In this document: positions 1-64,000 of the stretch, piece after piece
How positions within the stretch are numbered: the first letter of the stretch is position 1
Layout of the letters: every line of letters starts with the position of its first letter
Source: Tribonema minus
Lineage: Eukaryota; Sar; Xanthophyceae; Tribonematales; Tribonemataceae
Assembly (NCBI GenBank): GCA_017506865.1
Contig: JAFCMP010000046.1
Location: 1-64,000, forward strand
Length of the DNA stretch: 64,000 nt
Direction: 5' to 3'
The notes under the pieces: generated by a model
The model's database searches: none
What the model saw: the letters and a program-made list of their open reading frames with translations, nothing else
Told to the model about the DNA's origin: nothing
Position numbers and translations under genes: made by a program

Positions 1-663
1 CACATTGCCGTGGAAGCAGCACATCTGTGCCGAGGGACTGTACGCGCGTTGCTGCGCGCGGTGCATGTTAACATGCACAGCGTCGCGCCATTAGAATGAG
101 AGGGGATGCTAGCAAGGGCAGAGGCAGCCGCGATGGCGGCTACGAGTGTGGTGCGGGGGGGGGCCCTGCATGACCGTCTGCATGCCTTAGGGTCAGGGTT
201 AGGACAACGCGCATCATGCGCAGATTGGCGAGAGTCTGAGCAGAGTCAACAACGCTCGGCACCTGCTGCGTCACTTCCAGCAAGTTCACCAACTTTATGT
301 TCAAATGGTAATTGGCGGCATCACGCCCCCCTCGCCGGGATTGCTCCGCTCCACACGCGCCGGCATCGAGGCAGTGTGCGTGGATTCGCATGCGTGCAGG
401 TGCCGTTAGCAGCCGCACCCTCATACGTGCAACACGCTGAGATCGCTGACGCTTGGTGGCGACAGCGGGAGCGAGGTGCCGCAACACGCGCACATGCACG
501 TACGCACACACATACACACAGTGCGGCACGCTCAGTTCAGGTATTGACAACGTATCACCACCGTGACACAGTTGTTGTGCAACATCACCTCACACACTCG
601 GGAAGTACACAGGTTTCCTGGCTCCAAGCCTAATGAGTATCATTATTTGTCTATGCATACTAG

Positions 664-1160
664 CGTGCGCCCTGCGGATGGCGGCGCAGCGTCGCCGCGT
701 GGCGAGCATTCAATCTTGCATCGGACTTTGATCCAAACAGCAAGTCCAAGTCGACGCACGCGTACCAGTGGACCAATGGGCGTGTCTACTCTTCACAAGT
801 TTTACTCGATGTACGCGTGCCAGCGGCGTGCGCCATGCGGATGGCGGCAAATGCTTATGACTTATGGCACCGTTCTGAGATAATAATACTTCCGCCGTAC
901 CATTTTCACGGACGTTAGACAATGCGGAACATCGTGATCAACGGGTGTAATCTGTCTGTTTGCAGGTTGATTACGGCAAGCCGCACGTACCTGCAGAGTG
1001 CGCCCTTCGGATGGTGGCGCAGCGGCGCCGCGCGGGGAGCCAGAATCACCTTCAAACCTTGGGGAGTACACATATCTCTTGGTTTGAAATTCAATTGATA
1101 GACAAATATCATTACGTACCAGCAGAGCGGGCCCTGCGGATGGCGGCGCAGCGCCGCCGC
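664..1160 (-). repeat. Four decayed copies of the 1286 exon donor edge
   Basis: The end of the exon at 1286-1427 (CTGCGCCGCCATCCGCAGGG followed by a GTACG donor) recurs near 1118-1155, 985-1040, 830-862 and 664-712. Each copy is on the same strand, downstream in transcription, and mostly keeps a GTACG-like donor. Upstream exon sequence is lost progressively. Confidence 0.7.
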
Positions 1161-1285
1161 GCGGCAAGCATACATACAGGTTCTCATGGACGCAACCTTG
1201 CAACGGACTTTGATCATATATAAATCCAAGTCTATGCATGCGTACCAGCGGACCCATTGACGAGTTAGATTTGGTATGTGCGTAC

Positions 1286-2427
1286 CGGCGGCATGCGCCC
1301 TGCGGATGGCGGCGCAGCTGCGGCGCGCTGCGAGCATGCGCGCGCCGCTCTGCACCACTGTCGCGGCGGCCTCGCGCAGCCCCTCGCCGGGGGTCACCAC
1401 GCGCCGCACGCGCACCAGCGGCAGTACCTGAGGGGGGGGGGGGGGGGGGGGGGGCGAGGGGCAAGTGGGGGGGGGGGGGGGGGCGAGGGGCAAGTGGGGG
1501 GGGGGGGGGGGGGGGGTCAACGGCTTTGGGCGTACGGCGGCACCGCGGCAAGTCATCGTGCTCCCAACAGCAGAAACGATGATGTACTTTTTATTAATTC
1601 TCGCTCAGGGCGCGAAAAAGCCCAGATGATTGGCATCTAGCTGTAAGGAATCTACATGTCGTATGACAGTCTGAAAGGGTCGTAGCGACAACCACTCAAA
1701 CGCCGCCGCTGCCAAATGGCATCTCGGGATGATGTACTTCACCGGGTTGCACCCCTCACGCGGAAGTAAATAAAGCACATCATGTACAACGAGGTAGCAA
1801 AGCAACAAATCGAGTTGGCGACGCAATGACGCAGCGGCAGGCGCACCGCGGCGGCAGCGGCGGCAGCGGGCTGCCACATGGCACGTGCTTCACCGGCAGC
1901 GCCTGAGTGGAAGCGCATGCGCAACTGGTCACAGCTGTGACTCGCAGCTTGAAGCCCCCCCCCCAACACACCACCACCACCACCACCACCAACCCCCCAC
2001 TCCCTGACGTGTATGTCATCGAGGAGTTTGAAGCAGCATTGGGGGTACACACGTGACGACTGCGGCACCGCACTTCAAGTGTGCCCCCCCTGCGACGATC
2101 GCTTGAAACGATGAAGCACACAGCGGCTGCCCAAACACCAGATGAGCACGTCTACTCGCTGTGGGTGCGCCGATGACAGCAAGCGATTCAACCAATTCAA
2201 GTATGGATGGATGGGGCAGACTGCAGATTCGACGCACCGCCATTGCCCAGCGCACTGCGCACAGGCAAGGCGGGCATTGCCCTCTGTTCCCTTCGTTGAT
2301 TGCACGGTAGGCACGTACAAAACTTGAAGCATAGACCCGCAGAATAAATGTGAAGTATGGCTTGCCTGCTGGACGTTGGCCAAGCAGGCCAGCAAGTCGT
2401 CGGCGTGGACGCGCTCCTTGCCGAGGC
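1286..2427 (-). CDS. Candidate downstream exons of an unrecognised minus-strand gene
   Basis: Two exon-like blocks continue the gene at 3.8-8.3 kb. The block 1286-1427 has an acceptor after CCCCTCAG and a donor GTACGCAC. It encodes a basic Ala/Arg-rich helix-like stretch containing VRRVVTPGEGLREAAATVVQ and ending CAAIRRAHAAG. The block 2366-2427 begins after TGCGCAG, encodes GLGKERVHADDLLACLANVQ plus one more Q, and ends at a possible GC donor (GCAAGC). A third, weaker stretch lies near 1800-1920. Coding evidence is the open frame, splice consensus, and copies of the exon edge further downstream in the intron. I do not recognise the family and cannot chain these blocks by phase to the upstream exons. 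They could belong to a separate gene. Confidence 0.4.
1432..1516. repeat. Long interrupted poly-G tract (poly-C on minus strand)
   Basis: About 85 bases of almost pure G on the plus strand, interrupted by CGAGGGGCAAGT twice. It lies immediately upstream, in minus-strand sense, of the exon at 1286-1427, where it would be a poly-C polypyrimidine tract. Length may be unreliable because of homopolymer sequencing. Confidence 0.8.
1584..1728 (+). repeat. Dispersed repeat of about 150 bp, copy 1
   Basis: Shares near-identical sequence with 10498-10645 (opposite orientation) and a more diverged copy at 29461-29613. Shared landmarks are TTAATTCTCGCTCAGGGCG, GGAATCTACATGTCGTATGA and GCCAAATGGCATCT. 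No ORF and no clear terminal inverted repeat; family unknown (SINE- or MITE-sized). Confidence 0.75.
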
Positions 2428-2439
2428 CTGCGCACACAA

Positions 2440-2815
2440 GTAGGGTTAGGGTTAGGATGTGGGTTGCGGTAGCAGAATTGTGGCTACGCTTAGTTCCAAG
2501 TGAGGGGTAGACGCACGTTCCCTCAATTTGTGTACCGCTAGTGCTGCACAGGAAAACCGCCGCGAAGTTTCCACGGAGTGTCTGCCTTGAGATGCAATGA
2601 CGAGACGAGGGTCTGACGAGGCCTGCGCATAGAAGTAGGGTCAGGGTGAGGGTTGGGATAAGAGTCGGGGGTAGCAAAATCGCAGCATGCCGCACTCCAC
2701 AGTCTGGGATGCACGCGCATCCTCATTTCCTGTACCGCTAGCGTCGCACCTGCAAATCTCACTCTGGCAAAATCCCCGCCGAGCACGTGCCTCAAAGTGC
2801 ATTGATGCGATGAGG
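2440..2815. repeat. Diverged tandem duplication of about 210 bp inside intron
   Basis: The block around 2520-2640 and the block around 2710-2815 share matching landmarks: TGCATTGAT/TGCAATGAC, an AAAACC/AAATCC GCCGCG segment, and TGTACCGCTAG. Each is preceded by a short degenerate telomere-like stretch. Diverged; seen by eye only. Confidence 0.5.
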
Positions 2816-3200
2816 CAGCGGGTATGACGTTGAGTTGATCATTCCCAATGTGACCGCCCCGCTTCACTGATCTACAGACAGTGATGGATACCAAGCATCT
2901 CTCAAGTGCATGTGCGTGCTGTTACGTCGCAGCGTACATCAGCTTTAAGCAGACTCCCTTCAGATCCCAATCTGAGCACGGCAGCGCCGACAGGTGTGGG
3001 TGCAGCGGCGTGGTCGCGGCAGAACACACCTGCCAGTTCTGCCACCTTCTTGCCATCCACCACCGCAACGGGCACCGCGTTCGCGACCATGAGCGCCTGC
3101 GACATCACAGTCGACAGCACGGCAGCAGTGATCAGGCACAGTCGATGATGCGTCATGCGGTCCTGAGCGCTGCTGCCACGTGCATGCGTAGGTTACCAGT

Positions 3201-3300
3201 ATGATTCTTTCATCGATTCTCGCTTAGGGAGCCCAGATGGTGACGCTCAGCTCGCTGCCAGAATCTACAGGTATCTCGTAAACATCCCGAAAGTGCCGCA
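3201..3300 (+). repeat. Dispersed repeat, diverged copy 4
   Basis: Contains TTCTCGCTTAGGG, GAGCCCAGATG, AGAATCTACA and a CCCGAAAGTG tail in the same order as the repeat at 1584-1728, with substitutions and small gaps. Confidence 0.5.
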
Positions 3301-3507
3301 ATGCGCACTGACGACGCAAAAAAAACGACATCGCAGAATGCCCCCCCCCCCCCCCCCCCCCCCCCCGCCAAGTCCTCATCATCAGTCATGTGAAGGGCGC
3401 TCCCTGCGCTTACGCACTTTAGGCAGGTACGTCCCTAGGGTAAGCGCACAGCACGCCCCGAACAAGGTGCTGCAGGTGCTGTAAAGCATCAGCAGCCGTC
3501 ACCCCGT

Positions 3508-3745
3508 ACCATCTCCGATGCTCCAAGGGGGGCTGGGTACCCATGGTCGCCCCAGCGCTCGGTGCATTGTGAACGACGCGTTTGAACGACAGCTTCAAGT
3601 ACAACTTCATGACCGTATCATATGTCACCTTGAGCTGAGCGATGCAGACGTCGATGCCGCCGCAGCGCTCCGCATTTGTGCGCATTGACCGACATCAAGG
3701 ACACCTTCATGATCTGTTGCGCACCACCTTGAGCTGAGCCGATGC
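3508..3745 (-). repeat. Donor-edge copies of the 3794-3949 exon
   Basis: The exon end (GGCATCGACGTCTGCATCGC, then TCAGCTCAAG and a GTG donor) is repeated downstream at about 3630-3680 and in short form at 3731-3745. A more degenerate piece lies at 3508-3590. The first two keep the AAG|GTG donor. Confidence 0.75.
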
Positions 3746-3793
3746 ACCGAAAACCTAACTTCAAGTGCAACTGTATGATGTAATGTGCATCAC

Positions 3794-4018
3794 CTTGAGC
3801 TGAGCGATGCAGACGTCGATGCCGCCCCAGCGCTCCGCGTACGTGCGCTTGAACGACGCGAATTCGGGCGTCGAGTCTACCACTGTGCCACGGTAGATGA
3901 CAAAGTGGTGCAGCGAGAACTCGTCCAGGAGCTCCAGGTAGCCGCGGATCTGCGCGGTAGGGGTAGGGGTTAGGGTTAGAGTTAGTGTTACGGTTAGAAA
4001 CAGCAGCAGCAGCAGTGT

Positions 4019-4082
<64 letters not shown>

Positions 4083-7000
4083 GACAGCAGCAGCAGCGCT
4101 CAGCATGCAGTGCAGCTGTCACGCATCTGCACGAGTTGCTGCGAGAGTGCTGTGCTGCAGCGGACGGCAGTGCAACGGGTGCGCGACAGAGCGTACACAG
4201 CGAGCGCAGGGCTAGGACTTAGGTTTAGGGCTAGGCTTGGGGTTAGTTTGGGGTTAGGTCGGGCACGCGCAGCGCCCTGTGGCAGCGCACAACGCATGCG
4301 AGTCACACAGCAGCGAGGCATCGTCGATCCTTGACGCGGTACTTAGGGTTAGGGTTAGGATCAGAGCTACATAGGGGAGAACGCCCATGCAGTACTGTGA
4401 CCTCTTCACTCCACGAGAGAGCGGTTGATGCGCATGGCTCCTGGCTCGCCTTCATGTTGGAATAGTGCGAACTCAACGCAGTGCACGGAAGTATGCTCAT
4501 ACCTCAGGCGCACACAGGTCGTCAAGTACGCGGTACTGCCATTAGGGTTAGGGTTAGGGTTAGGGTTAGGGTTAGCCCTCACAAGTATGCACATACTTCA
4601 GGTACATGTAGGCCGTGATGAAGCATGCGGCATCATCATTCACGCCTCCGCGCAACACCGCACTGTTGCAGCGGTCCTTCACGCAGCAGCCCGTCCACAC
4701 GGCTCAGCGCCCACCTTTTCTCCATGTCCGACAGCCCCGCGGCAGTGGACGCCACGAGCGGCGGTTCAACACGACATCACACTTACGATACAATGCCACG
4801 CTTCATCAGCTCATGCAGTGTCAATACTTCAAGTGGCACCCTGACGCGTCAGCGCTCACCTTCTCCATGTCGGACAGCCCCGCGGCGGTGGACGCCACCA
4901 GTGACGGTTCAAAGTGACATGACATCACACTTTGAAGCTCACGATACCACGCTCCATAAGCTCATGCTCTGTTGATACTTCGAGTATAACCGCTCAGCAG
5001 CCCATCCGCACACGTCAGCAGCGCTCACCTTCTCCATGTCCGACAGCCCCGCGGCGGTGGACGCCACGAGCGGCGGCGGCCCCCGCGGCGAGCTCGGATC
5101 GTTGTCATCGCCTGATCGCTGCTGCTGCCGCCGCCGTTGCGACTGCGCGCGCGGCGACGCCGGCGTCTGCGGCCGCGACAGCGGCGACAGCGGGCGCGAC
5201 GGCGGCGGCGGCGTGCGCGGCGGCGACGAGCGATGGCGCAGCGGCGCTGGCTTCTGCAGGGCGGTGTAGGCGTGTAGAAAGGGGGGGGGGGGGGGGGTAT
5301 GAGGTCGTCAACGCCGCTCATGGAGTGTGGTGCGTGTATGTAGGGCGGGGTGCGCGGGGGCGATGCGTTAATTGCAGCGGCGCTCCCTTTTAGCGCGTGG
5401 TGGGGGGGGGGCGGGGTGTGTGTGTGTGTGTGTGTGGGGGGGGGGGGGTATCGCACGGCGCAGCCTCCAGCAGGTTTGCTCATGGGTATGTACCATCGCC
5501 CTCGCCTGCAATGACACTAATGATACTAGTAGCAATTTTCAACGACAGAAATACTGCCACCATCACTTGAAGCCACATGACGCAGCTTCCAGCAGGTACG
5601 CACAAGGGTAGGTATGCTCACCTTGCCGTCCTGCGCGTACCTACTGGCGGCCGCCGTGTCCAGTTTGACGTGCAGCAGGTCCGTGTACGCGGTCAGGATG
5701 CGCTGAGCGCTGCGCGCGCCGCGCGCCACCGCCGCCGCGGGCGCCTCCAGCTGCAGCGCCTGCCACAGATGCGCAGACCCGAAAGATCTCAGATTAAGTT
5801 TGACAGGGAGAGAGGGATGGAGAGAGACAGACAGGACTAGAGAGGCAGCAAGCCAGACGCGCAAGATCTCAGAGTGAGCTGGAGAGAGAGAGGAACATAG
5901 AGAGAGAGAGAGCTGCCAGCTGCAGCGCCTGCCGCAGCCGCAAGGGGTGCGCAGACGCTGGAGGTTTCAGAGTGAGTCGGAGAGAGAGAGGAACATAGAG
6001 AGAGAGAGAGAGCTGCCAGGTGCAATGCCTGCCGCAGCCGCGAGAGGCGCGCAGAGATGCGGGAGATCTCAGAGTGAGTCCGAGAGGAGATGAAGACAAA
6101 GAGAGAGAGGGAAAAGGGGAGACAGAAAGCCTCATCGAGCTGCCCTGACCCTAACCCTAACCCTAACCCTAACCCTAACCCTAACCGCTTGCCGCAACCG
6201 CGAAGACGATGCAGACAGCGGCACATACGCACACAAGCTTCAAGATGGAAAGAGAGATAAAGGGGGGGGGGAGGGGGGGCCTCTAGTTGCAATGCCTGTC
6301 GCAGCCGTCGCGCATCTGAACCGTATCAACATGCACACGCGTCGGTTCCGCGCGAACGCCCGCATGTACCGCAATGACCGTGGGCAGGCAGCGGCGCGCT
6401 ACCGGCGCTGCTCGCTGTGCGCTGATCTGTGTGCTCGTGGAGGTGTTGGTCAGCACCGTCGTGACCACTGTCCATGTTCACCGCGTAGGTGTGCATTCTG
6501 AACTTCAGAGTAGTTGCATGTATGTTGACAGAATAAAGTTGAAGTTCATGGAAAGTGGAACAAACCACGAGAGAGGTGACGCTGCGCGCTGCCAAACAGA
6601 TGACGAAGCGCTCAAACTGTCACGGAACAACCAGATTACAAGCCCTCCCTGCCACAGTGTTGTCAGCCGCAATAGTCTTGTGGCGTATCTGCGGAGCGGC
6701 TCATGGTGACTGTGCAGCGCACAGCGTGCGACACGCCGTAGCGCGCAGTAATCAGAGCGGTTCAACACCACTACTTGGCGTGCCGCCACAGCATCATCGT
6801 GTACCATCTGTCAGAGCACGCGGCGGCTCGCCGCGTGCACACACGCCGCCCCCCGTGTATCGAACCCCCCATCACACATATTGAATCCCCCATCTGCCCG
6901 CACTCTGCACCAGGCGGCGTCAAGCATCAACGGCGTTGATTGACGACCTCCTCAGCTGACGCACTCCCTCAGCGCGCGTACCTAGAGAGGAAACTCCGCC

Positions 7001-8256
7001 TGGCGCTGAAGCGGCGCACGCCGTCAGCTTGCGCGCCTTGCGTCAAACTTCACCAGCGCCGAGGCACTGCCCAAGTCGAAACAAAGCACTGCTGTACTCT
7101 CCAACTGAGCGTTGCCACACCTCTTCTGGCTGAGCACTGCCGTACCTCTTCTGTCTAGAGCACTGCTGTACTTCCTGTGCAAGCACTACTATGCCTCTTT
7201 TAGCCAACCGTTGCCATATTTCTTCTGTCTACAGCACAGCTACACGTCCTGTCCGAGCGCCCCCCCCCGTGCACCTCTTCTGTCTGAGCGTTGCCTCACC
7301 TCTTCTGTCTAGCGAGATGCCTGACCTGCACTGCCGTACCTCCTCTCTCTGAGCACTGCCGTACCTCTTCTTTTCTGAGCATTGCTGCACCTCTCCGCTG
7401 TCTGAGCGCTGCTGCACCTCCTCTCTCTGAGCGCTGTACCTCTTCTGTAACGATGCACCTCCTGTCCGACCACTGCTGCACCTCTTCTGTCCAACCACCG
7501 CCGTACCTCTCCTCTGTCCGAGCGCGCTGCCGTACCTCCTGAGTCTGAGCACAGCGGGCACTGTACCTCTTCTGCCTGAGCGCTGCTGCGCCTCCACTCT
7601 CGGAGCACTGCTGCACCTCCCAGCGCTGCCGTACCTTCTGACGCAGCACGCCGCCGCTCGCCATGCCCGCCGCCAGCTGAGCGCTGCTGATGGCGCCGCG
7701 CTCCGCCAGCAGCCCCAGCGCCCCCACGCCCGCCGGCACGGGCGACGGCGGTGGCAGCTTCGCGCGCTGCTCCGCCTCCGCCTTGCCGCGCCTGCACATT
7801 GGTCAAGGCGCGACGTGCCGCAGGCAGTGCGGCAGAGGGGCGATGGGGGGGGGGGAGGGGAGCGTTTGGCGTGAGCGTTGCAAGCGGCTAGGTTTAGCGT
7901 GAGCGTTGCAAGCGGCTAGGGTTGCGGGGGACGGCGGCGGCAGTTTGCGCACAACTCCGCCTCCGCCTTGCCGCGCCTGCACAGTTGCAAAGGGCGTCGT
8001 GCCGCAGGCATTGCCGCAAAGAGGCGATGGGGGGGGGAAAGGGGGGGGGGGGGGGGTGAGCGGCTAGGGTTGCGAGGAGGCGAACCGCGCGCGCACTCGT
8101 GCGTCGCGCGTGCGCGCGTGTACATGCCGCACGTCAGCAGCGCCCTGCAGCACCGTGAGACGGGTCAGCGACTGCCATCGCAGCGGCGGCGGCACCAGCG
8201 CCAGCGCGATGAACAGCAGGCGCACGCATTGACGCCGTGGGAGGTGTAGGCGTGCG
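3794..8256 (-). CDS. Unrecognised multi-exon gene, five to six exons
   Basis: Exons in transcription order: about 8133-8256 (includes PPPLRWQSLTRLTVLQGAAD), 7635-7791 (starts RGKAEAEQRAKLPPP), 5622-5759 (RSAQRILTAYTDLLHVKLD), 5029-5253 (Pro/Arg/Gln-rich, ends VASTAAGLSDMEK), 4597-4676 (RGGVNDDAACFITAYMYL) and 3794-3949 (52 codons: DEFSLHHFVIYRGTVVDSTP, then EFASFKRTYAERWGGIDVC). Exons two to five join in phase 0. The first and last joins do not match phase directly, so a small exon may be missing on each side. The last exon looks well conserved, and its FSLHHFVI...TPEF.SF pattern is vaguely like large CCDC162-type coiled-coil proteins. That is an impression, not a call. No membrane segment is evident. 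Splice-edge copies flank most exons. Confidence 0.55.
3957..3996 (+). repeat. Degenerate TTAGGG-type repeat
   Basis: Short run of GGGTTAGGGTTAGAGTTAG-like units next to the CAG microsatellite, inside an intron of the minus-strand gene. Similar degenerate stretches lie at 4209-4260 and 4344-4360. Confidence 0.7.
3999..4097. repeat. CAG/CTG trinucleotide microsatellite
   Basis: A short CAG run, then about 20 uninterrupted AGC units, then further interrupted CAG units. Lies in an intron, so the poly-Ala and poly-Ser readings are not coding. Confidence 0.9.
4542..4575 (+). repeat. Interstitial telomeric repeat (TTAGGG)5
   Basis: Five perfect TTAGGG units plus a partial sixth inside an intron. 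Neighbouring DNA shows no chromosome end. Confidence 0.95.
4716..4905 (-). repeat. Two donor-edge copies of the 5029-5253 exon
   Basis: The exon end (GTGGCGTCCACCGCCGCGGG ... GACATGGAGAAG, then GTGAGCGCTG) recurs at about 4854-4905 and 4716-4770. The first copy keeps the GTGAGCGCTG donor. In the second the donor context has changed to AAAGGTGGGC. Confidence 0.85.
5911..6316 (-). repeat. Acceptor-edge copies of the 5622-5759 exon, with GA-rich spacers
   Basis: The exon start (GGCAGGCGCTGCAGCTGG) recurs upstream in transcription near 5911-5955, 6003-6051, 6180-6214 (degenerate) and 6258-6316. Copies are separated by GAGA-rich spacer. None extends into a full exon. Confidence 0.7.
6143..6186 (-). 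repeat. Interstitial telomeric repeat (CCCTAA)6
   Basis: One variant unit CCCTGA followed by six perfect CCCTAA units, within the acceptor-copy array of the minus-strand gene. Confidence 0.95.
6317..7634. other. Intron without recognised gene; pyrimidine-rich degenerate repeats
   Basis: From about 7090 to 7630 the plus strand is made of loose repeats of a CTGAGCGYTGCCGTACCTCTTCTGT-like unit of roughly 25-35 bases. In minus-strand sense these read as GAGGTACGGCAG-like donor motifs matching the donor of the exon at 7635 (AAG|GTACGGCAG). The array may therefore be an expanded donor edge. Nothing recognisable at 6317-7090. Confidence 0.5.
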
Positions 8257-9751
8257 CTGACGAAGGGGCGCTGGGCTGACGCTGTTGCTTGAGCGCAAGC
8301 TACGCAAATAGCACGTGTGAAGTGACCTTCATTTCTCAGGGCCTGCGTACTGCCACGGGCGGGCCCGCCTGCCGCTGCACTTTGTGCAACGGCACCGGTC
8401 GTGGCAGCCGGCGCAATACAAACGAGAGATCATCATCGATGCTGCGGAGCGTTTTGAGTAGCGCGCCGCCGCTCCTTAGAGCACCTCCGCTTGTGCCGCA
8501 AAACCACCAATGTAAAAGCAATACATGCAGCCCCAGCTACGCAATACCGCTTCCGGGCCCGCAACACTGTGTACCTGTTGCCAGTTCGCAAGCCGTATTG
8601 CGTAGGTGGGGCCACGTATATTGCAGCGTGGCGGAGAGACTCTTGCCATTCCTAGATATTCAACATGAACCCGACATGCGCTGGGAGGATGCGCGAGCGC
8701 CTTTCGGCACGAGTTCTGCTGTACTTTTACAATCACATGGCCACCAACAATAAGCTGTATGCACCGGTGTTGACTTGCGATGGAACGTGCTGCCAGACCG
8801 AGCATGCACTTCGGGAGTACCTGTCTTGCAGAGCCCTGAGCTTCCTGGTCGCCCGCACCCTGGAAGCCTTCCCGAATATTTTTGCGCTGCCTTGAGACTG
8901 CCTTCGCGCGCTCCTAGGTGACGCTACGAGAGAGTCATCAGGTGACGGCCTGCCGCCAGCGGAACCCAGGTCGATCAGGGAAGACTCGGTGACCGCAGGG
9001 AAAGTCAGTGGCAGAGTTCTGATAATGTCAAAATCATCCACCATGTGGACACCCTCGTTTGCAGACATTGCGCTTGTTTCACAGGAAGGTCGTGGAAAGC
9101 TGTGCTTCAGCTGACACTATTCTTGCTCAGCAAAACACGATTGTAACCTCAGCGTAGCAGACTGTGGTGGAGCAAGCATACTTTGGCCATGATGATAGCG
9201 TCCAATGATGCCAACTCTTTGTGGTCGCCAACAAAACCACGCCAACACAAAACCCAGACAGACTTTCCTCACACACGTTGAAGTTCAAGTTCGACTTTTC
9301 ATTGCCCGTTGCGTAGCCGTTACACAGTGATCGTTGGACTTGAAGTTGAAGAACCATTGAGACAAACCGTGCGTTGTTACACAAAGCAGCAGCGCTTGCC
9401 TGGTCATGATCAGGAGATTGTGTTACACAGGCAACAAAGTTTTTACATGAGCACGCAAATGCACAGCAACACACCAAAGAGAAATAGAAGTCGGTATACA
9501 CAAGAGCTCAAGCCATGGCCACATTCCACGCCTGGCATTGACATGTGGACTCCAAGCATGTGTCCTCTGTGCACAGGTGCCGCCGTCGCACGGCATCAAA
9601 ATTGGCTCACGCCAATGATAGCCACATGCACGCTGCACACGCAACCGAAGTCACAACGGTTGCGCTTACGCAGACCGGCCACGTCATTCAGCACGGCACA
9701 CACACCAAGTTAAACACCTACACCGCCAAAAGCGCACTGGAAGCATGCGCG
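8257..9751. other. About 1.5 kb with no recognised gene
   Basis: Open frames are short and show no family resemblance, splice-bounded conserved block or repeat. Base composition is more balanced than in the coding blocks. Confidence 0.6.
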
Positions 9752-11093
9752 CTAATTGGACTCATTGAATGAGCATCCTCCACAGTAGCCGCACGCCGCG
9801 CTGCACGCCGGATGATGCCACATGCGCGCGTGTGTGTATTCACAAAAGGGGTTCGCCGGGGCCTGGCCCGCCTCCATCGGTCCCACAGCACCTGCCGGAA
9901 CCACCACTCCTGCAGCCTCAGCACCTGCCGCAATCGCCACTTCTGCAGCCTCAGCGCCTGCTGTCGCACCGAATCCGCGTATCACTTTGGCAAGAATGCG
10001 CACAACGGGGGACGGCACTGCGGCGGCGGCAGCGTCGCGGCAGTCCAGATGCACTGCGCCCAGCACGGCCTCGAACGCGTCAGCTTGAACCTTTCTGCTT
10101 GTGAGCGACGCCGACGCGCCGGCGCCGGTGCGGAGCAGCCGTGGCAGACCGAGGCACTGCGCGTACCTGGCGCATGCGGTTGTGTCTACATAGGCCTTGC
10201 GGCGTTCAGTCATACGACCCTCCTGGCGATGCGTGGCGGCAGTGCTGGTGTAGAGCCAGTCCGAGACAGCGTGCTGCAGCGTAGGAGGGTGGGGGACAAT
10301 GCACGTACGTCGAAGCAAGAGGCTAGAAGCAGTAGCACGACGGTAGGTAGGCAAGGGTACTGAAGAAAACCATGTTACCAAACACACATGATCGCGCTTT
10401 TCTCGGTGAATGAAGTAAGACTTTAGAAAAAAGTACAGCAGTGACACACATGGCAGAATCCAGGGGGGGGGGCACATGGAGGAGGACGTAGGGGAGGACC
10501 CCGAGATGCCATTTGGCGGCGGCGGCGTTTGAGTAATTGTCGTTGCGACACTTTCAGACTGTCATACGACATGTAGATTCCTTACAGCTAGATGCCAATC
10601 ATCTGGGCTTTTTCGCGCCCTGAGCGAGAATTAATAAGAAGTACAGCAGTGTTGAGAACAGGTAAGGACTCATACTTTGAGGTACCATGGAGACATCGGC
10701 ACCTGACACAGCAAGCAGCGCTAACGAAGCAGTAGCCGTGCCACAGGGCACAACAACACTTCGAAGCTGCCAAGGTGCACAGCTAACGCTCACCTGCAAA
10801 ACGCAATCTCCTAACCACTCCATGGCACCGTTGTCACCGGTGGCACTTTCGACCTCGTTGACGTAGCTCTTGAGTGTGAGAGCCTGCAGCAGCAGCATCT
10901 GGTCCAAAAATTCGTACCCAAGTGCCTCCTCTGCGGCTGGCACCAGGCTCTGCAGCCCCTCCTCATCTGCAGAGGGCGCACGTAGCATGCCAATCGTGGT
11001 GGCGATGCCTATTATAGAGCTGGCGGTACTGGCGCACGACTGCTGCTGCTGCTGTTGCTGAAGCTCGATGCTAATTGCCGCCGTTGCACACAT
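9752..11093 (-). CDS. RNase III-domain protein
   Basis: Two exons: 10794-11093 and 9752-10273, joining in phase 0 (VLQ|HAVSDWLY), about 273 residues from the chosen ATG at 11093. After a Gln-rich N-terminus comes one RNase III domain: ALGYEFLDQMLLLQALTLKS, then GAMEWLGDCVLQ (signature NERLEFLGD), then KVQADAFEAVLGAVHLD (metal-binding D and E of the second motif). The first Glu of the signature is replaced (NGAMEWLGD). Other acidic residues remain. The tail is Ala/Gly-rich and no dsRNA-binding domain is visible. Known family roles are dsRNA cleavage or, in mitochondrial L44-like forms, a structural role in the ribosome. The sequence does not decide. The start is uncertain; M at 10988 or an upstream exon is possible. 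Confidence 0.75.
10498..10645 (-). repeat. Dispersed repeat of about 150 bp, copy 2
   Basis: Reverse-complement match to 1584-1728 with only a few differences. Lies in the intron of the RNase III-like gene. Ends in AATTAATAAGAAGTAC in this orientation. Confidence 0.8.
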
Positions 11094-12292
11094 ACAGCAT
11101 CCCGCTTCCGCAGGGCGCGGCACACGTGTGATCGGTGGACAAAAATATAGGTGTGTGTGTGTGTGTGTGTGTCTCTGGGTGTCTCGCTCGCCTTGGCTGC
11201 TGCTCCTCGCGTGCCTCAAACGGTACGTAAGCGAAAATATTCTCGCCAGCATGTCGGCTATTAAGTAAGTCATACTTTGTGACCCCCCCGCATGGGGGAA
11301 ACTCTTGCAAATTCGAGTGTGTGTCCCCCAAGAACTTGTTTTGTCAGGCCAAAACATCGCTTTTACCTCCGGAGGATGGGGGGCGAGGGACCCCCAGCGA
11401 TGTGGCGGTTGACGCGGGCGATCTGCATGCATGCTGGCGAGAGAGAAACCTCTCAAATAAATTGGTAGACATCCCAGTGGCACATGAATCAAACTATGCA
11501 TACTCGGTGCAACTTGGAAGCCTATATTCATCAAAGATCATCCTGGATAACACACCAGGCCCCACAGTGCCTGCGGCTTTCGTGGTCGTGCATGCCCGTG
11601 CAAGAAGTTTTTTTCCCCCAGGTCTATCAGTGACCATCACGCCTCCACAAGATCATCATGAATGACTCCGACTCAGCTCCGCGGCGGGGTGTGACTGTCT
11701 CCAATCCGTGCTGCAAAGCCGCCACCAATTATCGTGCGACTCCGAAGCCAAATGTGGCAGCATGTGGCCAGCTGCCACGGAACATCAGAGGCGCGCGTTG
11801 TCACTTGGTGGCAGCACACAAACTCGAGCTAGCACATGACATGTGGTGGCATGTGACAACGTCGGTGGACAAGATGGCATAACCTGCCGTAACAGGAACA
11901 AAGCTTGTCCAGTGAGGAGGAATGGTGTATGTCGCCAAGCCTTGTTGCTGCTGCGAGCGGCGAAGGATGGTGAGCTCAGTGCTCATGTGCACTGCAATCA
12001 GCCAGTTTGACCAAGGTGTCAAAAGGGCACTATGTATGCTTGATTGTGTGTGCACAGTTGCGCACATGCCCACGCAGCCGAGCACACCCACTGGCCCGTT
12101 GCCGACCTCTTGCTCAGCATAAGCTGAGTGCACACAACAATCCTGGCTGACCAACAGGATGAGCAACACGACTACTACATCATTAAGGCTGCCTGCACAG
12201 AGCGTGGCGCATCTTTGCTGGATCACACACCAGCTCAGCTCGCCAAGGTGCCTATTCCGGCAGACTCAGCAGCACATTGTCTCAAGTAAGAT
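11094..12292. other. About 1.2 kb with no recognised gene
   Basis: Contains a GT microsatellite (about 11152-11172) and an open frame of 128 codons on plus at 11279-11665 with no recognisable motif. Composition is less GC-rich than the coding blocks. Confidence 0.5.
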
Positions 12293-12667
12293 TAGGCTTT
12301 GACACAAAACGTTTTTTTTTTCTGGCCTAATTCCTTTTTCATTTCCTTTTTCATTTCCTTCTTGTTTTTGTCGTCAAAACAGCCCCAAAGTCACAAAATC
12401 AACTGCACTAGCTAGGGTTAAGCCTAGGACTGGGACCTAGCCCTAGCACTAGGGCTAGGGTTAGGGTTAAGCCTAAACTTCACAGGTTTTCCTGGAAAGT
12501 GGCGCATTGGATGCAGCTCGGTGAGTGCTATCAGATGCACTGCTCAGAAGGCAGATGCGAGCACAAGAACAGCACTTAAGAGACAATTCCTTATTTCCTT
12601 TTTGGCTCTGAAATGCCCCCTATTTCCTGCAAAAAGTCCTGCACGTTTTGTGTCAGAGCCTAAGTAT
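12293..12667. mobile_element. MITE-like element with 20-22 bp terminal inverted repeats
   Basis: The left end TTAGGCTTTGACACAAAACG is matched in reverse complement by the right end, which reads TTAGGCTCTGACACAAAACG on the minus strand. Flanks GTAAGA and GTATGA could be an imperfect 6-bp target duplication. The interior is T-rich at the left and contains a degenerate telomere-like stretch (12410-12475), but no transposase. Likely a non-autonomous DNA transposon. Confidence 0.6.
12410..12475 (+). repeat. Degenerate telomere-like repeat
   Basis: Runs of CTAGGGTTAAGCCTAGG- and GGGCTAGGGTTAGGGTTAA-type units inside the MITE-like element. Confidence 0.6.
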
Positions 12668-13408
12668 GATGCGGAGCAAACACATGCACATGTGCAGCAC
12701 CCCCCACACCAACAGGCTGTGCCCCAGAAGCAGCATGCCGCATGCTGCAGATCATGACTGGTGATTCGCGTCCATGCCGCAGCCCCCGTCGATTGCATCA
12801 AACGTAATGCTATCACCAGCAAAATAGTGCCCACGTTACCACCCACCCCATCGCTTCAAACATGATTTCTAGTGGCCCACTGGGACAATCCTCCACCGCA
12901 TCTGCCACAGCAGTCACTGCGGCCGTCTCCTCCACCACATCCACCTGCCACTTGCCGCTTAGTCAGTTCGATCTCCGCGGTCGGATCTCCTGTGGCAGCC
13001 ACTACTTCATTGCAAGCGTGAAGCAGGACGCGCCACACATCTCAGAGTGTGATGTCTTTGCCTCGGTGCAGTCCCGCGCTGCTGCACGAAAATGTCCCTC
13101 TCCGGGCGGACTCGCCGATTGAGCAGAAAAAGCCGTTACATTTTATTTATGCCACTGTTACCGTCCCTGAGCAGAATGGCGTCGCACCTGCCGCAGCATA
13201 GCATCCCGAGGCGAAGCAATTGAGAGGGCTTTCGTAAAGCTGAGGAACTAATCGCGAGGCTCGCGCAGCAATGGTTTCGGCAGCATGACGCGCATCACGG
13301 CATTTTGCAAGTGAACTGTTTTCTTAGTACCCGTCCTGGATACTGTCCACAACGGCTGCAGAGTTCCCGTAGGCCACGAGCACAACACCAGCCAGCGGAT
13401 CTGGTACG

Positions 13409-14069
13409 GTGGACCACGAGCTTCGCCAGCGCCACCAAGCAGCACTGTCGTGGCACCAGCAAAGGTCTCCAGACAACGAGCGTCCATCTGCCATTACACG
13501 TCCTCGTCCCATGACTCCTGTCTCTGCGCCTCCACAGAGCAATAGTGCTCTCGACTGCAGCCCCATGGTGGCAATTATACGTGCTCATCATCAGGAGAAG
13601 CAGCACCAGCAGCGCATTCAAATGCCCAAGTTCCAGCTGGTGTCAACGCGGGACAGAGGTGCCAACCCGGCGGGAGCGACGAGCAGCCCTAATCGTCAGG
13701 TAGCAACAAGCAGTCCGATCCCCTGCTCTCTCACAATTAGATCTCCAGCCAGAGCTTCGTCCGATTCCGAACGCCCTGCCACCGCAACGGATGGATATTT
13801 TGAGGCCCCTCTGCACAGCGCACGCCACAGCTGCTGCACGCCCCCACTAACCACAGACATCCGCACTCTGTGCAGAGAGTATACAGCTGCCCCTGCCGAC
13901 AGCAAGCAGGCACGGACCATTGCGGCAACAGTATACTACTTGACTGGCTACCCATTGAGTCCGTTGGCGGCGCCGGACGCGGCCCTGCTCTTCGCGCCGC
14001 CGCGCGCGCAGCCATGCGCCGGTGAGAAGTCGCCGGACAGCTGCAGCAGCGACAGCAGCATCAGCATTG

Positions 14070-14109
<40 letters not shown>

Positions 14110-14897
14110 TGCCTCCATGCGGCCCTCCACCCCCCCCCTCCTAACCGTCGAGAAACCCCGCAGGGGCAAAGACCCCCGCAGACTGCTCACGCGGCTGCGC
14201 CCCGTACTCGAGCACATGGAGGCGGTGGGCGCGCAGGAGCGCGCGGCGCTCGCGCACGCCACTGGCCTGTCGTGCCGCCGCGGCCCCAACGGGCGCCTGT
14301 ACTACCTGGAGAGCAGCGGCGGCGGCGGTGGCGACGGCGGCGGCGGCGGCAGGGGCGGCGCGCGCGCTGTCCGGGCGGAGATGTACGTGGCGCGCTACCT
14401 CGCGCACGCGGCGCGCGCCAGCACGGACGGGCGGAACGCGGCGGCGGCTGTGGCGGGGCGCCCGTTGCCCATGGCGGCGCTGGCGGCGTCGCCGGCGCGC
14501 GCAGCTTGTGACCGCGCCTGGAGTGGCGGGGACGGCGTCGGCGGCGGTGGTGGCGGCGGCCCAGCGACTCGTGGCGGTGGCATCATAGCTGACACGACGG
14601 TGGCGGCGCCGCAGCTCGCGCCGGCGCTGCTGCTGCAGCAGGCGGCGGCGGCAGCGGCCATGTACTGCCGCCGCAGCGGGAACGCTGACGGCAGCGGCGG
14701 CGGCGCCGCCAGCGGCGGCGGCGGTGGCGGCGGCGGCGGCGTTGTGTGCTCGGCAGTGCTGCTCAAGCGCCTGCAGCAGACAGCGCTGGCGGGGTCGCCG
14801 CCGCAGCGCCGCGCAATGGCGCCTGCTGCCGGCAGCCCGTGCCACACGCCGCAGCCGCTGGCGCTGTGCGCGCCGGCGCTGGCCATCGGCGGCGGCG

Positions 14898-14928
<31 letters not shown>

Positions 14929-15004
14929 AGGCATCGGCGGCGCGGGGTTCGTCTGCAACCTGGTGCTGGCGGGCGCGTGCGCGCAGCTGCAGGCGCCGGA
15001 GTGA
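13409..15004 (+). CDS. Hypothetical low-complexity protein (531 codons)
   Basis: A long open frame whose GC content rises sharply after about 13960, as in real exons here. The N-terminal third is Ser/Pro/Gln-rich and looks disordered. A run of about 15 Ser lies near residues 218-235. A more ordered basic block follows near 245-300 (RRLLTRLRPVLEHMEAVGAQ, CRRGPNGRLYYLES). After that come Ala-rich helices (EMYVARYLAHAARAS) and long Gly runs to the C-terminus. No family recognised. The start is the first ATG of the frame; a spliced upstream exon is possible. Reverse-strand open frames over the same GC-rich block are shadows. Confidence 0.5.
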
Positions 15005-16750
15005 GTGAGTGCCGCCGCCACGGGCAGCGCCGTCCTGCGCCTGCGCTGCTGCGCCACGTAGCTAGCGTGCTCCGCATGTCCACAGCACACGCGGCTTGCA
15101 GGCTTAGCACACGCGTGTACACACGTCGCGCCGCCCGCGGCGGACGGCGGGACTTGCTGGGGTAGGTACGTAGCGCACTTCTTTCAGGCAGCGTCCCCCG
15201 CTACCGATCCGCCCGTGTTGCAGGCCATTTGGGCTTTCTCCGCTCGGCGCAACGGCGCTGGGGCCGAGTTGTACGCTTGCTTTTTGGGGCGTTTCACCCA
15301 GAAGTTGCAAGCAATCGCGCTGCAGAAGTATATGTTGCTCTTCTGCTGGCAGCGCTGTGGAGCATTCACCGCCACAGCAACTCGCGCAGGATGACCGAAG
15401 GCGGCAGAGGGGCCACCTGGGGGGAGAGGAAGGGGGAGGGGGAGGGAGCGCACGCGCGCAGGCACGCCTGCGATAGATAGCAATTGTTGCGAATCGTTGA
15501 ATCGCCGTGTTCGCTTGACGGGAACTCTTCAGGAGACATCAGCGCTGGCTTTGCCCTCGGTTAGCGGCGAGCTGCGTGCTGTTCCGAGTTTTTCAGGCCG
15601 CACGCGTACCCATTTGGGGGGGCGTGGGGGGAGTCTGCAGGGTTTTGCGCTACCCGCATGCCCACCAGACGGGCACACCAACGTATGCAGTCGTGGTCTT
15701 TCTCCCACACATTTCGCGTACGCACCCGGCAAGATTTCGTTGTACAGGTCAAGTACAGTTCGGGTTCAGTCACAGTGCCCTCAGTACATACACGATACAA
15801 CCGGGGTCAAATTTCGTGCCTGATGTTGGCTCGTGCGCACATTGCTGCACCGTCTGCCTGCGGAGTCTGTGCGCACTTGCTGGAACAGCGAAACGTCACT
15901 GCATGTGGTGCGCTGCATAAGGCTTCAGCGTTGCCCATCTTTGCATGTGGCATTGCCGTTGCCCCCGCCGCGCCATGCCGTTTGCGCAGATGTCAGCAAC
16001 AGCGCAATCGGCATTGTTGCGGCGATGCGTCTGGAGACTCGTCTTCATCACAGCACCGCAAAGGCATTGAGTGCAGCAGAGCTCAAGCGCTTGGTCGCCT
16101 TTGCGACAGACCTTGAGCATTGGTCATGCTCGCTCGCAGCGGCCCGAATGATTGCCGTCGCCCCATCGCACCATGGTCATCCGCACAGCCATCAGCATTA
16201 CACAGAGCAATGGGCAGCGTCACGGCAGAGCGCTTGCGTCACAGCCATCGCGCGAGGGGTTGGCCGCGACAAGGCGCGAATGTCACGGCAGCATACCGCC
16301 GTCGCCCGTTGCCCTGTCGCACATTGTACACAGTGCGAATAGCTGTCAGCAACATGGCAGTCGGCAGCGTCGTGTCTACGTCGCAGCCATCGCAAAGTGT
16401 TGCTCCGCCACAGAGCAACGTGAGTGCGACGGTGTCCCACAGTTGAATGCGAGCACACTTGGTGAGGGGATGCCGCGAGCATCGCTCAGCAAACGCCTCA
16501 ATAATAGCATGGTCATCAGAGTCAGCTATGACACATCAAGTCGATGCAGAGGGGACGTCCACTGTCTCATTTGTGTCCATTCTTGTTTCGCATTGCTTCA
16601 TCACCCGCCAGCATGGTGGACTGGACTGCTGCGAAGGCGTCTCAGCGTGAACCAAACCAAACAATGGCAAATTCAAACCGCAGCAGTTTGTGAGAGCACG
16701 GCAATGGCAGCCGGTTCTGTACAGGTGTATTTGCATATCGTCGAGCTGCT
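15005..16750. other. About 1.7 kb with no recognised gene
   Basis: Short frames only. Part of 15225-15410 gives a weakly protein-like reading, noted under rejected items. Otherwise loose CGCA/CAGC-rich sequence without clear structure. Confidence 0.5.
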
Positions 16751-17679
16751 TCAGCTCTGCTTCTTCTTGCTCGCAGACGATCTGATCATGGTGACGGCTA
16801 TAAACGCCACTACGAACGCGACGCCTAAGACCAGAAGCACGGCCGGTATCGCGATCGCCCACACCCTGTCCGGGAAGAACTCGTGCACTTGAAGTGATGG
16901 GTCCACAAAATGCTGCCGAGGGGGGCGAAAGAGCAGCACGCTGCAGATAAGCGGAAGCGTGCTGTAGTTTTACTGCGATTCGCGCATGTATTGGCGGATC
17001 TGCAGCAAGCATAAGAACAACTGAATAGGGAACTTAATACAGCAATAGAGATGCTGGCAGTTGTGAAGAACAGAAACAATCAAGGCCATGCATATTATTT
17101 CAGATCTGTTGTGATGTCAACGGCATGCGAACAGTGGACGAACAAGCTGTACGCCGGAATCATACATTTCTTGAATACTGTGATCACATACGCAAGGAAG
17201 GCACTTTCGCGGAACATCAAGACCAACCATGCCAGCTGCCGAGATGACTGCCGTTTGCCAGTTCTGACCAACCAGCATCAGGCTGCCAGGGTCACATCGA
17301 GCATGTAATTGTTGGCAAAAAAAGGCTATTGCCCATTGATTGCGCTGCCCCTTTCAGGGACTAGACTCATCATCTTGGTGCGCAACTTGCACTCAGTACT
17401 ACACTGCTCTCAAAATGCTCATTGGAGCAGCGAAGTGTAGGTTCCCCAGCCATCTGTCCCTGTGCATATCACAACAGCAGCCACTGCCTCGTGAAGACAG
17501 TGACCTTTACGGCTGTGTCAAGTACCTACCAGTGTCGAGTACCTACCAGTTAAAGCTATCATCAAGTTTTAGCAGATTATTCGAGAGATCCTCACCAGCA
17601 CGATGACCCATAATGTGTAGTAGGTGAAGATAACAACGCTAGCAGACACCATCGCCAGACCCAGTGCCTTGTCCGCCAT
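16751..17679 (-). CDS. DPM2: Dolichol-phosphate mannosyltransferase subunit 2
   Basis: Two exons: 17596-17679 (28 codons) and 16751-16912 (53 codons plus stop), joining in phase 0 to give 81 residues, close to the human 84. The first encodes MADKALGLAMVSASVVIFTY then YTLWVIVL, the first membrane helix with the family FTYYTLWV motif. The second begins HFVDPSL and carries VHEFFPDRVWAIAIP, a second membrane helix, and a basic ASKKKQS tail. In the family, DPM2 is a small ER membrane subunit that stabilises DPM1/DPM3, which make dolichol-phosphate mannose for glycosylation and GPI anchors. The intron is about 680 bp. Divergent from the FolD gene with about 210 bp between the starts. Confidence 0.9.
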
Positions 17680-17891
17680 GATGCTCGAGCAGCCACGCGC
17701 CGCCCTCACCAAGCCGATACTGCCAGGGTTTGTGCTGTCTCACCCCTCCCCGATGTTGCAGATCTGGATAACGGGCAAGCAGACAGGGGAAATCAATCAA
17801 CCTAGCACTCAGAAACATCGGATCTCACGAACAACTTCAACTGGATCTTCAACGTTAATTTGCTGATCAGAAAGCGGCTCGGCAATTCGAA
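17680..17891. promoter_or_regulatory. Short divergent promoter region, DPM2 / FolD
   Basis: The 212 bp between the two start codons must hold the 5' ends and core promoters of both genes. No TATA box or other element can be assigned with confidence. Confidence 0.5.
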
Positions 17892-20800
17892 GTGATGCGG
17901 AGGGTGTGCTGCTACCATGCGTGCCGCCCAAGTGCATGGCCACGAAGTGCTCGGCCGTGCTCCAGCGTGCTCAATGATTCGAGCCGGAGACACAGCAGCA
18001 GCAGCAGCAGCAGCACCAGCGGCGCTGGCGCTGCCGGCAAGAAACACAGGGCCTTGCTAGTCAATGGGCGCGCAATGGCGTACGAAATACTGAGTGAAGT
18101 TAAACGGGAGGTGGAGCTCATGGGAGAGAAGAGAGGCATGGTGCCAGGGCTTGCAACAGTGCTGGTCGGTGACCGCAAAGACAGCGCAAAGTGAGTGGCG
18201 GGATGAATCCGGGCTTCAGATCACCGAGATGGCCAATTCTTGTGATTCAGAGGTACATCGTATACCTCGGTTGTGCAGCTGCACCTGTCGCATGAGTGGG
18301 AGTGCAAACGATCAGTGTGACTTGGCTACTGGCACAAGCTTCCACTTGGTTGCGCAATCAAGGTTCCTCGCCGTAGTCCCAGAACGAAGGCTCTATAACA
18401 TTGGACTCGTTTTAGAAAGATGGCACAAAGATGACTGATGGCACACAGTGTGTTTCATGTTCTGCAATGAAGCTGCTGTCAAGCGTCAACTACGACAAAA
18501 GGAATCTGCTGGTCAGTGTGCAGATGCTCCGGGCTATCGGAAGTGCACAGATTGGCTGCAATAGCTTGACAGTAATTGTAACGGGCTTATGCATCGCAAG
18601 AGACAGCGTGAACTACGAACTCCTTTGCGCAGGAGCAGCATGACAGATGATCTACAATTGCAAGTCTCGTTCAGTTCATTTGTCGGCTGGTGATTCGACC
18701 ACAGTGAGCTCAATGACTTCAACACAACACTGATCGCTTTACGCAGGAGCAGCGTGATAATCTAACCAAATTTGCAATGAAATTCTCTTTAGGTCATTTT
18801 TCGGCTGGAGATGCGACTACAGTATGCTCAACGACCTGAATAACTCTGCACTGACTGCCTTCTGGCGCCCTTGCTGGCTGTGGGAGCGGAACAGTGCGCT
18901 GTTCCAGCTCTCTTCAAGTGACTTGAGCTGTAATACCGAATGTTACTGCATGTGAGCTCCTGGTATTGATCGTAAACAAAGCACCATGTCGGAAATGGCA
19001 CGCCATGCTGATGTTCCGTATGCTTGGAAGTGCTCTTGAAGCGCATACAGTAGGTAGCTTCCGAAAAGCTGGCACACAGACACACCACAAATGCAAGTAG
19101 AAATGTGACGCGCACGTCGGGTGGGAGCGTATGCCTCAAAAGTATATACTTCATACTTGACGTACACTTCTGCTGCAGGGGCAAGGGGCAGGACCACGTG
19201 TCAGGGCCATCTATGACTTTTTGTCTTACAGGCAGCGCACCGATCGCTGCCAGCGTCATGCCAGAGGCGACGCTAATGCACCTGACACGTATGCCACTAT
19301 TAAGGGCTCTCTACCCTGACCGTAACCCCAAGTAGCATTGGCTCTTGAAGTAGTGTCATGATTCCGTTGCGTGGCAAATCGGCAGCAACGTCGAGCATTT
19401 CTGAAGGTGCAATTTCAATTTGCCAGATTTCACTTGTTGGCAATGGCTGCCAATGTCAAGTCGCAGTGTCAATATGAGGCAGACAATTCAAGGTTACCAG
19501 TATGCTAGCCACCATGAACGGATTCCGGAGGCTTGCTCAAGTACCGACTAAGCTCACTTGTCTTTGTCACAGGCCTACTAATAGGCTTCGTGACACATTG
19601 GTGCTGCGGACGACTGTAGGTTCTCATATGTCCAGGCAATCCATTGCTAACGCAGGTCCCAGACCTGCGTGCGATGCCGGTTGCTTTACGCAGCTACAAT
19701 TCGACACTCAGTGTGACCTGGCCCGGCCTCAGGGGCACCTTAGGGTCTAGGGCAGCGGTAACATTCAGCGAAACGTGCCAATGGCACGTGCCTGGCTCTC
19801 AAGTCTCGCGCAGCTCGTGCATCGTTAACGGGTACAAGGGGCGTGCGTTGTGCAGCGTTTCTGGCAGCTCCAGCATCACTACTGCAGCGCGCATCCATAT
19901 GCCGAGCACCGACCACTCTCTCACGCGCTCCTGTCTCGCGCTTGGACTGCGCAAATAGTGCAGCTATCATCGTCATCGCGCACAAACCCGCGCGTCGTCC
20001 CCCGCGCCGCCGACACAACGCATGACAACCTGCTGCTGGCGGCGCGACTTGCAATTCCATGCGCGCTGCCTTGGCTCATGTACATGCCTGCCCTGATGTG
20101 ATACTTCATGTCAAGTTGAAGTATGGCACCTATGGATGATCGTGCTGCGTGCTCAATCAGCACATGTATCTCAGGGGCGTATGCGTATGCACACCTCGAC
20201 CCTGCCGCACAATCATGTACATGCATACTTCCGCACGGCATCGGTTGCGGCGGCGCTTTTTGCTGCCGGCGCGGCCCCCTTGTAGCCGCCAGAAAGCACC
20301 TCTTAACACCCCCCCCCCCCCCCTCCTTCCCCTTCTTACCCAGATACGTGGGCATGAAGCACGCCGTCGCGAAGCACGTGGGGTTCCTCTCGCTCGCCAC
20401 CAAGCTGCCTGCGGACGCGACGATGGAGCAGGTGCTCGGCGCCATCGCCGCGTACAACGCGGACGAGCGCTGCCACGGCATCCTGCTGCAGCTGCCGCTG
20501 CCGCCGCACCTCGACGCGCAGGCGCTGCTGGGCGCGATCCGCGTGGAGAAGGACGTGGAGTGCTTCCACCCGCTCAACACCGGTGCGTACGTGTGCACTT
20601 CCTGAATCATAATTGTGAGGTATACACCTTGAAGTAGTGTACATTGGCATGGAGAGGGGCGTGGACTGCTTCCACCCGCTCAACACCGATTCGTGCGTGT
20701 GCACTTCTTCAATGATGGAAACGAGCCAAAAGATTGTAGAGCTCCAGGTGACAAGGTGTGGTGGTCAGCCGCCAATCATGATATAAGTTGAAGTATACTT

Positions 20801-23248
20801 CTTGAAGTATTACTTGAAGTGCATACATCAGCGCGGAGAAGGATGTGGAGTGCTTCCACCCGCTCAACACGGGTGTGTACGCGCATGTACGCACTTCTTG
20901 AAGTAGTACTGGAAGTCTGCATCTTGAAGTAGTACAAGAAGTATGGATATCCGCGTGGAGAAGGAAGTGGAGTGCTTCCACCCGCTCAACACCGGTACGT
21001 ACGCATGTCTTGAAGTAGCACTTGAAGTAGATGCCCATACGTGCGCCCCCCCCCCCCCCTCCCCTCTTGACAAGTTTGCTGTTGCACCGATTCTGCTCGA
21101 CCGGTTTGTTGCTGTAACAGTACCCCCCTCCCCCACCCCTCGCCCGCAGGCCGCCTCAGCTGCTGGCGCCACACCATAATCTGGCCGTGCACGCGGCGCG
21201 GCGTCATGGAGATGCTGCGATGCTAGAGCACCCCGCACGCCCAGTTCCCCGGTTCACTGCGCGGAACGCAGTGCAAAGCGCTGAGCGGTGCAGAATGCCG
21301 AGCACCACTCAATAAGAGAGGAGCGCTGATGCGTGCCACTGCCCCCCCCCCCCCTCTCGCACAGGCCGCCTCAGCTGCTGGCGCCACACGGTCATCTCGC
21401 CGTGCACGCCGCGCGGCGTGATGGAGATGCTGCGGCGCCTCGGCGTGCCCGTCCACAGCGCGTAACACAGTACGAAGTGTTAGAGGAGCACTGACACGTT
21501 CCGCTCCCCCCCCCCCCCCCCCCAACATATAGGCCGCCTTAGCTGCTGGCGCCACACGGTCATCTCGCCGTGCACGCCGCGCGGCGTCATGGAGATGCTG
21601 CGGCGCCTCGGCGTGCCGGTGCGCGGGCGGCGCGCCGTCGTCATCGGCGACAGCAACGTCGTCGGGCTGCCCATGGTGCTGATGCTCAACGCGGAGCGCG
21701 CGACCGTGTCCATCGTCCACAAGGACACGCCGGAGCCGCAGTATTACGTGCGCGCCGCGGACATTGTCATCGCGGCGGCGGGCGTGCCGGGGCTCGTGAA
21801 GAAGGTGCGCTAAAGAGTGCATTTGAGTGAGTGAGTCAGCGATAAGTCTTTAATCACCATGTCCATCATGCACAAGGACACGCCCGAGCCGCAGTATTAC
21901 GTGCGAGCCGCGGACATTGTCGTAGCGGCGGTGGGCGTGCCGGGGCTCGTCAAGAAGGTGCGTCTTCGAGTGATTGAGTGAGTGAGTCATTGAGCAAGTC
22001 TTTACTCGCGTGAGCGCGCCGTGGACTTTGTGGTCGCGGCGGCGGGCGTGCCGGGGTCATGAAGAAGGTGGGTTTGCGAGTCGCTGAGTGAGTGAGTCAC
22101 TGAGTATGTAAGTCTTTGACCGCGTGCGCGCCGCGGATATACGGCGGGCATATCATAGAGTGAGTGAGTCATTGAGCAAGTCTTTGATTGCGTGCGCACT
22201 GCTGACATTGTCATCGCGGCGGCGGGCGTGCCGGGGCTCGTGCGTTTGCGAGTCATAGAGCGAGTCTCTGAGTGAGCGAGTCATTGAGTAAGCCACTGAG
22301 TGAGTGACAGAGTGAATTTTTAATCGCGTGTGCGCGCTGCGGACATTGTCATTGCGGCGGCGGGCGTGCCAGCGCACGTGAAGCAGGTGGGTTTGCGAGT
22401 CTTCGAGCGAGTGAGTCGCTGAGTGAGTGGTTTAATGAGTCTCCAATCTCGTGCGCGCACCGCGGACACATGTTGTTGCTGTTGATCACGGCGGCGGGCG
22501 TGCCATGGCTTGTGAAGAAGGTGGGTCTGCTAGTCATTGAGTGAGTGAATCATTGAGTAAGTCCTGAATTGTGTGCGCGCTGCGGACATTGTCATTGTGG
22601 CGGCGCGTGTGCCGGGGCTCGTGAAGAAGGTGCATTGCGAGTCCTCGAGTGAGTGAGTCGCGAAGTGCTTGAGCTCGTTCTCTACGTGCGCCCCCGCCCC
22701 CCCCCCCCTTGCCCCCCTGCTTTGCACTCACGCAGGACTGGATCAAGCCCGGCGCGGTGGTCATTGACGTCGGCATCAACTTTGCAGCACCTTATTGCTC
22801 AGCGCAGCATCGCTCACCCCTCCCCCGCCCCCTGCTATGCAGCCCCCCCCGCCGGACTGGATCAAGCCCGGCGCGGTGGTCATCGACGTCGGCATCAACT
22901 CTGTAGCACCTCATTGCTCAGCGCAGCAACGCTCACCCCCCCCCCCTTGCCCCCCTGCTTCGCACCCCCCCCCCGCAGGACTGGATCAAGCCTGGCGCGG
23001 TGGTCATCGACGTCGGCATCAACTTTGTGCGCGACCGCTCGCGCCCGGAGGGGTTTCGCATGGTGGGGGACGTGTCCCCATGCGTGCGGAGCGTCGCCGC
23101 GGCGGTTTCGCCCGTCCCCGGGGGGGTCGGGCCGATGACGGTGGCGATGCTCATGCGCAACTGCGTGGATGTAGCGCTGCTGCAGGGCAAGTGGCGCGAC
23201 ATCACCGACGCGCTCAGTCCGGCGCTCGCGGCGGCGCGGCGCGCGCAG
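17892..23248 (+). CDS. Methylenetetrahydrofolate dehydrogenase/cyclohydrolase (FolD/MTHFD)
   Basis: Exons 17892-18190, 20344-20582, 21533-21804 and 22979-23248 join in frame to 360 codons. The first about 50 residues are Arg/Ser-rich with almost no acidic residues, suggesting an organelle presequence. Then come [20 protein letters not shown], the catalytic [17 protein letters not shown] (family Y-x3-K), [24 protein letters not shown], a substrate loop [12 protein letters not shown], the Rossmann [40 protein letters not shown] and the signature [18 protein letters not shown]. The enzyme interconverts methylene-, methenyl- and formyl-tetrahydrofolate. The last exon ends at a donor (CAG|GTGCGTC), so at least one more exon follows, unless read-through ends at the TGA near 23327. 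Exon edges are heavily copied into introns. Confidence 0.9.
20645..20995 (+). repeat. Three donor-edge copies of FolD exon 2
   Basis: The true exon end encodes [15 protein letters not shown] at 20539-20582. Copies lie at 20647-20689 (donor GT lost), 20830-20872 and 20949-20994. The last two keep a GGTGTG or GGTACG donor. Spacers carry several CTTGAAGTA words. Confidence 0.9.
21150..21463 (+). repeat. Two acceptor-edge copies of FolD exon 3
   Basis: The exon start GGCCGCCTCAGCTGCTGGCG recurs at about 21150-21222 and 21365-21463, ahead of the true exon at 21533. Each follows a poly-C tract and an AG acceptor. The nearer copy is longer and more similar; both run into stops. Confidence 0.9.
21851..22632 (+). 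repeat. Seven donor-edge copies of FolD exon 3 (tandem array)
   Basis: The true exon end ([22 protein letters not shown] at 21751-21804) is followed by copies ending near 21957, 22067, 22150 (very decayed), 22242, 22386, 22520 and 22629. Period is roughly 90-145 bp. Most copies are followed by GAGTGAGTGAGTCA-type sequence and AAGTCTTT. Five end in AAG or CAG plus GTG. Confidence 0.9.
22736..22905 (+). repeat. Two acceptor-edge copies of FolD exon 4
   Basis: GACTGGATCAAGCCCGGCGC recurs at about 22739-22785 and 22855-22905 ahead of the true exon at 22979. Poly-C-rich sequence precedes each. Copies break off after VIDVGIN, where they run into new sequence starting GCAGCACC/GTAGCACC. Confidence 0.9.
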
Positions 23249-23332
23249 GTGCGTCACCTACTTCAAGCACTCCAACTTCAAGATGGGGGTATATGCCGTG
23301 TGCATGCATCTGCGTGTGTAGTAAGGTGAGTA

Positions 23333-23592
23333 TCAGACGTAGCGCTGCTGCAGGGCAAGTGGCGCGACATCACGGACGCGCTCAGCCCGGCGCTCGCGGC
23401 GGCGCGCCCTGCGCGCAGGTGCGTCCCCTGCTAAAAGTGCCCAAACTTCAAGACGCACATCGGGGGTATACATATCGTGTGTGCATGCATGTGCATGTGT
23501 AGGTATATGGGTATTTTCGCAGCAGCAGGGCAAGTGGCGCGATTACGGACACGCTGAGCCCGGCGCTCGCGGCGGCGCGGCGCACGCAGCTG
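23333..23592 (+). repeat. Two donor-edge copies of FolD exon 4
   Basis: The block encoding [20 protein letters not shown] recurs at about 23333-23418 (ends CGCAG|GTGCGT) and in decayed form at 23518-23592. Confidence 0.85.
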
Positions 23593-24274
23593 CGTCCCCC
23601 GCCGTTGACTACTTCCGGTGCGTGAACCCGCTGCAGAAGTGCGTCGGAAGCAGCGTGTGGCTCAATGTCAGCTTGCACATGCGTCTGTGTCATGTGTGGG
23701 GGTTTGTGTACGGCGCGTCGGCAGCGCATGCGCGTGCGTTTTTTTCCCCTGGAATGCGGGCGTCGGCAGCGCAGGCAGCTCCAACGCGATGGCGCAGGGC
23801 CGCCGCGCCCTGTCGGGTGATGCGCGACGTGCACAAATACGTACTGCGCATGTACTATGCCATGTAGATCTCATCACAACGCGCACCGCCGCACAGCGCG
23901 TGCACCGCAGGCGCGCGACAGCAGCGGCGTCGTACGCGGACTGCTGCCCAACGGCGCTCTTCCCCCGCCCCGCGCTCTGACGGGCGTGAGTAGTTGCTTC
24001 TCGATGCGCGGCGGCGCGGCACTGCGCACGGCGCGCTGCATCCTCCGCAGGGGCGCTGAGTTCGGCCCTTGCACGATGCGGCGTCCGCGCGGAGCAGCGC
24101 AGTCGCATGGCGCATGCGTTCGTTCAGAACAGTAGCGCGAAGTCGCGCGCGCTAAGTAGACACGCGCGCGTCAGACACCAGACTTCAAGTGCGCGCATGA
24201 GGTCCGATGCTGCCAGCATCAGCCTTTCGCAGCACCGCTCACGGCGTGTGTCACGCATTTGATTGGTGCTGCAG

Positions 24275-24808
24275 GGGTCCGTCGTTGGTGAGGTCGCGGA
24301 CAGCGCCGCAGCCGCCGCGGCGCTGGCGAGCAGCGGCGGCGGCGGCGAGGCTGCTGCGGTGGCGGAGATGCACGACGTGCTGGAGCAGGCCGGCGCGAGC
24401 ATTTCAGAGGTCAGCCCTAACCCTAGCCCTAAGTAGATCTGTTCAAGGTGACGCTCCTCTCGTTGCGCAAGTCGCACTGTGCACGCTTCATTATCAGCGC
24501 TGCGACGGTTAGCGGAGATGCACGACGCGCGGGAGCAGGCCGGCGCGAGCATACCAGAGGTGAGTGAACCCTAACCCTACGTCAAACCCTAATTCTAATC
24601 ATATGTGAAAGCGACCTCAGGAGCCCTAACGGGCGAGGCTGGCCCTGACCCTGATGATGCTATCCGAAACCCCAGGACAGCAGCTTGCCCTAGCCCTAGC
24701 GCAGGTGACGCAGCGCACATCTCGTCGTGACAGTCAGGGTTTGGTTTTGGCACCCAAGGCACTCAGTCCGCCGGGCCACGTGCTGCAGCATGCGTAGAGG
24801 TATAAAGT

Positions 24809-24844
<36 letters not shown>

Positions 24845-25593
24845 TCGAGGTCTCCGCTTTCAGCTGACACGCGTGGGGACTGTTCGAGCGTGCGATGCCG
24901 CGGATCTCGGGTGGCGATGCCCTGACGTGTCCGTGTGAGCGGAGCTTTGCAGCTTTGCACGAGCACTTTCTCTCCCTCCAATGCGTGTGTACATTCCTGC
25001 AGCCCATGCTTCTGAAGCGTGCAAACGCTGTGAGTGTATCGTATCAGCAGTGCACAATTCTCTGAAGATTCAACAACGTAATGACAGGCAGGTAGGTGCC
25101 AAGAGCGTTGCGGCCACAACTGCAACTCGTCCCCGCCAGTGCACGCACGCCTTCCCCTAAGCCCCCCCGCCCCCCCCCCCACCCTTTCCCCACCAACGCT
25201 GTCGTGTCTTGTCAGGCGGAGCTGCTGACCATCATCAACGACACGGAGCGCAACGCCTACAACGTCCTCTCCTTCCTCGAGTACGGCCAGTCGCAGGAGT
25301 GGCGCGTGCGCGGCGGCATCGGCGGCGCCGGCGCCGGCGCCCGCGACCCCGTGCGCTGCAATGCGCTCGACACGTGGCACGAAGAGGTGCGCCGCGCCAC
25401 GCAGCGCGCCGCCGCCGCCAGCTGCAGCAGCGGCGGCGGCGGCAGCGGCGGCGGCAGCAACAGCAGCGGTGACGGCGGCGGCAGCGGCAGCGCGCGCGAG
25501 CGGCGGCTGCTCATCAGCGAGGGCGAGCTGGAGCAGGAGCCGCGCGCGTGGTGGCTGGATGAGTCGCACGGCGCGGGACAAACTTCAAGTTGA
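24275..25593 (+). CDS. Two further plus-strand exons, possibly the FolD 3' end
   Basis: Exon 24275-24409 (45 codons: GSVVGEVADSAAAAAALASS, then EMHDVLEQAGASISE) and exon 25216-25593 (AELLTIINDTERNAYNVLSF, LEYGQSQEWRVRGG, Gly/Ser-rich middle, LLISEGELEQEPRAWWLDES, stop). Both start and join in phase 0, as does the end of FolD exon 4, and no new start codon context is obvious. Joined, they would give FolD a C-terminal tail of about 170 residues that the family normally lacks. Equally they may be an independent gene. Not recognised. A poly-C-rich tract and AG acceptor precede 25216. Confidence 0.45.
24500..24559 (+). repeat. Donor-edge copy of exon 24275-24409
   Basis: GCGGAGATGCACGACG...GGAGCAGGCCGGCGCGAGCA and CAGAG|GTGAGT repeat the end of the upstream exon about 150 bp downstream, with a proper donor. 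Confidence 0.85.
24809..24842. repeat. Poly-G run of about 34 bases
   Basis: Uninterrupted G on the plus strand, opposite in polarity to the poly-C tracts near plus-strand acceptors here. May mark an unannotated minus-strand exon below 24800, or simply be a stray tract. Confidence 0.8.
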
Positions 25594-27910
25594 AGTTTGT
25601 AATCTTCACCAGGGGCGCAGCGACGCCCCCCCCCCTACTCTCCCCGAGCTATGGTCGCTGATGCACACGCTGAGGCGGGGGTGTTGGCCTGGGCCACTCA
25701 CTGCCCAGCAGCAGCTGGCTACCACGCCGCTAAGAAGCCGCTCCACGGAGACGCTCTTTGCGCTTGGGACGTAGGTACGCTCCTGCTAAGCGCTGCTGCG
25801 GCTGCTGTGCGCGGCGGCGGTGGCGGCGGCGCGCGAGCAGCAGGCTGCGTCGCCGAATCTTTACGAGCGTGGGACACCGCTTGCTGGCCGCCGCTGCAGA
25901 TGCGCAGCGGCGCACAGTCACCCATACCAGCAGGCAGCCGGATGTCATCGGCAGCCTGGCGACAGCTGTTGCTCCAGGATCCGCAAGCCCGGGGCGCCGT
26001 TCCCCTGTGCATGCGCCCTTTGCTGCGCGTCGCCACGCTAGCTCCCGGCAGCACCCGTGTCCCGGCTTCATGCATTCATGCAGCGTCGGAGGGATGATAG
26101 GAGGGTTTCGCCCCCTAGATCCGGCACCGCGCGGCAGCGCATGCTGCGGCGCGCGGAACCATATGTGTCTACGGTGGCTGCGGCGATACACGTCGTATAA
26201 ACACAGGGGGAGCTCCGCGGCGGCACAGCAGCGCGGCTCCACGTTCGTGCGTCAACACATCTCCGGTGCTCGGCGAGTACAATGTTGGAAAAAAAAACCT
26301 GCGTTTTTGTGCGGTTGTTTGGCCCACGGCGTCATGGTGTGACTGGCTTGCGCATGCACGTGGCAGATGCTGCAGTCTCCGTCAGCGACATGCCTGTCCT
26401 GTCCTGGCAAGGGGACTAGAAGACGCGATTGATGGCTTTGTGGGCGAGACGTTGAGAGAGCTGATTGAATTCATGCCGTTTGCGACGCGCTGACTAGCGC
26501 ATCTGTTGTCAAGTCTTGCGAAAGCGCGCATTGACTGGGTTTGTCAAGGTGAGCCGCATGTGAACATCTGCATGCCAGTTAAACTTTGACTGAGTGCAGC
26601 AGACCCACGTCATATGCAGACGCGCCAAGAAACAAGCGCTTCTGAGAGTGCGCCCCTAAGAGGTACACCCCCCCCCCCCTCTCACACAGACATTTCACAG
26701 TTGCAACAAGTAATTGATGCTTCAACCAGAAAATCAACTCTGTTTTCTGAACAAGAACATGAACTTTGCTGCTTGTTGTCTTCTTGAGCTGAACTTCCGC
26801 TCAAAAGAGCCGCCCTTGACAAATGGAAAACATGATCTCTTCAAAGAGTGCGCAGGGGCGACCGCCGCCGGGGCGGTGCCACATCATTGCTGCAGAGTTT
26901 TTTTCCCCTGTGCGCCAGCTGAGGCAGCGGCAGCTCGAACGGCCTGTCTATGGCCCCGGTCAACGGCGCGGCTGGGCTTGCCAAGGCTCCGTGCACATGG
27001 CAGGCCTCAGGGTTGACATGGCGACACGTGTGTGGGCTCCGCTGACGCAGAGGCTCAGCTTTGAGCGTGTCAACAGTGTGCCGTATGCCGGCTAGCAGGA
27101 GCGCATCTGCCGCGACCACGCTTGCGGCAGGCTGCGCTGATGACGCTGCTGCAGCAGCGCTCTTCAAGAAGTTCCAAGTTCGTGCTGGGGGGTCATCACA
27201 CCTGCAGGTGCGGCGCAGGGGGCATTGCAGTCAGCGACGGGAACTCGCTGCTGACATGCTACGTTTCGCTCAGGAGCGCATGGACCCTGGAAGTATGTTG
27301 CACTGAGGTACCCCGCTTTCAGGGGCACTGCAGTTTGCGAATCATTTCAAATGCGGCTCACTGAGAGGTGCAATTTATCTGTGGATTAGGGTCAGGGCTA
27401 GGGTTTACTACCCTAATCCCTCAACCTTAGGAGCTAGGGTTAGGGTGAGGATTTAGGGTGAGGGTGGGCTAAACCCTCACCCTAAACCTACCCCTGGGCG
27501 GAACTCACATGACTTGCTGGCCCGCCGCTGCTGCGCATGCATATGCATATACTTCTACTTGCACCCCCAAATACTTCTGCCCTTAGACGCAAGTAAACTC
27601 CGTGGTGACAGCCGATGGTGTGTTGTTGAGGAAGCCATTGCGATGATGTCAGGCCTGCTTGAGAAGGAATGTGCACGCACGCTACACCAAGTCACGAACA
27701 CACAAACACCATCTGCTTCTCAACTTCAAATGGATCAGACTCGCTGCCCAGTTGATGGCCCTTCGCCAAACGGCTGCCATTCATCAGCCCTGAGACTACT
27801 TCCAACCAGCGCATGCACAACATACCCCCCCAATGTGCGAACGCCCATGTAGGGTGGTGCTCACTATCACATTCAACCACACAGTCGTCCGTAAGCGCAC
27901 ATTGACTCAC
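25594..27910. other. About 2.3 kb with no firmly supported gene
   Basis: A possible plus-strand exon at about 25612-25770 (LPELWSLMHTLRRGCWPGPL, then TAQQQLATTPLRSRSTETLF) follows a TTCACCAG acceptor and ends near a GTAGGT donor. If real it would extend the preceding gene past 25593. The rest, including GC-rich 25800-26240, gives no recognised product. Confidence 0.35.
27386..27490. repeat. Telomere-like repeats in inverted arrangement
   Basis: Degenerate GGGTTAGGG units on the plus strand alternate with CCCTAA-type units (ACTACCCTAATCCC, GCTAAACCCTCACCCTAAAC), so the block could fold on itself. Confidence 0.7.
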
Positions 27911-29460
27911 CGGTTGGCGGACACTGCTGGCTGTCTCAACCTGATTCGGGCCATCCTGATCCGGGTCATGCGTAGGCAGCACCCCGTACCCAAATGCGTG
28001 TAGGAGCCCCACACGTTGCAAGTACTCCTGCGGCAGCTGCGCCTCTGCCCTCTGAGCCCACGCGCGCGTTCGCGTGTGTGTGGGTGGGGGGGAGGCAGAG
28101 CAGCCCGGGGGGGAGGGGGGAGGACACATCGTCAGTGAAACTTCAATGTGCGACTGCCCGTGGCAGCTGCGCCTTCGGTAAGCTACACAGAGGGATGCAA
28201 TGGTTGTCAGAGGTCACTCAACAAGATGCCCTGACACAAGTTTCGCAGCATGTGGCAGTCCTGCGGTGACCTACGCAGTAGCCGATTCCTTTGCCGAGCG
28301 ATTTTGGCCTACGCAGTAGTCGATGTGAAACGTCAGTGCAAAGTGACATGCTGTGAAAAATAGCAAAAGCTTTACTAGCGTTTCCAATGCAGGGGGAAGG
28401 AGGCAAGCGGTAGCAGCCGCTCCGCAGAGTACTGTGCGCGCCCCTGCGTGATCCCTCAACCCCTGCTTCTAGGTGCTGCCAGAGGAATAACTCGATGTCA
28501 TCCCCTGGCCTGGCTCACTGTTGTCACACGCAAATGCTTTACATCCGCTAGCTCCTGGTGCTGATCATGCCATCGAAGTTGAGCACTGGCGGTGAGCGCT
28601 GTCAACAAGTTGAGCGCTGCCACCTGACCCACTCATGCCGCCATACATGGCCATACCTTGATGCACCACATCATTAGCGCCACTGTGGCGATGTACGTGA
28701 GCGCCCACGCCATCAGCGCAGACCTGAAGGGCAGCCGCTTCACCCACAGTATCCTGGGGGGTCGACGGCAGAGGATGGCGGTGCGCACATGAGGGTTAGA
28801 GCTAGGGTTAGGGTTAGCAACCGTTCTGGGAGTCGCGTGATTGACGGATGAATCCATGCCATTAGTTGGCGTACATGCGCTCTCTTTGTGTAACGTGTGA
28901 AACATGGGTAACGTGTGAAACATGCACTACATACTCGTATCTGAAAGACCAGTTCAAGACACAGTCTTGAGAGTATGCAAAGCGAGAGATCCCGCACAAA
29001 TGACAGAATGTCACTGAGCCGTAGTCTGTAGTGCGGGGGGGCGGTGCATACCACAGCAGACCCTGCAAAGTACTGTGCGCCCCTGCACAGGCACCTGCGT
29101 GCATAACCCTTTTCTGACAACACTGTTGAAGGAGTACATCGACTGCTATCTATCCGCTTGGTCACAGCAATGAACATGAAGAGCACACCCCCCATCGCAC
29201 TTCAAATGCGGCAGTTGGCTCATGCGCCGACGTGTATGTGCACGCTGTGCATGCCAAGGCGCCTAGTACAGCGCGCATCGCGCACTGCAGCTCCCTCATG
29301 CTCTCCCCCTCTCTCCTTGCGGAACTGCACTGACATGACACATACTCCAATATTTGTCATCCACCGCAGCAGCGGGGAGCAGCCGCGGCAGCGTCCCCGC
29401 CCTCGTGCGCGCACGCACCATATTGAACGAATGAACAGAATGAAGAACAGAAGTCCACTC

Positions 29461-29613
29461 CAGATGCCATTTGGCGGCGGCGGCGTTTGAGTGGTTGTCG
29501 TTGAGACACTTCCAGACTGTCACACGACATGTAGATTCCCTACAGCAAGCTTCAAGTTACATGCCATTCACCTGGGTTTTCTGCGTCCTGAGCGAGAAAC
29601 AATAAAAAGTACG
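29461..29613 (-). repeat. Dispersed repeat of about 150 bp, copy 3
   Basis: Same orientation as copy 2. Shares GATGCCATTTGGCGGCGGCG, GTTTGAGTGGTTGTCGTTG, ACGACATGTAGATTCC and a CTGAGCGAGAAACAATAAAA end. Contains a small insertion (AAGCTTCAAGTTA). Confidence 0.75.
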
Positions 29614-29633
29614 CTCTAGCGAGAGGCGCTCAC

Positions 29634-29830
29634 CCGAGCACCACCAGCGCCGAGCGCAGCGCGAACGCCTGCAGGCCGACCCGCTTGAACGGCAGGCGGC
29701 GCGTCGTGTTTATGTATACTGAATGCGTCAAGGTGACGGTCGTACTTTGCAGACACACGGCTGCAGCAGAGCCCTGGCCCGCAGACGGCTTCTCTCTGTT
29801 TGCGGCTACCCTGCGTGCTTTTCCGAGTCA
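29634..29830 (-). repeat. Donor-edge copy of paralogue A exon 4 plus adjoining intron
   Basis: Repeats the end of exon 29867-30172 (GAGCGCAGCGCGAACGCCT region). It is closer to the equivalent edge in paralogue B (GACCCGCTTGAACGGCAGGC). Adjacent sequence 29720-29820 also matches intron sequence at 37930-38050 of paralogue B. Confidence 0.75.
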
Positions 29831-30283
29831 TCATGCGTGTACAGAGCCTAGCGGCAGGGCACGCACCCGAGCACCGCCAGCGCCGAGCGCAGCGCGAACG
29901 CCTCCAGGCCGGCCCTGCTGAAGGGCAGGCGGCGCGCCGCGTTGAGCCCCGCCAGGTGCCCCGCGAGTGCGTGCACGGGCATCGCCAGCACCACCACGAC
30001 GAGGTGCACGACGACCAGGATCACGGAGCGACTGAAGGGGACGTCACCGCCCCCGTGCGCGTGCTGCGCGCCCGCTTTGAGAAGACTGAAGGGGTCGAAG
30101 ATGAGCACCGAAACGGCCGTCGCGTAGCCGAGGGACGTCACCGTGTACGCGAGCTGGTCGCTCGCGGTCTCCCTGCGTCGGGGCGGGCGGGTGGGCGGTG
30201 CGCAGCGGCCATGGCACTGGTGTGAAGAAGTTCTTGAAGTGTTCTGTCTCTGTGGTGGTGGGCGTGTCTGATGCGTGCGCCCC

Positions 30284-30408
30284 CAGGTGTTGTCGACGCA
30301 TTGCATCTCAATACCTGTACGACACAGCGTCGCGGGCACCTGTACGACTCTCAGTACCTGCACGACAGGACGCTGTGGTGTACAGGTACCGAGGTGCATT
30401 GCATCAAA
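30284..30408. mobile_element. Foldback (palindromic) element, copy 1
   Basis: Left arm CCAGGTGTTGTCGACGCATT ... CTGTACGACAC and right arm GTGTACAGGTACCGAGGTGC ... ATTGCATC are inverted copies, with further GTACGAC repeats between them. The family recurs at 54313-54582. No coding capacity; MITE-like. Confidence 0.65.
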
Positions 30409-33090
30409 AACGCGTGAACGCACAGATGTGCAGAGGCGCAGCCCGCGAGCGCAGCACGGCTCATTACGGGCGCGCCCCGCGGTGGCGGCTGCGTAGCGCA
30501 CAGCACGTTTCTGCGGGGGTGACGGGGTAGGTATGCCTGCCACTTGGGGCTGGTGGGGGAGCGACAACTGTTGACGTCATTTGGTCCACAACCCTCAGGC
30601 AATGTCAAATGACTGCGTATGAGGCGTGTGCGCAGTCTGAGAGTGCCGCCGTGTTCATTCGACCACCGATGGGCCCAGAGCGCGTGGCGCAAACGTCGTC
30701 TGTCGAGTGGCATCTCACCTTTACAGGCTTTGGCACGCTAAGAGGGGGGATGATGGAAGGGGGTTTGGGAGAAATCCTCTGTTGTCACAGCACATTCAAT
30801 GAGTGACAGAAACCTGCGAGAACCGAGTTGAAATTGTTGCGCCCACATAGATGCTGCAATTTGCTTGGCGTGTCCAGTTGCGTACTGCGCAATTTTGTGC
30901 ACTTCTATCGGCCTTCCGGGAAATGTGTGTGAGCCTGTCTACTATCGGGGACGGAGAACGAGCTTCCCACTAGTGGTTTCAGTTGATCGTTCCAGAGCCT
31001 CAAACTCAGTTTAACTGTTCAACTGTGAGCGCTGGCAATCGCCGGCTTCAAACACCGTGTGACAGCAATACGCACGTGCAGCACCTGCCAGACAAGCCCC
31101 TGCCAGAGGGAGGCAAGGGGTCTCCGAGGGGTATGTATCTGGATGTGGCACGGCTCAGTGCCCCTCTTCCCCCGTTTGAGACAGGCTCAGCGACTTGGAG
31201 GCACGACTCCGGGTCAGCATCCTCACAGTGTGGCGCATAAAGAAGTGGCCCACAGGACAATATGAGATCAGACTCTTGTGTTCGGCGGACAGAGCCGCCC
31301 ACTGTGACAGATTGGCTGGCCTAATCAGGTTTAGTCATAGGTTGTGAAAGCGTATAGCTCACCACCGTGCCAGGAATGGACAACCCAGGGACCCAAGCAG
31401 ACACAAGACTCGCGGCTAGTGCATGTGTTGCTAGAAGAGTGATCATTGAGAGCTTAGGAGGCAGACATGAACAGCCACGTCAGTGCTCAACAGAACCCAA
31501 CCTCAACATGAGCTGAGCTGTGCGCTGTCAGGTTAAACTCACCGTTAAGTGTCAAGGTAGGTAGTTGCCTGGTCGGGGCGGAGCAGCACCTCGTGGTCAT
31601 GAACGTGGCACTGGAGTGCAGCCTTGCGGGATGTACATTGGCCTACTGGGGACACAGTGCCAGCGCTCAACCTGTGCATGCTTGCAAGCGAGCCAATTCA
31701 AGTGCAGTAAATACAGTACTGCAGTATACTGTACTTCGAAGTACCGAAATGGACTACGCAAATTGCGACTAAACCCAAGAGTGTGTAAACTCCAGGTGAG
31801 CCAGAGCAGAGCCGCCACTTGATGACACCATCGCCGCCGCTGTTGCATGCGGTCCACTCAAGGCTCTGCGTGTGCACTGCACGGCATAGTGATATGAATC
31901 ATGACTAAGTGCGAGTTGCATTGCTGGGCTCACACACGGTGCACGCGCCGCGAGCGGTTGCCGCTGCAGCAGCCGTGTGCGCTGAGCACTGACAACGGCA
32001 GCGGAGAGGCAATCGGTACTGGCTCAAAGGATGCAATGGCGCCAATATTACTGTAGTACTACTAGCCTAGTAGGAGGGTTTAAGGTTTACCTGCTCATGT
32101 CTACGTTGCTCTTCAATTGCCGCGCCATCTTCACCTGCCAGCGCCAAGCAATGCAAACACGGGCAGCAGCATCAGCCAACACGTGCAATCTGCATCAGAA
32201 AGCTTGCACTACCAGCCGAGCGCGAGTGTGCGCGCAGGTGGATTGCGAATGAACTCCGGTCGGACCACTGGCACATCTAGTAGCCTACAGAGGACAATTG
32301 TGGCCCACGCCAGAGATGAATACAACGCGCAGCAACCTGAACGTGAGAGTTCAAGAGTATGCACTTGGCGCAGAACTTGAAGAACCCCAACTTGAACATG
32401 CCCCTGACCAAAGCCTGCAGCCACCGTCGCGTGGTAAACATGATGGACGGAGATGCCCAATGGCGGCCCATTCACATACACGGAGACACATTCAATTCGA
32501 AGTTCCCGCCGTCGGTCCATCTTACTCATCAAACGTCACGGTGGCGACAGATCGCAGGGGATGACTCGGAGACACCAAAGCACCAGTCGATGGCCTCAAC
32601 AATGGAAAAGCAACAGTTACTTGAACTTGAAGTTGAAGTGCCAATGTCTCACCCTGAAGAGCTCCTCGATGCCCACCGTGTAAACACAGATGCCAAGTAC
32701 TATAATATACAGTATCAGGTTCTCGAACACCAGCAAGATGGCGGAGTCCGGATCCACTGGCACCCACAGGGATGTCAGTGTCGCCACAATCCAAATCATG
32801 ACGATTCCCAAGATCATGAGCAGAAGAGCTGGTCCAACGCGTAAAGCCATGTCGCGGTAGCCCTGGGCGACGTGCGTGCAGGAATGTGCGTAAGCGGTGG
32901 AAAGAAGGAAAAACAAAAATCACTGCATCGCGGTACCATGGTGTGGACAGAGACTGAGTCTCTCGGAGACACCGTGTGACAGTGACTGCAGTGACACATC
33001 ACTGACAGGAACTTCTTGAAGACACTGTCATGATAGTCCATGTTCTAGCTCGTGGATCCCAAGAGAAATTTATAGATAATATTCGTCGAA

Positions 33091-33111
33091 CTGACTCAGA
33101 GCGAGAATTAA
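33091..33111 (-). repeat. Fragment of the dispersed repeat
   Basis: CAGAGCGAGAATTAATAAAA matches only the terminal part of the copies at 10498-10645 and 29461-29613. Confidence 0.4.
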
Positions 33112-34188
33112 TAAAACTTCCTTGAAAGTACTGTTACAGTAGCCGTTGAGCCATTGGCAAGAGCATGAATTACACTGGCAGCAAAAATCTGCACTGCATG
33201 GCATACCATATGCTAAACACTCTCAGAGAGACTCAGTGCGATGCTGCCATGTCTGCTGCTTGCAACATGATGACATGCTATGTACTCATATAGTAGTACT
33301 ACGTGATGATGATGATCAAGCACTCCCTTCGACCGTTCAACCGTTGTGACAGAAGTCTGCCCAGTGGCACGCAAATCATTCCATCAGTGATTGGAATGGT
33401 GCTGTAAGCCCACTGGCAGTGCGTGCCACGATGTCACACGGTGATCTTCACTTTGAACTCACTGGCAGCCTGAGAGCTACAAGCTGCTTAGCGTCGACAT
33501 GTCAAATTCTGCTGCTGCAGCCGCTGCGAGGCTGCTCACGAAATCTTAACCATCTTCCACGCTATAGCCTCGCTCACATCCTAAGGCTTACTATTTAATT
33601 TATCGAAATTTCAATATGGTTGCAATACAGCAGCTGCTGGCAGCCTGTCACTGAGTGAGTAAGTACGCATGGACTTGTATTTATGAAGGCCCAAGGGAGG
33701 CCGGGTATGCAATCGAAAAGCTTGCGTCATGAGTAGTACAGTATAAAAAACACGTGGCAACGTGAAGTTTCCTTGGCAACTGAACAAAGTTTGGTTGGTG
33801 CTTTTAGTTTGACCATCGTAGCAAAGCTTTGCGCAAGGGTGTGTGGACGGTGTGCTAAACGGGAGTTGACTCTACTTTGCACTTACGAGCCCGAAGCTCT
33901 GAATCACCATGTCCAGTGGGCAGCTCCGGCAGTGCTTCCGCCACCACAGTTCCGCCACCACAGGTACAGTGGTACAATGATCGCGGCGTGAGCCACAACG
34001 CAGCCGAGGTATAGCAGCCAGTCCCCCGATAGTATCAGGGCCTGGGCGCATAGCATTACGGCGACGTACATCACCGTTGCCCTGGACCTGGCACTGAGGG
34101 CCCTGAACTGCTCTGACAATCCCAGAGGCAGCACCAAGTGGCCTTAAGTGGGCCCACTGTCATCGTCCGCTACACTCGCGTCGGCCAT

Positions 34189-36615
34189 CGCTGCTACCCA
34201 ACGTCCGCCTGGCGCTTCCTGCAGAGGGTATAAGCCTGCGCGCACACACCATCATCGCCGTTGGAACTTTCGAGAAAGTTTGCGGCGGCGAACGGCGGCG
34301 AGGCTGCAGCGCGCCGGCGGCAGATGCACCCAATCATACCATTGCCAGGATGCACCTGGTGCCTTGCATATAGTACCACTGGTATGACTGACTGGTAGCA
34401 TCGCACAACCGCTCACGTCAGAGACGGAGGAATCAACCACACTGTGGCATTGTCATGTGGGGCACACAGCTGACCAACAACTTCAGGCAACATTTTGATG
34501 GGGGGTTGTGGTTCTGATCTGCAAGCACACCGCATAAACACATCATTTTTAATCCTAAAAATATGCAAATGATGTAAATGCATGACTCCGCCATCATGTA
34601 TCAAAGCTCAGCTATGCTCAGCAGGCTAGGACACACATGGCACCCGATTGTCAACGCAACATAGGCACTGCTGGCAACTAACTGCCTGAGGCAGTCATGT
34701 GGACTGTTGCTGCAGCCTAGGTTCAGCTGAGCTAGTAGACTATTTCCAGACAGTGAGGTCAACAGCAGTGAATCGCTGCACATTATGCACAAGCACCTCA
34801 ACCCGGCAGTAAAGTGCACATGTGAGGTTGTTATTTTGATCTTTCAACACATGGACATCATCTCATCTGCCGTGGCTCAAATAGCCACCTCCGGCGCTCT
34901 GCCCCAAGGGGCGTGCTCGCCTTTGATGGCCAAAATTCACATACAAACACTGTGCCTCCTCTTCACAGCGTCCCCGGCTGGTGCTGCCACCCGCAGTGAC
35001 GCGACACAGGAAGGCTGCAGCTGATGCTTCCAGCTAAATGCACGCCAGCTGCAATTGCTTCATAAATGAAAAGCGCAGAGGCCAGGCCGCGGCCAGCGCT
35101 GAGGAGGCGCATCAACTGCCAACCCGCACGCGCATACGCGGAGCGCTGGCGCCGCAGAGACGCCAGCTCCCTCAGCCGCCGCGCTGGCGTGCCCCCCCCC
35201 CCCCCCTTCCCCCCCTAAGACAAAGCCCCCTACCTGTCACTCAGATGCCGCACCAATGTGCGCCCAGGACCTGGTGTTGTCGACGCAATTGCATGCATCC
35301 TGCTACCTGTGCGTATCGTACACAACGATGCATGTGCAGGCGCCGATATGCCTGGACGCACGCGGAAAGCCAGGAGAGGATACAGACGTCCCACCTGGGG
35401 GAAGACAGCGCTCTCGTTGTTCTATGCGCGCATGTCGTGGCGGCTGCCCTTGCGGTGCCCACAGCAGTCTCTGCCAGGTCGTGGACTCTGCAGCAGCCCA
35501 GAGCAGCCAGCTTCCGTGTTGCAAGGGTCAGACCTGCAATTGATGGGGGGGAGACAAGAACATTAGACGGCAACGCCGTACAAGCGCTGTTGCAGCTCTA
35601 AGTGTTCGGGTGCAGAGAAAGTACAATGATGCATCCATCACTGCGTCGCGTCGTCCGCTATTGATCGCACTTGAGAGGCCGCACGTCATGTCCAGCTGGC
35701 GCACTGGCGCGCGTGCATCACGCGAGCACTCGCAGCCGCAAGTTGACAAGCCCCACCATGAGTGGGAGGCGCAACGCTGCGCGTGTTGCCTGTGCGTCGC
35801 CTCCAATTCCGCGTACGAAACGTGCACGTCTGAGTATGCGACGATAAGCAACGTGCGGTCACAGCGCACAGTGCTGAGCATCACGGCGCCTGCTGCGCTA
35901 GGCCACATGCACAGCTCGCAGGTTCCAAAGCTGTTTGAACATTAAATTTTTTGTCAAAAACGAAAACGAAAATTAAAATTAAAAATTCGTCTTTTTTCTA
36001 TTTTGAAAAATACTAGACAAAAGCTTGGATATCCGTCTTTGTAGCTTTGTATCATCAAGCGACGGCGGGCAGTGTCACCCCACAACTGCAGACTCTGCTG
36101 CATCTCCCTCGCAGCAACACCCAAACCGTAACCGCAGCCGGCAACCGTAGCTAATAACCGCTGCCAGGCCGAATGGCATTTGGGGAGAATTCACGTACGG
36201 CCCGGGCTCAAAGCCGCTGCGTTGTTCTGACGTGCAGCCAACACTCCTCAATAACGAGTTCGGGGAAAATAAACAATCACACTCTCAGCTGACACTTGCA
36301 GCGTGCACATGACCTCAACATCAACTTGTTGAACAAAAAAACGCAGTGCTGCTCCACCTTGGCATCAGCGCCACAGTCTTTACGGCATGCAGTGTGTCAG
36401 CGCTGCAGTGCTAACAAGTTGGCGGATGTTGTCCTGACGTGCAGGCAACACTCCTAGATGAGTCCCAGTGTGAAAAGAAACGACCACTCGCACTCAGCTG
36501 ACACTTGCAGCATGCACACGATCTCAACATCAACAAACAAACGCAGTGGGCCACCGCCTTGACATCGGCACCACAATCTTTGCGGCATGCAGTGTGTCAG
36601 CGTGGCAGTGCTCAC
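34189..36615. other. Spacer between membrane-protein paralogues
   Basis: No firmly supported gene. Should contain the paralogue A promoter at the left and any 3' exons of paralogue B at the right. A fragment of the foldback element lies near 35271-35335 (GTGTTGTCGACGCAATTGCA). The AT-rich patch 35941-36040 stands out. A donor-edge copy of paralogue B exon 6 lies at about 36398-36443. Confidence 0.5.
35941..36040. other. AT-rich island
   Basis: Runs of A and T (ATTAAATTTTTTGTCAAAAA, AAATTAAAATTAAAAATTCG) in otherwise GC-balanced DNA. No ORF or terminal repeat seen. Confidence 0.7.
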
Positions 36616-39600
36616 AAGTTGGCGGATGTTGTCGGGAATCTCGACCTCGTCCGGGTCGCCCCCGGGCAGAACCCCATAGCCGAATGCTTGCAGGTAGCCC
36701 ACGCGTTGCAAGTACTCCTGCGGCAGCTGAGCCTCCACACGCTGTGAGGGTGTGGTGGGGGGCGGGGATGGGGAAAGGGGAGGGGGGGGGGGCAAGGCAG
36801 CACATGGTCAGTCATTATCGTCAATGTTCTTCTGTTTGACTGATGGTCATGCTTGCACCCCATAGCCGAATGCTTGCAGGTAGCCCACGCGTTGGAAGTA
36901 CTCCTGCGGCAGCTGAGCCTCCACGCGCTGTGAGGGAGCGGGGGTAGGGGGTGGGGGGGAAGGCGGGGCGGGGGGAAGGGGGGGGGTCAGGCAGCACTTG
37001 GTCAGTCATCATCAACGTTGTTTTGCTTGACTGATGGTCACGCTTGCAACCGAGTTTACAGAAACGTTGTGACAAGGTGTCTCAGTGCGCGCTGACGATC
37101 ACCCCCTGATGACATCGCCAAATGGCAATCTGCCCCCCCCCACAGCAGCCGCGTTCATCTGCGCCCCCTCCGTTGCACTAAGCCATACTTCAAAAAAGTA
37201 AGAAGTATGTGTCATCACCATAAAGGATCACGTCAACATGCAGCTGCTGTCCTCCGCAGCCAGAGCTGGATCATCTATTGTCAGATGCAAAGCATCGTTA
37301 TTCGCTGCTACCGTACGCCGTCGAGAGCCCTGAGACTCTCATACGAAGCAAACAAACCCCAACTTAATCAAAAAGACGAAAGCGAAAACCCTGCACTGCG
37401 TCTCTCATACGGTGTGCCATCAAAACGCCGGGGTCCCCCGGCAGCGGCGGCTCATGCACCATCACCTCACCAGCTATGCGACACTTGCTGTGGACGCAGC
37501 GGCTGCCACAGCACTAGCAGCGTGCGCCTTATCGGAGCCTAGGTACATGAGGCAAAGTTGCTGTGCGCTGCTGCTGGCTCGTGCTGACTTTCGGCCGACC
37601 GACACGATCGGCTGAGCGCTGCCCCCGGAAAGAAAACTCCGCGCAGAAACGTGCCGCCGTTCCTCGTGCGTACTGCATACGTACATACCTTGATGCGGCG
37701 GACCATCAGCCAGACTATGCCGATGTTGGTGCCGATCACCGCGATCAGCCCCAGCCACGAGGGCAGTAGCAGCTCCCACAGAATCCTGCAAAAGAAGAGG
37801 GCGCGACGAGGGGCGGCAGCGGCGTGCAGCGCTCAGCAGCTGAAGATTGCGCACACTGAAAGCTGTCTGCCTGAATGATACACGAGTGGGTCGCTAGTGG
37901 CCGAGCGCGTGAAGGCAGGCTTCGCGGGCTTGAACACTGCATGCGTCAAATTGGCGGCTGCGCTTTGCAGACACACAGCTGCAGCAGCGCCCTGGTCCGC
38001 AGACGCTGCCTCTCTGTGTTTGCGGCTACCCTGCCAGCTTTCCGCCAAGCGCACACTTCAAGAAGTTCCAGGAGGTTACAATGTGTTTTTACTCTCGTTG
38101 AGTACAGGAGTTTTTGGGGATTGGTCCATTTCGATTTCAGCAAGGATCCATGTTGGACAAATGAGAACAGAGAAGGCGAGAAGTATGCTCTTGCGAGAGG
38201 CACTCACGACAGCACCATTAGCGCCGAGCGCAGCGCGAACGCCTCCAGCCCGACCCGCTTGAACGGCAGGCGGCGCGTCGTGTTGAGCCCCGTCATGTAC
38301 CCCGCGAGGACCTGCACGGGGACCGAGAAGGCCATCCGTATGAGGCCCGCCGCGGCGGCGACCTTGAAGTCTAGGGCGGGGGCGCCATCAGGGCTGAGGT
38401 CGGGGTCGATGTCGTGCTCTCCTGCCAGGTAGCCCTCGAGGGACGCGAGGACGACAAAGTTGAGCGCTGCCGAGGCGGCGGCGTAGCCCACGGAGGTCGC
38501 CGTGTACGCGATCTGGTGCGTGATGGTCTCCCTGGTCGTGAAGGGGGGGGGGAGGGGGGAGGGGGGGGGAGTGTGTGTGTGTGGGGGGGGGGGGGGGGGG
38601 GGGCAGGGGTCATCTCAAGCGCACGTCTACATGCATTCTGTGCTTTCGCGATCTCGTGTTCCAAAAAAAGAGGTGCACTGGGCAGGGCAGCGGTCGGGAG
38701 ACGCAAGCACGACACCGCTACTACTGCAGTACAAGGGTCCATAACGGCGTGGCGGCGTCAAAGTGACATGGCGTTGCGGCACCTAAGCGGTGATGCACGA
38801 CATTGAGCGGCAGTGAAAGAAGCCCGTGCCGCAAAGAGCGTGACGCAGCCGCATGCGGAGCACTGGTGATCGTACAACAGCGGGGACGCGGTAGGTTGCG
38901 CCTAGGCAACGAGCGCTGTGACCGCCAGGCCTAGGGTTTGGGCCTGAGATTTAGGGTTTACCTGCTCATGTCCAGGCCGCTCTTGAGCCGCCGCGCTATG
39001 AGCACCTGGGGCGACGTGCGGCATGCAGGTGGGCACCGCCGTGAGCTGATACATGCGGCATAGGAAGTGGGGCAGCGGTGTGCATAGGGAGTCGACCGTG
39101 CTCTCGTTCTCGACGCAAGATTGGATGCGTGGCAGCTCGTGAAAGCCAGAGCTCCAGGTGCAGTGGAGAATCACCTGCGTGACGTTCGGGCACCTGTGCA
39201 GCAATTGCACAGCAGTCTTGAGATGGGCATCACCTGATCGGATCGAAGCCAATGCTCAGAATGCGCATGGCACGATTGACACCGCCGCTTTCGGCAAGTT
39301 AGGGTTAGCGCTGGACTTAAGCATCTCGGGCGCTCGCAGAGCTGCACCACTGATGCAGTGAGGTGATCTGAATTGCCTAATCAAGACCCGGATAAGGTGA
39401 AGTTGAAGTTGAACCGTGCATCTAGTCCACAACGCCCCACACAATGTACAGCAAACCACTGCTTCAATGCTATTCCGCGACATTGTTTCTTAACCTAACC
39501 CTAATCCTGCGAGAGGGGGGGGGGGCGTGACAGGGGGGTCCTTTGCAGGCCCCCATTTGATCCATGGCGTGGTACCTCCAGTATGATCTTGAACAACATT

Positions 39601-41536
39601 GCTCAGCGCCAGCAACCGCTGTTGAAGTGCCATCCTGTGGCGAAGTGCTCGATAAAAGTTGGAAAAAAGATACAGCCCATGCTGATGCGCAGCAAAGACA
39701 GCACCACTGCTGCTGGCCGACAGTTTCAGCTTCTGAAGGGTTGGGTGCTTCAGAAAAGGCTTCAACTAGAACAGAAAGAGGTGACTCACCCTGAAGAGCT
39801 CCTCGATGCCCACGACGTAGATGGGCAAGCCCAGCCACAGCACGATCATGAAGGGCAGGGCGACCGTCGCGAGTATGAGCACCATGAATCCGAGCAACAG
39901 CGTAAGGACCACGCCGAGCGCCATGCCGCAGTATCCCTGGAGCGCACGTGCACGCAACGCAGGGGCAATGAGCATTTTGCGTAAGTACTGAATTGACTGA
40001 ATTGTCCCCGGAGCTCACACGCACACAATGCAGGGATTAAGGGCATTGCTAGTTATTTATAAAGTGCATACACCGAAGTATCCGTGGAGCGCATGTGCAC
40101 GCGGCGCAGGGGCAATGAAACTTTGTGATGTGACTGATACATACCGCAGTATCCCTGGAGCGCACGAGCACGCAACGCAGAGATAACGAACAATGAAGTA
40201 CACTAGCAGCACATACACATGATAACAAAAAAAAAACTGGAGCTGGCCTACCGAACACGCGAGACCTTTCCATACTGAACACCCATGTCTCGAATGCTAA
40301 AAAGCTTGCACACAGAAGTCTTTTGCCTACTGTGACTATAAAGGCACTGTTTGACTCGTGGCCAATGACTGCAGCAGCGGCGACCACGGTTATTGGTGGA
40401 AGGCACTTGCGGCTTGCCACTCCTGGTCACCTAGAGCTCTACGTACATTTTGATTCGTTTCCATAAGAATGGAGAGAGACCCAGAAGCAGGGCAATGATG
40501 TCAAATGCTCAGCAAGTCCTGCGGCGCCGCAGTCCACGACGAGCATATGGACAAGGATGCCGCCTGAGCGCTGCTGTTGCCGCTGCCCCCCCCCCCCCCC
40601 CCCCCCCCCGTCAGGGCTTGTCAATCAATTACGGCATGAGCGCCAGCAACGCCAGCGGCAGCAGCAGTGCTCAGCGACCTTGCGCTGACGACGCTGCGCT
40701 TCCTCCAGGAGATGCCGGCGCGCGCTGCCCTGGGCACTGGCCACACAGTGTGTGCCTGGTGCTGGCAGCCAGCGCGTTGAGCTGGGCAAGCAAAAGGTTC
40801 AGACTATGCCTATATATCAATGACTTTATCGGGCTCTGTGCTTTTTGGCGCAAAGTCATGTCGTGCAACTGGCACGCCCTCCGCATTGCCTCATACGCAA
40901 TAGATCGCATGTTTGTGCGTGATGTTTGTCATGAATACGGGACGCTGTGCCGAGCCATCATACACACTAGATGCGGGCTCCCCCAGGCCCTGTCAGATCT
41001 CTGCTGTGAGTGTAGAACTAAATGTGCTCGAGGCAGCAGCGCCAACGTCATGATTCGTTGCGGACTGATTGCCATTGCGCAACGGGCAATGGTACAGGCA
41101 GCATGCAACGGTGCCTCACTTCAGAGCTGCTGCTACAGTCAATTTGCCTTGGTCAATTTGCCTTGGTGTGGAATTTCAGCTCTATGGTGCAGCGGGGCCA
41201 CAAGAATTCATAAATCAGTGAGCAAGCCTACTGTCAAATGCGGACCCTGCTTACCATGCCAAAGCTCCGGATCACCATGTCCAGTGGGCAGGCGTGGCTG
41301 TGCTTCTGCCACCACTTCAGCAGCGGAATGATGAGAGCCGCATGAGCCACCATGCACCCAAGGTACAGCACCAAGTCCCTCGAGAGCAGCGTCAAGTGGG
41401 CACACACCAGGACGTAAACTATGGTCAGCTTCGCGGTGAGGCTCAGCGCCTTCAACTGCTCCAGCGCTCCCCGCGGCTGCACAGGATAGCCCCCGTCGGC
41501 GAAAGCATCATCGTCCGCCAGGCTGGCGTCCTGCAT
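36616..41536 (-). CDS. Multipass membrane protein paralogue B, intact over six exons
   Basis: Exons: 41255-41536 (ATG at 41536), 39790-39936, 38962-39005, 38208-38531, 37689-37785 and 36616-36741. They join in frame to 340 codons and end at a GTGAGC donor, so a further exon or a read-through end near 36454 is expected. The N-terminus is acidic (QDASLADDDAFADGG). About six to seven membrane segments follow: LTIVYVLVCAHLTLL, LYLGCMVAHAALIIPLLKWW, VVLTLLLGFMVLILATVALP, VLWLGLPIYVVGIEELFR, AAASAALNFVVLASLEGY, GLIRMAFSVPVQVLAGYMTG and LPSWLGLIAVIGTNIGIVWL. Basic linkers (ARRLKS, TTRRLPFKR, MVRRIK) then lead to a soluble QLPQEYLQRVGYLQAFGYGV tail. I do not recognise the family. Transcribed divergently from the condensin gene. 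Confidence 0.7.
36844..36930 (-). repeat. Acceptor-edge copy of paralogue B exon 6
   Basis: CTGCCGCAGGAGTACTTCCA and flanking exon start are repeated upstream of the true exon at 36616-36741, after a G-rich (sense C-rich) tract. The copy breaks off after GGCTATGGGG. Confidence 0.8.
40070..40185 (-). repeat. Two acceptor-edge copies of paralogue B exon 2
   Basis: The intron end and exon start (TGCGTGCACGTGCGCTCCAG, then GGATACTGCGG) recur near 40140-40180 and 40074-40115, upstream in transcription of the true exon at 39936. Confidence 0.75.
40586..40609. repeat. Poly-C run of about 24 bases
   Basis: Uninterrupted C on the plus strand inside a minus-strand intron, so antisense to the usual polarity. 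Confidence 0.8.
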
Positions 41537-42064
41537 CTAGCTTTCGTCCGCTTTCTGCTTGCAGGGAGCCGGGCAACAGCTTGTGGTCTCGCGGGAGCTG
41601 TTTGCGGCTGTTGCGATGGGCACGCACTAGACGCGCCAGCAGATCCAGGCCAAACTTACGCGTGCACAGTTACCCCTTGCCTTCTTTCCTTTCCAGGAAA
41701 ATTATCCTCCTCGTGGAGAGCTTCACCACGTTCAGGTCGACGAATGTCGGACAGCTCTCGCCCGCCAAGCAATTGGACTTCAGCAGGCTACTGCTTGCTC
41801 AGGACTCCGGGAGCGCAAGCGGGGCTGCTACTAGAACTGTGCAGCTGCAGAGCTTTTCGTCAACTGCAACTATAACTTCCTCGAATGAAATTTGGCAGTT
41901 GAGCTGTTTGGTCAAATTCAAACCAGACAAGAGCTCCTGCTCGCTAGCACAGTAGTTGAGCGGCACTAATGGCGACAACAGCTCTGACTGCATAAGCTGC
42001 TCGTTTCCTTGGAGCCCCGTCAACCAATCCACACTCCTATTAGGTTTCTGCAAATCACGGCATC
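41537..42064. promoter_or_regulatory. Divergent promoter region, paralogue B / condensin D2
   Basis: 528 bp between two outward-facing start codons. Less GC-rich than the flanking exons. No core element assigned. Confidence 0.5.
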
Positions 42065-45000
42065 ATGGCTGGCGAGCAACAGAGCGTGGAATTTGTGGTG
42101 CCCCTGGAGCTGGAGGATCTGGAGCTTCCCCGCCAGGATCGCTATCATGTCAAGCCAGGCTCCCTCTTTGACCCCAAGGACGCCCAGCCCGCTCAGCTGC
42201 ACGCAGCCTTGGACGAGGTGGCCTCTGACCTGGCGGATGCGGGGCCCGAGGCCCTGAGCCAGTGCGAGGGGGCCTTTGACACCCTCTACCGCTTCGTAAG
42301 GGACTTCAAAGAGCTGCCAGATGACGCGAAGGCTCGCGTCATCGACATGCTCAGACACCTCATCTTGGACGTGCTGCCCTCCGTGGGCGGCGCAGGCTCC
42401 GGCGCCAAGAAGCGAGGCGCGGGGGGCAACCGCCGCGAGAGCGACCCTCAGCAGGCGCAGCAGCAGCAGGGGCAGGCCCCGCTGCACCTGCGCAACTCCT
42501 TCAAGATGGCGGTCTTCCTGCTCTTCTCCGCGGCGTGGCGTGCGGAGAGCGCCTACAGCAGCGCCAAGCGCAACGAGCTGCTGGCGCCCAAGCAGTCCAA
42601 GGCGGCGGCGGCCGCAGCAGCGGGGGGCGCCAAGAAGGGCGCCAGGAAAACCGGCAAGGCCGCCGCCGCCGCGAGCTACGACTGGGAGACGGCGCGCGAG
42701 GCGGTGCTGACGACCATGGCAACAGCGCTCAGCGCGGACCTTCAGCGCTTGTGGTCGCTCGGCGTCGCGGACCAGGAGTTCGCGTCGCTCTTCACGCGCC
42801 TCGCGTTCAAGGCGCTCGAGCTGCCGGCGACGCTGCGCAGCCGCGCCGCGCGCGCCGCCGTGCTCGAGCTCATCGCCGTCCCCTACGCGTCCGTCTCGGG
42901 CCTCGCGATACCGGTGTGCGCCGCCGCGCTGCAGGCCGTCACCGCGTATGAGCACCTGCCGGCGCCCATGGCGGAGCTGTGCGCGCGCCTTGCGGCAGGC
43001 GGCGGCAGCAGCAGCGGCGGCGACGAGGACAGCGCTGTCGGCGGCGGCGGCGGCGGCGACACGCGCCTCGCGGCGGAGCTGCTGCGCGAGATAGGGCGCA
43101 TGAGCGCCGTGGACGCCGCGCGCAACGCCGCGGGGCTGCGCAATATGGTGGCGTTCATGACAGGTGCGTCGCGGCAGGCGCATGTCGTGTGACGATGGCT
43201 GGCTGCTGTCGATAAATCGCATGTGATGGCGGTGGTGGTGATTTTAAGGGTCTGCGTGCACTTCGGCGCCTGCTGCTACATGCGGGGTGCCGGTTATGTT
43301 GTCTGGATCTTGGTTTTACAAGGCACCGCTTGCCGCTGGGTGGTTGCCATATCAATTGTGGGCCTCTGATGAGTGTTGCTGTAGTGGTACAAACACGGTC
43401 TGGAATGCAAGTGCTGAAGCAAAAGTGACACTGCAACTGCAAGCAACGGACTGCACGCACAACTTTACGGGGGGCACGAGCACATGGCGTCATGGCCGCA
43501 GCAGCGGCCGTGCTCACGCATGCCAATTTTTCAAGCGCGGCATGGACGCATGCGTGCCGGGAATGAACTTCATGCAGCGAGCAAACCCCATCGACACACG
43601 TCAAAGTTGCCTCATTGAGACTGCAATCTTGACGTTGATATGTGTTGACGTTGCCTCATTCCGCGTGCTCTGCGCCGCGCCGCGCCGCGCGCTCACGCTG
43701 CTCCGGTGCCGCACCGCCACTGCAGAGCTGTGCGCGCTGCTGCCGGGCGTCGCGCACGCCGCGCTGCCCGTGCTGCTGCCGCACCTCGGCAGCGAGCCGT
43801 ACGCGCTGCGCAGCGGCGTCGTCACGTGTGTCGCGGCCGTCGCCGGCGCGGCGATGGAGAATGATCTGCGGCGCCGCGAGCGCGCACTTGGCGGCAGCGC
43901 TCAGCTCCAGGGGGGGGGCAACGAGGAGGAGGAGGAGGAGAGGGCGCGGGGGCGCGTGGTGACCATGGACGCGCGGGCCAGGGGTACGTATGTATGTTAT
44001 GCATGCGTGTGGCATTGCTCGCTCGCATCGGGGGGGGGGGTGAGCGAGGGGGTTGGAGTGGTGATGTGGGTTTAGCGGAGGCGTGCGCGGCGTCGGCGCA
44101 AATGCCTCTAGTGGTATTGATGTGCCGCTGGGGAGGCGGCGGGGGGCATGTGAAACGGGGGAGCCAGGCGCGTGATGCAGCCCCCCCCCACCCCGTGCAG
44201 TGCCAGAGTGCGTTTTGGTGCAGCAGTGCTCAGCATGAAGGTAACCGGCATCGTCGAGGCGCACCGCCATTAGGTTGGCTGCAATTTCAGGCGCTGATTT
44301 GACAATTATGCAGGAGCGCACGCCACGCAGCGCAGACCACCACGCCTGCACCTCTTCGTAGCATGCGGCATCAAAATGAGCGTGCGCGGTCCGTTCAGCA
44401 GTGGCTCAGCAGCACACGCTATCCATCTCAGGCCTTGTGTGCCCAGCAGCCGCAGACGACGGGCTGTCCGTGTTGCGAGGGCACGCGACTCGAGGAGCGG
44501 CTGCACGCACGCCGTTCATGTGCAGCGCTGCCTACCAGCGCGCACCGCCACTGCCGCAGCGCTCCTCTCGCATGCACTTCCACCACCTCACCACCCCAAA
44601 ACCAAACCTCAACAACACCCCCCCCCCCGCCCCCCCCCCCCCACTTGCAGACGGCCTGCTGGACATCCTGGAGGAGCGCGCGGCGCGCGACGCCAGCGGC
44701 TACACGCGCGCCGCGGCGCTGCGTGCGTGGACGTCGCTGGCGGAGCGCGGAGCGCTGCCGCTGACACGCATCCCCGCCGCCGCGGCGCTCGGCGCTGACC
44801 GCCTGTGCGACCGCGCCGCGCTCGTGCGCCGCGCCGCCGCGCAGCTGCTGGGCGCGCTGCTGGAGCGCAACCCGTACGGCGCGTCGCTCGCGCCGGAGTT
44901 CCACAGGTGCGCGCGTCGCGGGAGCGAGAGTAGGGTTGGGGTCAGGATGAGGGGTAGGCGCGAATGACAGCTGGAAAGTGCAATGGTGCTGTGCAGGCCG

Positions 45001-48000
45001 GAGGGTACTGGTGCAGAGTGGACATGTGTTTCCTGGGGGGGAAGGGGGGGGGGGGTCAGGCGATGCTCATTATGATGTGCAGTCGCCGCGGTTTCGACAG
45101 TTCACCAGATGATACTGAGATGCATCCCGAGGCTATGTGCGAAGATGCGGCTGACCCGAAGACCTACTTGCACGCACCGCAGCAGCCCAAATGTGCCTCG
45201 GGGTGAGTATTATACTAATAGGAATGTAACCGGCCACCCACTCCTGGCGGCCGGCAGTGTGCCTCGGAAGACCCGTGCGATCCGCAACTATCATTGTGAA
45301 GTATGAATGAACGCGCTGGCTCACTGGTTCATCGTGCATCTTTAAACGCCGTTGTTTCAACACGCATACCTGCGCCATTTGCAGGGAGCGCGCGGAGGTG
45401 GCGGAAGCAGCGCTGGCAGAGATGGCGCCCGCAGGGCCGCAGCTCACGCCCGAAGAGACGGCAGCGCTGGCGGAGCTGGAGGAGCGCAGCGCAGGCAACA
45501 AGAAGCAGCAGCGGCGCAGTCGACGGCGCAGCAGCAGCAGCGGTAGCGGCGCGGCGTCCAACGCCGATGACGCGTCCGAACAGGAGGAGGAGGAGGGCAG
45601 CGACGGCGGCGACGGTGACGCGCAGGACGATGAGCTCGAGTCGTCGAAGCTGTCAGCCGATGGCAGCAGCGGCGGCAGCGGCGACGGAGGGTCCAACGCG
45701 GAGCAGCCCGCAGCGGCAGGGGAGGAGGAGGAGGACGAGGCGGCGGCGGCGCGGCGGCGCGCGCTGCAGCTGGAGCTGTCGTTCCACGCATCGGCGCTCG
45801 CGTTCGGCGACGCGTTCGCGTCCGCGACGCCGCGCCTGTGCGAGCTGTTGTCCTCGCGCAGCGCGGGCGACGTGACGGAGGCGCTGCGGCTGCTGGCGCG
45901 CGCGCGCCGCTTCGGGGCGCGCGGCGCAGCGGACGGCGCGCGCGCGGGCGCGCTCGCGCTCGCGTGGCACGCCGAACCCGCCGTGCGCGAGGAAGCGGCG
46001 CGCGCGTTCGTCGAGGCGTTCGTCGAGTGCGACGACGACGCACTGGCGGCAGGCGGCGGCGGCGGCACAGTGGAGGGCGGCAATGACGGCGAGGAGGAGG
46101 AGGAGTCGTCGGCAGCGGCGGCGGCGGTGCGCGCGGGCCACAACCTCGTGGTCCTCGTCGCGCAGAGCACTGCCGCGGATCTCGTGTCGCTGGAGGAGGT
46201 GGTGGGCGGACTCGTGCGCTCCGGCGCGCTGCCGCGCGGCGTGTTCGAGAGGCTGTGGGCGGCGGCGGCGGCGCGCGCGCAGCAGGGCTGGGCGCGCGCG
46301 GCGGCGCTGCGCGTGCTCGCCATGGGCGTCGCCGCGGACGCGTCGCTAGCGCCCGACGCGGAGCGGCTGCGCGAGCTGGCGACCGTCGCTTTGGGTGAGT
46401 GAGTGAGTGAGTCAGTGTTTGAATAACAGAGTGTGCCGCCGCGTGAGTTGAAGTTTGGCGCGTCACGCACGCGCGCACAGAGAACGATGCGCGAACCGCG
46501 TGCGCGCGCGTGCTCAGGAGACACGGCGATGCAGGGCGCATGACGCGGCAAGTGTTGATGTCGCCACGAGCGTGGCGCGCGCGCGCCCTGCGAGCGCGCA
46601 TCCGTGCCACCAAGTTGCCGTGTGGCGCTCTGCGTGAAAGCGGCCAAGGTAATGTAAAAGTGGACGACAGCCTGAGCGCTGCTGCAGAGCGGCACGCCTC
46701 ATGTTACATATGACCTACCCAGGCGGTGGCGCACCTGATGCGGCAGCGCTCGACTGTGACCCCGTCACACGCTTCCGCGCTGCTCTGACGTGGATGATTC
46801 ACCCTGATTGCAACCCAGCAGGCAAGGCGATACGGGACGCGCACGACGTATCTCATGCTACGTTCTTCGTGAAACAGTGTACGTGCATGCAGATGTGTAA
46901 CGTACACAAACGTATGCGACACAAACTGAGAGAGGCCGGCGTGCCGGACGAGCGGAGACGCATCCGCGCCCGACGCGCAGCGCAGCGAGACTACATGCCT
47001 ACCGCATGTAGCGTCACGACACGCAGCTATGTTATTGGCTCGCGTGTGCACGCCGTGTACGCAGGCAAGGCGACACAGGATGCGCGCGACTGGGTCACGG
47101 TCAAGGCGGCGTGCACGCTGCTGGAGCGCTGCGCGCCGGCGCCGCGCGGCGACCGCGGCGCCGCCGCCGAGGCGTGCCTGCGGCGCATCACGGGCTTCCT
47201 GCAGGTGCGCGCCGCTTGAGGTTGCAGCCCTGGTGTTGATGTTGAGTTCTTGAGGTTGTATGTGGTACTCGGATGAAGCGGTCGGCGCCGCCGCGGTGAC
47301 GCGCCCGCGGTGGTGCGCCTGCGGCGCATCACCACGGGGTTCCTGCAGGTGCGCCACCGCTTGTTGAAGTCGCAGTCGGGTGTCCTGGTGTTGATGTTGA
47401 GTCCTTGAGGTTGTATGCGATGCTTTGAAGTACAGTACAAGCATGATCGGTGCGTTGGGAAGTGCCCACGAAGGCGCCAAACCTGTTGGTCGCGGAGGCG
47501 TGCCTCCGGCGCATCGCAGGGTTCCTGCAGGTGCGCGCCGCTTGAAGTTGCAGTTTGGTGTTTCGGCTGCGTTGTTTCGTCGTTCAAGTTGAGAATGTCC
47601 GTAAAGAAAGGATATGATCCCAAGCATGACTGTCATCAATGTACCATGAAGTCATTCTACACAATAAAACAGCTGTGCCGTCTGGTTCTGATGACAACAA
47701 ATGCATGGTGGATGTATGCGGTACTTCAAGCATCACGAGCTTCCTGCCGGTTGGTTGATCGTTTCATCCCCGAAACCGCCAATGTGTGCTTCTTTTCATT
47801 AGGTAAACGGCCTGTACTCCCACACACACTCTGCAGGAGCAGCGCGGGCAGGCCAGAATCTCCGCCTGCATGCTGCTTTAGACTCCTGAGCACCGGACAA
47901 GTACTGTAGCCGCTGCTCTCCGCCTTCAGCGGGCGCGCTGCTTGAAGTTACAGATAGGCGTCCTGGTATTGGATGTTGAGCTCTTGAGGTTGCATTCGGT

Positions 48001-51000
48001 ACTTTGAAGTAAGGTACAGGCACGAACGGTGCATCTGCAACTGCCCGCAAAGGGATTCAAAGCAAATGTAGGTTGTCACTGTACATTGCTGAGGGGATCT
48101 GTGCGCGTGCTTTGCAGCTGCTTCTTGCTCAAGTTGGAGGCTTGTTGCCGGCGACCGCGCAACTTGAATTTGCAGCAGCGCGCGAGCGGCAAGCCTGTCT
48201 GCGGCGTTGCTGCTTGGGCAGCAGCCAGATAAACAACTGCAGAGGGTCTTTTGTACACAGGACGCTCCCAACAGCAAGCAGTCATGTTGCAAGCTTTGTG
48301 CGGCAGAGATGACATGCCGTGCCGCTGTGCAGCGCTGCCCCGCGCATGCAGCGCCCCGCCGCCGCCGCCTGCGCTGCGCGCCGCCGCTGACCGCGCCCCT
48401 GCTGCCGCACGCTCGCTCGCGCCCTGTCTCTCTGCGGCAGGGCGCCTGGTGCGACGATGAAGGGCCAAACGCGGAGGGCGATATGGACGCGTGGTTCGCA
48501 GCAGCGGAGGCAGCGCTCGGCGCGCTCTTCCGCCACGCGCCGCGCCCGGAAGCGGCGTGCGCGGGCGTCGTGCGCGCGGCGGCGGCGCAGGTGCGCGCGC
48601 CCGCTTCCTGTCCATCTACATATATTTCATTCTCGTAGAGCTGTTCGTCTCGGTGGATGTGGTTTCGTCTTTGAATTGCGGTACTGCCACCGGGGTACAC
48701 GCGCAGGAATGAGCGCCGCGGCCGGAGGCGTCCTGCGCGCGGCGGCGGCGCATGCGCGCGCTCTTGCAGCCTATGTACCCGCACTCTCTCTTTTCCTCTC
48801 TCATTCTCGGCGGAGTTGTTTATCGTATCAGATTCTGAGCTTCCAACTCCTTGATCTGCCCTGGCGACAGCCAATATTGTAGGCGTGACCAGACAGCCCC
48901 TGTTCAGGGGTACATACAGTTTTGACGGATGTGGTGTCGTCTCGGAATCGCCGCGCCCCAACAGGGGTATGTAGACGTTCAGAGATGAGCAGCGAGGGCG
49001 TGGCCGTGTGGCAGCGGCAGCAGCGCTCTCAGCCGCACACGTCTCCGTGTGCGCGCTGTGCCGCAGCGCCTCTGTGGTTATGCATGTATTGACAGCCTGT
49101 GCGCGACTGCGCATCATTGCTCAGCAAGGAACTTCGCGACCCGCGCTTTGCGGCGCCTGCCGACTCGACCTTCAGCATCACGCACTGCCAACTTCAACTT
49201 CTGTACCTCGCGCACCGCCCTGCACGAGCAGCGAGGCTGGCACCTCCCCCCCCCCCTCCCCCCCTTCACGCTTTATCACTTGCGCCTTTTTCACAAGCTT
49301 TGTGCGCTGATGCGTTCCGTATGGGAGGGCATCTTTCAACCGTGCCTACCAGCTACCGCCTCTACTGCATCTGTGCCTGACCCTCTTTGGCTGCCTGTCA
49401 GCACGAGCTGTGACTTGGCACACGCTGCCGGCTTCACCTGGGGGCTTGCAGAAAGTACCCATTCTCCGCCTGATCACACATCATCAGGCCATCCACATTC
49501 TCAAAATGCGAGCCTCGGCATCAACGCTCATCCGCGGTTTTTGTTGCAGACGCTCTGCCTCGACACGGGCGCCGCCGCGGCGTCGCCGCTGTCGCTCATG
49601 CGCCTGTGCTTCATCGTTGGCCACGCATCACGCGTCGCCAACTTCAGCTATGCACCTCGCATTGCCCTGCGTTAGCAGCGAGGCTGGCGCCCCCCGCTCT
49701 GCCCCCCTCACGCTCTCTCGCTTGCACCCTTCATCATTGAGCCAATCACGTTTCCAGATTGCGAGCCTCAGCATCAGCGCTCATCCGCGTGTTTTTTTCT
49801 GCAGGCGCTCTGCCTCGACACGGGCGCCGCGGCGGTGTCGCCGCTGTCGCTCGCGCGCCTGTGCTTCATCGTCGGCCACGCGGCGCTGCGGCTGCTAGTC
49901 TACGCGGAGGACCTGGCGTCGCGCATCAAGCGCGCGCGCGGCGACGGCAGCGGCGGCAGCGGCGGCGGCAGCGGCGGCGGCGGTGCTGCGAAGAGCAAAT
50001 TGAAGGGGGCAGCGGCGCAGCAGGTGCGTGCTGGATTGGTGCATGACAAGGTGCATGATGTGCTTTGAGAGTGTACTCTGTCAACGTTGTCACTAACGCG
50101 TTTCCAGATATTGGTGTGTATGGGTCATATATACACGCAGCGGCGCACGGTATGTGCAGCACCAGCGCTCCACATCGCAGATCAAAGGGACAGACCCCAA
50201 GTGATACGTTTGCGACTGGCATCACAGCTAGATGCTCAAGAAGCAGATTTTATTGATGCACTACAGGGTGCTGACATCTGTGCTGTGCATCGAAGGGCTG
50301 CCATGTGTGCACAGCGGCAGCGCGCTTCAGAGCGCACATGGCCTAACCCTAACCCTAACCCTAACATGGCTCAACAACTCACACGAAAAGAGCGCATCGC
50401 GTCAACTGTGCGGCGCAGCGGCTCGGGAATTGTATCAGCACCAGCATCTTGCCGAGCACTGGCGAGACGCTGCCGCCTTCACATATGTCTGTACATTAAT
50501 ACATACCCCTAGAGGAAACTCACTTTTCAAAAGATGCATTGAACGTGTGTGCTGATTCTACATTTTTATTTCAGCAAGTTCTTCTGTAGCGACGAACACT
50601 AAACTGTTCACGTGCAATTTCATGCTGCGCACGAACTTCACACAGTTCACGTGAATCCTTGCGCTGCGCAGGGCGATGCCAGCGACGGCGACGAGGGCAG
50701 CGGCGGCGGCGGCGAAGAAGAAGCGGAACAGACGGGAGGCACGTCAGCGGAGCAGGATGCGGACGATGACAGGATGTTCCAGGACCTCGTGGACAGGGAG
50801 ATCGTAGGGCGGAACCTGCTCGGACTGTTCGGGCCGCTGCTGGCGCGCATCGTCGCCAACGAGGTACGTCTCTGTTGAAGTTTGTTGTTGAAGATGATGT
50901 ATTGGAAGATGGCGCAGGAGGCTTCCTCTGGCTGCTGTCCGCGCACACCCTGCATCCCCCACGCGCAGCTCTCCCGCGAGCGCAAACCTCAAACGCCCCC

Positions 51001-54000
51001 CCCCCCCCTCTCACAACTTCAACTCTGCCTTAAACCGAAACACACCCCACCCCCCGCACGCCGCCCGCAGGACGGCGCCTTCGGCCACCCGCTGCTGCGC
51101 GAGTCCGCCGTGCTCGCGCTCGCCAAGTACATGTGCGTCAGCGCCGCGGCGTGCGAGCGCTACCTGCCGCTGCTCTTCACGGCGCTGGCGGCGGCGGCGC
51201 CAGCGGCGGCGGCGCGCGGCGCGCAGCTGCGCTCCACCATCGTTGTCGCCCTCGGTGACCTCGCCTTCCGCTTCCCCAACGCGCTCGAGCCGTGGGGCGC
51301 GCGCATGTACGCGTGCCTGCGCGACAGCGCTCCGCGCGTGCGCGGCGACGCGCTGCTCGTCCTCACGCACCTGATCCTCAACGACATGGTCAAGGTCAAG
51401 GGGCAAGTCAGCGAGATCGCGCTGCGCCTGCGCGACGCGCTGCCGCGGCTGCGCGACGCCGCCAAGGTGCGCGCCGCTGCTGCCGCCGCCGCTGCTGCTG
51501 CTGCGGCCGCTGCCGCTGCGCGCGCGGCGCCTGCTCTGTCACGCTTGCTTCGCCCGATGTGCTGGTGTTTTCCTGTCAGTGGAGTCGGCGCACGCCCAAG
51601 CATGGTTGAACCGCTGAGTGTATCGTTGCAGTTGTCGGACACGTGTGCGTGGGTCGTTAGTGCGTGCGAGCGGCGAGGTGTGTGCGATGCTGACAGGGTG
51701 CTTTGCGTGCGTCGCGCTGCAGCTGTTCTTCACGGAGCTGTCGAAGCGCGGCGACAACCCCATCTACAACCTGCTGCCGGACATTGTGAGCAGGCTCAGC
51801 CAGGTACGTGCCTCTGCGCCAAAAACATGCCAAAAACCATGCCATAAACAAAAAAAAATGCGCTCAGCCAGGGAAGTGTCAGCAGGCTCAGCCAGGTACG
51901 TTGCCTCTGTGCCAAACATGCTCTCAGCAAGTTGCGTTGGGGTTGGGTCTAGGAAGCCATGATTGCCGTCCAGGGCTGCCATTGCTAGCTTCCGCTGCAC
52001 GCTGCTGTGCCCTCGGGCCATTAAGGTGAGCAACGCGTGGGTGTGCTGGAGCGGCATGTTAAGTCGCCCTGCTTCGCCCTAACCCTTATCCTATACCCTA
52101 AACCTAGCCCTAAGCTTTCCTGTACCTACCCTGCACAATTGCGGTTGTCGAGAGGTGTGCGTTACGTCATCATATGATGATGCGCGGCCTTGCAATGTGT
52201 CAGCAGACTTGATCTGGCATCCTTTCATGGGCAACCCACGAGGGTATCATGATGCGCACAGCATAGACCCTGTCACACCTACCGCACCCACCAGAACCGC
52301 ACACGGTCCCCCATGTTCCACGCACAGCAGTAGATCCCATGTATCATACGCCATCGCCATGCACGGCGACACCATCAGAAGCCCTCACGTTCGCAGTCTG
52401 ACGGCGCTGCATACCTACATACCCCGTCATCACGTCTCAGGAACCCGACCTGCCGCCGGGGGGTTTCCGCGAGATAATGGGGTTCCTGCTGAGCTTCATC
52501 AAGAAGGACAGGCAGGCGGAGGGCCTGCTGGACAAGCTGTGCGCACGCGTCGCCGCCGCCGCCGACGCGCCGCAGCAGCGCCGCGACCTGGCGTACTGCC
52601 TCGCGCAGCTGCAGGTGAGAGAGCGGAGACTGCGAGGGGCGCCGTGTGATGACATAATAGCAGTGCTCAGCATGCAAGCTGTGCGCGCACGTCGCCGCCG
52701 CCGCCGACGCGCCGCAGCAGCCCCGCGACTTGGCGTACTGCCTCGCGCAGCTGCAGGTGAGCATGTTGAAGTTTGGGATTGGGCAAGCCCAGGTACCCGT
52801 CAGCGTAGGCGGCGAGAGGCTTTTTGTTATGACAGCAGTGCTCAGCATTTGACTGTCGCGCCGCCAACGCGCTGCAGCAGCTCCGCGAGCTGGCCTACTG
52901 CCTCGCGCAGCTGCAGGTGAGACAGCGGAGCGTTGTGTGATGACAGCAGTGCTCAACATTGACCGATGCGCCGCCGCAGCAGCGCCGCGACCTGGTCTAC
53001 TGCCTCGCGCAGCTGCGGGTGAGAACGTTGAAGTTTGGGAGTAGGGTTGAGGCCCAGGCAGATTCGCCTGTCAGAGTGGGCGGCGAGGGGCGCTGTGTCA
53101 TGACAGCAGTGCTCAGCATTTGCGGCAGCGCCGCGACCTGGCGTACTGCCTCGTGCAGCTGCAGGTGAGACAGCGGAGGCGGACTATTGCGCACTCCTGT
53201 GGAAAAGCTGCCCGCGCTTTTGCTTCCCATACGCTTTCAAGTTGAAACGTCTGAGTTCTGCCAGCTCTGAATGCGGTTAAGTGAGACCCTCTCGTTCGTT
53301 GATGCATCTTTGGTAGGGTGCTGCTCTACAGGGCGTTGATGCCAATGCTGCCGCTGCCTCTGCTGCTGACGCTGCCGCAGGTGACAGAGAAGGGCGTCAA
53401 ACGGCTCGCCGAGTCCATCGCCACGTACAAGGTGAGGTTGAAGTTGAAGTGCAGTGGCACATATGCACGACACACCGCTTCCCAGAGCCATGTGTGCTTG
53501 CACTCGCCACGCATGTACCCATTGGCATGGTATTGCGGTCACCGTTTCTACCCCAGTCTGTGAGACGCTCACAAAACGTGCGTGGACACGACACATCATT
53601 GGAGTCAAGGGTGCCTTCACCCACAGACGACGCAGTGCTTACTCATCCTAAACCTTCAACGCAAAGTCCTTCCTTCACTCACAACATGCCGACAGCGGCT
53701 TTGTTTCTGCTCGTTACGCTGCGCAGGACGCATTCGGCGGCGCCGAGGTGTACGGCCACCTCCAGGCTTTTTTGCAACACGCATGTTTCCAGCTCGCTGA
53801 CATGACAGCCTGCGTGACACTGCTGCCATCGATTCCACTGCATCACTTCCTGATCCTGACGCTTACCCTACGTCTTTTCATCACAACATGCTGATTCTGG
53901 CTTCTGCTCTCCTACCAACCACAGAGCAAGTGTCTCAGCGCTGATATGTTGTCGTCTTGCTTCGACGCTGCTCGTTGCGCTGTGCTGCAGCAGCGTGTAT

Positions 54001-55508
54001 GGTGAAGCATCGCTTGCTAACCCCAACGTCTCTCCCTAAATCCTCGCTCGCAACACTCATTGTAACGCAAAGTCCGTCATTTTTAACATGCCGATTCTGG
54101 CTTCCTTTCCGCTCGTTGCGCTGCGCAGGACGCGCTCGGCGACGCCGAGGTATACGGCCACTTCCAGGCGCTCGCGGCGCGCGCGAAGAAGTTTGCCAAG
54201 CCGGAGCTGCGCGCGGCCGTGGAGGAGTGGGAGGCGGCCATGGCGCAGCTGCACGCGGGCGGCGCCGACAACGAGGGCGCCGCCACCAGGTACGCGCAGC
54301 AGCAGCGTGCGCCCGGGTGGTGTAGATACATTGCAGCTCAGTACCGGTACGACACTAGGCGTTGTCGATGCAACATATCTCGGTACCTGTACGACATTGA
54401 CAACGAGGGCGCCGCCACCAGGTACGCGCAGCAGCAGTGTGCGCCTGGTGTTGTCGATACAACGTGTCTCGGTACCTGCACGACAGTTGCACAGCGTATC
54501 TCGTTACCTGTACGACACTGTGTTGCACAGGTGCCGACGGTGTCGTACAGGTACCGAAATGCGTTGCATCGACAACACCTGGGCGTGCCGCAGCAGCAGC
54601 AGCAGCAGCACTCCTCAATTAATCTGCTTCGTGGCGACCCCAGGGTGTCAGTCACACCCCCACCGCAGCATGCGCTCTTCAAAGTGCTGCTGCATGCTTG
54701 ATTGCATCAAGCTGTTTTGATGCTTCTGATGCTTCTCACGTTGGCGTTGTGCGCGACGATGAGAGCGTTGCCGCCACGTACGCACTGTTTGTTGAAGGCT
54801 GCGGGATGAGGGCAGCATCTCTGGTGCGCGTGCGCGCCGCGCTGAGTGGGTGGGGGGCACGGGCGCGGCTGCACGTGCGTGACTCCAATGACAATTGCGG
54901 TGTCGCCTTAAGGCATACGTCGCAGCGGCGCAGCCGCCGAAGCACGGCGACCGCAGCCTCCAAAAGCGCACGCGGGCGCAGACCTCTAGAGAGCACACCA
55001 GGCCCACGACCGATGCAGCAGCGGAGGCGCGACAGCAGTCACCTGCACTTGAAGTTGCAGTTGATGTTGAGGGTAACATAAATGAGCGCTGCTTCTGCTG
55101 CCGCGCAGGGCCACCAAGGCCGCGCCGCGCTCGCGCAAGGCCGCCGCCGCAGCAGCAGCGCGTTCGTCCGCCGCTGCGCTGGACATGGAGGCGGTGGAGG
55201 CGCCGAAGCCGAAGGCAGCGCCCGGCAAACGCGCGCCGCCGCGCAAAGCCGGCGGCGGCGGCGCCACGGCGGCGGCTGCAAAGGGCAAGAAGTCTGCTGC
55301 CGCGACCAAGAAGAAGAAGAAGGAGTGGTCGTCGTCGTCTGAGGAGGACGGCGACGCGGCAGCGCTCAGTGACAGCGACGGCGGCGGCGCGGGTGGTGGC
55401 GGCGGCGATGTCGCCAATAAAGAGAATGTGATGTCGCCGCCGCGCGCGAAGGGCAAGGGGGGCGGGCGGCTGCGCAGGGGGGGCCGCGCCCTTGCGGAAA
55501 ATGCGTGA
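42065..55508 (+). CDS. NCAPD2: Condensin complex subunit D2 (CND1/NCAPD2), complete
   Basis: Fourteen exons: 42065-43163, 43726-43983, 44651-44906, 45385-46394, 47065-47204, 48441-48590, 49805-50023, 50672-50863, 51071-51466, 51723-51803, 52441-52614, 53381-53431, 54129-54289 and 55109-55508. They total 4587 nt, an unbroken frame of 1528 residues (human about 1400). Family landmarks are LPVLLPHLGSEPYALRSGVV, GLLDILEERAARDASGYTRA, ALVRRAAAQLLGALLERNPYG, LCFIVGHAALRLLVYAEDL, ENLLG-like RNLLGLFGPLLARIVANE, the Cnd1 core HLILNDMVKVKGQVSEIALR, FFTELSKRGDNPIYNLLPDI and FREIMGFLLSFIKKDRQAEG. HEAT repeats fill most of it. Acidic Ser/Gly-rich inserts lie in exons 4 and 8. The Lys-rich C-terminus ends KENVMSPPRAKGKG, a possible CDK site. 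It is the HEAT-repeat subunit of condensin I, acting on mitotic chromosomes. Confidence 0.95.
46815..46856 (+). repeat. Acceptor-edge copy of condensin exon 5
   Basis: CAGCAGGCAAGGCGATACGG followed by GACGCGCACGAC repeats the intron-exon edge at 47059-47095 about 245 bp upstream. Confidence 0.75.
47280..48010 (+). repeat. Donor-edge copies of condensin exon 5
   Basis: The exon end (TGCGGCGCATCACGGGCTTC, CTGCAG|GTGCGC) plus about 80 bp of intron (GCCGCTTGAAGTTGCAG, CTGGTGTTGATGTTGAG) recurs at about 47280-47430 and 47490-47590. An intron-only version lies near 47925-48010. Confidence 0.8.
49165..49740 (+). repeat. Acceptor-edge copies of condensin exon 7
   Basis: At 49546-49636 the exon start (GCTCTGCCTCGACACGGGCG ... 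TGCTTCATCGTTGGCCACGC) is repeated before the true exon at 49805. The adjoining intron (AGCGAGGCTGGCGCC) is repeated at about 49165-49285 and 49620-49740. Confidence 0.8.
50342..50364 (-). repeat. Interstitial telomeric repeat
   Basis: Nearly four perfect CCCTAA units in a condensin intron. Confidence 0.9.
51866..51903 (+). repeat. Donor-edge copy of condensin exon 10
   Basis: GTGTCAGCAGGCTCAGCCAG followed by GTACGTTGCC repeats the exon end at 51803 some 90 bp downstream. Confidence 0.8.
52660..53164 (+). repeat. Four donor-edge copies of condensin exon 11
   Basis: The exon end encoding RRDLAYCLAQLQ recurs, ending near 52756, 52916, 53018 and 53164. Each ends in CTGCAG or CTGCGG plus GTGAG and is led by TGACAGCAGTGCTCA-type intron sequence. 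The first copy is longest (includes LCA..AAAADAPQQ region); later ones are shorter. Confidence 0.9.
53720..53785 (+). repeat. Acceptor-edge copy of condensin exon 13
   Basis: CGCTGCGCAGGACGCATTCG and GAGGTGTACGGCCACCTCCA repeat the true edge at 54120-54165 about 400 bp upstream. Confidence 0.85.
54313..54582. mobile_element. Foldback element, copy 2, partly duplicated with the exon edge
   Basis: A complete palindromic copy lies at 54444-54582: left CCTGGTGTTGTCGATACAAC ... CGGTACCTG, right GTCGTACAGGTACCGAAATG ... CATCGACAACACCTGG. A degenerate partial copy lies at 54313-54396. Between them the condensin exon 13 end (GACAACGAGGGCGCCGCCAC) is duplicated at 54397-54421, so exon edge and element arm were copied as one block. 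Confidence 0.7.
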
Positions 55509-56542
55509 TTGGTGCGGGTGGTGGCGGGCGCGACACGTTTGTTTTAGTGAAGAGAGGGGGGGGGGGGGGGGGGTTCAGGGCTGCATGGGGAGGGTGCAAC
55601 TTGTTTTTTAGAAAGGATGTGCGTGTGGCGTACGTGCCAGCCAGACGGGACGGACAGTAATGTTACGTTGTTTGCAGCACTTGTCGCTTCTCCATCTCCG
55701 CTGTTGCAGACACGAGCTGTGTGGGGGACGCACGCGTGGACAAAAAGATGCACATGGCAAACTTCGACTGTACTGTGCCGTGCCAACCGCTCAGACGCCG
55801 GCTGTGCTGCACACGCCCCAGCACGCCTGCTGCTCCCGTGTGTACAGTTATCGATACGCTTGTCATGTCGATATTTTTGCCGAAGACGGCCCGTACGCGC
55901 CATCGATAACGCCATTGCTGGTGCGTCCCAGATGTGCACCCACCGTCACATATCGCACTGCTCACTGCATGCATCCCGTCAGTGCACTAGTGTGGTGACT
56001 GTGAGTCTCCCGCATCCATGCCACATCGGCAACGCTTTAAAATATGTCTAGTACAAACCCCAACAAACTCATGTCCTCAAGGGCATGCTATCCTCTTCCT
56101 TCATTGTACATACTTTTTGAACAATCATTTCAAGTACTCAATTCCACAATAATTCCCCAAACTATTCCTGAATTACTGTGCTTCATCCAACCTACCCTGT
56201 CCTCGTCAGCGCATTGCGACCCTGTCAAGAGACAACCGGATGGCAATTCAGCCTACTTAGCAGTCAGCGTCCTTCTTGAACGCGCAAAAAGCAGGCACAA
56301 GACACGTCGGTGCTGAAGTGGATGTGGTTGTTGCATTGTGGTAAAACGCGCAACAGCTGCGGCGCCCTGTGCGTGCGCGCACCCAGCCGCCACCGCCCAT
56401 AAAAACCATCAAAAAGCCCCCCCCCTTCACCCTGGCTATCTGAACAGACAAGTGGTCGGTGCCCACGAGCGCAGCCCCCCCCCCGCCCCTCCCCCCCTCA
56501 GCACCCTGTCGGGCGGCCTGTCGCTACCCCCTAAAATGTGCC
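55509..56542. other. Convergent intergenic region
   Basis: Holds the 3' ends of the condensin gene (plus) and the Hsp110 gene (minus). A poly-G tract lies at 55556-55573. No RNA gene or clear poly(A) signal could be assigned. AT content rises around 56040-56300. Confidence 0.6.
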
Positions 56543-59500
56543 CTACTTGGCTTCGTCGGCGGCCACTTCCATGGGCTCTGCGCCCCCCTCCGCCTTGTCC
56601 TCCTCCATGGGCGCAACCCCCTCAGCCCCCTCCTTGGCTTCGTTGACGTCCATGGGTTCGCCGCTAGTCGGCGCCGCTTCTGTGGGCGGTGCCTGCTCCT
56701 TCTTCTCCTCCTCCTTTTTCTCTTCCTCCTTGGGCTTGGGGGCAGGCTTCGGCTGCGTCATGATGGGCTTGCAGGTCTGCGTTGACGCGCAGCAGGAGGG
56801 GGTGGGAGAGTCAGCACTTGAAGTAAGCAAATAAGGCTTTTCCCGCTTCAAGATCACGGCCAAATGTCGTCGCCACACAGCACCCCGTCCCGCCTGCCCG
56901 ACAACTGAGGCTGTCAGGACGTTGCTCACAAAGTAGGTGCACGCAGCCACACGCAGTGCATATAGGCAGTTAGGTCTGCACAGCACTGCAACACTGCCAT
57001 GGAGCGTGTGCAGCTTCAAAAGATGCCAAAACTGCAAGACGTGACGCTCACCTTGTGCAGCTCCTCCACCTGTGCCTTGACGTCAGCAACCCTGAGGCAG
57101 GGGTCCTGAGTCGCGGGCAGCGCCCCTTGCTTGGCCTGCATGTCGAAAAGCCATTCCTGAGAGCAACAGAAGGGCGGGGGGGGGGGGGAGGAGAGATCAG
57201 CTTGCATGTCGCAGTGCTGCCCATGAAAGCGGCAGCGTTGTGCCAGGCCCTCATGCCATGAGAAATGATGGCTGTGCGTGATAACGGTTGCGTGCATCAG
57301 ATGGCAAGTCCCAATCGGGCGGTGCAGACGATGTAACAATTCCTGGGGAGCTAAGGCAGGGCGAGGTTTGTACATGAGTGACACGAATCACTTTGGCCGC
57401 AACAGGGGCAAACTCAGACACCAACCAAGCAGCTCTGCCCTGGGGCACTGTGACGCACTCTAGTCATGCCCAGCTGACTGGTCATATGCCTGCTATTGAA
57501 GTGAGTAAGAGTGACCTTGTTGCTTCCCAACACGACACCGTCGAGATGCTGCCCGGCGCAAGTGGGCTGAGACCGCCTCTGTTGAACTGAATACAAGTTG
57601 AAGTTATTGAGACGGGGTGACGCACCTCTGCCTTGCGCGCTCTTTGTCAGACTGCGTCTACTTGAAGTGTGAGTGGGTGTGAGTTGAAGTTGTTGAGCTG
57701 CTAGAAGAGTGCGCGTTACGTGACTGGGAGTTGAATACACTGAGACGGGGAGACGCACTTCCGTCTTGCGCGCAATCGCGCGCGCTTTGTCAGACCACCT
57801 CTACTGAAGTGAGTGTGAATTGAGTGAGTGACAGTTGAAGTTAATGAGCTGATGAAGTGAGTGCTAGTTGAAGTTGACAAGATGGGGTGACGCACCTCTG
57901 CCTTGCGCGCGTTCGCGCGCACTTTGTCCTTGTCGTCGTCGCTCACGTGCGCCGTCGTTTCGTCCTGGCTGTTGGCGAACCGCTTGTACACGTCCGCCGC
58001 CAGGCGCAGCTCCGCCGTCGCCGCTGCAGGGTTCGGGTCAAGGGTTAGGGTAAGGGTTACGAATAGGGTTAGGCAGCCGCTGCAGCAGCGCGGGGGGCAC
58101 AGTCAAACACGGCTCAACACAGAGAATTTATTCTATGGCAAGCGGTGAGGCGAGGCCTGCCGTCATTTGAGGGATCTCGTCCCTCGGGCAGCGGCGGTTG
58201 TGCGCGGCGCCGGCTGCACGCGCCGCAGCTGCCGCCACTGCATCAACATGCAGGAAGCAATGTCTCAGCGTGGAAGCAGCAGCATCGCGCGTGCGGGTCG
58301 TGAAGCGCTGCAGCGAATGACGACGGATTCGGGCGTCGTGACCGGGACGTGGGCGGCGGAGAATCGCAGTTGAGCATTATCAGCCTTGCTTGCGGGCATC
58401 TGCCCTTCAACAGTGACGCCGGCATTCCCGCCCTCCAGATGTGTTGCGTCGGACGAGCGGACAGGTCCCCGTCTACCCCATCACGGGCGGTGCTACCCTT
58501 TAAACGTATGCTTTCGTTGAAAACACAGCCGAGCAGGCTGGACGCGCTCATCGAAACGCAATGCTGAGCTCACCACTCCCGTCACCAGCTGCGGAGAGCA
58601 CAAGGCGCCGGACTAGGTCGACCTCACACAGCCTGTGTGCGACCACGTCTCCGCCGACGGCGGGCTGTGCGTCAACGCTGCGTTCTACGGCCCGCGCGGG
58701 GGCAAGCATCCGCAAGCGTCCGCAAGCGTCTCCGCCGACGGCGGGCTGTGCGTCAACGCTGCGTTCAACGGCCCGCGCGCGGGCGAGCATCCGCAAGCGT
58801 GTCCGCAAGCGACAATTGTCCGCAAGCGTCCGCAAGCGACATAGAACGCAGCGTTGACGCACAGCCCGCCGTCGGCGGAGACGTGGTTACACACAGGCTG
58901 TGTGACGTCGACCCAGTCCGGCGCCTTGTGCTCTCCGCAGCTGGTGCGCTTGCCCCAGCGCAGGCCGTAATGCGCACGGCCAATGCACAGACCGCCGTCG
59001 GCGGAGACGTGGTTGCACATGGGCTGTGTGACGTCGACCCAGTCCGGCGCCTGGTGCTCTCCGCAGCTGGTGACTGGTACATGCTTCAAGTGCGCTGTTG
59101 CATCCACAATAGACAGACCTGTGCGTTATGATCACTTATTCACGTAGACCAACAACGCGGAACTTCAAGTGTGCACTTGCTCGCCTGCTGAGCACTGTGC
59201 ACTCACCGTCGCGGTTCTGCGACGCGTACGGGCGCGCCTCAAGGGGACCTCCCAGTGACAAGCAGGCTCACCGTCTGCAACTTCAAGTGTGCACTTTATG
59301 TTGTAGCCCTGACACCCTAATCGTCAACAACGCGTAACTTCAAGTGTGCACTTGATCTTGTTACAAGCTAAGCACTGCTTACGGCACTCACCGTCACGGT
59401 TCTGCGACTCGTACAGGCGCGCCTCGAGGGGACCTCCCAGTGCCTGCAGATCCTTGAGCTTGCCCGCATAGACGGACTTGGTGCTGTCAAAGCCCTCGTC

Positions 59501-62500
59501 GGAGTATAGCCTGCACGAGGGGGGGGGGGGGGGCAACAGGACAGGAGGGGGGGGGGGGGGGGGGGGGTCAAATCAGGCAATGCAAACATTACTGTTGATG
59601 TTTGAGGCTGCATCTGACACATGCGTTGAGGGTGCCAATGCTTGACACGGCGAGCGACATGACGTCACCACTGGTGCTTCATCCTATTAGGGTCAGGATT
59701 AGGGTTAGCTAAGCTAACCCTGACCTACATGTGCACCGCAACTGCAGCTCTAATCCCAACCAAGCGCTGATAGGCGTGAGAGCCCACCATGGGTGAGAGC
59801 CCACCTGACCCCAACCTTGGTCTCATTCACACACCAGCCCTTGGTAAAACCTAGGGTGAGGGTTAGCGGCAGCTCTCGCCCCCCAGCTCGATCCCAACAT
59901 GCTGCGCAGACTCACCACTCCTCCGCCTGCTCGAGCGTCATCGACAACGCCGCCGCCTCCGCCGGCGCGGTGAAGGACACGAGGTCAGCCAACCCCCAAC
60001 CTGACGTTAATTCAAACCTCAACACCGTGACTCAAACCTCAACACTCTGGCGCAAGCTCACCGCTCCTCCGCCTCCGCCGGCGCGGTGACGGGGGCAAGG
60101 TGACCTGACCCTTACATCCATCCTGCGTTCTAGCCCTAACTCTATTCCTTTTTCATGCCTGCTTTTCATGTTGCCCACCACTCATCGCTCCTCCGCCTGC
60201 TCAAGCGCCATTGACAGCGACGCTGCCTCGGCCAACACTGCGAAGTTCGCAAAGTCACCTCACCTCAAACCTGACTCAAACTCAAACCTCAACACTCTGG
60301 CGCAGACTCTCCAGTCCTGCGCCACCTGCTCCAGCGCCGTTGACAGCGACGCCGCCTCTCCGCCGGCACGGCGAAGTTTGCGAGGTTACCTACCCTGACA
60401 CTAACTCAAACCTCAACAACACTTTGCGCAAACTCACCACTCCTCCGCCTGCTCGAGCGCCGTCGACATCGATGCCGCCTCCGCCGGCGCGGTGAAGGGC
60501 GCAAGGTCGCCGCCGCTGCCGATCCTGTCGCGCATGGAGTAGATGTATGCCTCGAGCTCGTTGCGCTTGTTGCTCGTCTCCTTCACGACGCGGTCCTGGT
60601 TGGCCATGCTCGCCTCCGCCTCCACGGCAGCGTTCACCTGAATTCATGTGGATGAAGAATTTAATTGATTCATTCTGGACAAAATTCATGTGCGCACAGT
60701 GAATTCATGTGGATGAATTGAATTACTTCATAAATGAAATTCATGCGCGCATGCAGTAGATGTACGCCTCGAGCTCGTTGCGCTTGTTGCGCGTCTCCTT
60801 GACGACGCGGTCCTGGTTGGCCATGCTGGCCTCCGCCTCCACGGCAGCGTTCACCTGAATTCATGTGAATGGATTGCATAACTGAAATCCATACGCGTGT
60901 GCAGCAGATGTTGCGCATCAATTGGTTGCGATTATTGCTCGTCTCCTTCATCCCGGTTGGCCATGCTGGCCTTCGCCTCCACAGCGGCGTTCACCTGATT
61001 CATGTGGGTGAGTTGCATGAACCCAAACACTGGAATTCATGCATGCATGGGTTTCAGGTCTGGACGTGCTCATCGTCGCTGAATGCGTTGCTGGTTGGCC
61101 ATGCTCGCCTCCGCCTCCACGGCAGCATTCACCCGAATTCATGTGGATGGATTGAATTAATTCATGAGTGAACTTCATGCGCGTGTGCAGCAGATGTTAC
61201 GCCCGAACTTGCTGCGCTTGGCACTCACCTGTTGGAGCACGAGTGATAGAACAGGAAGCGAGCGATTGAAAGGATGGGTGACAGCACAAACGCATGAAGT
61301 TCACGATAACGTCATGAACCGTGGTGGCCTCTGCCTCTGCTGCTGCGTTTCCTGGGTGATACTGTCACAGAGTGTTCATCATTCATGTGCTTGTGTGCAT
61401 GAACAAATGAATGAAGCCATGCACGCGCGCGCACGCGGAGCACCGCACAGCACCAGCACACACACCTCTCTCTCTCGCGCAAATACGCGTACGAGCAAGC
61501 GACGGAACACCGCGTCGGCACCGCCAACTTCAACTTTGAGCATCACCATCGTTAACAGCGGCGCACGCACCTGGTTAATCTTCCAGGCAGCTGTCGCCGC
61601 ATCCACCGCGAGCGTCACCGGCTTGAACTTCTTCTTGGCGGGCTCCGCAGGCACGGGCGACGCGGGCGCCGCCGCCGCCGCCTCCGCGGTCTCCCCCTCC
61701 TTCCCCTCCCCCTTCGCCTCCCCCTCCTTCCCTTCCACCTCCATCGCAGCCGCCGGCGGCGCGGCGGCAGCGGCAGAGGCATCGGCGGCGGCGGGCGGCG
61801 CTTCCGCCACCTCCTCCATGAGCTGCGCACTCTGCAGCTGGATGATGCCGTTGAGGTCATGCCTGGCAGCAGCGGCAGCGGCGGTGGCGCGGCAGCAAAC
61901 GCGAAGGGGTGAGTGCTGCAGCCAAGCGATGGTGCGGCGCGGCGGCAGCACGTCGGAGCGCGATTCAAGCACTGCTGAGCGTCGATGGGGTGCGGGGGCA
62001 GCGCGTCCGATGGCGTTTCTGGCGCTGCGCGTGCGCGCGTGCTGAGCACCGATGACAGATATGCTGAGCGCTGCGCGGAACGATGCCGCCGATGGGCCAC
62101 ACGCAGGTGCGTGGGGAATGCGCGCGCATCGAAATGTAAGCATGCGCACAACTGAGTGCTGCTGCTGGCGCTGCTGCTGGCGCTGATGCTGCCGTCTCGC
62201 ACGCTTTCGTGAGTGCTCGGAGCGACCAGCCTGGGGGAAAATGCGATCAGCTTCGCGCTGCACGCGAGCGCGTGCGCGTGCGAAAGGGGCTGCCGCATCT
62301 GTCGCAAACGCTATGCGGAGTGCCCGCAGCCGGCGCCTCGGTTCGCGCATCTGTGCCTGAGCGCTGCCTGAATAAGCACCAATCAGTGCTCAACAACGCT
62401 GGTGAGGAGAGAGCGACCCCCAGCAACGGTACCCCGCAGTGTGCCGCCACCTGCTACACTCGCCCATAGTGCCTCGCCGGATGGTAGACGGTGCGTGGCG

Positions 62501-63162
62501 GAGCGCGCGAACCCTAACCCTAACCCTGAGGTGCCCTAACCCTAACCCTAAGGTGCCCAACCAGCTCTTGAGGTCCGTTCTGACCGCACAACGATCGGCC
62601 CAACGTGTGCGAACGCTATCCCCAATTCTAAGGTGCTTGACCAGGTCCTGAGGTCTGTCTTGAACGCACAACTATAAACCCATGTAGCGCATGTGCAGGG
62701 CTTGATGCGGTGCTTGCCGCGCTCCGCGCACAATCACGGCGGCATGCATTCCGTAGTTTAGTGCACAACGCGCGCTCGCTGAGCTGTGCCGCGCCCGCGG
62801 TGGCGCCCCAGCGCAACCTGCCGGTGCAGCGCGCCGCCCGCCTCAGTAGACTTCAAGTGCAGAACTTCTAATTCAGAACTTCAAGTAGCGTGGAGCGTCG
62901 CCTCTCACCTGACGCTGATGCGCACGCTGCACGGCGGCGACGCGCCCTTGAACTGCTGTGAGGAGACTTCAAGCAAAACTTCAAGTATACAACTTCAACT
63001 ACATAACTTCAAGTAGGGTGCGAGCGTCGCCGCTCACCTGACATTGATGCGCACGCTGCACGGCGGCGACACGCCCTTGAACTGCTGCGGGATGTCGATA
63101 CGGTAAGTGGCAATCTCCAGGGGCGCGCCGGGGGGCAGCAGGCTGGGGTCGTCGTAAACCGC
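56543..63162 (-). CDS. Hsp110/large Hsp70 (HSPA4/HSPH-type), C-terminal part
   Basis: Seven exons: 63038-63162, 61571-61862, 60438-60637, 59392-59510, 57896-58023, 57052-57156 and 56543-56776 (TAG). They join in phase to 400 residues. Order of landmarks: end of substrate-binding sandwich (YRIDIPQQFKGVSPPCSVRI, HDLNGIIQLQSAQLMEE), a long Ala/Glu/Lys acidic loop, EAEASMANQDRVVKETSNKR, NELEAYIYSMRDRI, EEWLYSDEGFDSTKSVYAGK, DALPKT-like EWLFDMQAKQGALPATQDPC, CKPIMTQPKPAPKPKEE, and an acidic EPMEV..DEAK tail. These match the helical and C-terminal regions of Hsp110, the nucleotide-exchange partner of cytosolic Hsp70. The N-terminal ATPase domain must lie beyond 63162, mostly or wholly outside the window. 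Confidence 0.93.
57615..57800 (-). repeat. Two donor-edge copies of Hsp110 exon 57896-58023
   Basis: The exon end (GCGCGCAAGGCAGAG|GTGCGTC) recurs at about 57620-57650 and 57752-57800 with GTGCGTC donors, amid TTGAAGTT-rich spacer. Confidence 0.8.
58036..58071 (+). repeat. Degenerate telomere-like repeat
   Basis: GGGTCAAGGGTTAGGGTAAG and following GGGTTA units just upstream, in transcription sense, of an Hsp110 exon. Confidence 0.7.
58570..59085. other. Inverted Cys/His repeat block, EsV-1-7-like, in Hsp110 intron
   Basis: On the minus strand, about 58845-59085 encodes two repeats of the form TSCGEHKAPDWVDVTQPVC, NHVSADGGLC, then A-x-YG-x-R-x-GK. The spacing C-x2-H ... DWVDV ... C-x9-C ... 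YG ... C-x2-H resembles the EsV-1-7 Cys/His motif of brown-algal lineages, with extra residues between the first two Cys. A third copy lies on the plus strand at about 58578-58705, so the block is a large palindrome. Short GCAAGCGTCC repeats fill the centre. It looks like an incomplete, broken fragment. Host or viral origin is unknown. Confidence 0.5.
59206..59258 (-). repeat. Donor-edge copy of Hsp110 exon 59392-59510
   Basis: CGCAGAACCGCGACG|GTGAGTG and the preceding exon sequence (GGAGGTCCCCTTGAGGCGCG) repeat the true exon end about 185 bp downstream in transcription. Confidence 0.85.
59914..60385 (-). repeat. Four donor-edge copies of Hsp110 exon 60438-60637
   Basis: Copies of the end encoding APAEAASMSTALEQAEEW lie at about 60309-60385, 60178-60258, 60059-60100 and 59914-59983, downstream of the true exon. 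At least two keep a GTGAG donor. Confidence 0.8.
60749..61132 (-). repeat. Three acceptor-edge copies of Hsp110 exon 60438-60637
   Basis: The start encoding VNAAVEAEASMANQDRVVKE recurs at 60749-60854 (35 codons, open), 60901-60994 and 61085-61132. Each follows an ATGAATTCAG-like acceptor. Similarity and length fall with distance from the true exon. Confidence 0.9.
62510..62552 (-). repeat. Interstitial telomeric repeat
   Basis: Two CCCTAACCCTAACCCT-type runs separated by GAGGTG. Confidence 0.9.
62906..62962 (-). repeat. Donor-edge copy of Hsp110 exon 63038-63162
   Basis: The exon end (CAGCAGTTCAAGGGCGCGTC ... CGCATCAGCGTCAG, GTGAGAGGCGACGC donor) is repeated about 130 bp downstream of the true exon with few differences. 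Confidence 0.9.
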
Positions 63163-64000
63163 CTGCGTCGCGGTACAAGAGGAGGTGCGCGCGTCGGGCG
63201 GGAGTGTAAGGAAGGCCGCGCATGTGCACACGTGAAAGGAAACGCGTCAAGGGTAGGGTATCAGCTTCATGCGTGCCTCAAAGAGCCGTGTAGATGCTTG
63301 CTTCTGGCTTCGCTCACTCAGTTCTGATCCCATCATGCACGAGAACCGGTCGCAGGTGCACTCAGAGCGGTACGGGGAGGTGCATGCATCGGGCGGGCAG
63401 TGTAAGGGCGCGCATGTGCACACGCGAAAGGAAATGCGTCAAGGGTAGGTACGGTATCAGCTTCACATGCGCCTCTGGCAGTTGCGTAGACGCTTGCTCC
63501 TGGCTTCACTCAATGGTTTCTATTCTAGGCTCATCATGCATGAGAAACGGTCGCAGGCGAACTCGGAGCTGCCAGCCGCGCACAGAAATATTTGTGGCCC
63601 ACCAAGAGTGCAAACTGGCGCACATCGCCCTGCTAACCCTAACCCTAACCCTAAACCTAGCCCTAGCCATGCAGGCACATCACATGACGGCCGAGTGCGA
63701 GGCACTTCACCTGCCGCTGTTTGCTGGACCAATGTTGAGTCACGGGCATCGTCAACCAGCGGCAGCGGTTGCGACGGCAGCAGCAGCATCGGCGGCGGCG
63801 GCAGCGGCAGCAGCAGCGGCGGTGCTGCCGCTGCAAGCGCCATCAACTCGTGACTAGGAAGGTGGCGTCACGGCGCTGGCGAGGTCTCTTGGGTCCCAAC
63901 AAGGAGGCGTGGGTGGCCTCATCTGTCAAATTCAAGCAGCAGCGCTGCGCTCCACTGACAAGGTGCCAGCAGCCCCGCGCAAGCGCTGCTAATCGCTGAA
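63163..64000. other. Upstream intron of Hsp110 to window end
   Basis: No Hsp70 ATPase-domain motif is visible. The block 63340-63520 partly repeats 63170-63310 (GCGCATGTGCACACG, GGAAATGCGTCAAGGGTAGG). A telomere-like repeat lies at 63633-63660. Confidence 0.6.
63633..63660 (-). repeat. Interstitial telomeric repeat
   Basis: Four CTAACCCTAACCCTAACCCTA-type units followed by degenerate CCTAGCCCTAG. Confidence 0.9.

What the first reader, a model, noticed from the sequence alone, without database searches (positions are those of the whole stretch)
664..63162. Systematic copying of exon edges with their splice sites into neighbouring introns
In at least five unrelated genes on both strands, exon ends plus donor are repeated downstream, and exon starts plus acceptor are repeated upstream. 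I count over 35 such edge copies. They show a rule: copies lie only on the intron side, in the same orientation, with the complete exon innermost and decay increasing outward. This looks like intron growth by repeated tandem duplication across splice junctions, leaving many decoy splice sites. I know of no standard name for it.
Basis: partly seen in the sequence, partly recalled or inferred. Interest (0 to 1): 0.88.

Follow-up and report, generated by a model that had tools for sequence, protein, structure and literature searches.

The report
Intron growth by splice-edge duplication
In this unnamed eukaryote, short tandem duplications across exon-intron borders have left introns full of decaying copies of the neighbouring exon's edge with its splice site, which hints that its splicing machinery finds exons by pairing the two splice sites nearest each other across the exon.

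Summary
In three Pfam-verified genes (FolD, condensin subunit CND1, HSP110) 16 of 43 splice edges carry clean copies, 36 in all. Testable edge tiles: intron-side copy 13 of 34, far side 0 of 34, inverted 0 of 34, exon middles 2 of 91 (both inside one long edge copy). Twelve random 10 kb loci: edges 12 of 73, far side 1 of 73, middles 1 of 291. Chaperonin and kinesin genes elsewhere repeat it. Best explanation: serial tandem duplication, roughly 70-350 bp, across splice junctions. Selection keeps the exon; copies decay as if neutral (copy-copy divergence at codon positions 1-2 is twice real-copy). Read-through to a decoy would wreck the protein in 28 of 28 tested cases, so exon-proximal sites are presumably used, as exon definition predicts. 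'Intron side only, exon innermost' follows from tandem duplication plus selection; 'decay outward' is only a weak trend (7 of 12 arrays). Junction-spanning clusters exceed random placement (16 of 20 non-exonic), but short ancestral introns and exon constraint could explain part. A single published precedent exists; six literature searches listed no genome-wide case. New variant of a known kind.

The parts
20344..20582 (+). FolD exon (complete), source of donor-edge copies
   Evidence: reading frame, Pfam THF_DHG_CYH E=4e-20
20647..21003 (+). 3 donor-edge copies of exon end 20582 (20647-20700, 20827-20881, 20949-21003)
21148..21434 (+). 2 acceptor-edge copies of exon start 21533 (21148-21219, 21363-21434)
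21533..21804 (+). FolD exon (complete), copies at both edges
   Evidence: Pfam THF_DHG_CYH_C E=2e-57
21888..22633 (+). 6 donor-edge copies of exon end 21804
22731..22904 (+). 2 acceptor-edge copies of exon start 22979
22979..23248 (+). FolD exon (complete), copies at both edges
23347..23599 (+). 2 donor-edge copies of exon end 23248
47283..47542 (+). 2 donor-edge copies of CND1 exon end 47204
49538..49617 (+). acceptor-edge copy of CND1 exon start 49805
51877..51908 (+). short donor-edge copy of CND1 exon end 51803
   Evidence: not refound with exon-only reference
52690..53176 (+). 4 donor-edge copies of CND1 exon end 52614; intron parts alternate between two types
53717..53767 (+). acceptor-edge copy of CND1 exon start 54129
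54399..54448 (+). donor-edge copy of CND1 exon end 54306
57614..57791 (-). 2 short donor-edge copies of HSP110 exon end 57896
   Evidence: not refound with exon-only reference
59199..59257 (-). donor-edge copy of HSP110 exon end 59392
59904..60376 (-). 4 donor-edge copies of HSP110 exon end 60438
60438..60637 (-). HSP110 exon (complete), copies at both edges
   Evidence: reading frame; Pfam HSP70 E=1e-5 over the spliced protein
60785..61144 (-). 3 acceptor-edge copies of HSP110 exon start 60637
62897..62958 (-). donor-edge copy of HSP110 exon end 63038
3593..3857 (-). edge copy (donor type, as I read the frames) of an exon of an unidentified gene (exon about 3794-3949)
   Evidence: Pfam negative
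24350..24579 (+). edge copy (donor type, as I read the frames), unidentified gene
   Evidence: Pfam negative
29616..29943 (-). edge copy (donor type, as I read the frames), unidentified gene
   Evidence: Pfam negative
36221..37051 (-). repeated pieces around an exon near 36616-36726, probably edge copies, unidentified gene
   Evidence: Pfam negative

Best explanation
Introns in this genome grow by serial tandem duplication of segments of roughly 70-350 bp that straddle a splice junction (exon edge + splice site + adjoining intron). Each event leaves the complete exon next to its own functional splice site and pushes a partial exon with a second splice site into the intron. The true exon is held by purifying selection; the copies and their sites decay neutrally. 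[quoted passage not shown] Shown: edge-specific, intron-side, same-orientation copies in many genes; units that include intron sequence; decay as expected without constraint; destructive outcome of read-through to decoys. Inferred: exon definition; that the decoys are silent; microhomology-aided breakage or slippage as the duplication step.
For: Edge tiles 13 of 34 (window) and 12 of 73 (random loci) against exon middles 2 of 91 and 1 of 291, far side 0 of 34 and 1 of 73, letter-reversed null 0 of 125 and 0 of 364 (edge against middle, all together, p=5e-15); inverted 0 of 34 (window only). The intron part of the unit is homologous in 34 of 39 real-copy pairs. Clean head-to-tail example in L013: exon end 78 nt + 34 nt intron duplicated, 3 nt shared at the joint. 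Of 8 head-to-tail pairs found, 6 overlap by 2-5 nt and 2 have a 5-8 nt gap; of these 8, four (L013, L022, L023, L024) span a junction as I read them, with overlaps 3, 3, 5 and one gap. Real-copy mismatches by codon position 5.9/6.0/13.8%, copy-copy 12.6/11.4/18.4%: positions 1-2 fit independent unconstrained decay (2 x 5.9%), the surplus at position 3 fits synonymous change of the exon. GT kept in 21 of 25 aligned copies and AG in 7 of 9, counting only copies whose alignment reaches the edge, 19 of 21 and 12 of 14: near what overall identity predicts. 28 of 28 tested decoy positions would give a frameshift or stop on read-through. Choice of the site pair closest across the exon beside long introns is in print from genome-wide data and minigenes (PMC9225289; abstract and passages). 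Introns of the three genes run from 207 to 1368 nt, one 2600.
Against: No RNA evidence. In PMC9225289 the cross-exon rule is clear for donors; for acceptors the passages say only that the upstream preference is significantly reduced under exon definition, so silence of acceptor copies is less well backed. Intron parts of units carry 4-11 times more gaps than exon parts (5.6-6.4 against 0.6-1.4 per 100 nt), which pure neutral decay of one unit does not predict; ascertainment on the exon part and simple-sequence indels may explain it. Arrays are mosaic (CND1: unit types alternate), and the outermost copy is sometimes the closest to the exon (FolD 20582), so simple innermost-always growth is not the whole history. 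80 HSP70 matches showed no partial duplicates by eye, and 7 of the 12 random loci had no intron-side edge hit.
Confidence: 0.75

Rival explanations
1. A mutational process aimed at splice junctions: breaks or paired nicks coupled to transcription or splicing, or an enzyme that cuts AG|GT-like sites, make junction-centred tandem duplications far more often than elsewhere.
For: In the three verified genes 16 of 21 repeat clusters include a junction (4 of the other 5 are intron-only, 1 exon-only), where random placement over introns expects 0.22-0.42; at 85% identity or more 9 of 12. P(>=16 of 20) = 3e-6 at p=0.29, 6e-4 at 0.42, 6e-3 at 0.5. Over window and loci L002-L020, 26 of 58 young pairs against 8.2 expected. 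Copies look independently derived from the exon rather than from each other (positions 1-2 ratio about 2).
Against: If introns were short before they grew, a unit of this size would touch a junction anyway; exon constraint keeps a junction copy recognisable longer; clusters are few and not independent. In one search, 10 of the 15 sources with young pairs (window and loci) have no junction pair, some because genes are absent or missed by my gene finder. CND1 block duplication shows copies can be copied too.
Confidence: 0.25
2. The copies are functional: alternative or decoy splice sites kept by selection to regulate splicing.
For: Splice dinucleotides are mostly kept (21 of 25 GT, 7 of 9 AG); copy-copy mismatches are fewer at positions 1-2 than at 3, and exon parts have fewer gaps than intron parts.
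Against: Positions 1-2 decay at the rate expected without constraint; 28 of 28 tested decoy positions would break the reading frame on read-through; exon-part lengths and spacings vary freely; retention of GT/AG is no higher than overall identity implies.
Confidence: 0.07
3. Introners, transposons or RNA-mediated copying placed exon edges into introns.
For: The genome carries an RT element (RVT_1 in L015), and introners are known in algae and dinoflagellates (PMC7789003 passages).
Against: Copies contain unspliced junctions with adjoining intron, are oriented like their source and in part form head-to-tail units. Only nearby sequence was searched; whether copies also occur far from their gene was not tested.
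Confidence: 0.05
4. Assembly artefact.
For: No reads could be examined; no independent assembly was available.
Against: Exon parts of 44 of 45 copies differ from the exon, by up to 22% (one 40-nt piece is identical), and the pattern recurs on 11 contigs.
Confidence: 0.02

Closest known systems
Potato RdRp gene duplication across an intron-exon boundary (PMC4974935; passages and results section read)
   Same: A tandem duplication that contains the 3' part of an intron and the 5' part of the next exon; acceptor-type edge copy.
   Different: One event in one gene; there the copy became a new spliced intron plus inserted exon sequence. Here many genes, arrays of up to 6 copies, donor and acceptor edges, and the reading frames suggest the copies are skipped.
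[quoted passage not shown] reviewed in PMC3443670, passages read)
   Same: Tandem duplication that involves splice sites.
   Different: That makes a new intron out of exon sequence; here existing introns lengthen and no new intron is needed.
Introner elements (e.g. Amoebophrya, PMC7789003, passages read)
   Same: Genome-wide repeat-driven change of introns.
   Different: Introners are repeated introns with inverted/direct repeat motifs; here each copy comes from the adjoining exon edge.
Cross-exon proximity rule of exon definition (PMC9225289, abstract and passages read)
   Same: Predicts use of the exon-proximal donor among competing sites beside long introns.
   Different: Shown there with genome-wide data and transfected minigenes, weaker for acceptors; here only inferred from sequence in an unidentified eukaryote.

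Membership tests
Junction-spanning tandem duplication (potato RdRp type) | duplicated unit crosses an exon-intron boundary and includes both exon and intron sequence | tested here: met
   34 of 39 real-copy pairs have homologous intron parts; L013 clean unit
Junction-spanning tandem duplication (potato RdRp type) | copy becomes a new spliced intron/exon | tested here: inconclusive
   no RNA; read-through to 28 of 28 tested decoy positions would break the frame, but splicing of both ends of a copy was not modelled
AGGT intron gain by tandem duplication | new intron created from a duplicated exonic segment, protein unchanged | tested here: not met
   copies lie inside introns beside a complete exon and contain adjoining intron sequence
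Introners | dispersed families of repeated introns with inverted/direct repeats | not tested
   edge copies match their own neighbouring exon; dispersal of edge copies over the genome was not searched
Whole-exon duplication / mutually exclusive exons | complete exon with both splice sites duplicated | tested here: inconclusive
   copies found share one exon edge, but the references covered only 70-111 exon nt from that edge; the 7 edge-type pairs share one exon end only
Exon definition | nearest acceptor-donor pair across the exon is used | not testable with these tools
   no RNA data; consistent with reading frames

The most novel reading that the evidence does not exclude
This lineage has a hitherto undescribed mutational process that is focused on splice junctions (for example, nicks or breaks coupled to co-transcriptional splicing) and makes junction-centred tandem duplications the dominant way its introns grow, held harmless by strict exon definition in this eukaryote.
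Probability: 0.22. Interest if true: 0.85.

Novelty: new variant of a known kind. Interest (0 to 1): 0.6.

Why it matters
A single duplication across a splice junction is known; a genome with such arrays in many genes gives a natural experiment on how a spliceosome chooses among near-identical sites a hundred or so bases apart, makes exon against intron definition testable in this organism, and shows a route of intron lengthening that needs no transposon. It will also mislead gene finders: my own HMM chained decoys as exons in several loci.

Tried and rejected
Exon-edge-only copying (without intron): rejected after gap-tolerant alignment; a first fixed 40-nt measure made intron parts look nearly unrelated (0.67-0.68 against null 0.56), but they are homologous in 34 of 39 real-copy pairs. 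Selection on copies: not needed. Strict outward decay: only a trend. Window element 1582-1740 as an introner: more likely the 3' end of an RT element, since reading frames ending in the same peptide lie at or near the matches in L005, L006 and L008, and the L015 gene chain that ends in it holds RVT_1. Kinesin C479 pair looked like an acceptor-edge copy by protein coordinates but L026 shows no DNA repeat: dropped, leaving 6 of 7 pairs confirmed. Six of the 13 pairs were classed OTHER; as I read them, they are neighbouring exons with fuzzy ends or copy against copy; one (C279, query 24-87 and 57-103) stays unclear. Naming the organism: 18S genes were found (L027) but nothing here names them; six rRNA probe words gave no match, and the Arctic Pavlovales assembly in PMC9756366 (passages read) differs in size and scaffold number. 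Literature: 9 searches used; six bear on whether this is in print, the others on duplication mechanisms (52), the organism (63) and exon definition (83). None of the six listings showed me a genome-wide case; I saw titles and starts of abstracts, and passages of the papers named. The library lacks most subscription papers.

Limits: the gene finder was trained on this sequence and chains decoys as exons; the random sample is 12 loci of 20 asked for (8 contigs too short); the family scans scored 122 of 191 (kinesin) and 73 of 98 (HSP70) candidates. In one search the decoy positions were entered by hand and include some whose GT or AG is lost. Several Pfam queries are hand-joined: predicted exons with decoy pieces left out, and for L009 glycine-rich stretches too.
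Full report
The window is the start of contig C46 of an unnamed 158 Mb assembly in 554 contigs. I wrote a small HMM gene finder trained on this sequence and verified three intron-rich genes by reading frame and Pfam: FolD/MTHFD (+, 20.3-23.2 kb), condensin subunit CND1 (+, 42.1-55.5 kb; Pfam Cnd1 E=2e-34 on a spliced piece from its later exons, the other exons by reading frame only) and HSP110 (-, 56.5-63.2 kb; Pfam HSP70 E=1e-5).

Observation. Of 43 splice edges in these genes 16 have clean local copies, 36 copies in all (which searched only the intron side and the sense strand), each a terminal exon piece of about 15-110 nt with the splice site and some adjoining intron. In twelve random 10 kb loci with predicted exons of 90 nt or more: 12 of 73 edges, 1 of 73 far side (L011), 1 of 291 middles, 0 of 364 null. 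All together edge against middle p=5e-15. Low-complexity tiles were left out in both.

Generality. Protein-profile scans for chaperonins (56 matches) and kinesins (134 matches) gave 13 overlapping nearby pairs: 7 in which a partial match shares one exon end with a longer one and lies on the intron side, 6 classed OTHER. DNA confirmed 6 of the 7 (L021-L025), with up to five copies at one edge; the seventh (L026) was not confirmed. HSP70 (80 matches) showed none by eye. Five of the 12 random loci have intron-side edge hits: L009 (WD40), L014 (protein kinase), L018 (acyltransferase), L013 (RSN1_7TM below cut-off) and L020 (no Pfam match); L016 with an ABC gene has none.

What the copies are. They are whole units: the intron part is homologous in 34 of 39 real-copy and 29 of 36 copy-copy pairs. 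Some are textbook head-to-tail duplications; in L013 the unit is 78 nt of exon plus 34 nt of intron, with 3 nt shared at the joint. Arrays are mosaic: in CND1 the five units alternate between two intron types, which suggests that blocks of two were duplicated.

Decay. Against the true exon the copies differ by 5.9, 6.0 and 13.8% at codon positions 1, 2, 3; copies differ from each other by 12.6, 11.4 and 18.4% (45 copies, 20 edges examined, 16 of them in the window, 2 without a copy at this setting). Positions 1-2 double, as for unconstrained copies of a constrained exon. The excess at position 3 is what synonymous change in the exon would add. GT is kept in 21 of 25 aligned copies and AG in 7 of 9; 19 of 21 and 12 of 14 when only copies whose alignment reaches the edge are counted. 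Substitution identity of intron parts (0.85 real-copy) is near the neutral expectation for two free branches, but gaps are 4-11 times commoner there than in exon parts, which I leave partly unexplained.

Why it is tolerated. Reading into the intron to a decoy donor, or starting at a decoy acceptor, brings a stop or frameshift at 28 of 28 tested positions (19 donors, 9 acceptors; some of these have lost GT or AG). So the exon-proximal sites are presumably used. For competing sites beside long introns, published genome-wide data and minigenes favour the pair closest across the exon, beside short introns the pair closest across the intron; the rule is clear for donors, while for acceptors the upstream preference is only reduced (PMC9225289, abstract and passages). 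Under exon definition intron-side copies are silent and free to accumulate; under intron definition they would be harmful. This is inference without RNA.

Is the junction special? Of 21 repeat clusters in the three genes 16 include a junction, 4 are intron-only and 1 exon-only; at 85% identity or more 9 of 12. Random placement over introns expects 22-42%; P for 16 of 20 runs from 3e-6 (0.29) to 6e-4 (0.42), and 6e-3 at 50%. With predicted genes in the window and L002-L020, 26 of 58 young pairs against 8.2 expected (7 of the 58 lie in L005 and L007, loci fetched for the dispersed element; 10 of the 15 sources with pairs have no junction pair). Short ancestral introns and the longer visibility of copies of a constrained exon can explain part of this, so I hold junction targeting as a rival, not as shown.

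Known or new. A single tandem duplication across an intron-exon boundary is published for potato RdRp (PMC4974935, passages and results section read), and AGGT-type duplication is described as a genuine route of intron gain (PMC3443670, passages). Six searches listed no genome-wide case that I recognised. I file it as a new variant of a known kind.

Noticed in passing
introns of FolD, CND1, HSP110: The word TTGAAGT is concentrated in introns (2.42 per kb against 0.16 in exons and 0.68 elsewhere in the window) with a 30:10 sense bias; related 9-mers are 7-16 times over-represented in the held sequence. Possible intronic splicing element; part of the excess may come from the arrays.
   Followed up: partly
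1582-1740: A ~150 bp element with at least 40 near-identical places elsewhere in the genome, probably the 3' end of an RT-bearing element; the same C-terminal peptide ends reading frames in L005, L006, L008, L015 and a window frame at 29464-29490.
   Followed up: partly
653-1337: Four similar ~50-nt pieces; possibly an edge array, not assigned to an exon.
   Followed up: partly
58578-59077: A large inverted repeat with tandem 81-bp units inside an HSP110 intron, not junction-derived.
   Followed up: no
7085-7635: Degenerate ~25-bp tandem array.
   Followed up: no
4542-4575, 6143-6186, 62512-62562 and elsewhere: Short interstitial TTAGGG-type repeats, the most over-represented 9-mers of the held sequence in my count.
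   Followed up: no
acceptors in FolD and one in HSP110: Some acceptors are preceded by long runs of C, which differ in length between copies.
   Followed up: no
unit intron parts: Gaps are 4-11 times more frequent in the intron parts of units than in the exon parts; ascertainment, simple sequence or conversion not separated.
   Followed up: partly
10019-10213: Ribonuclease III domain exon on the minus strand.
   Followed up: no
G000:C300 and C303 (L027): The rDNA pattern matches contigs C300 and C303; L027 holds 18S, 5.8S and the start of 28S, and its end reads N.
   Followed up: partly
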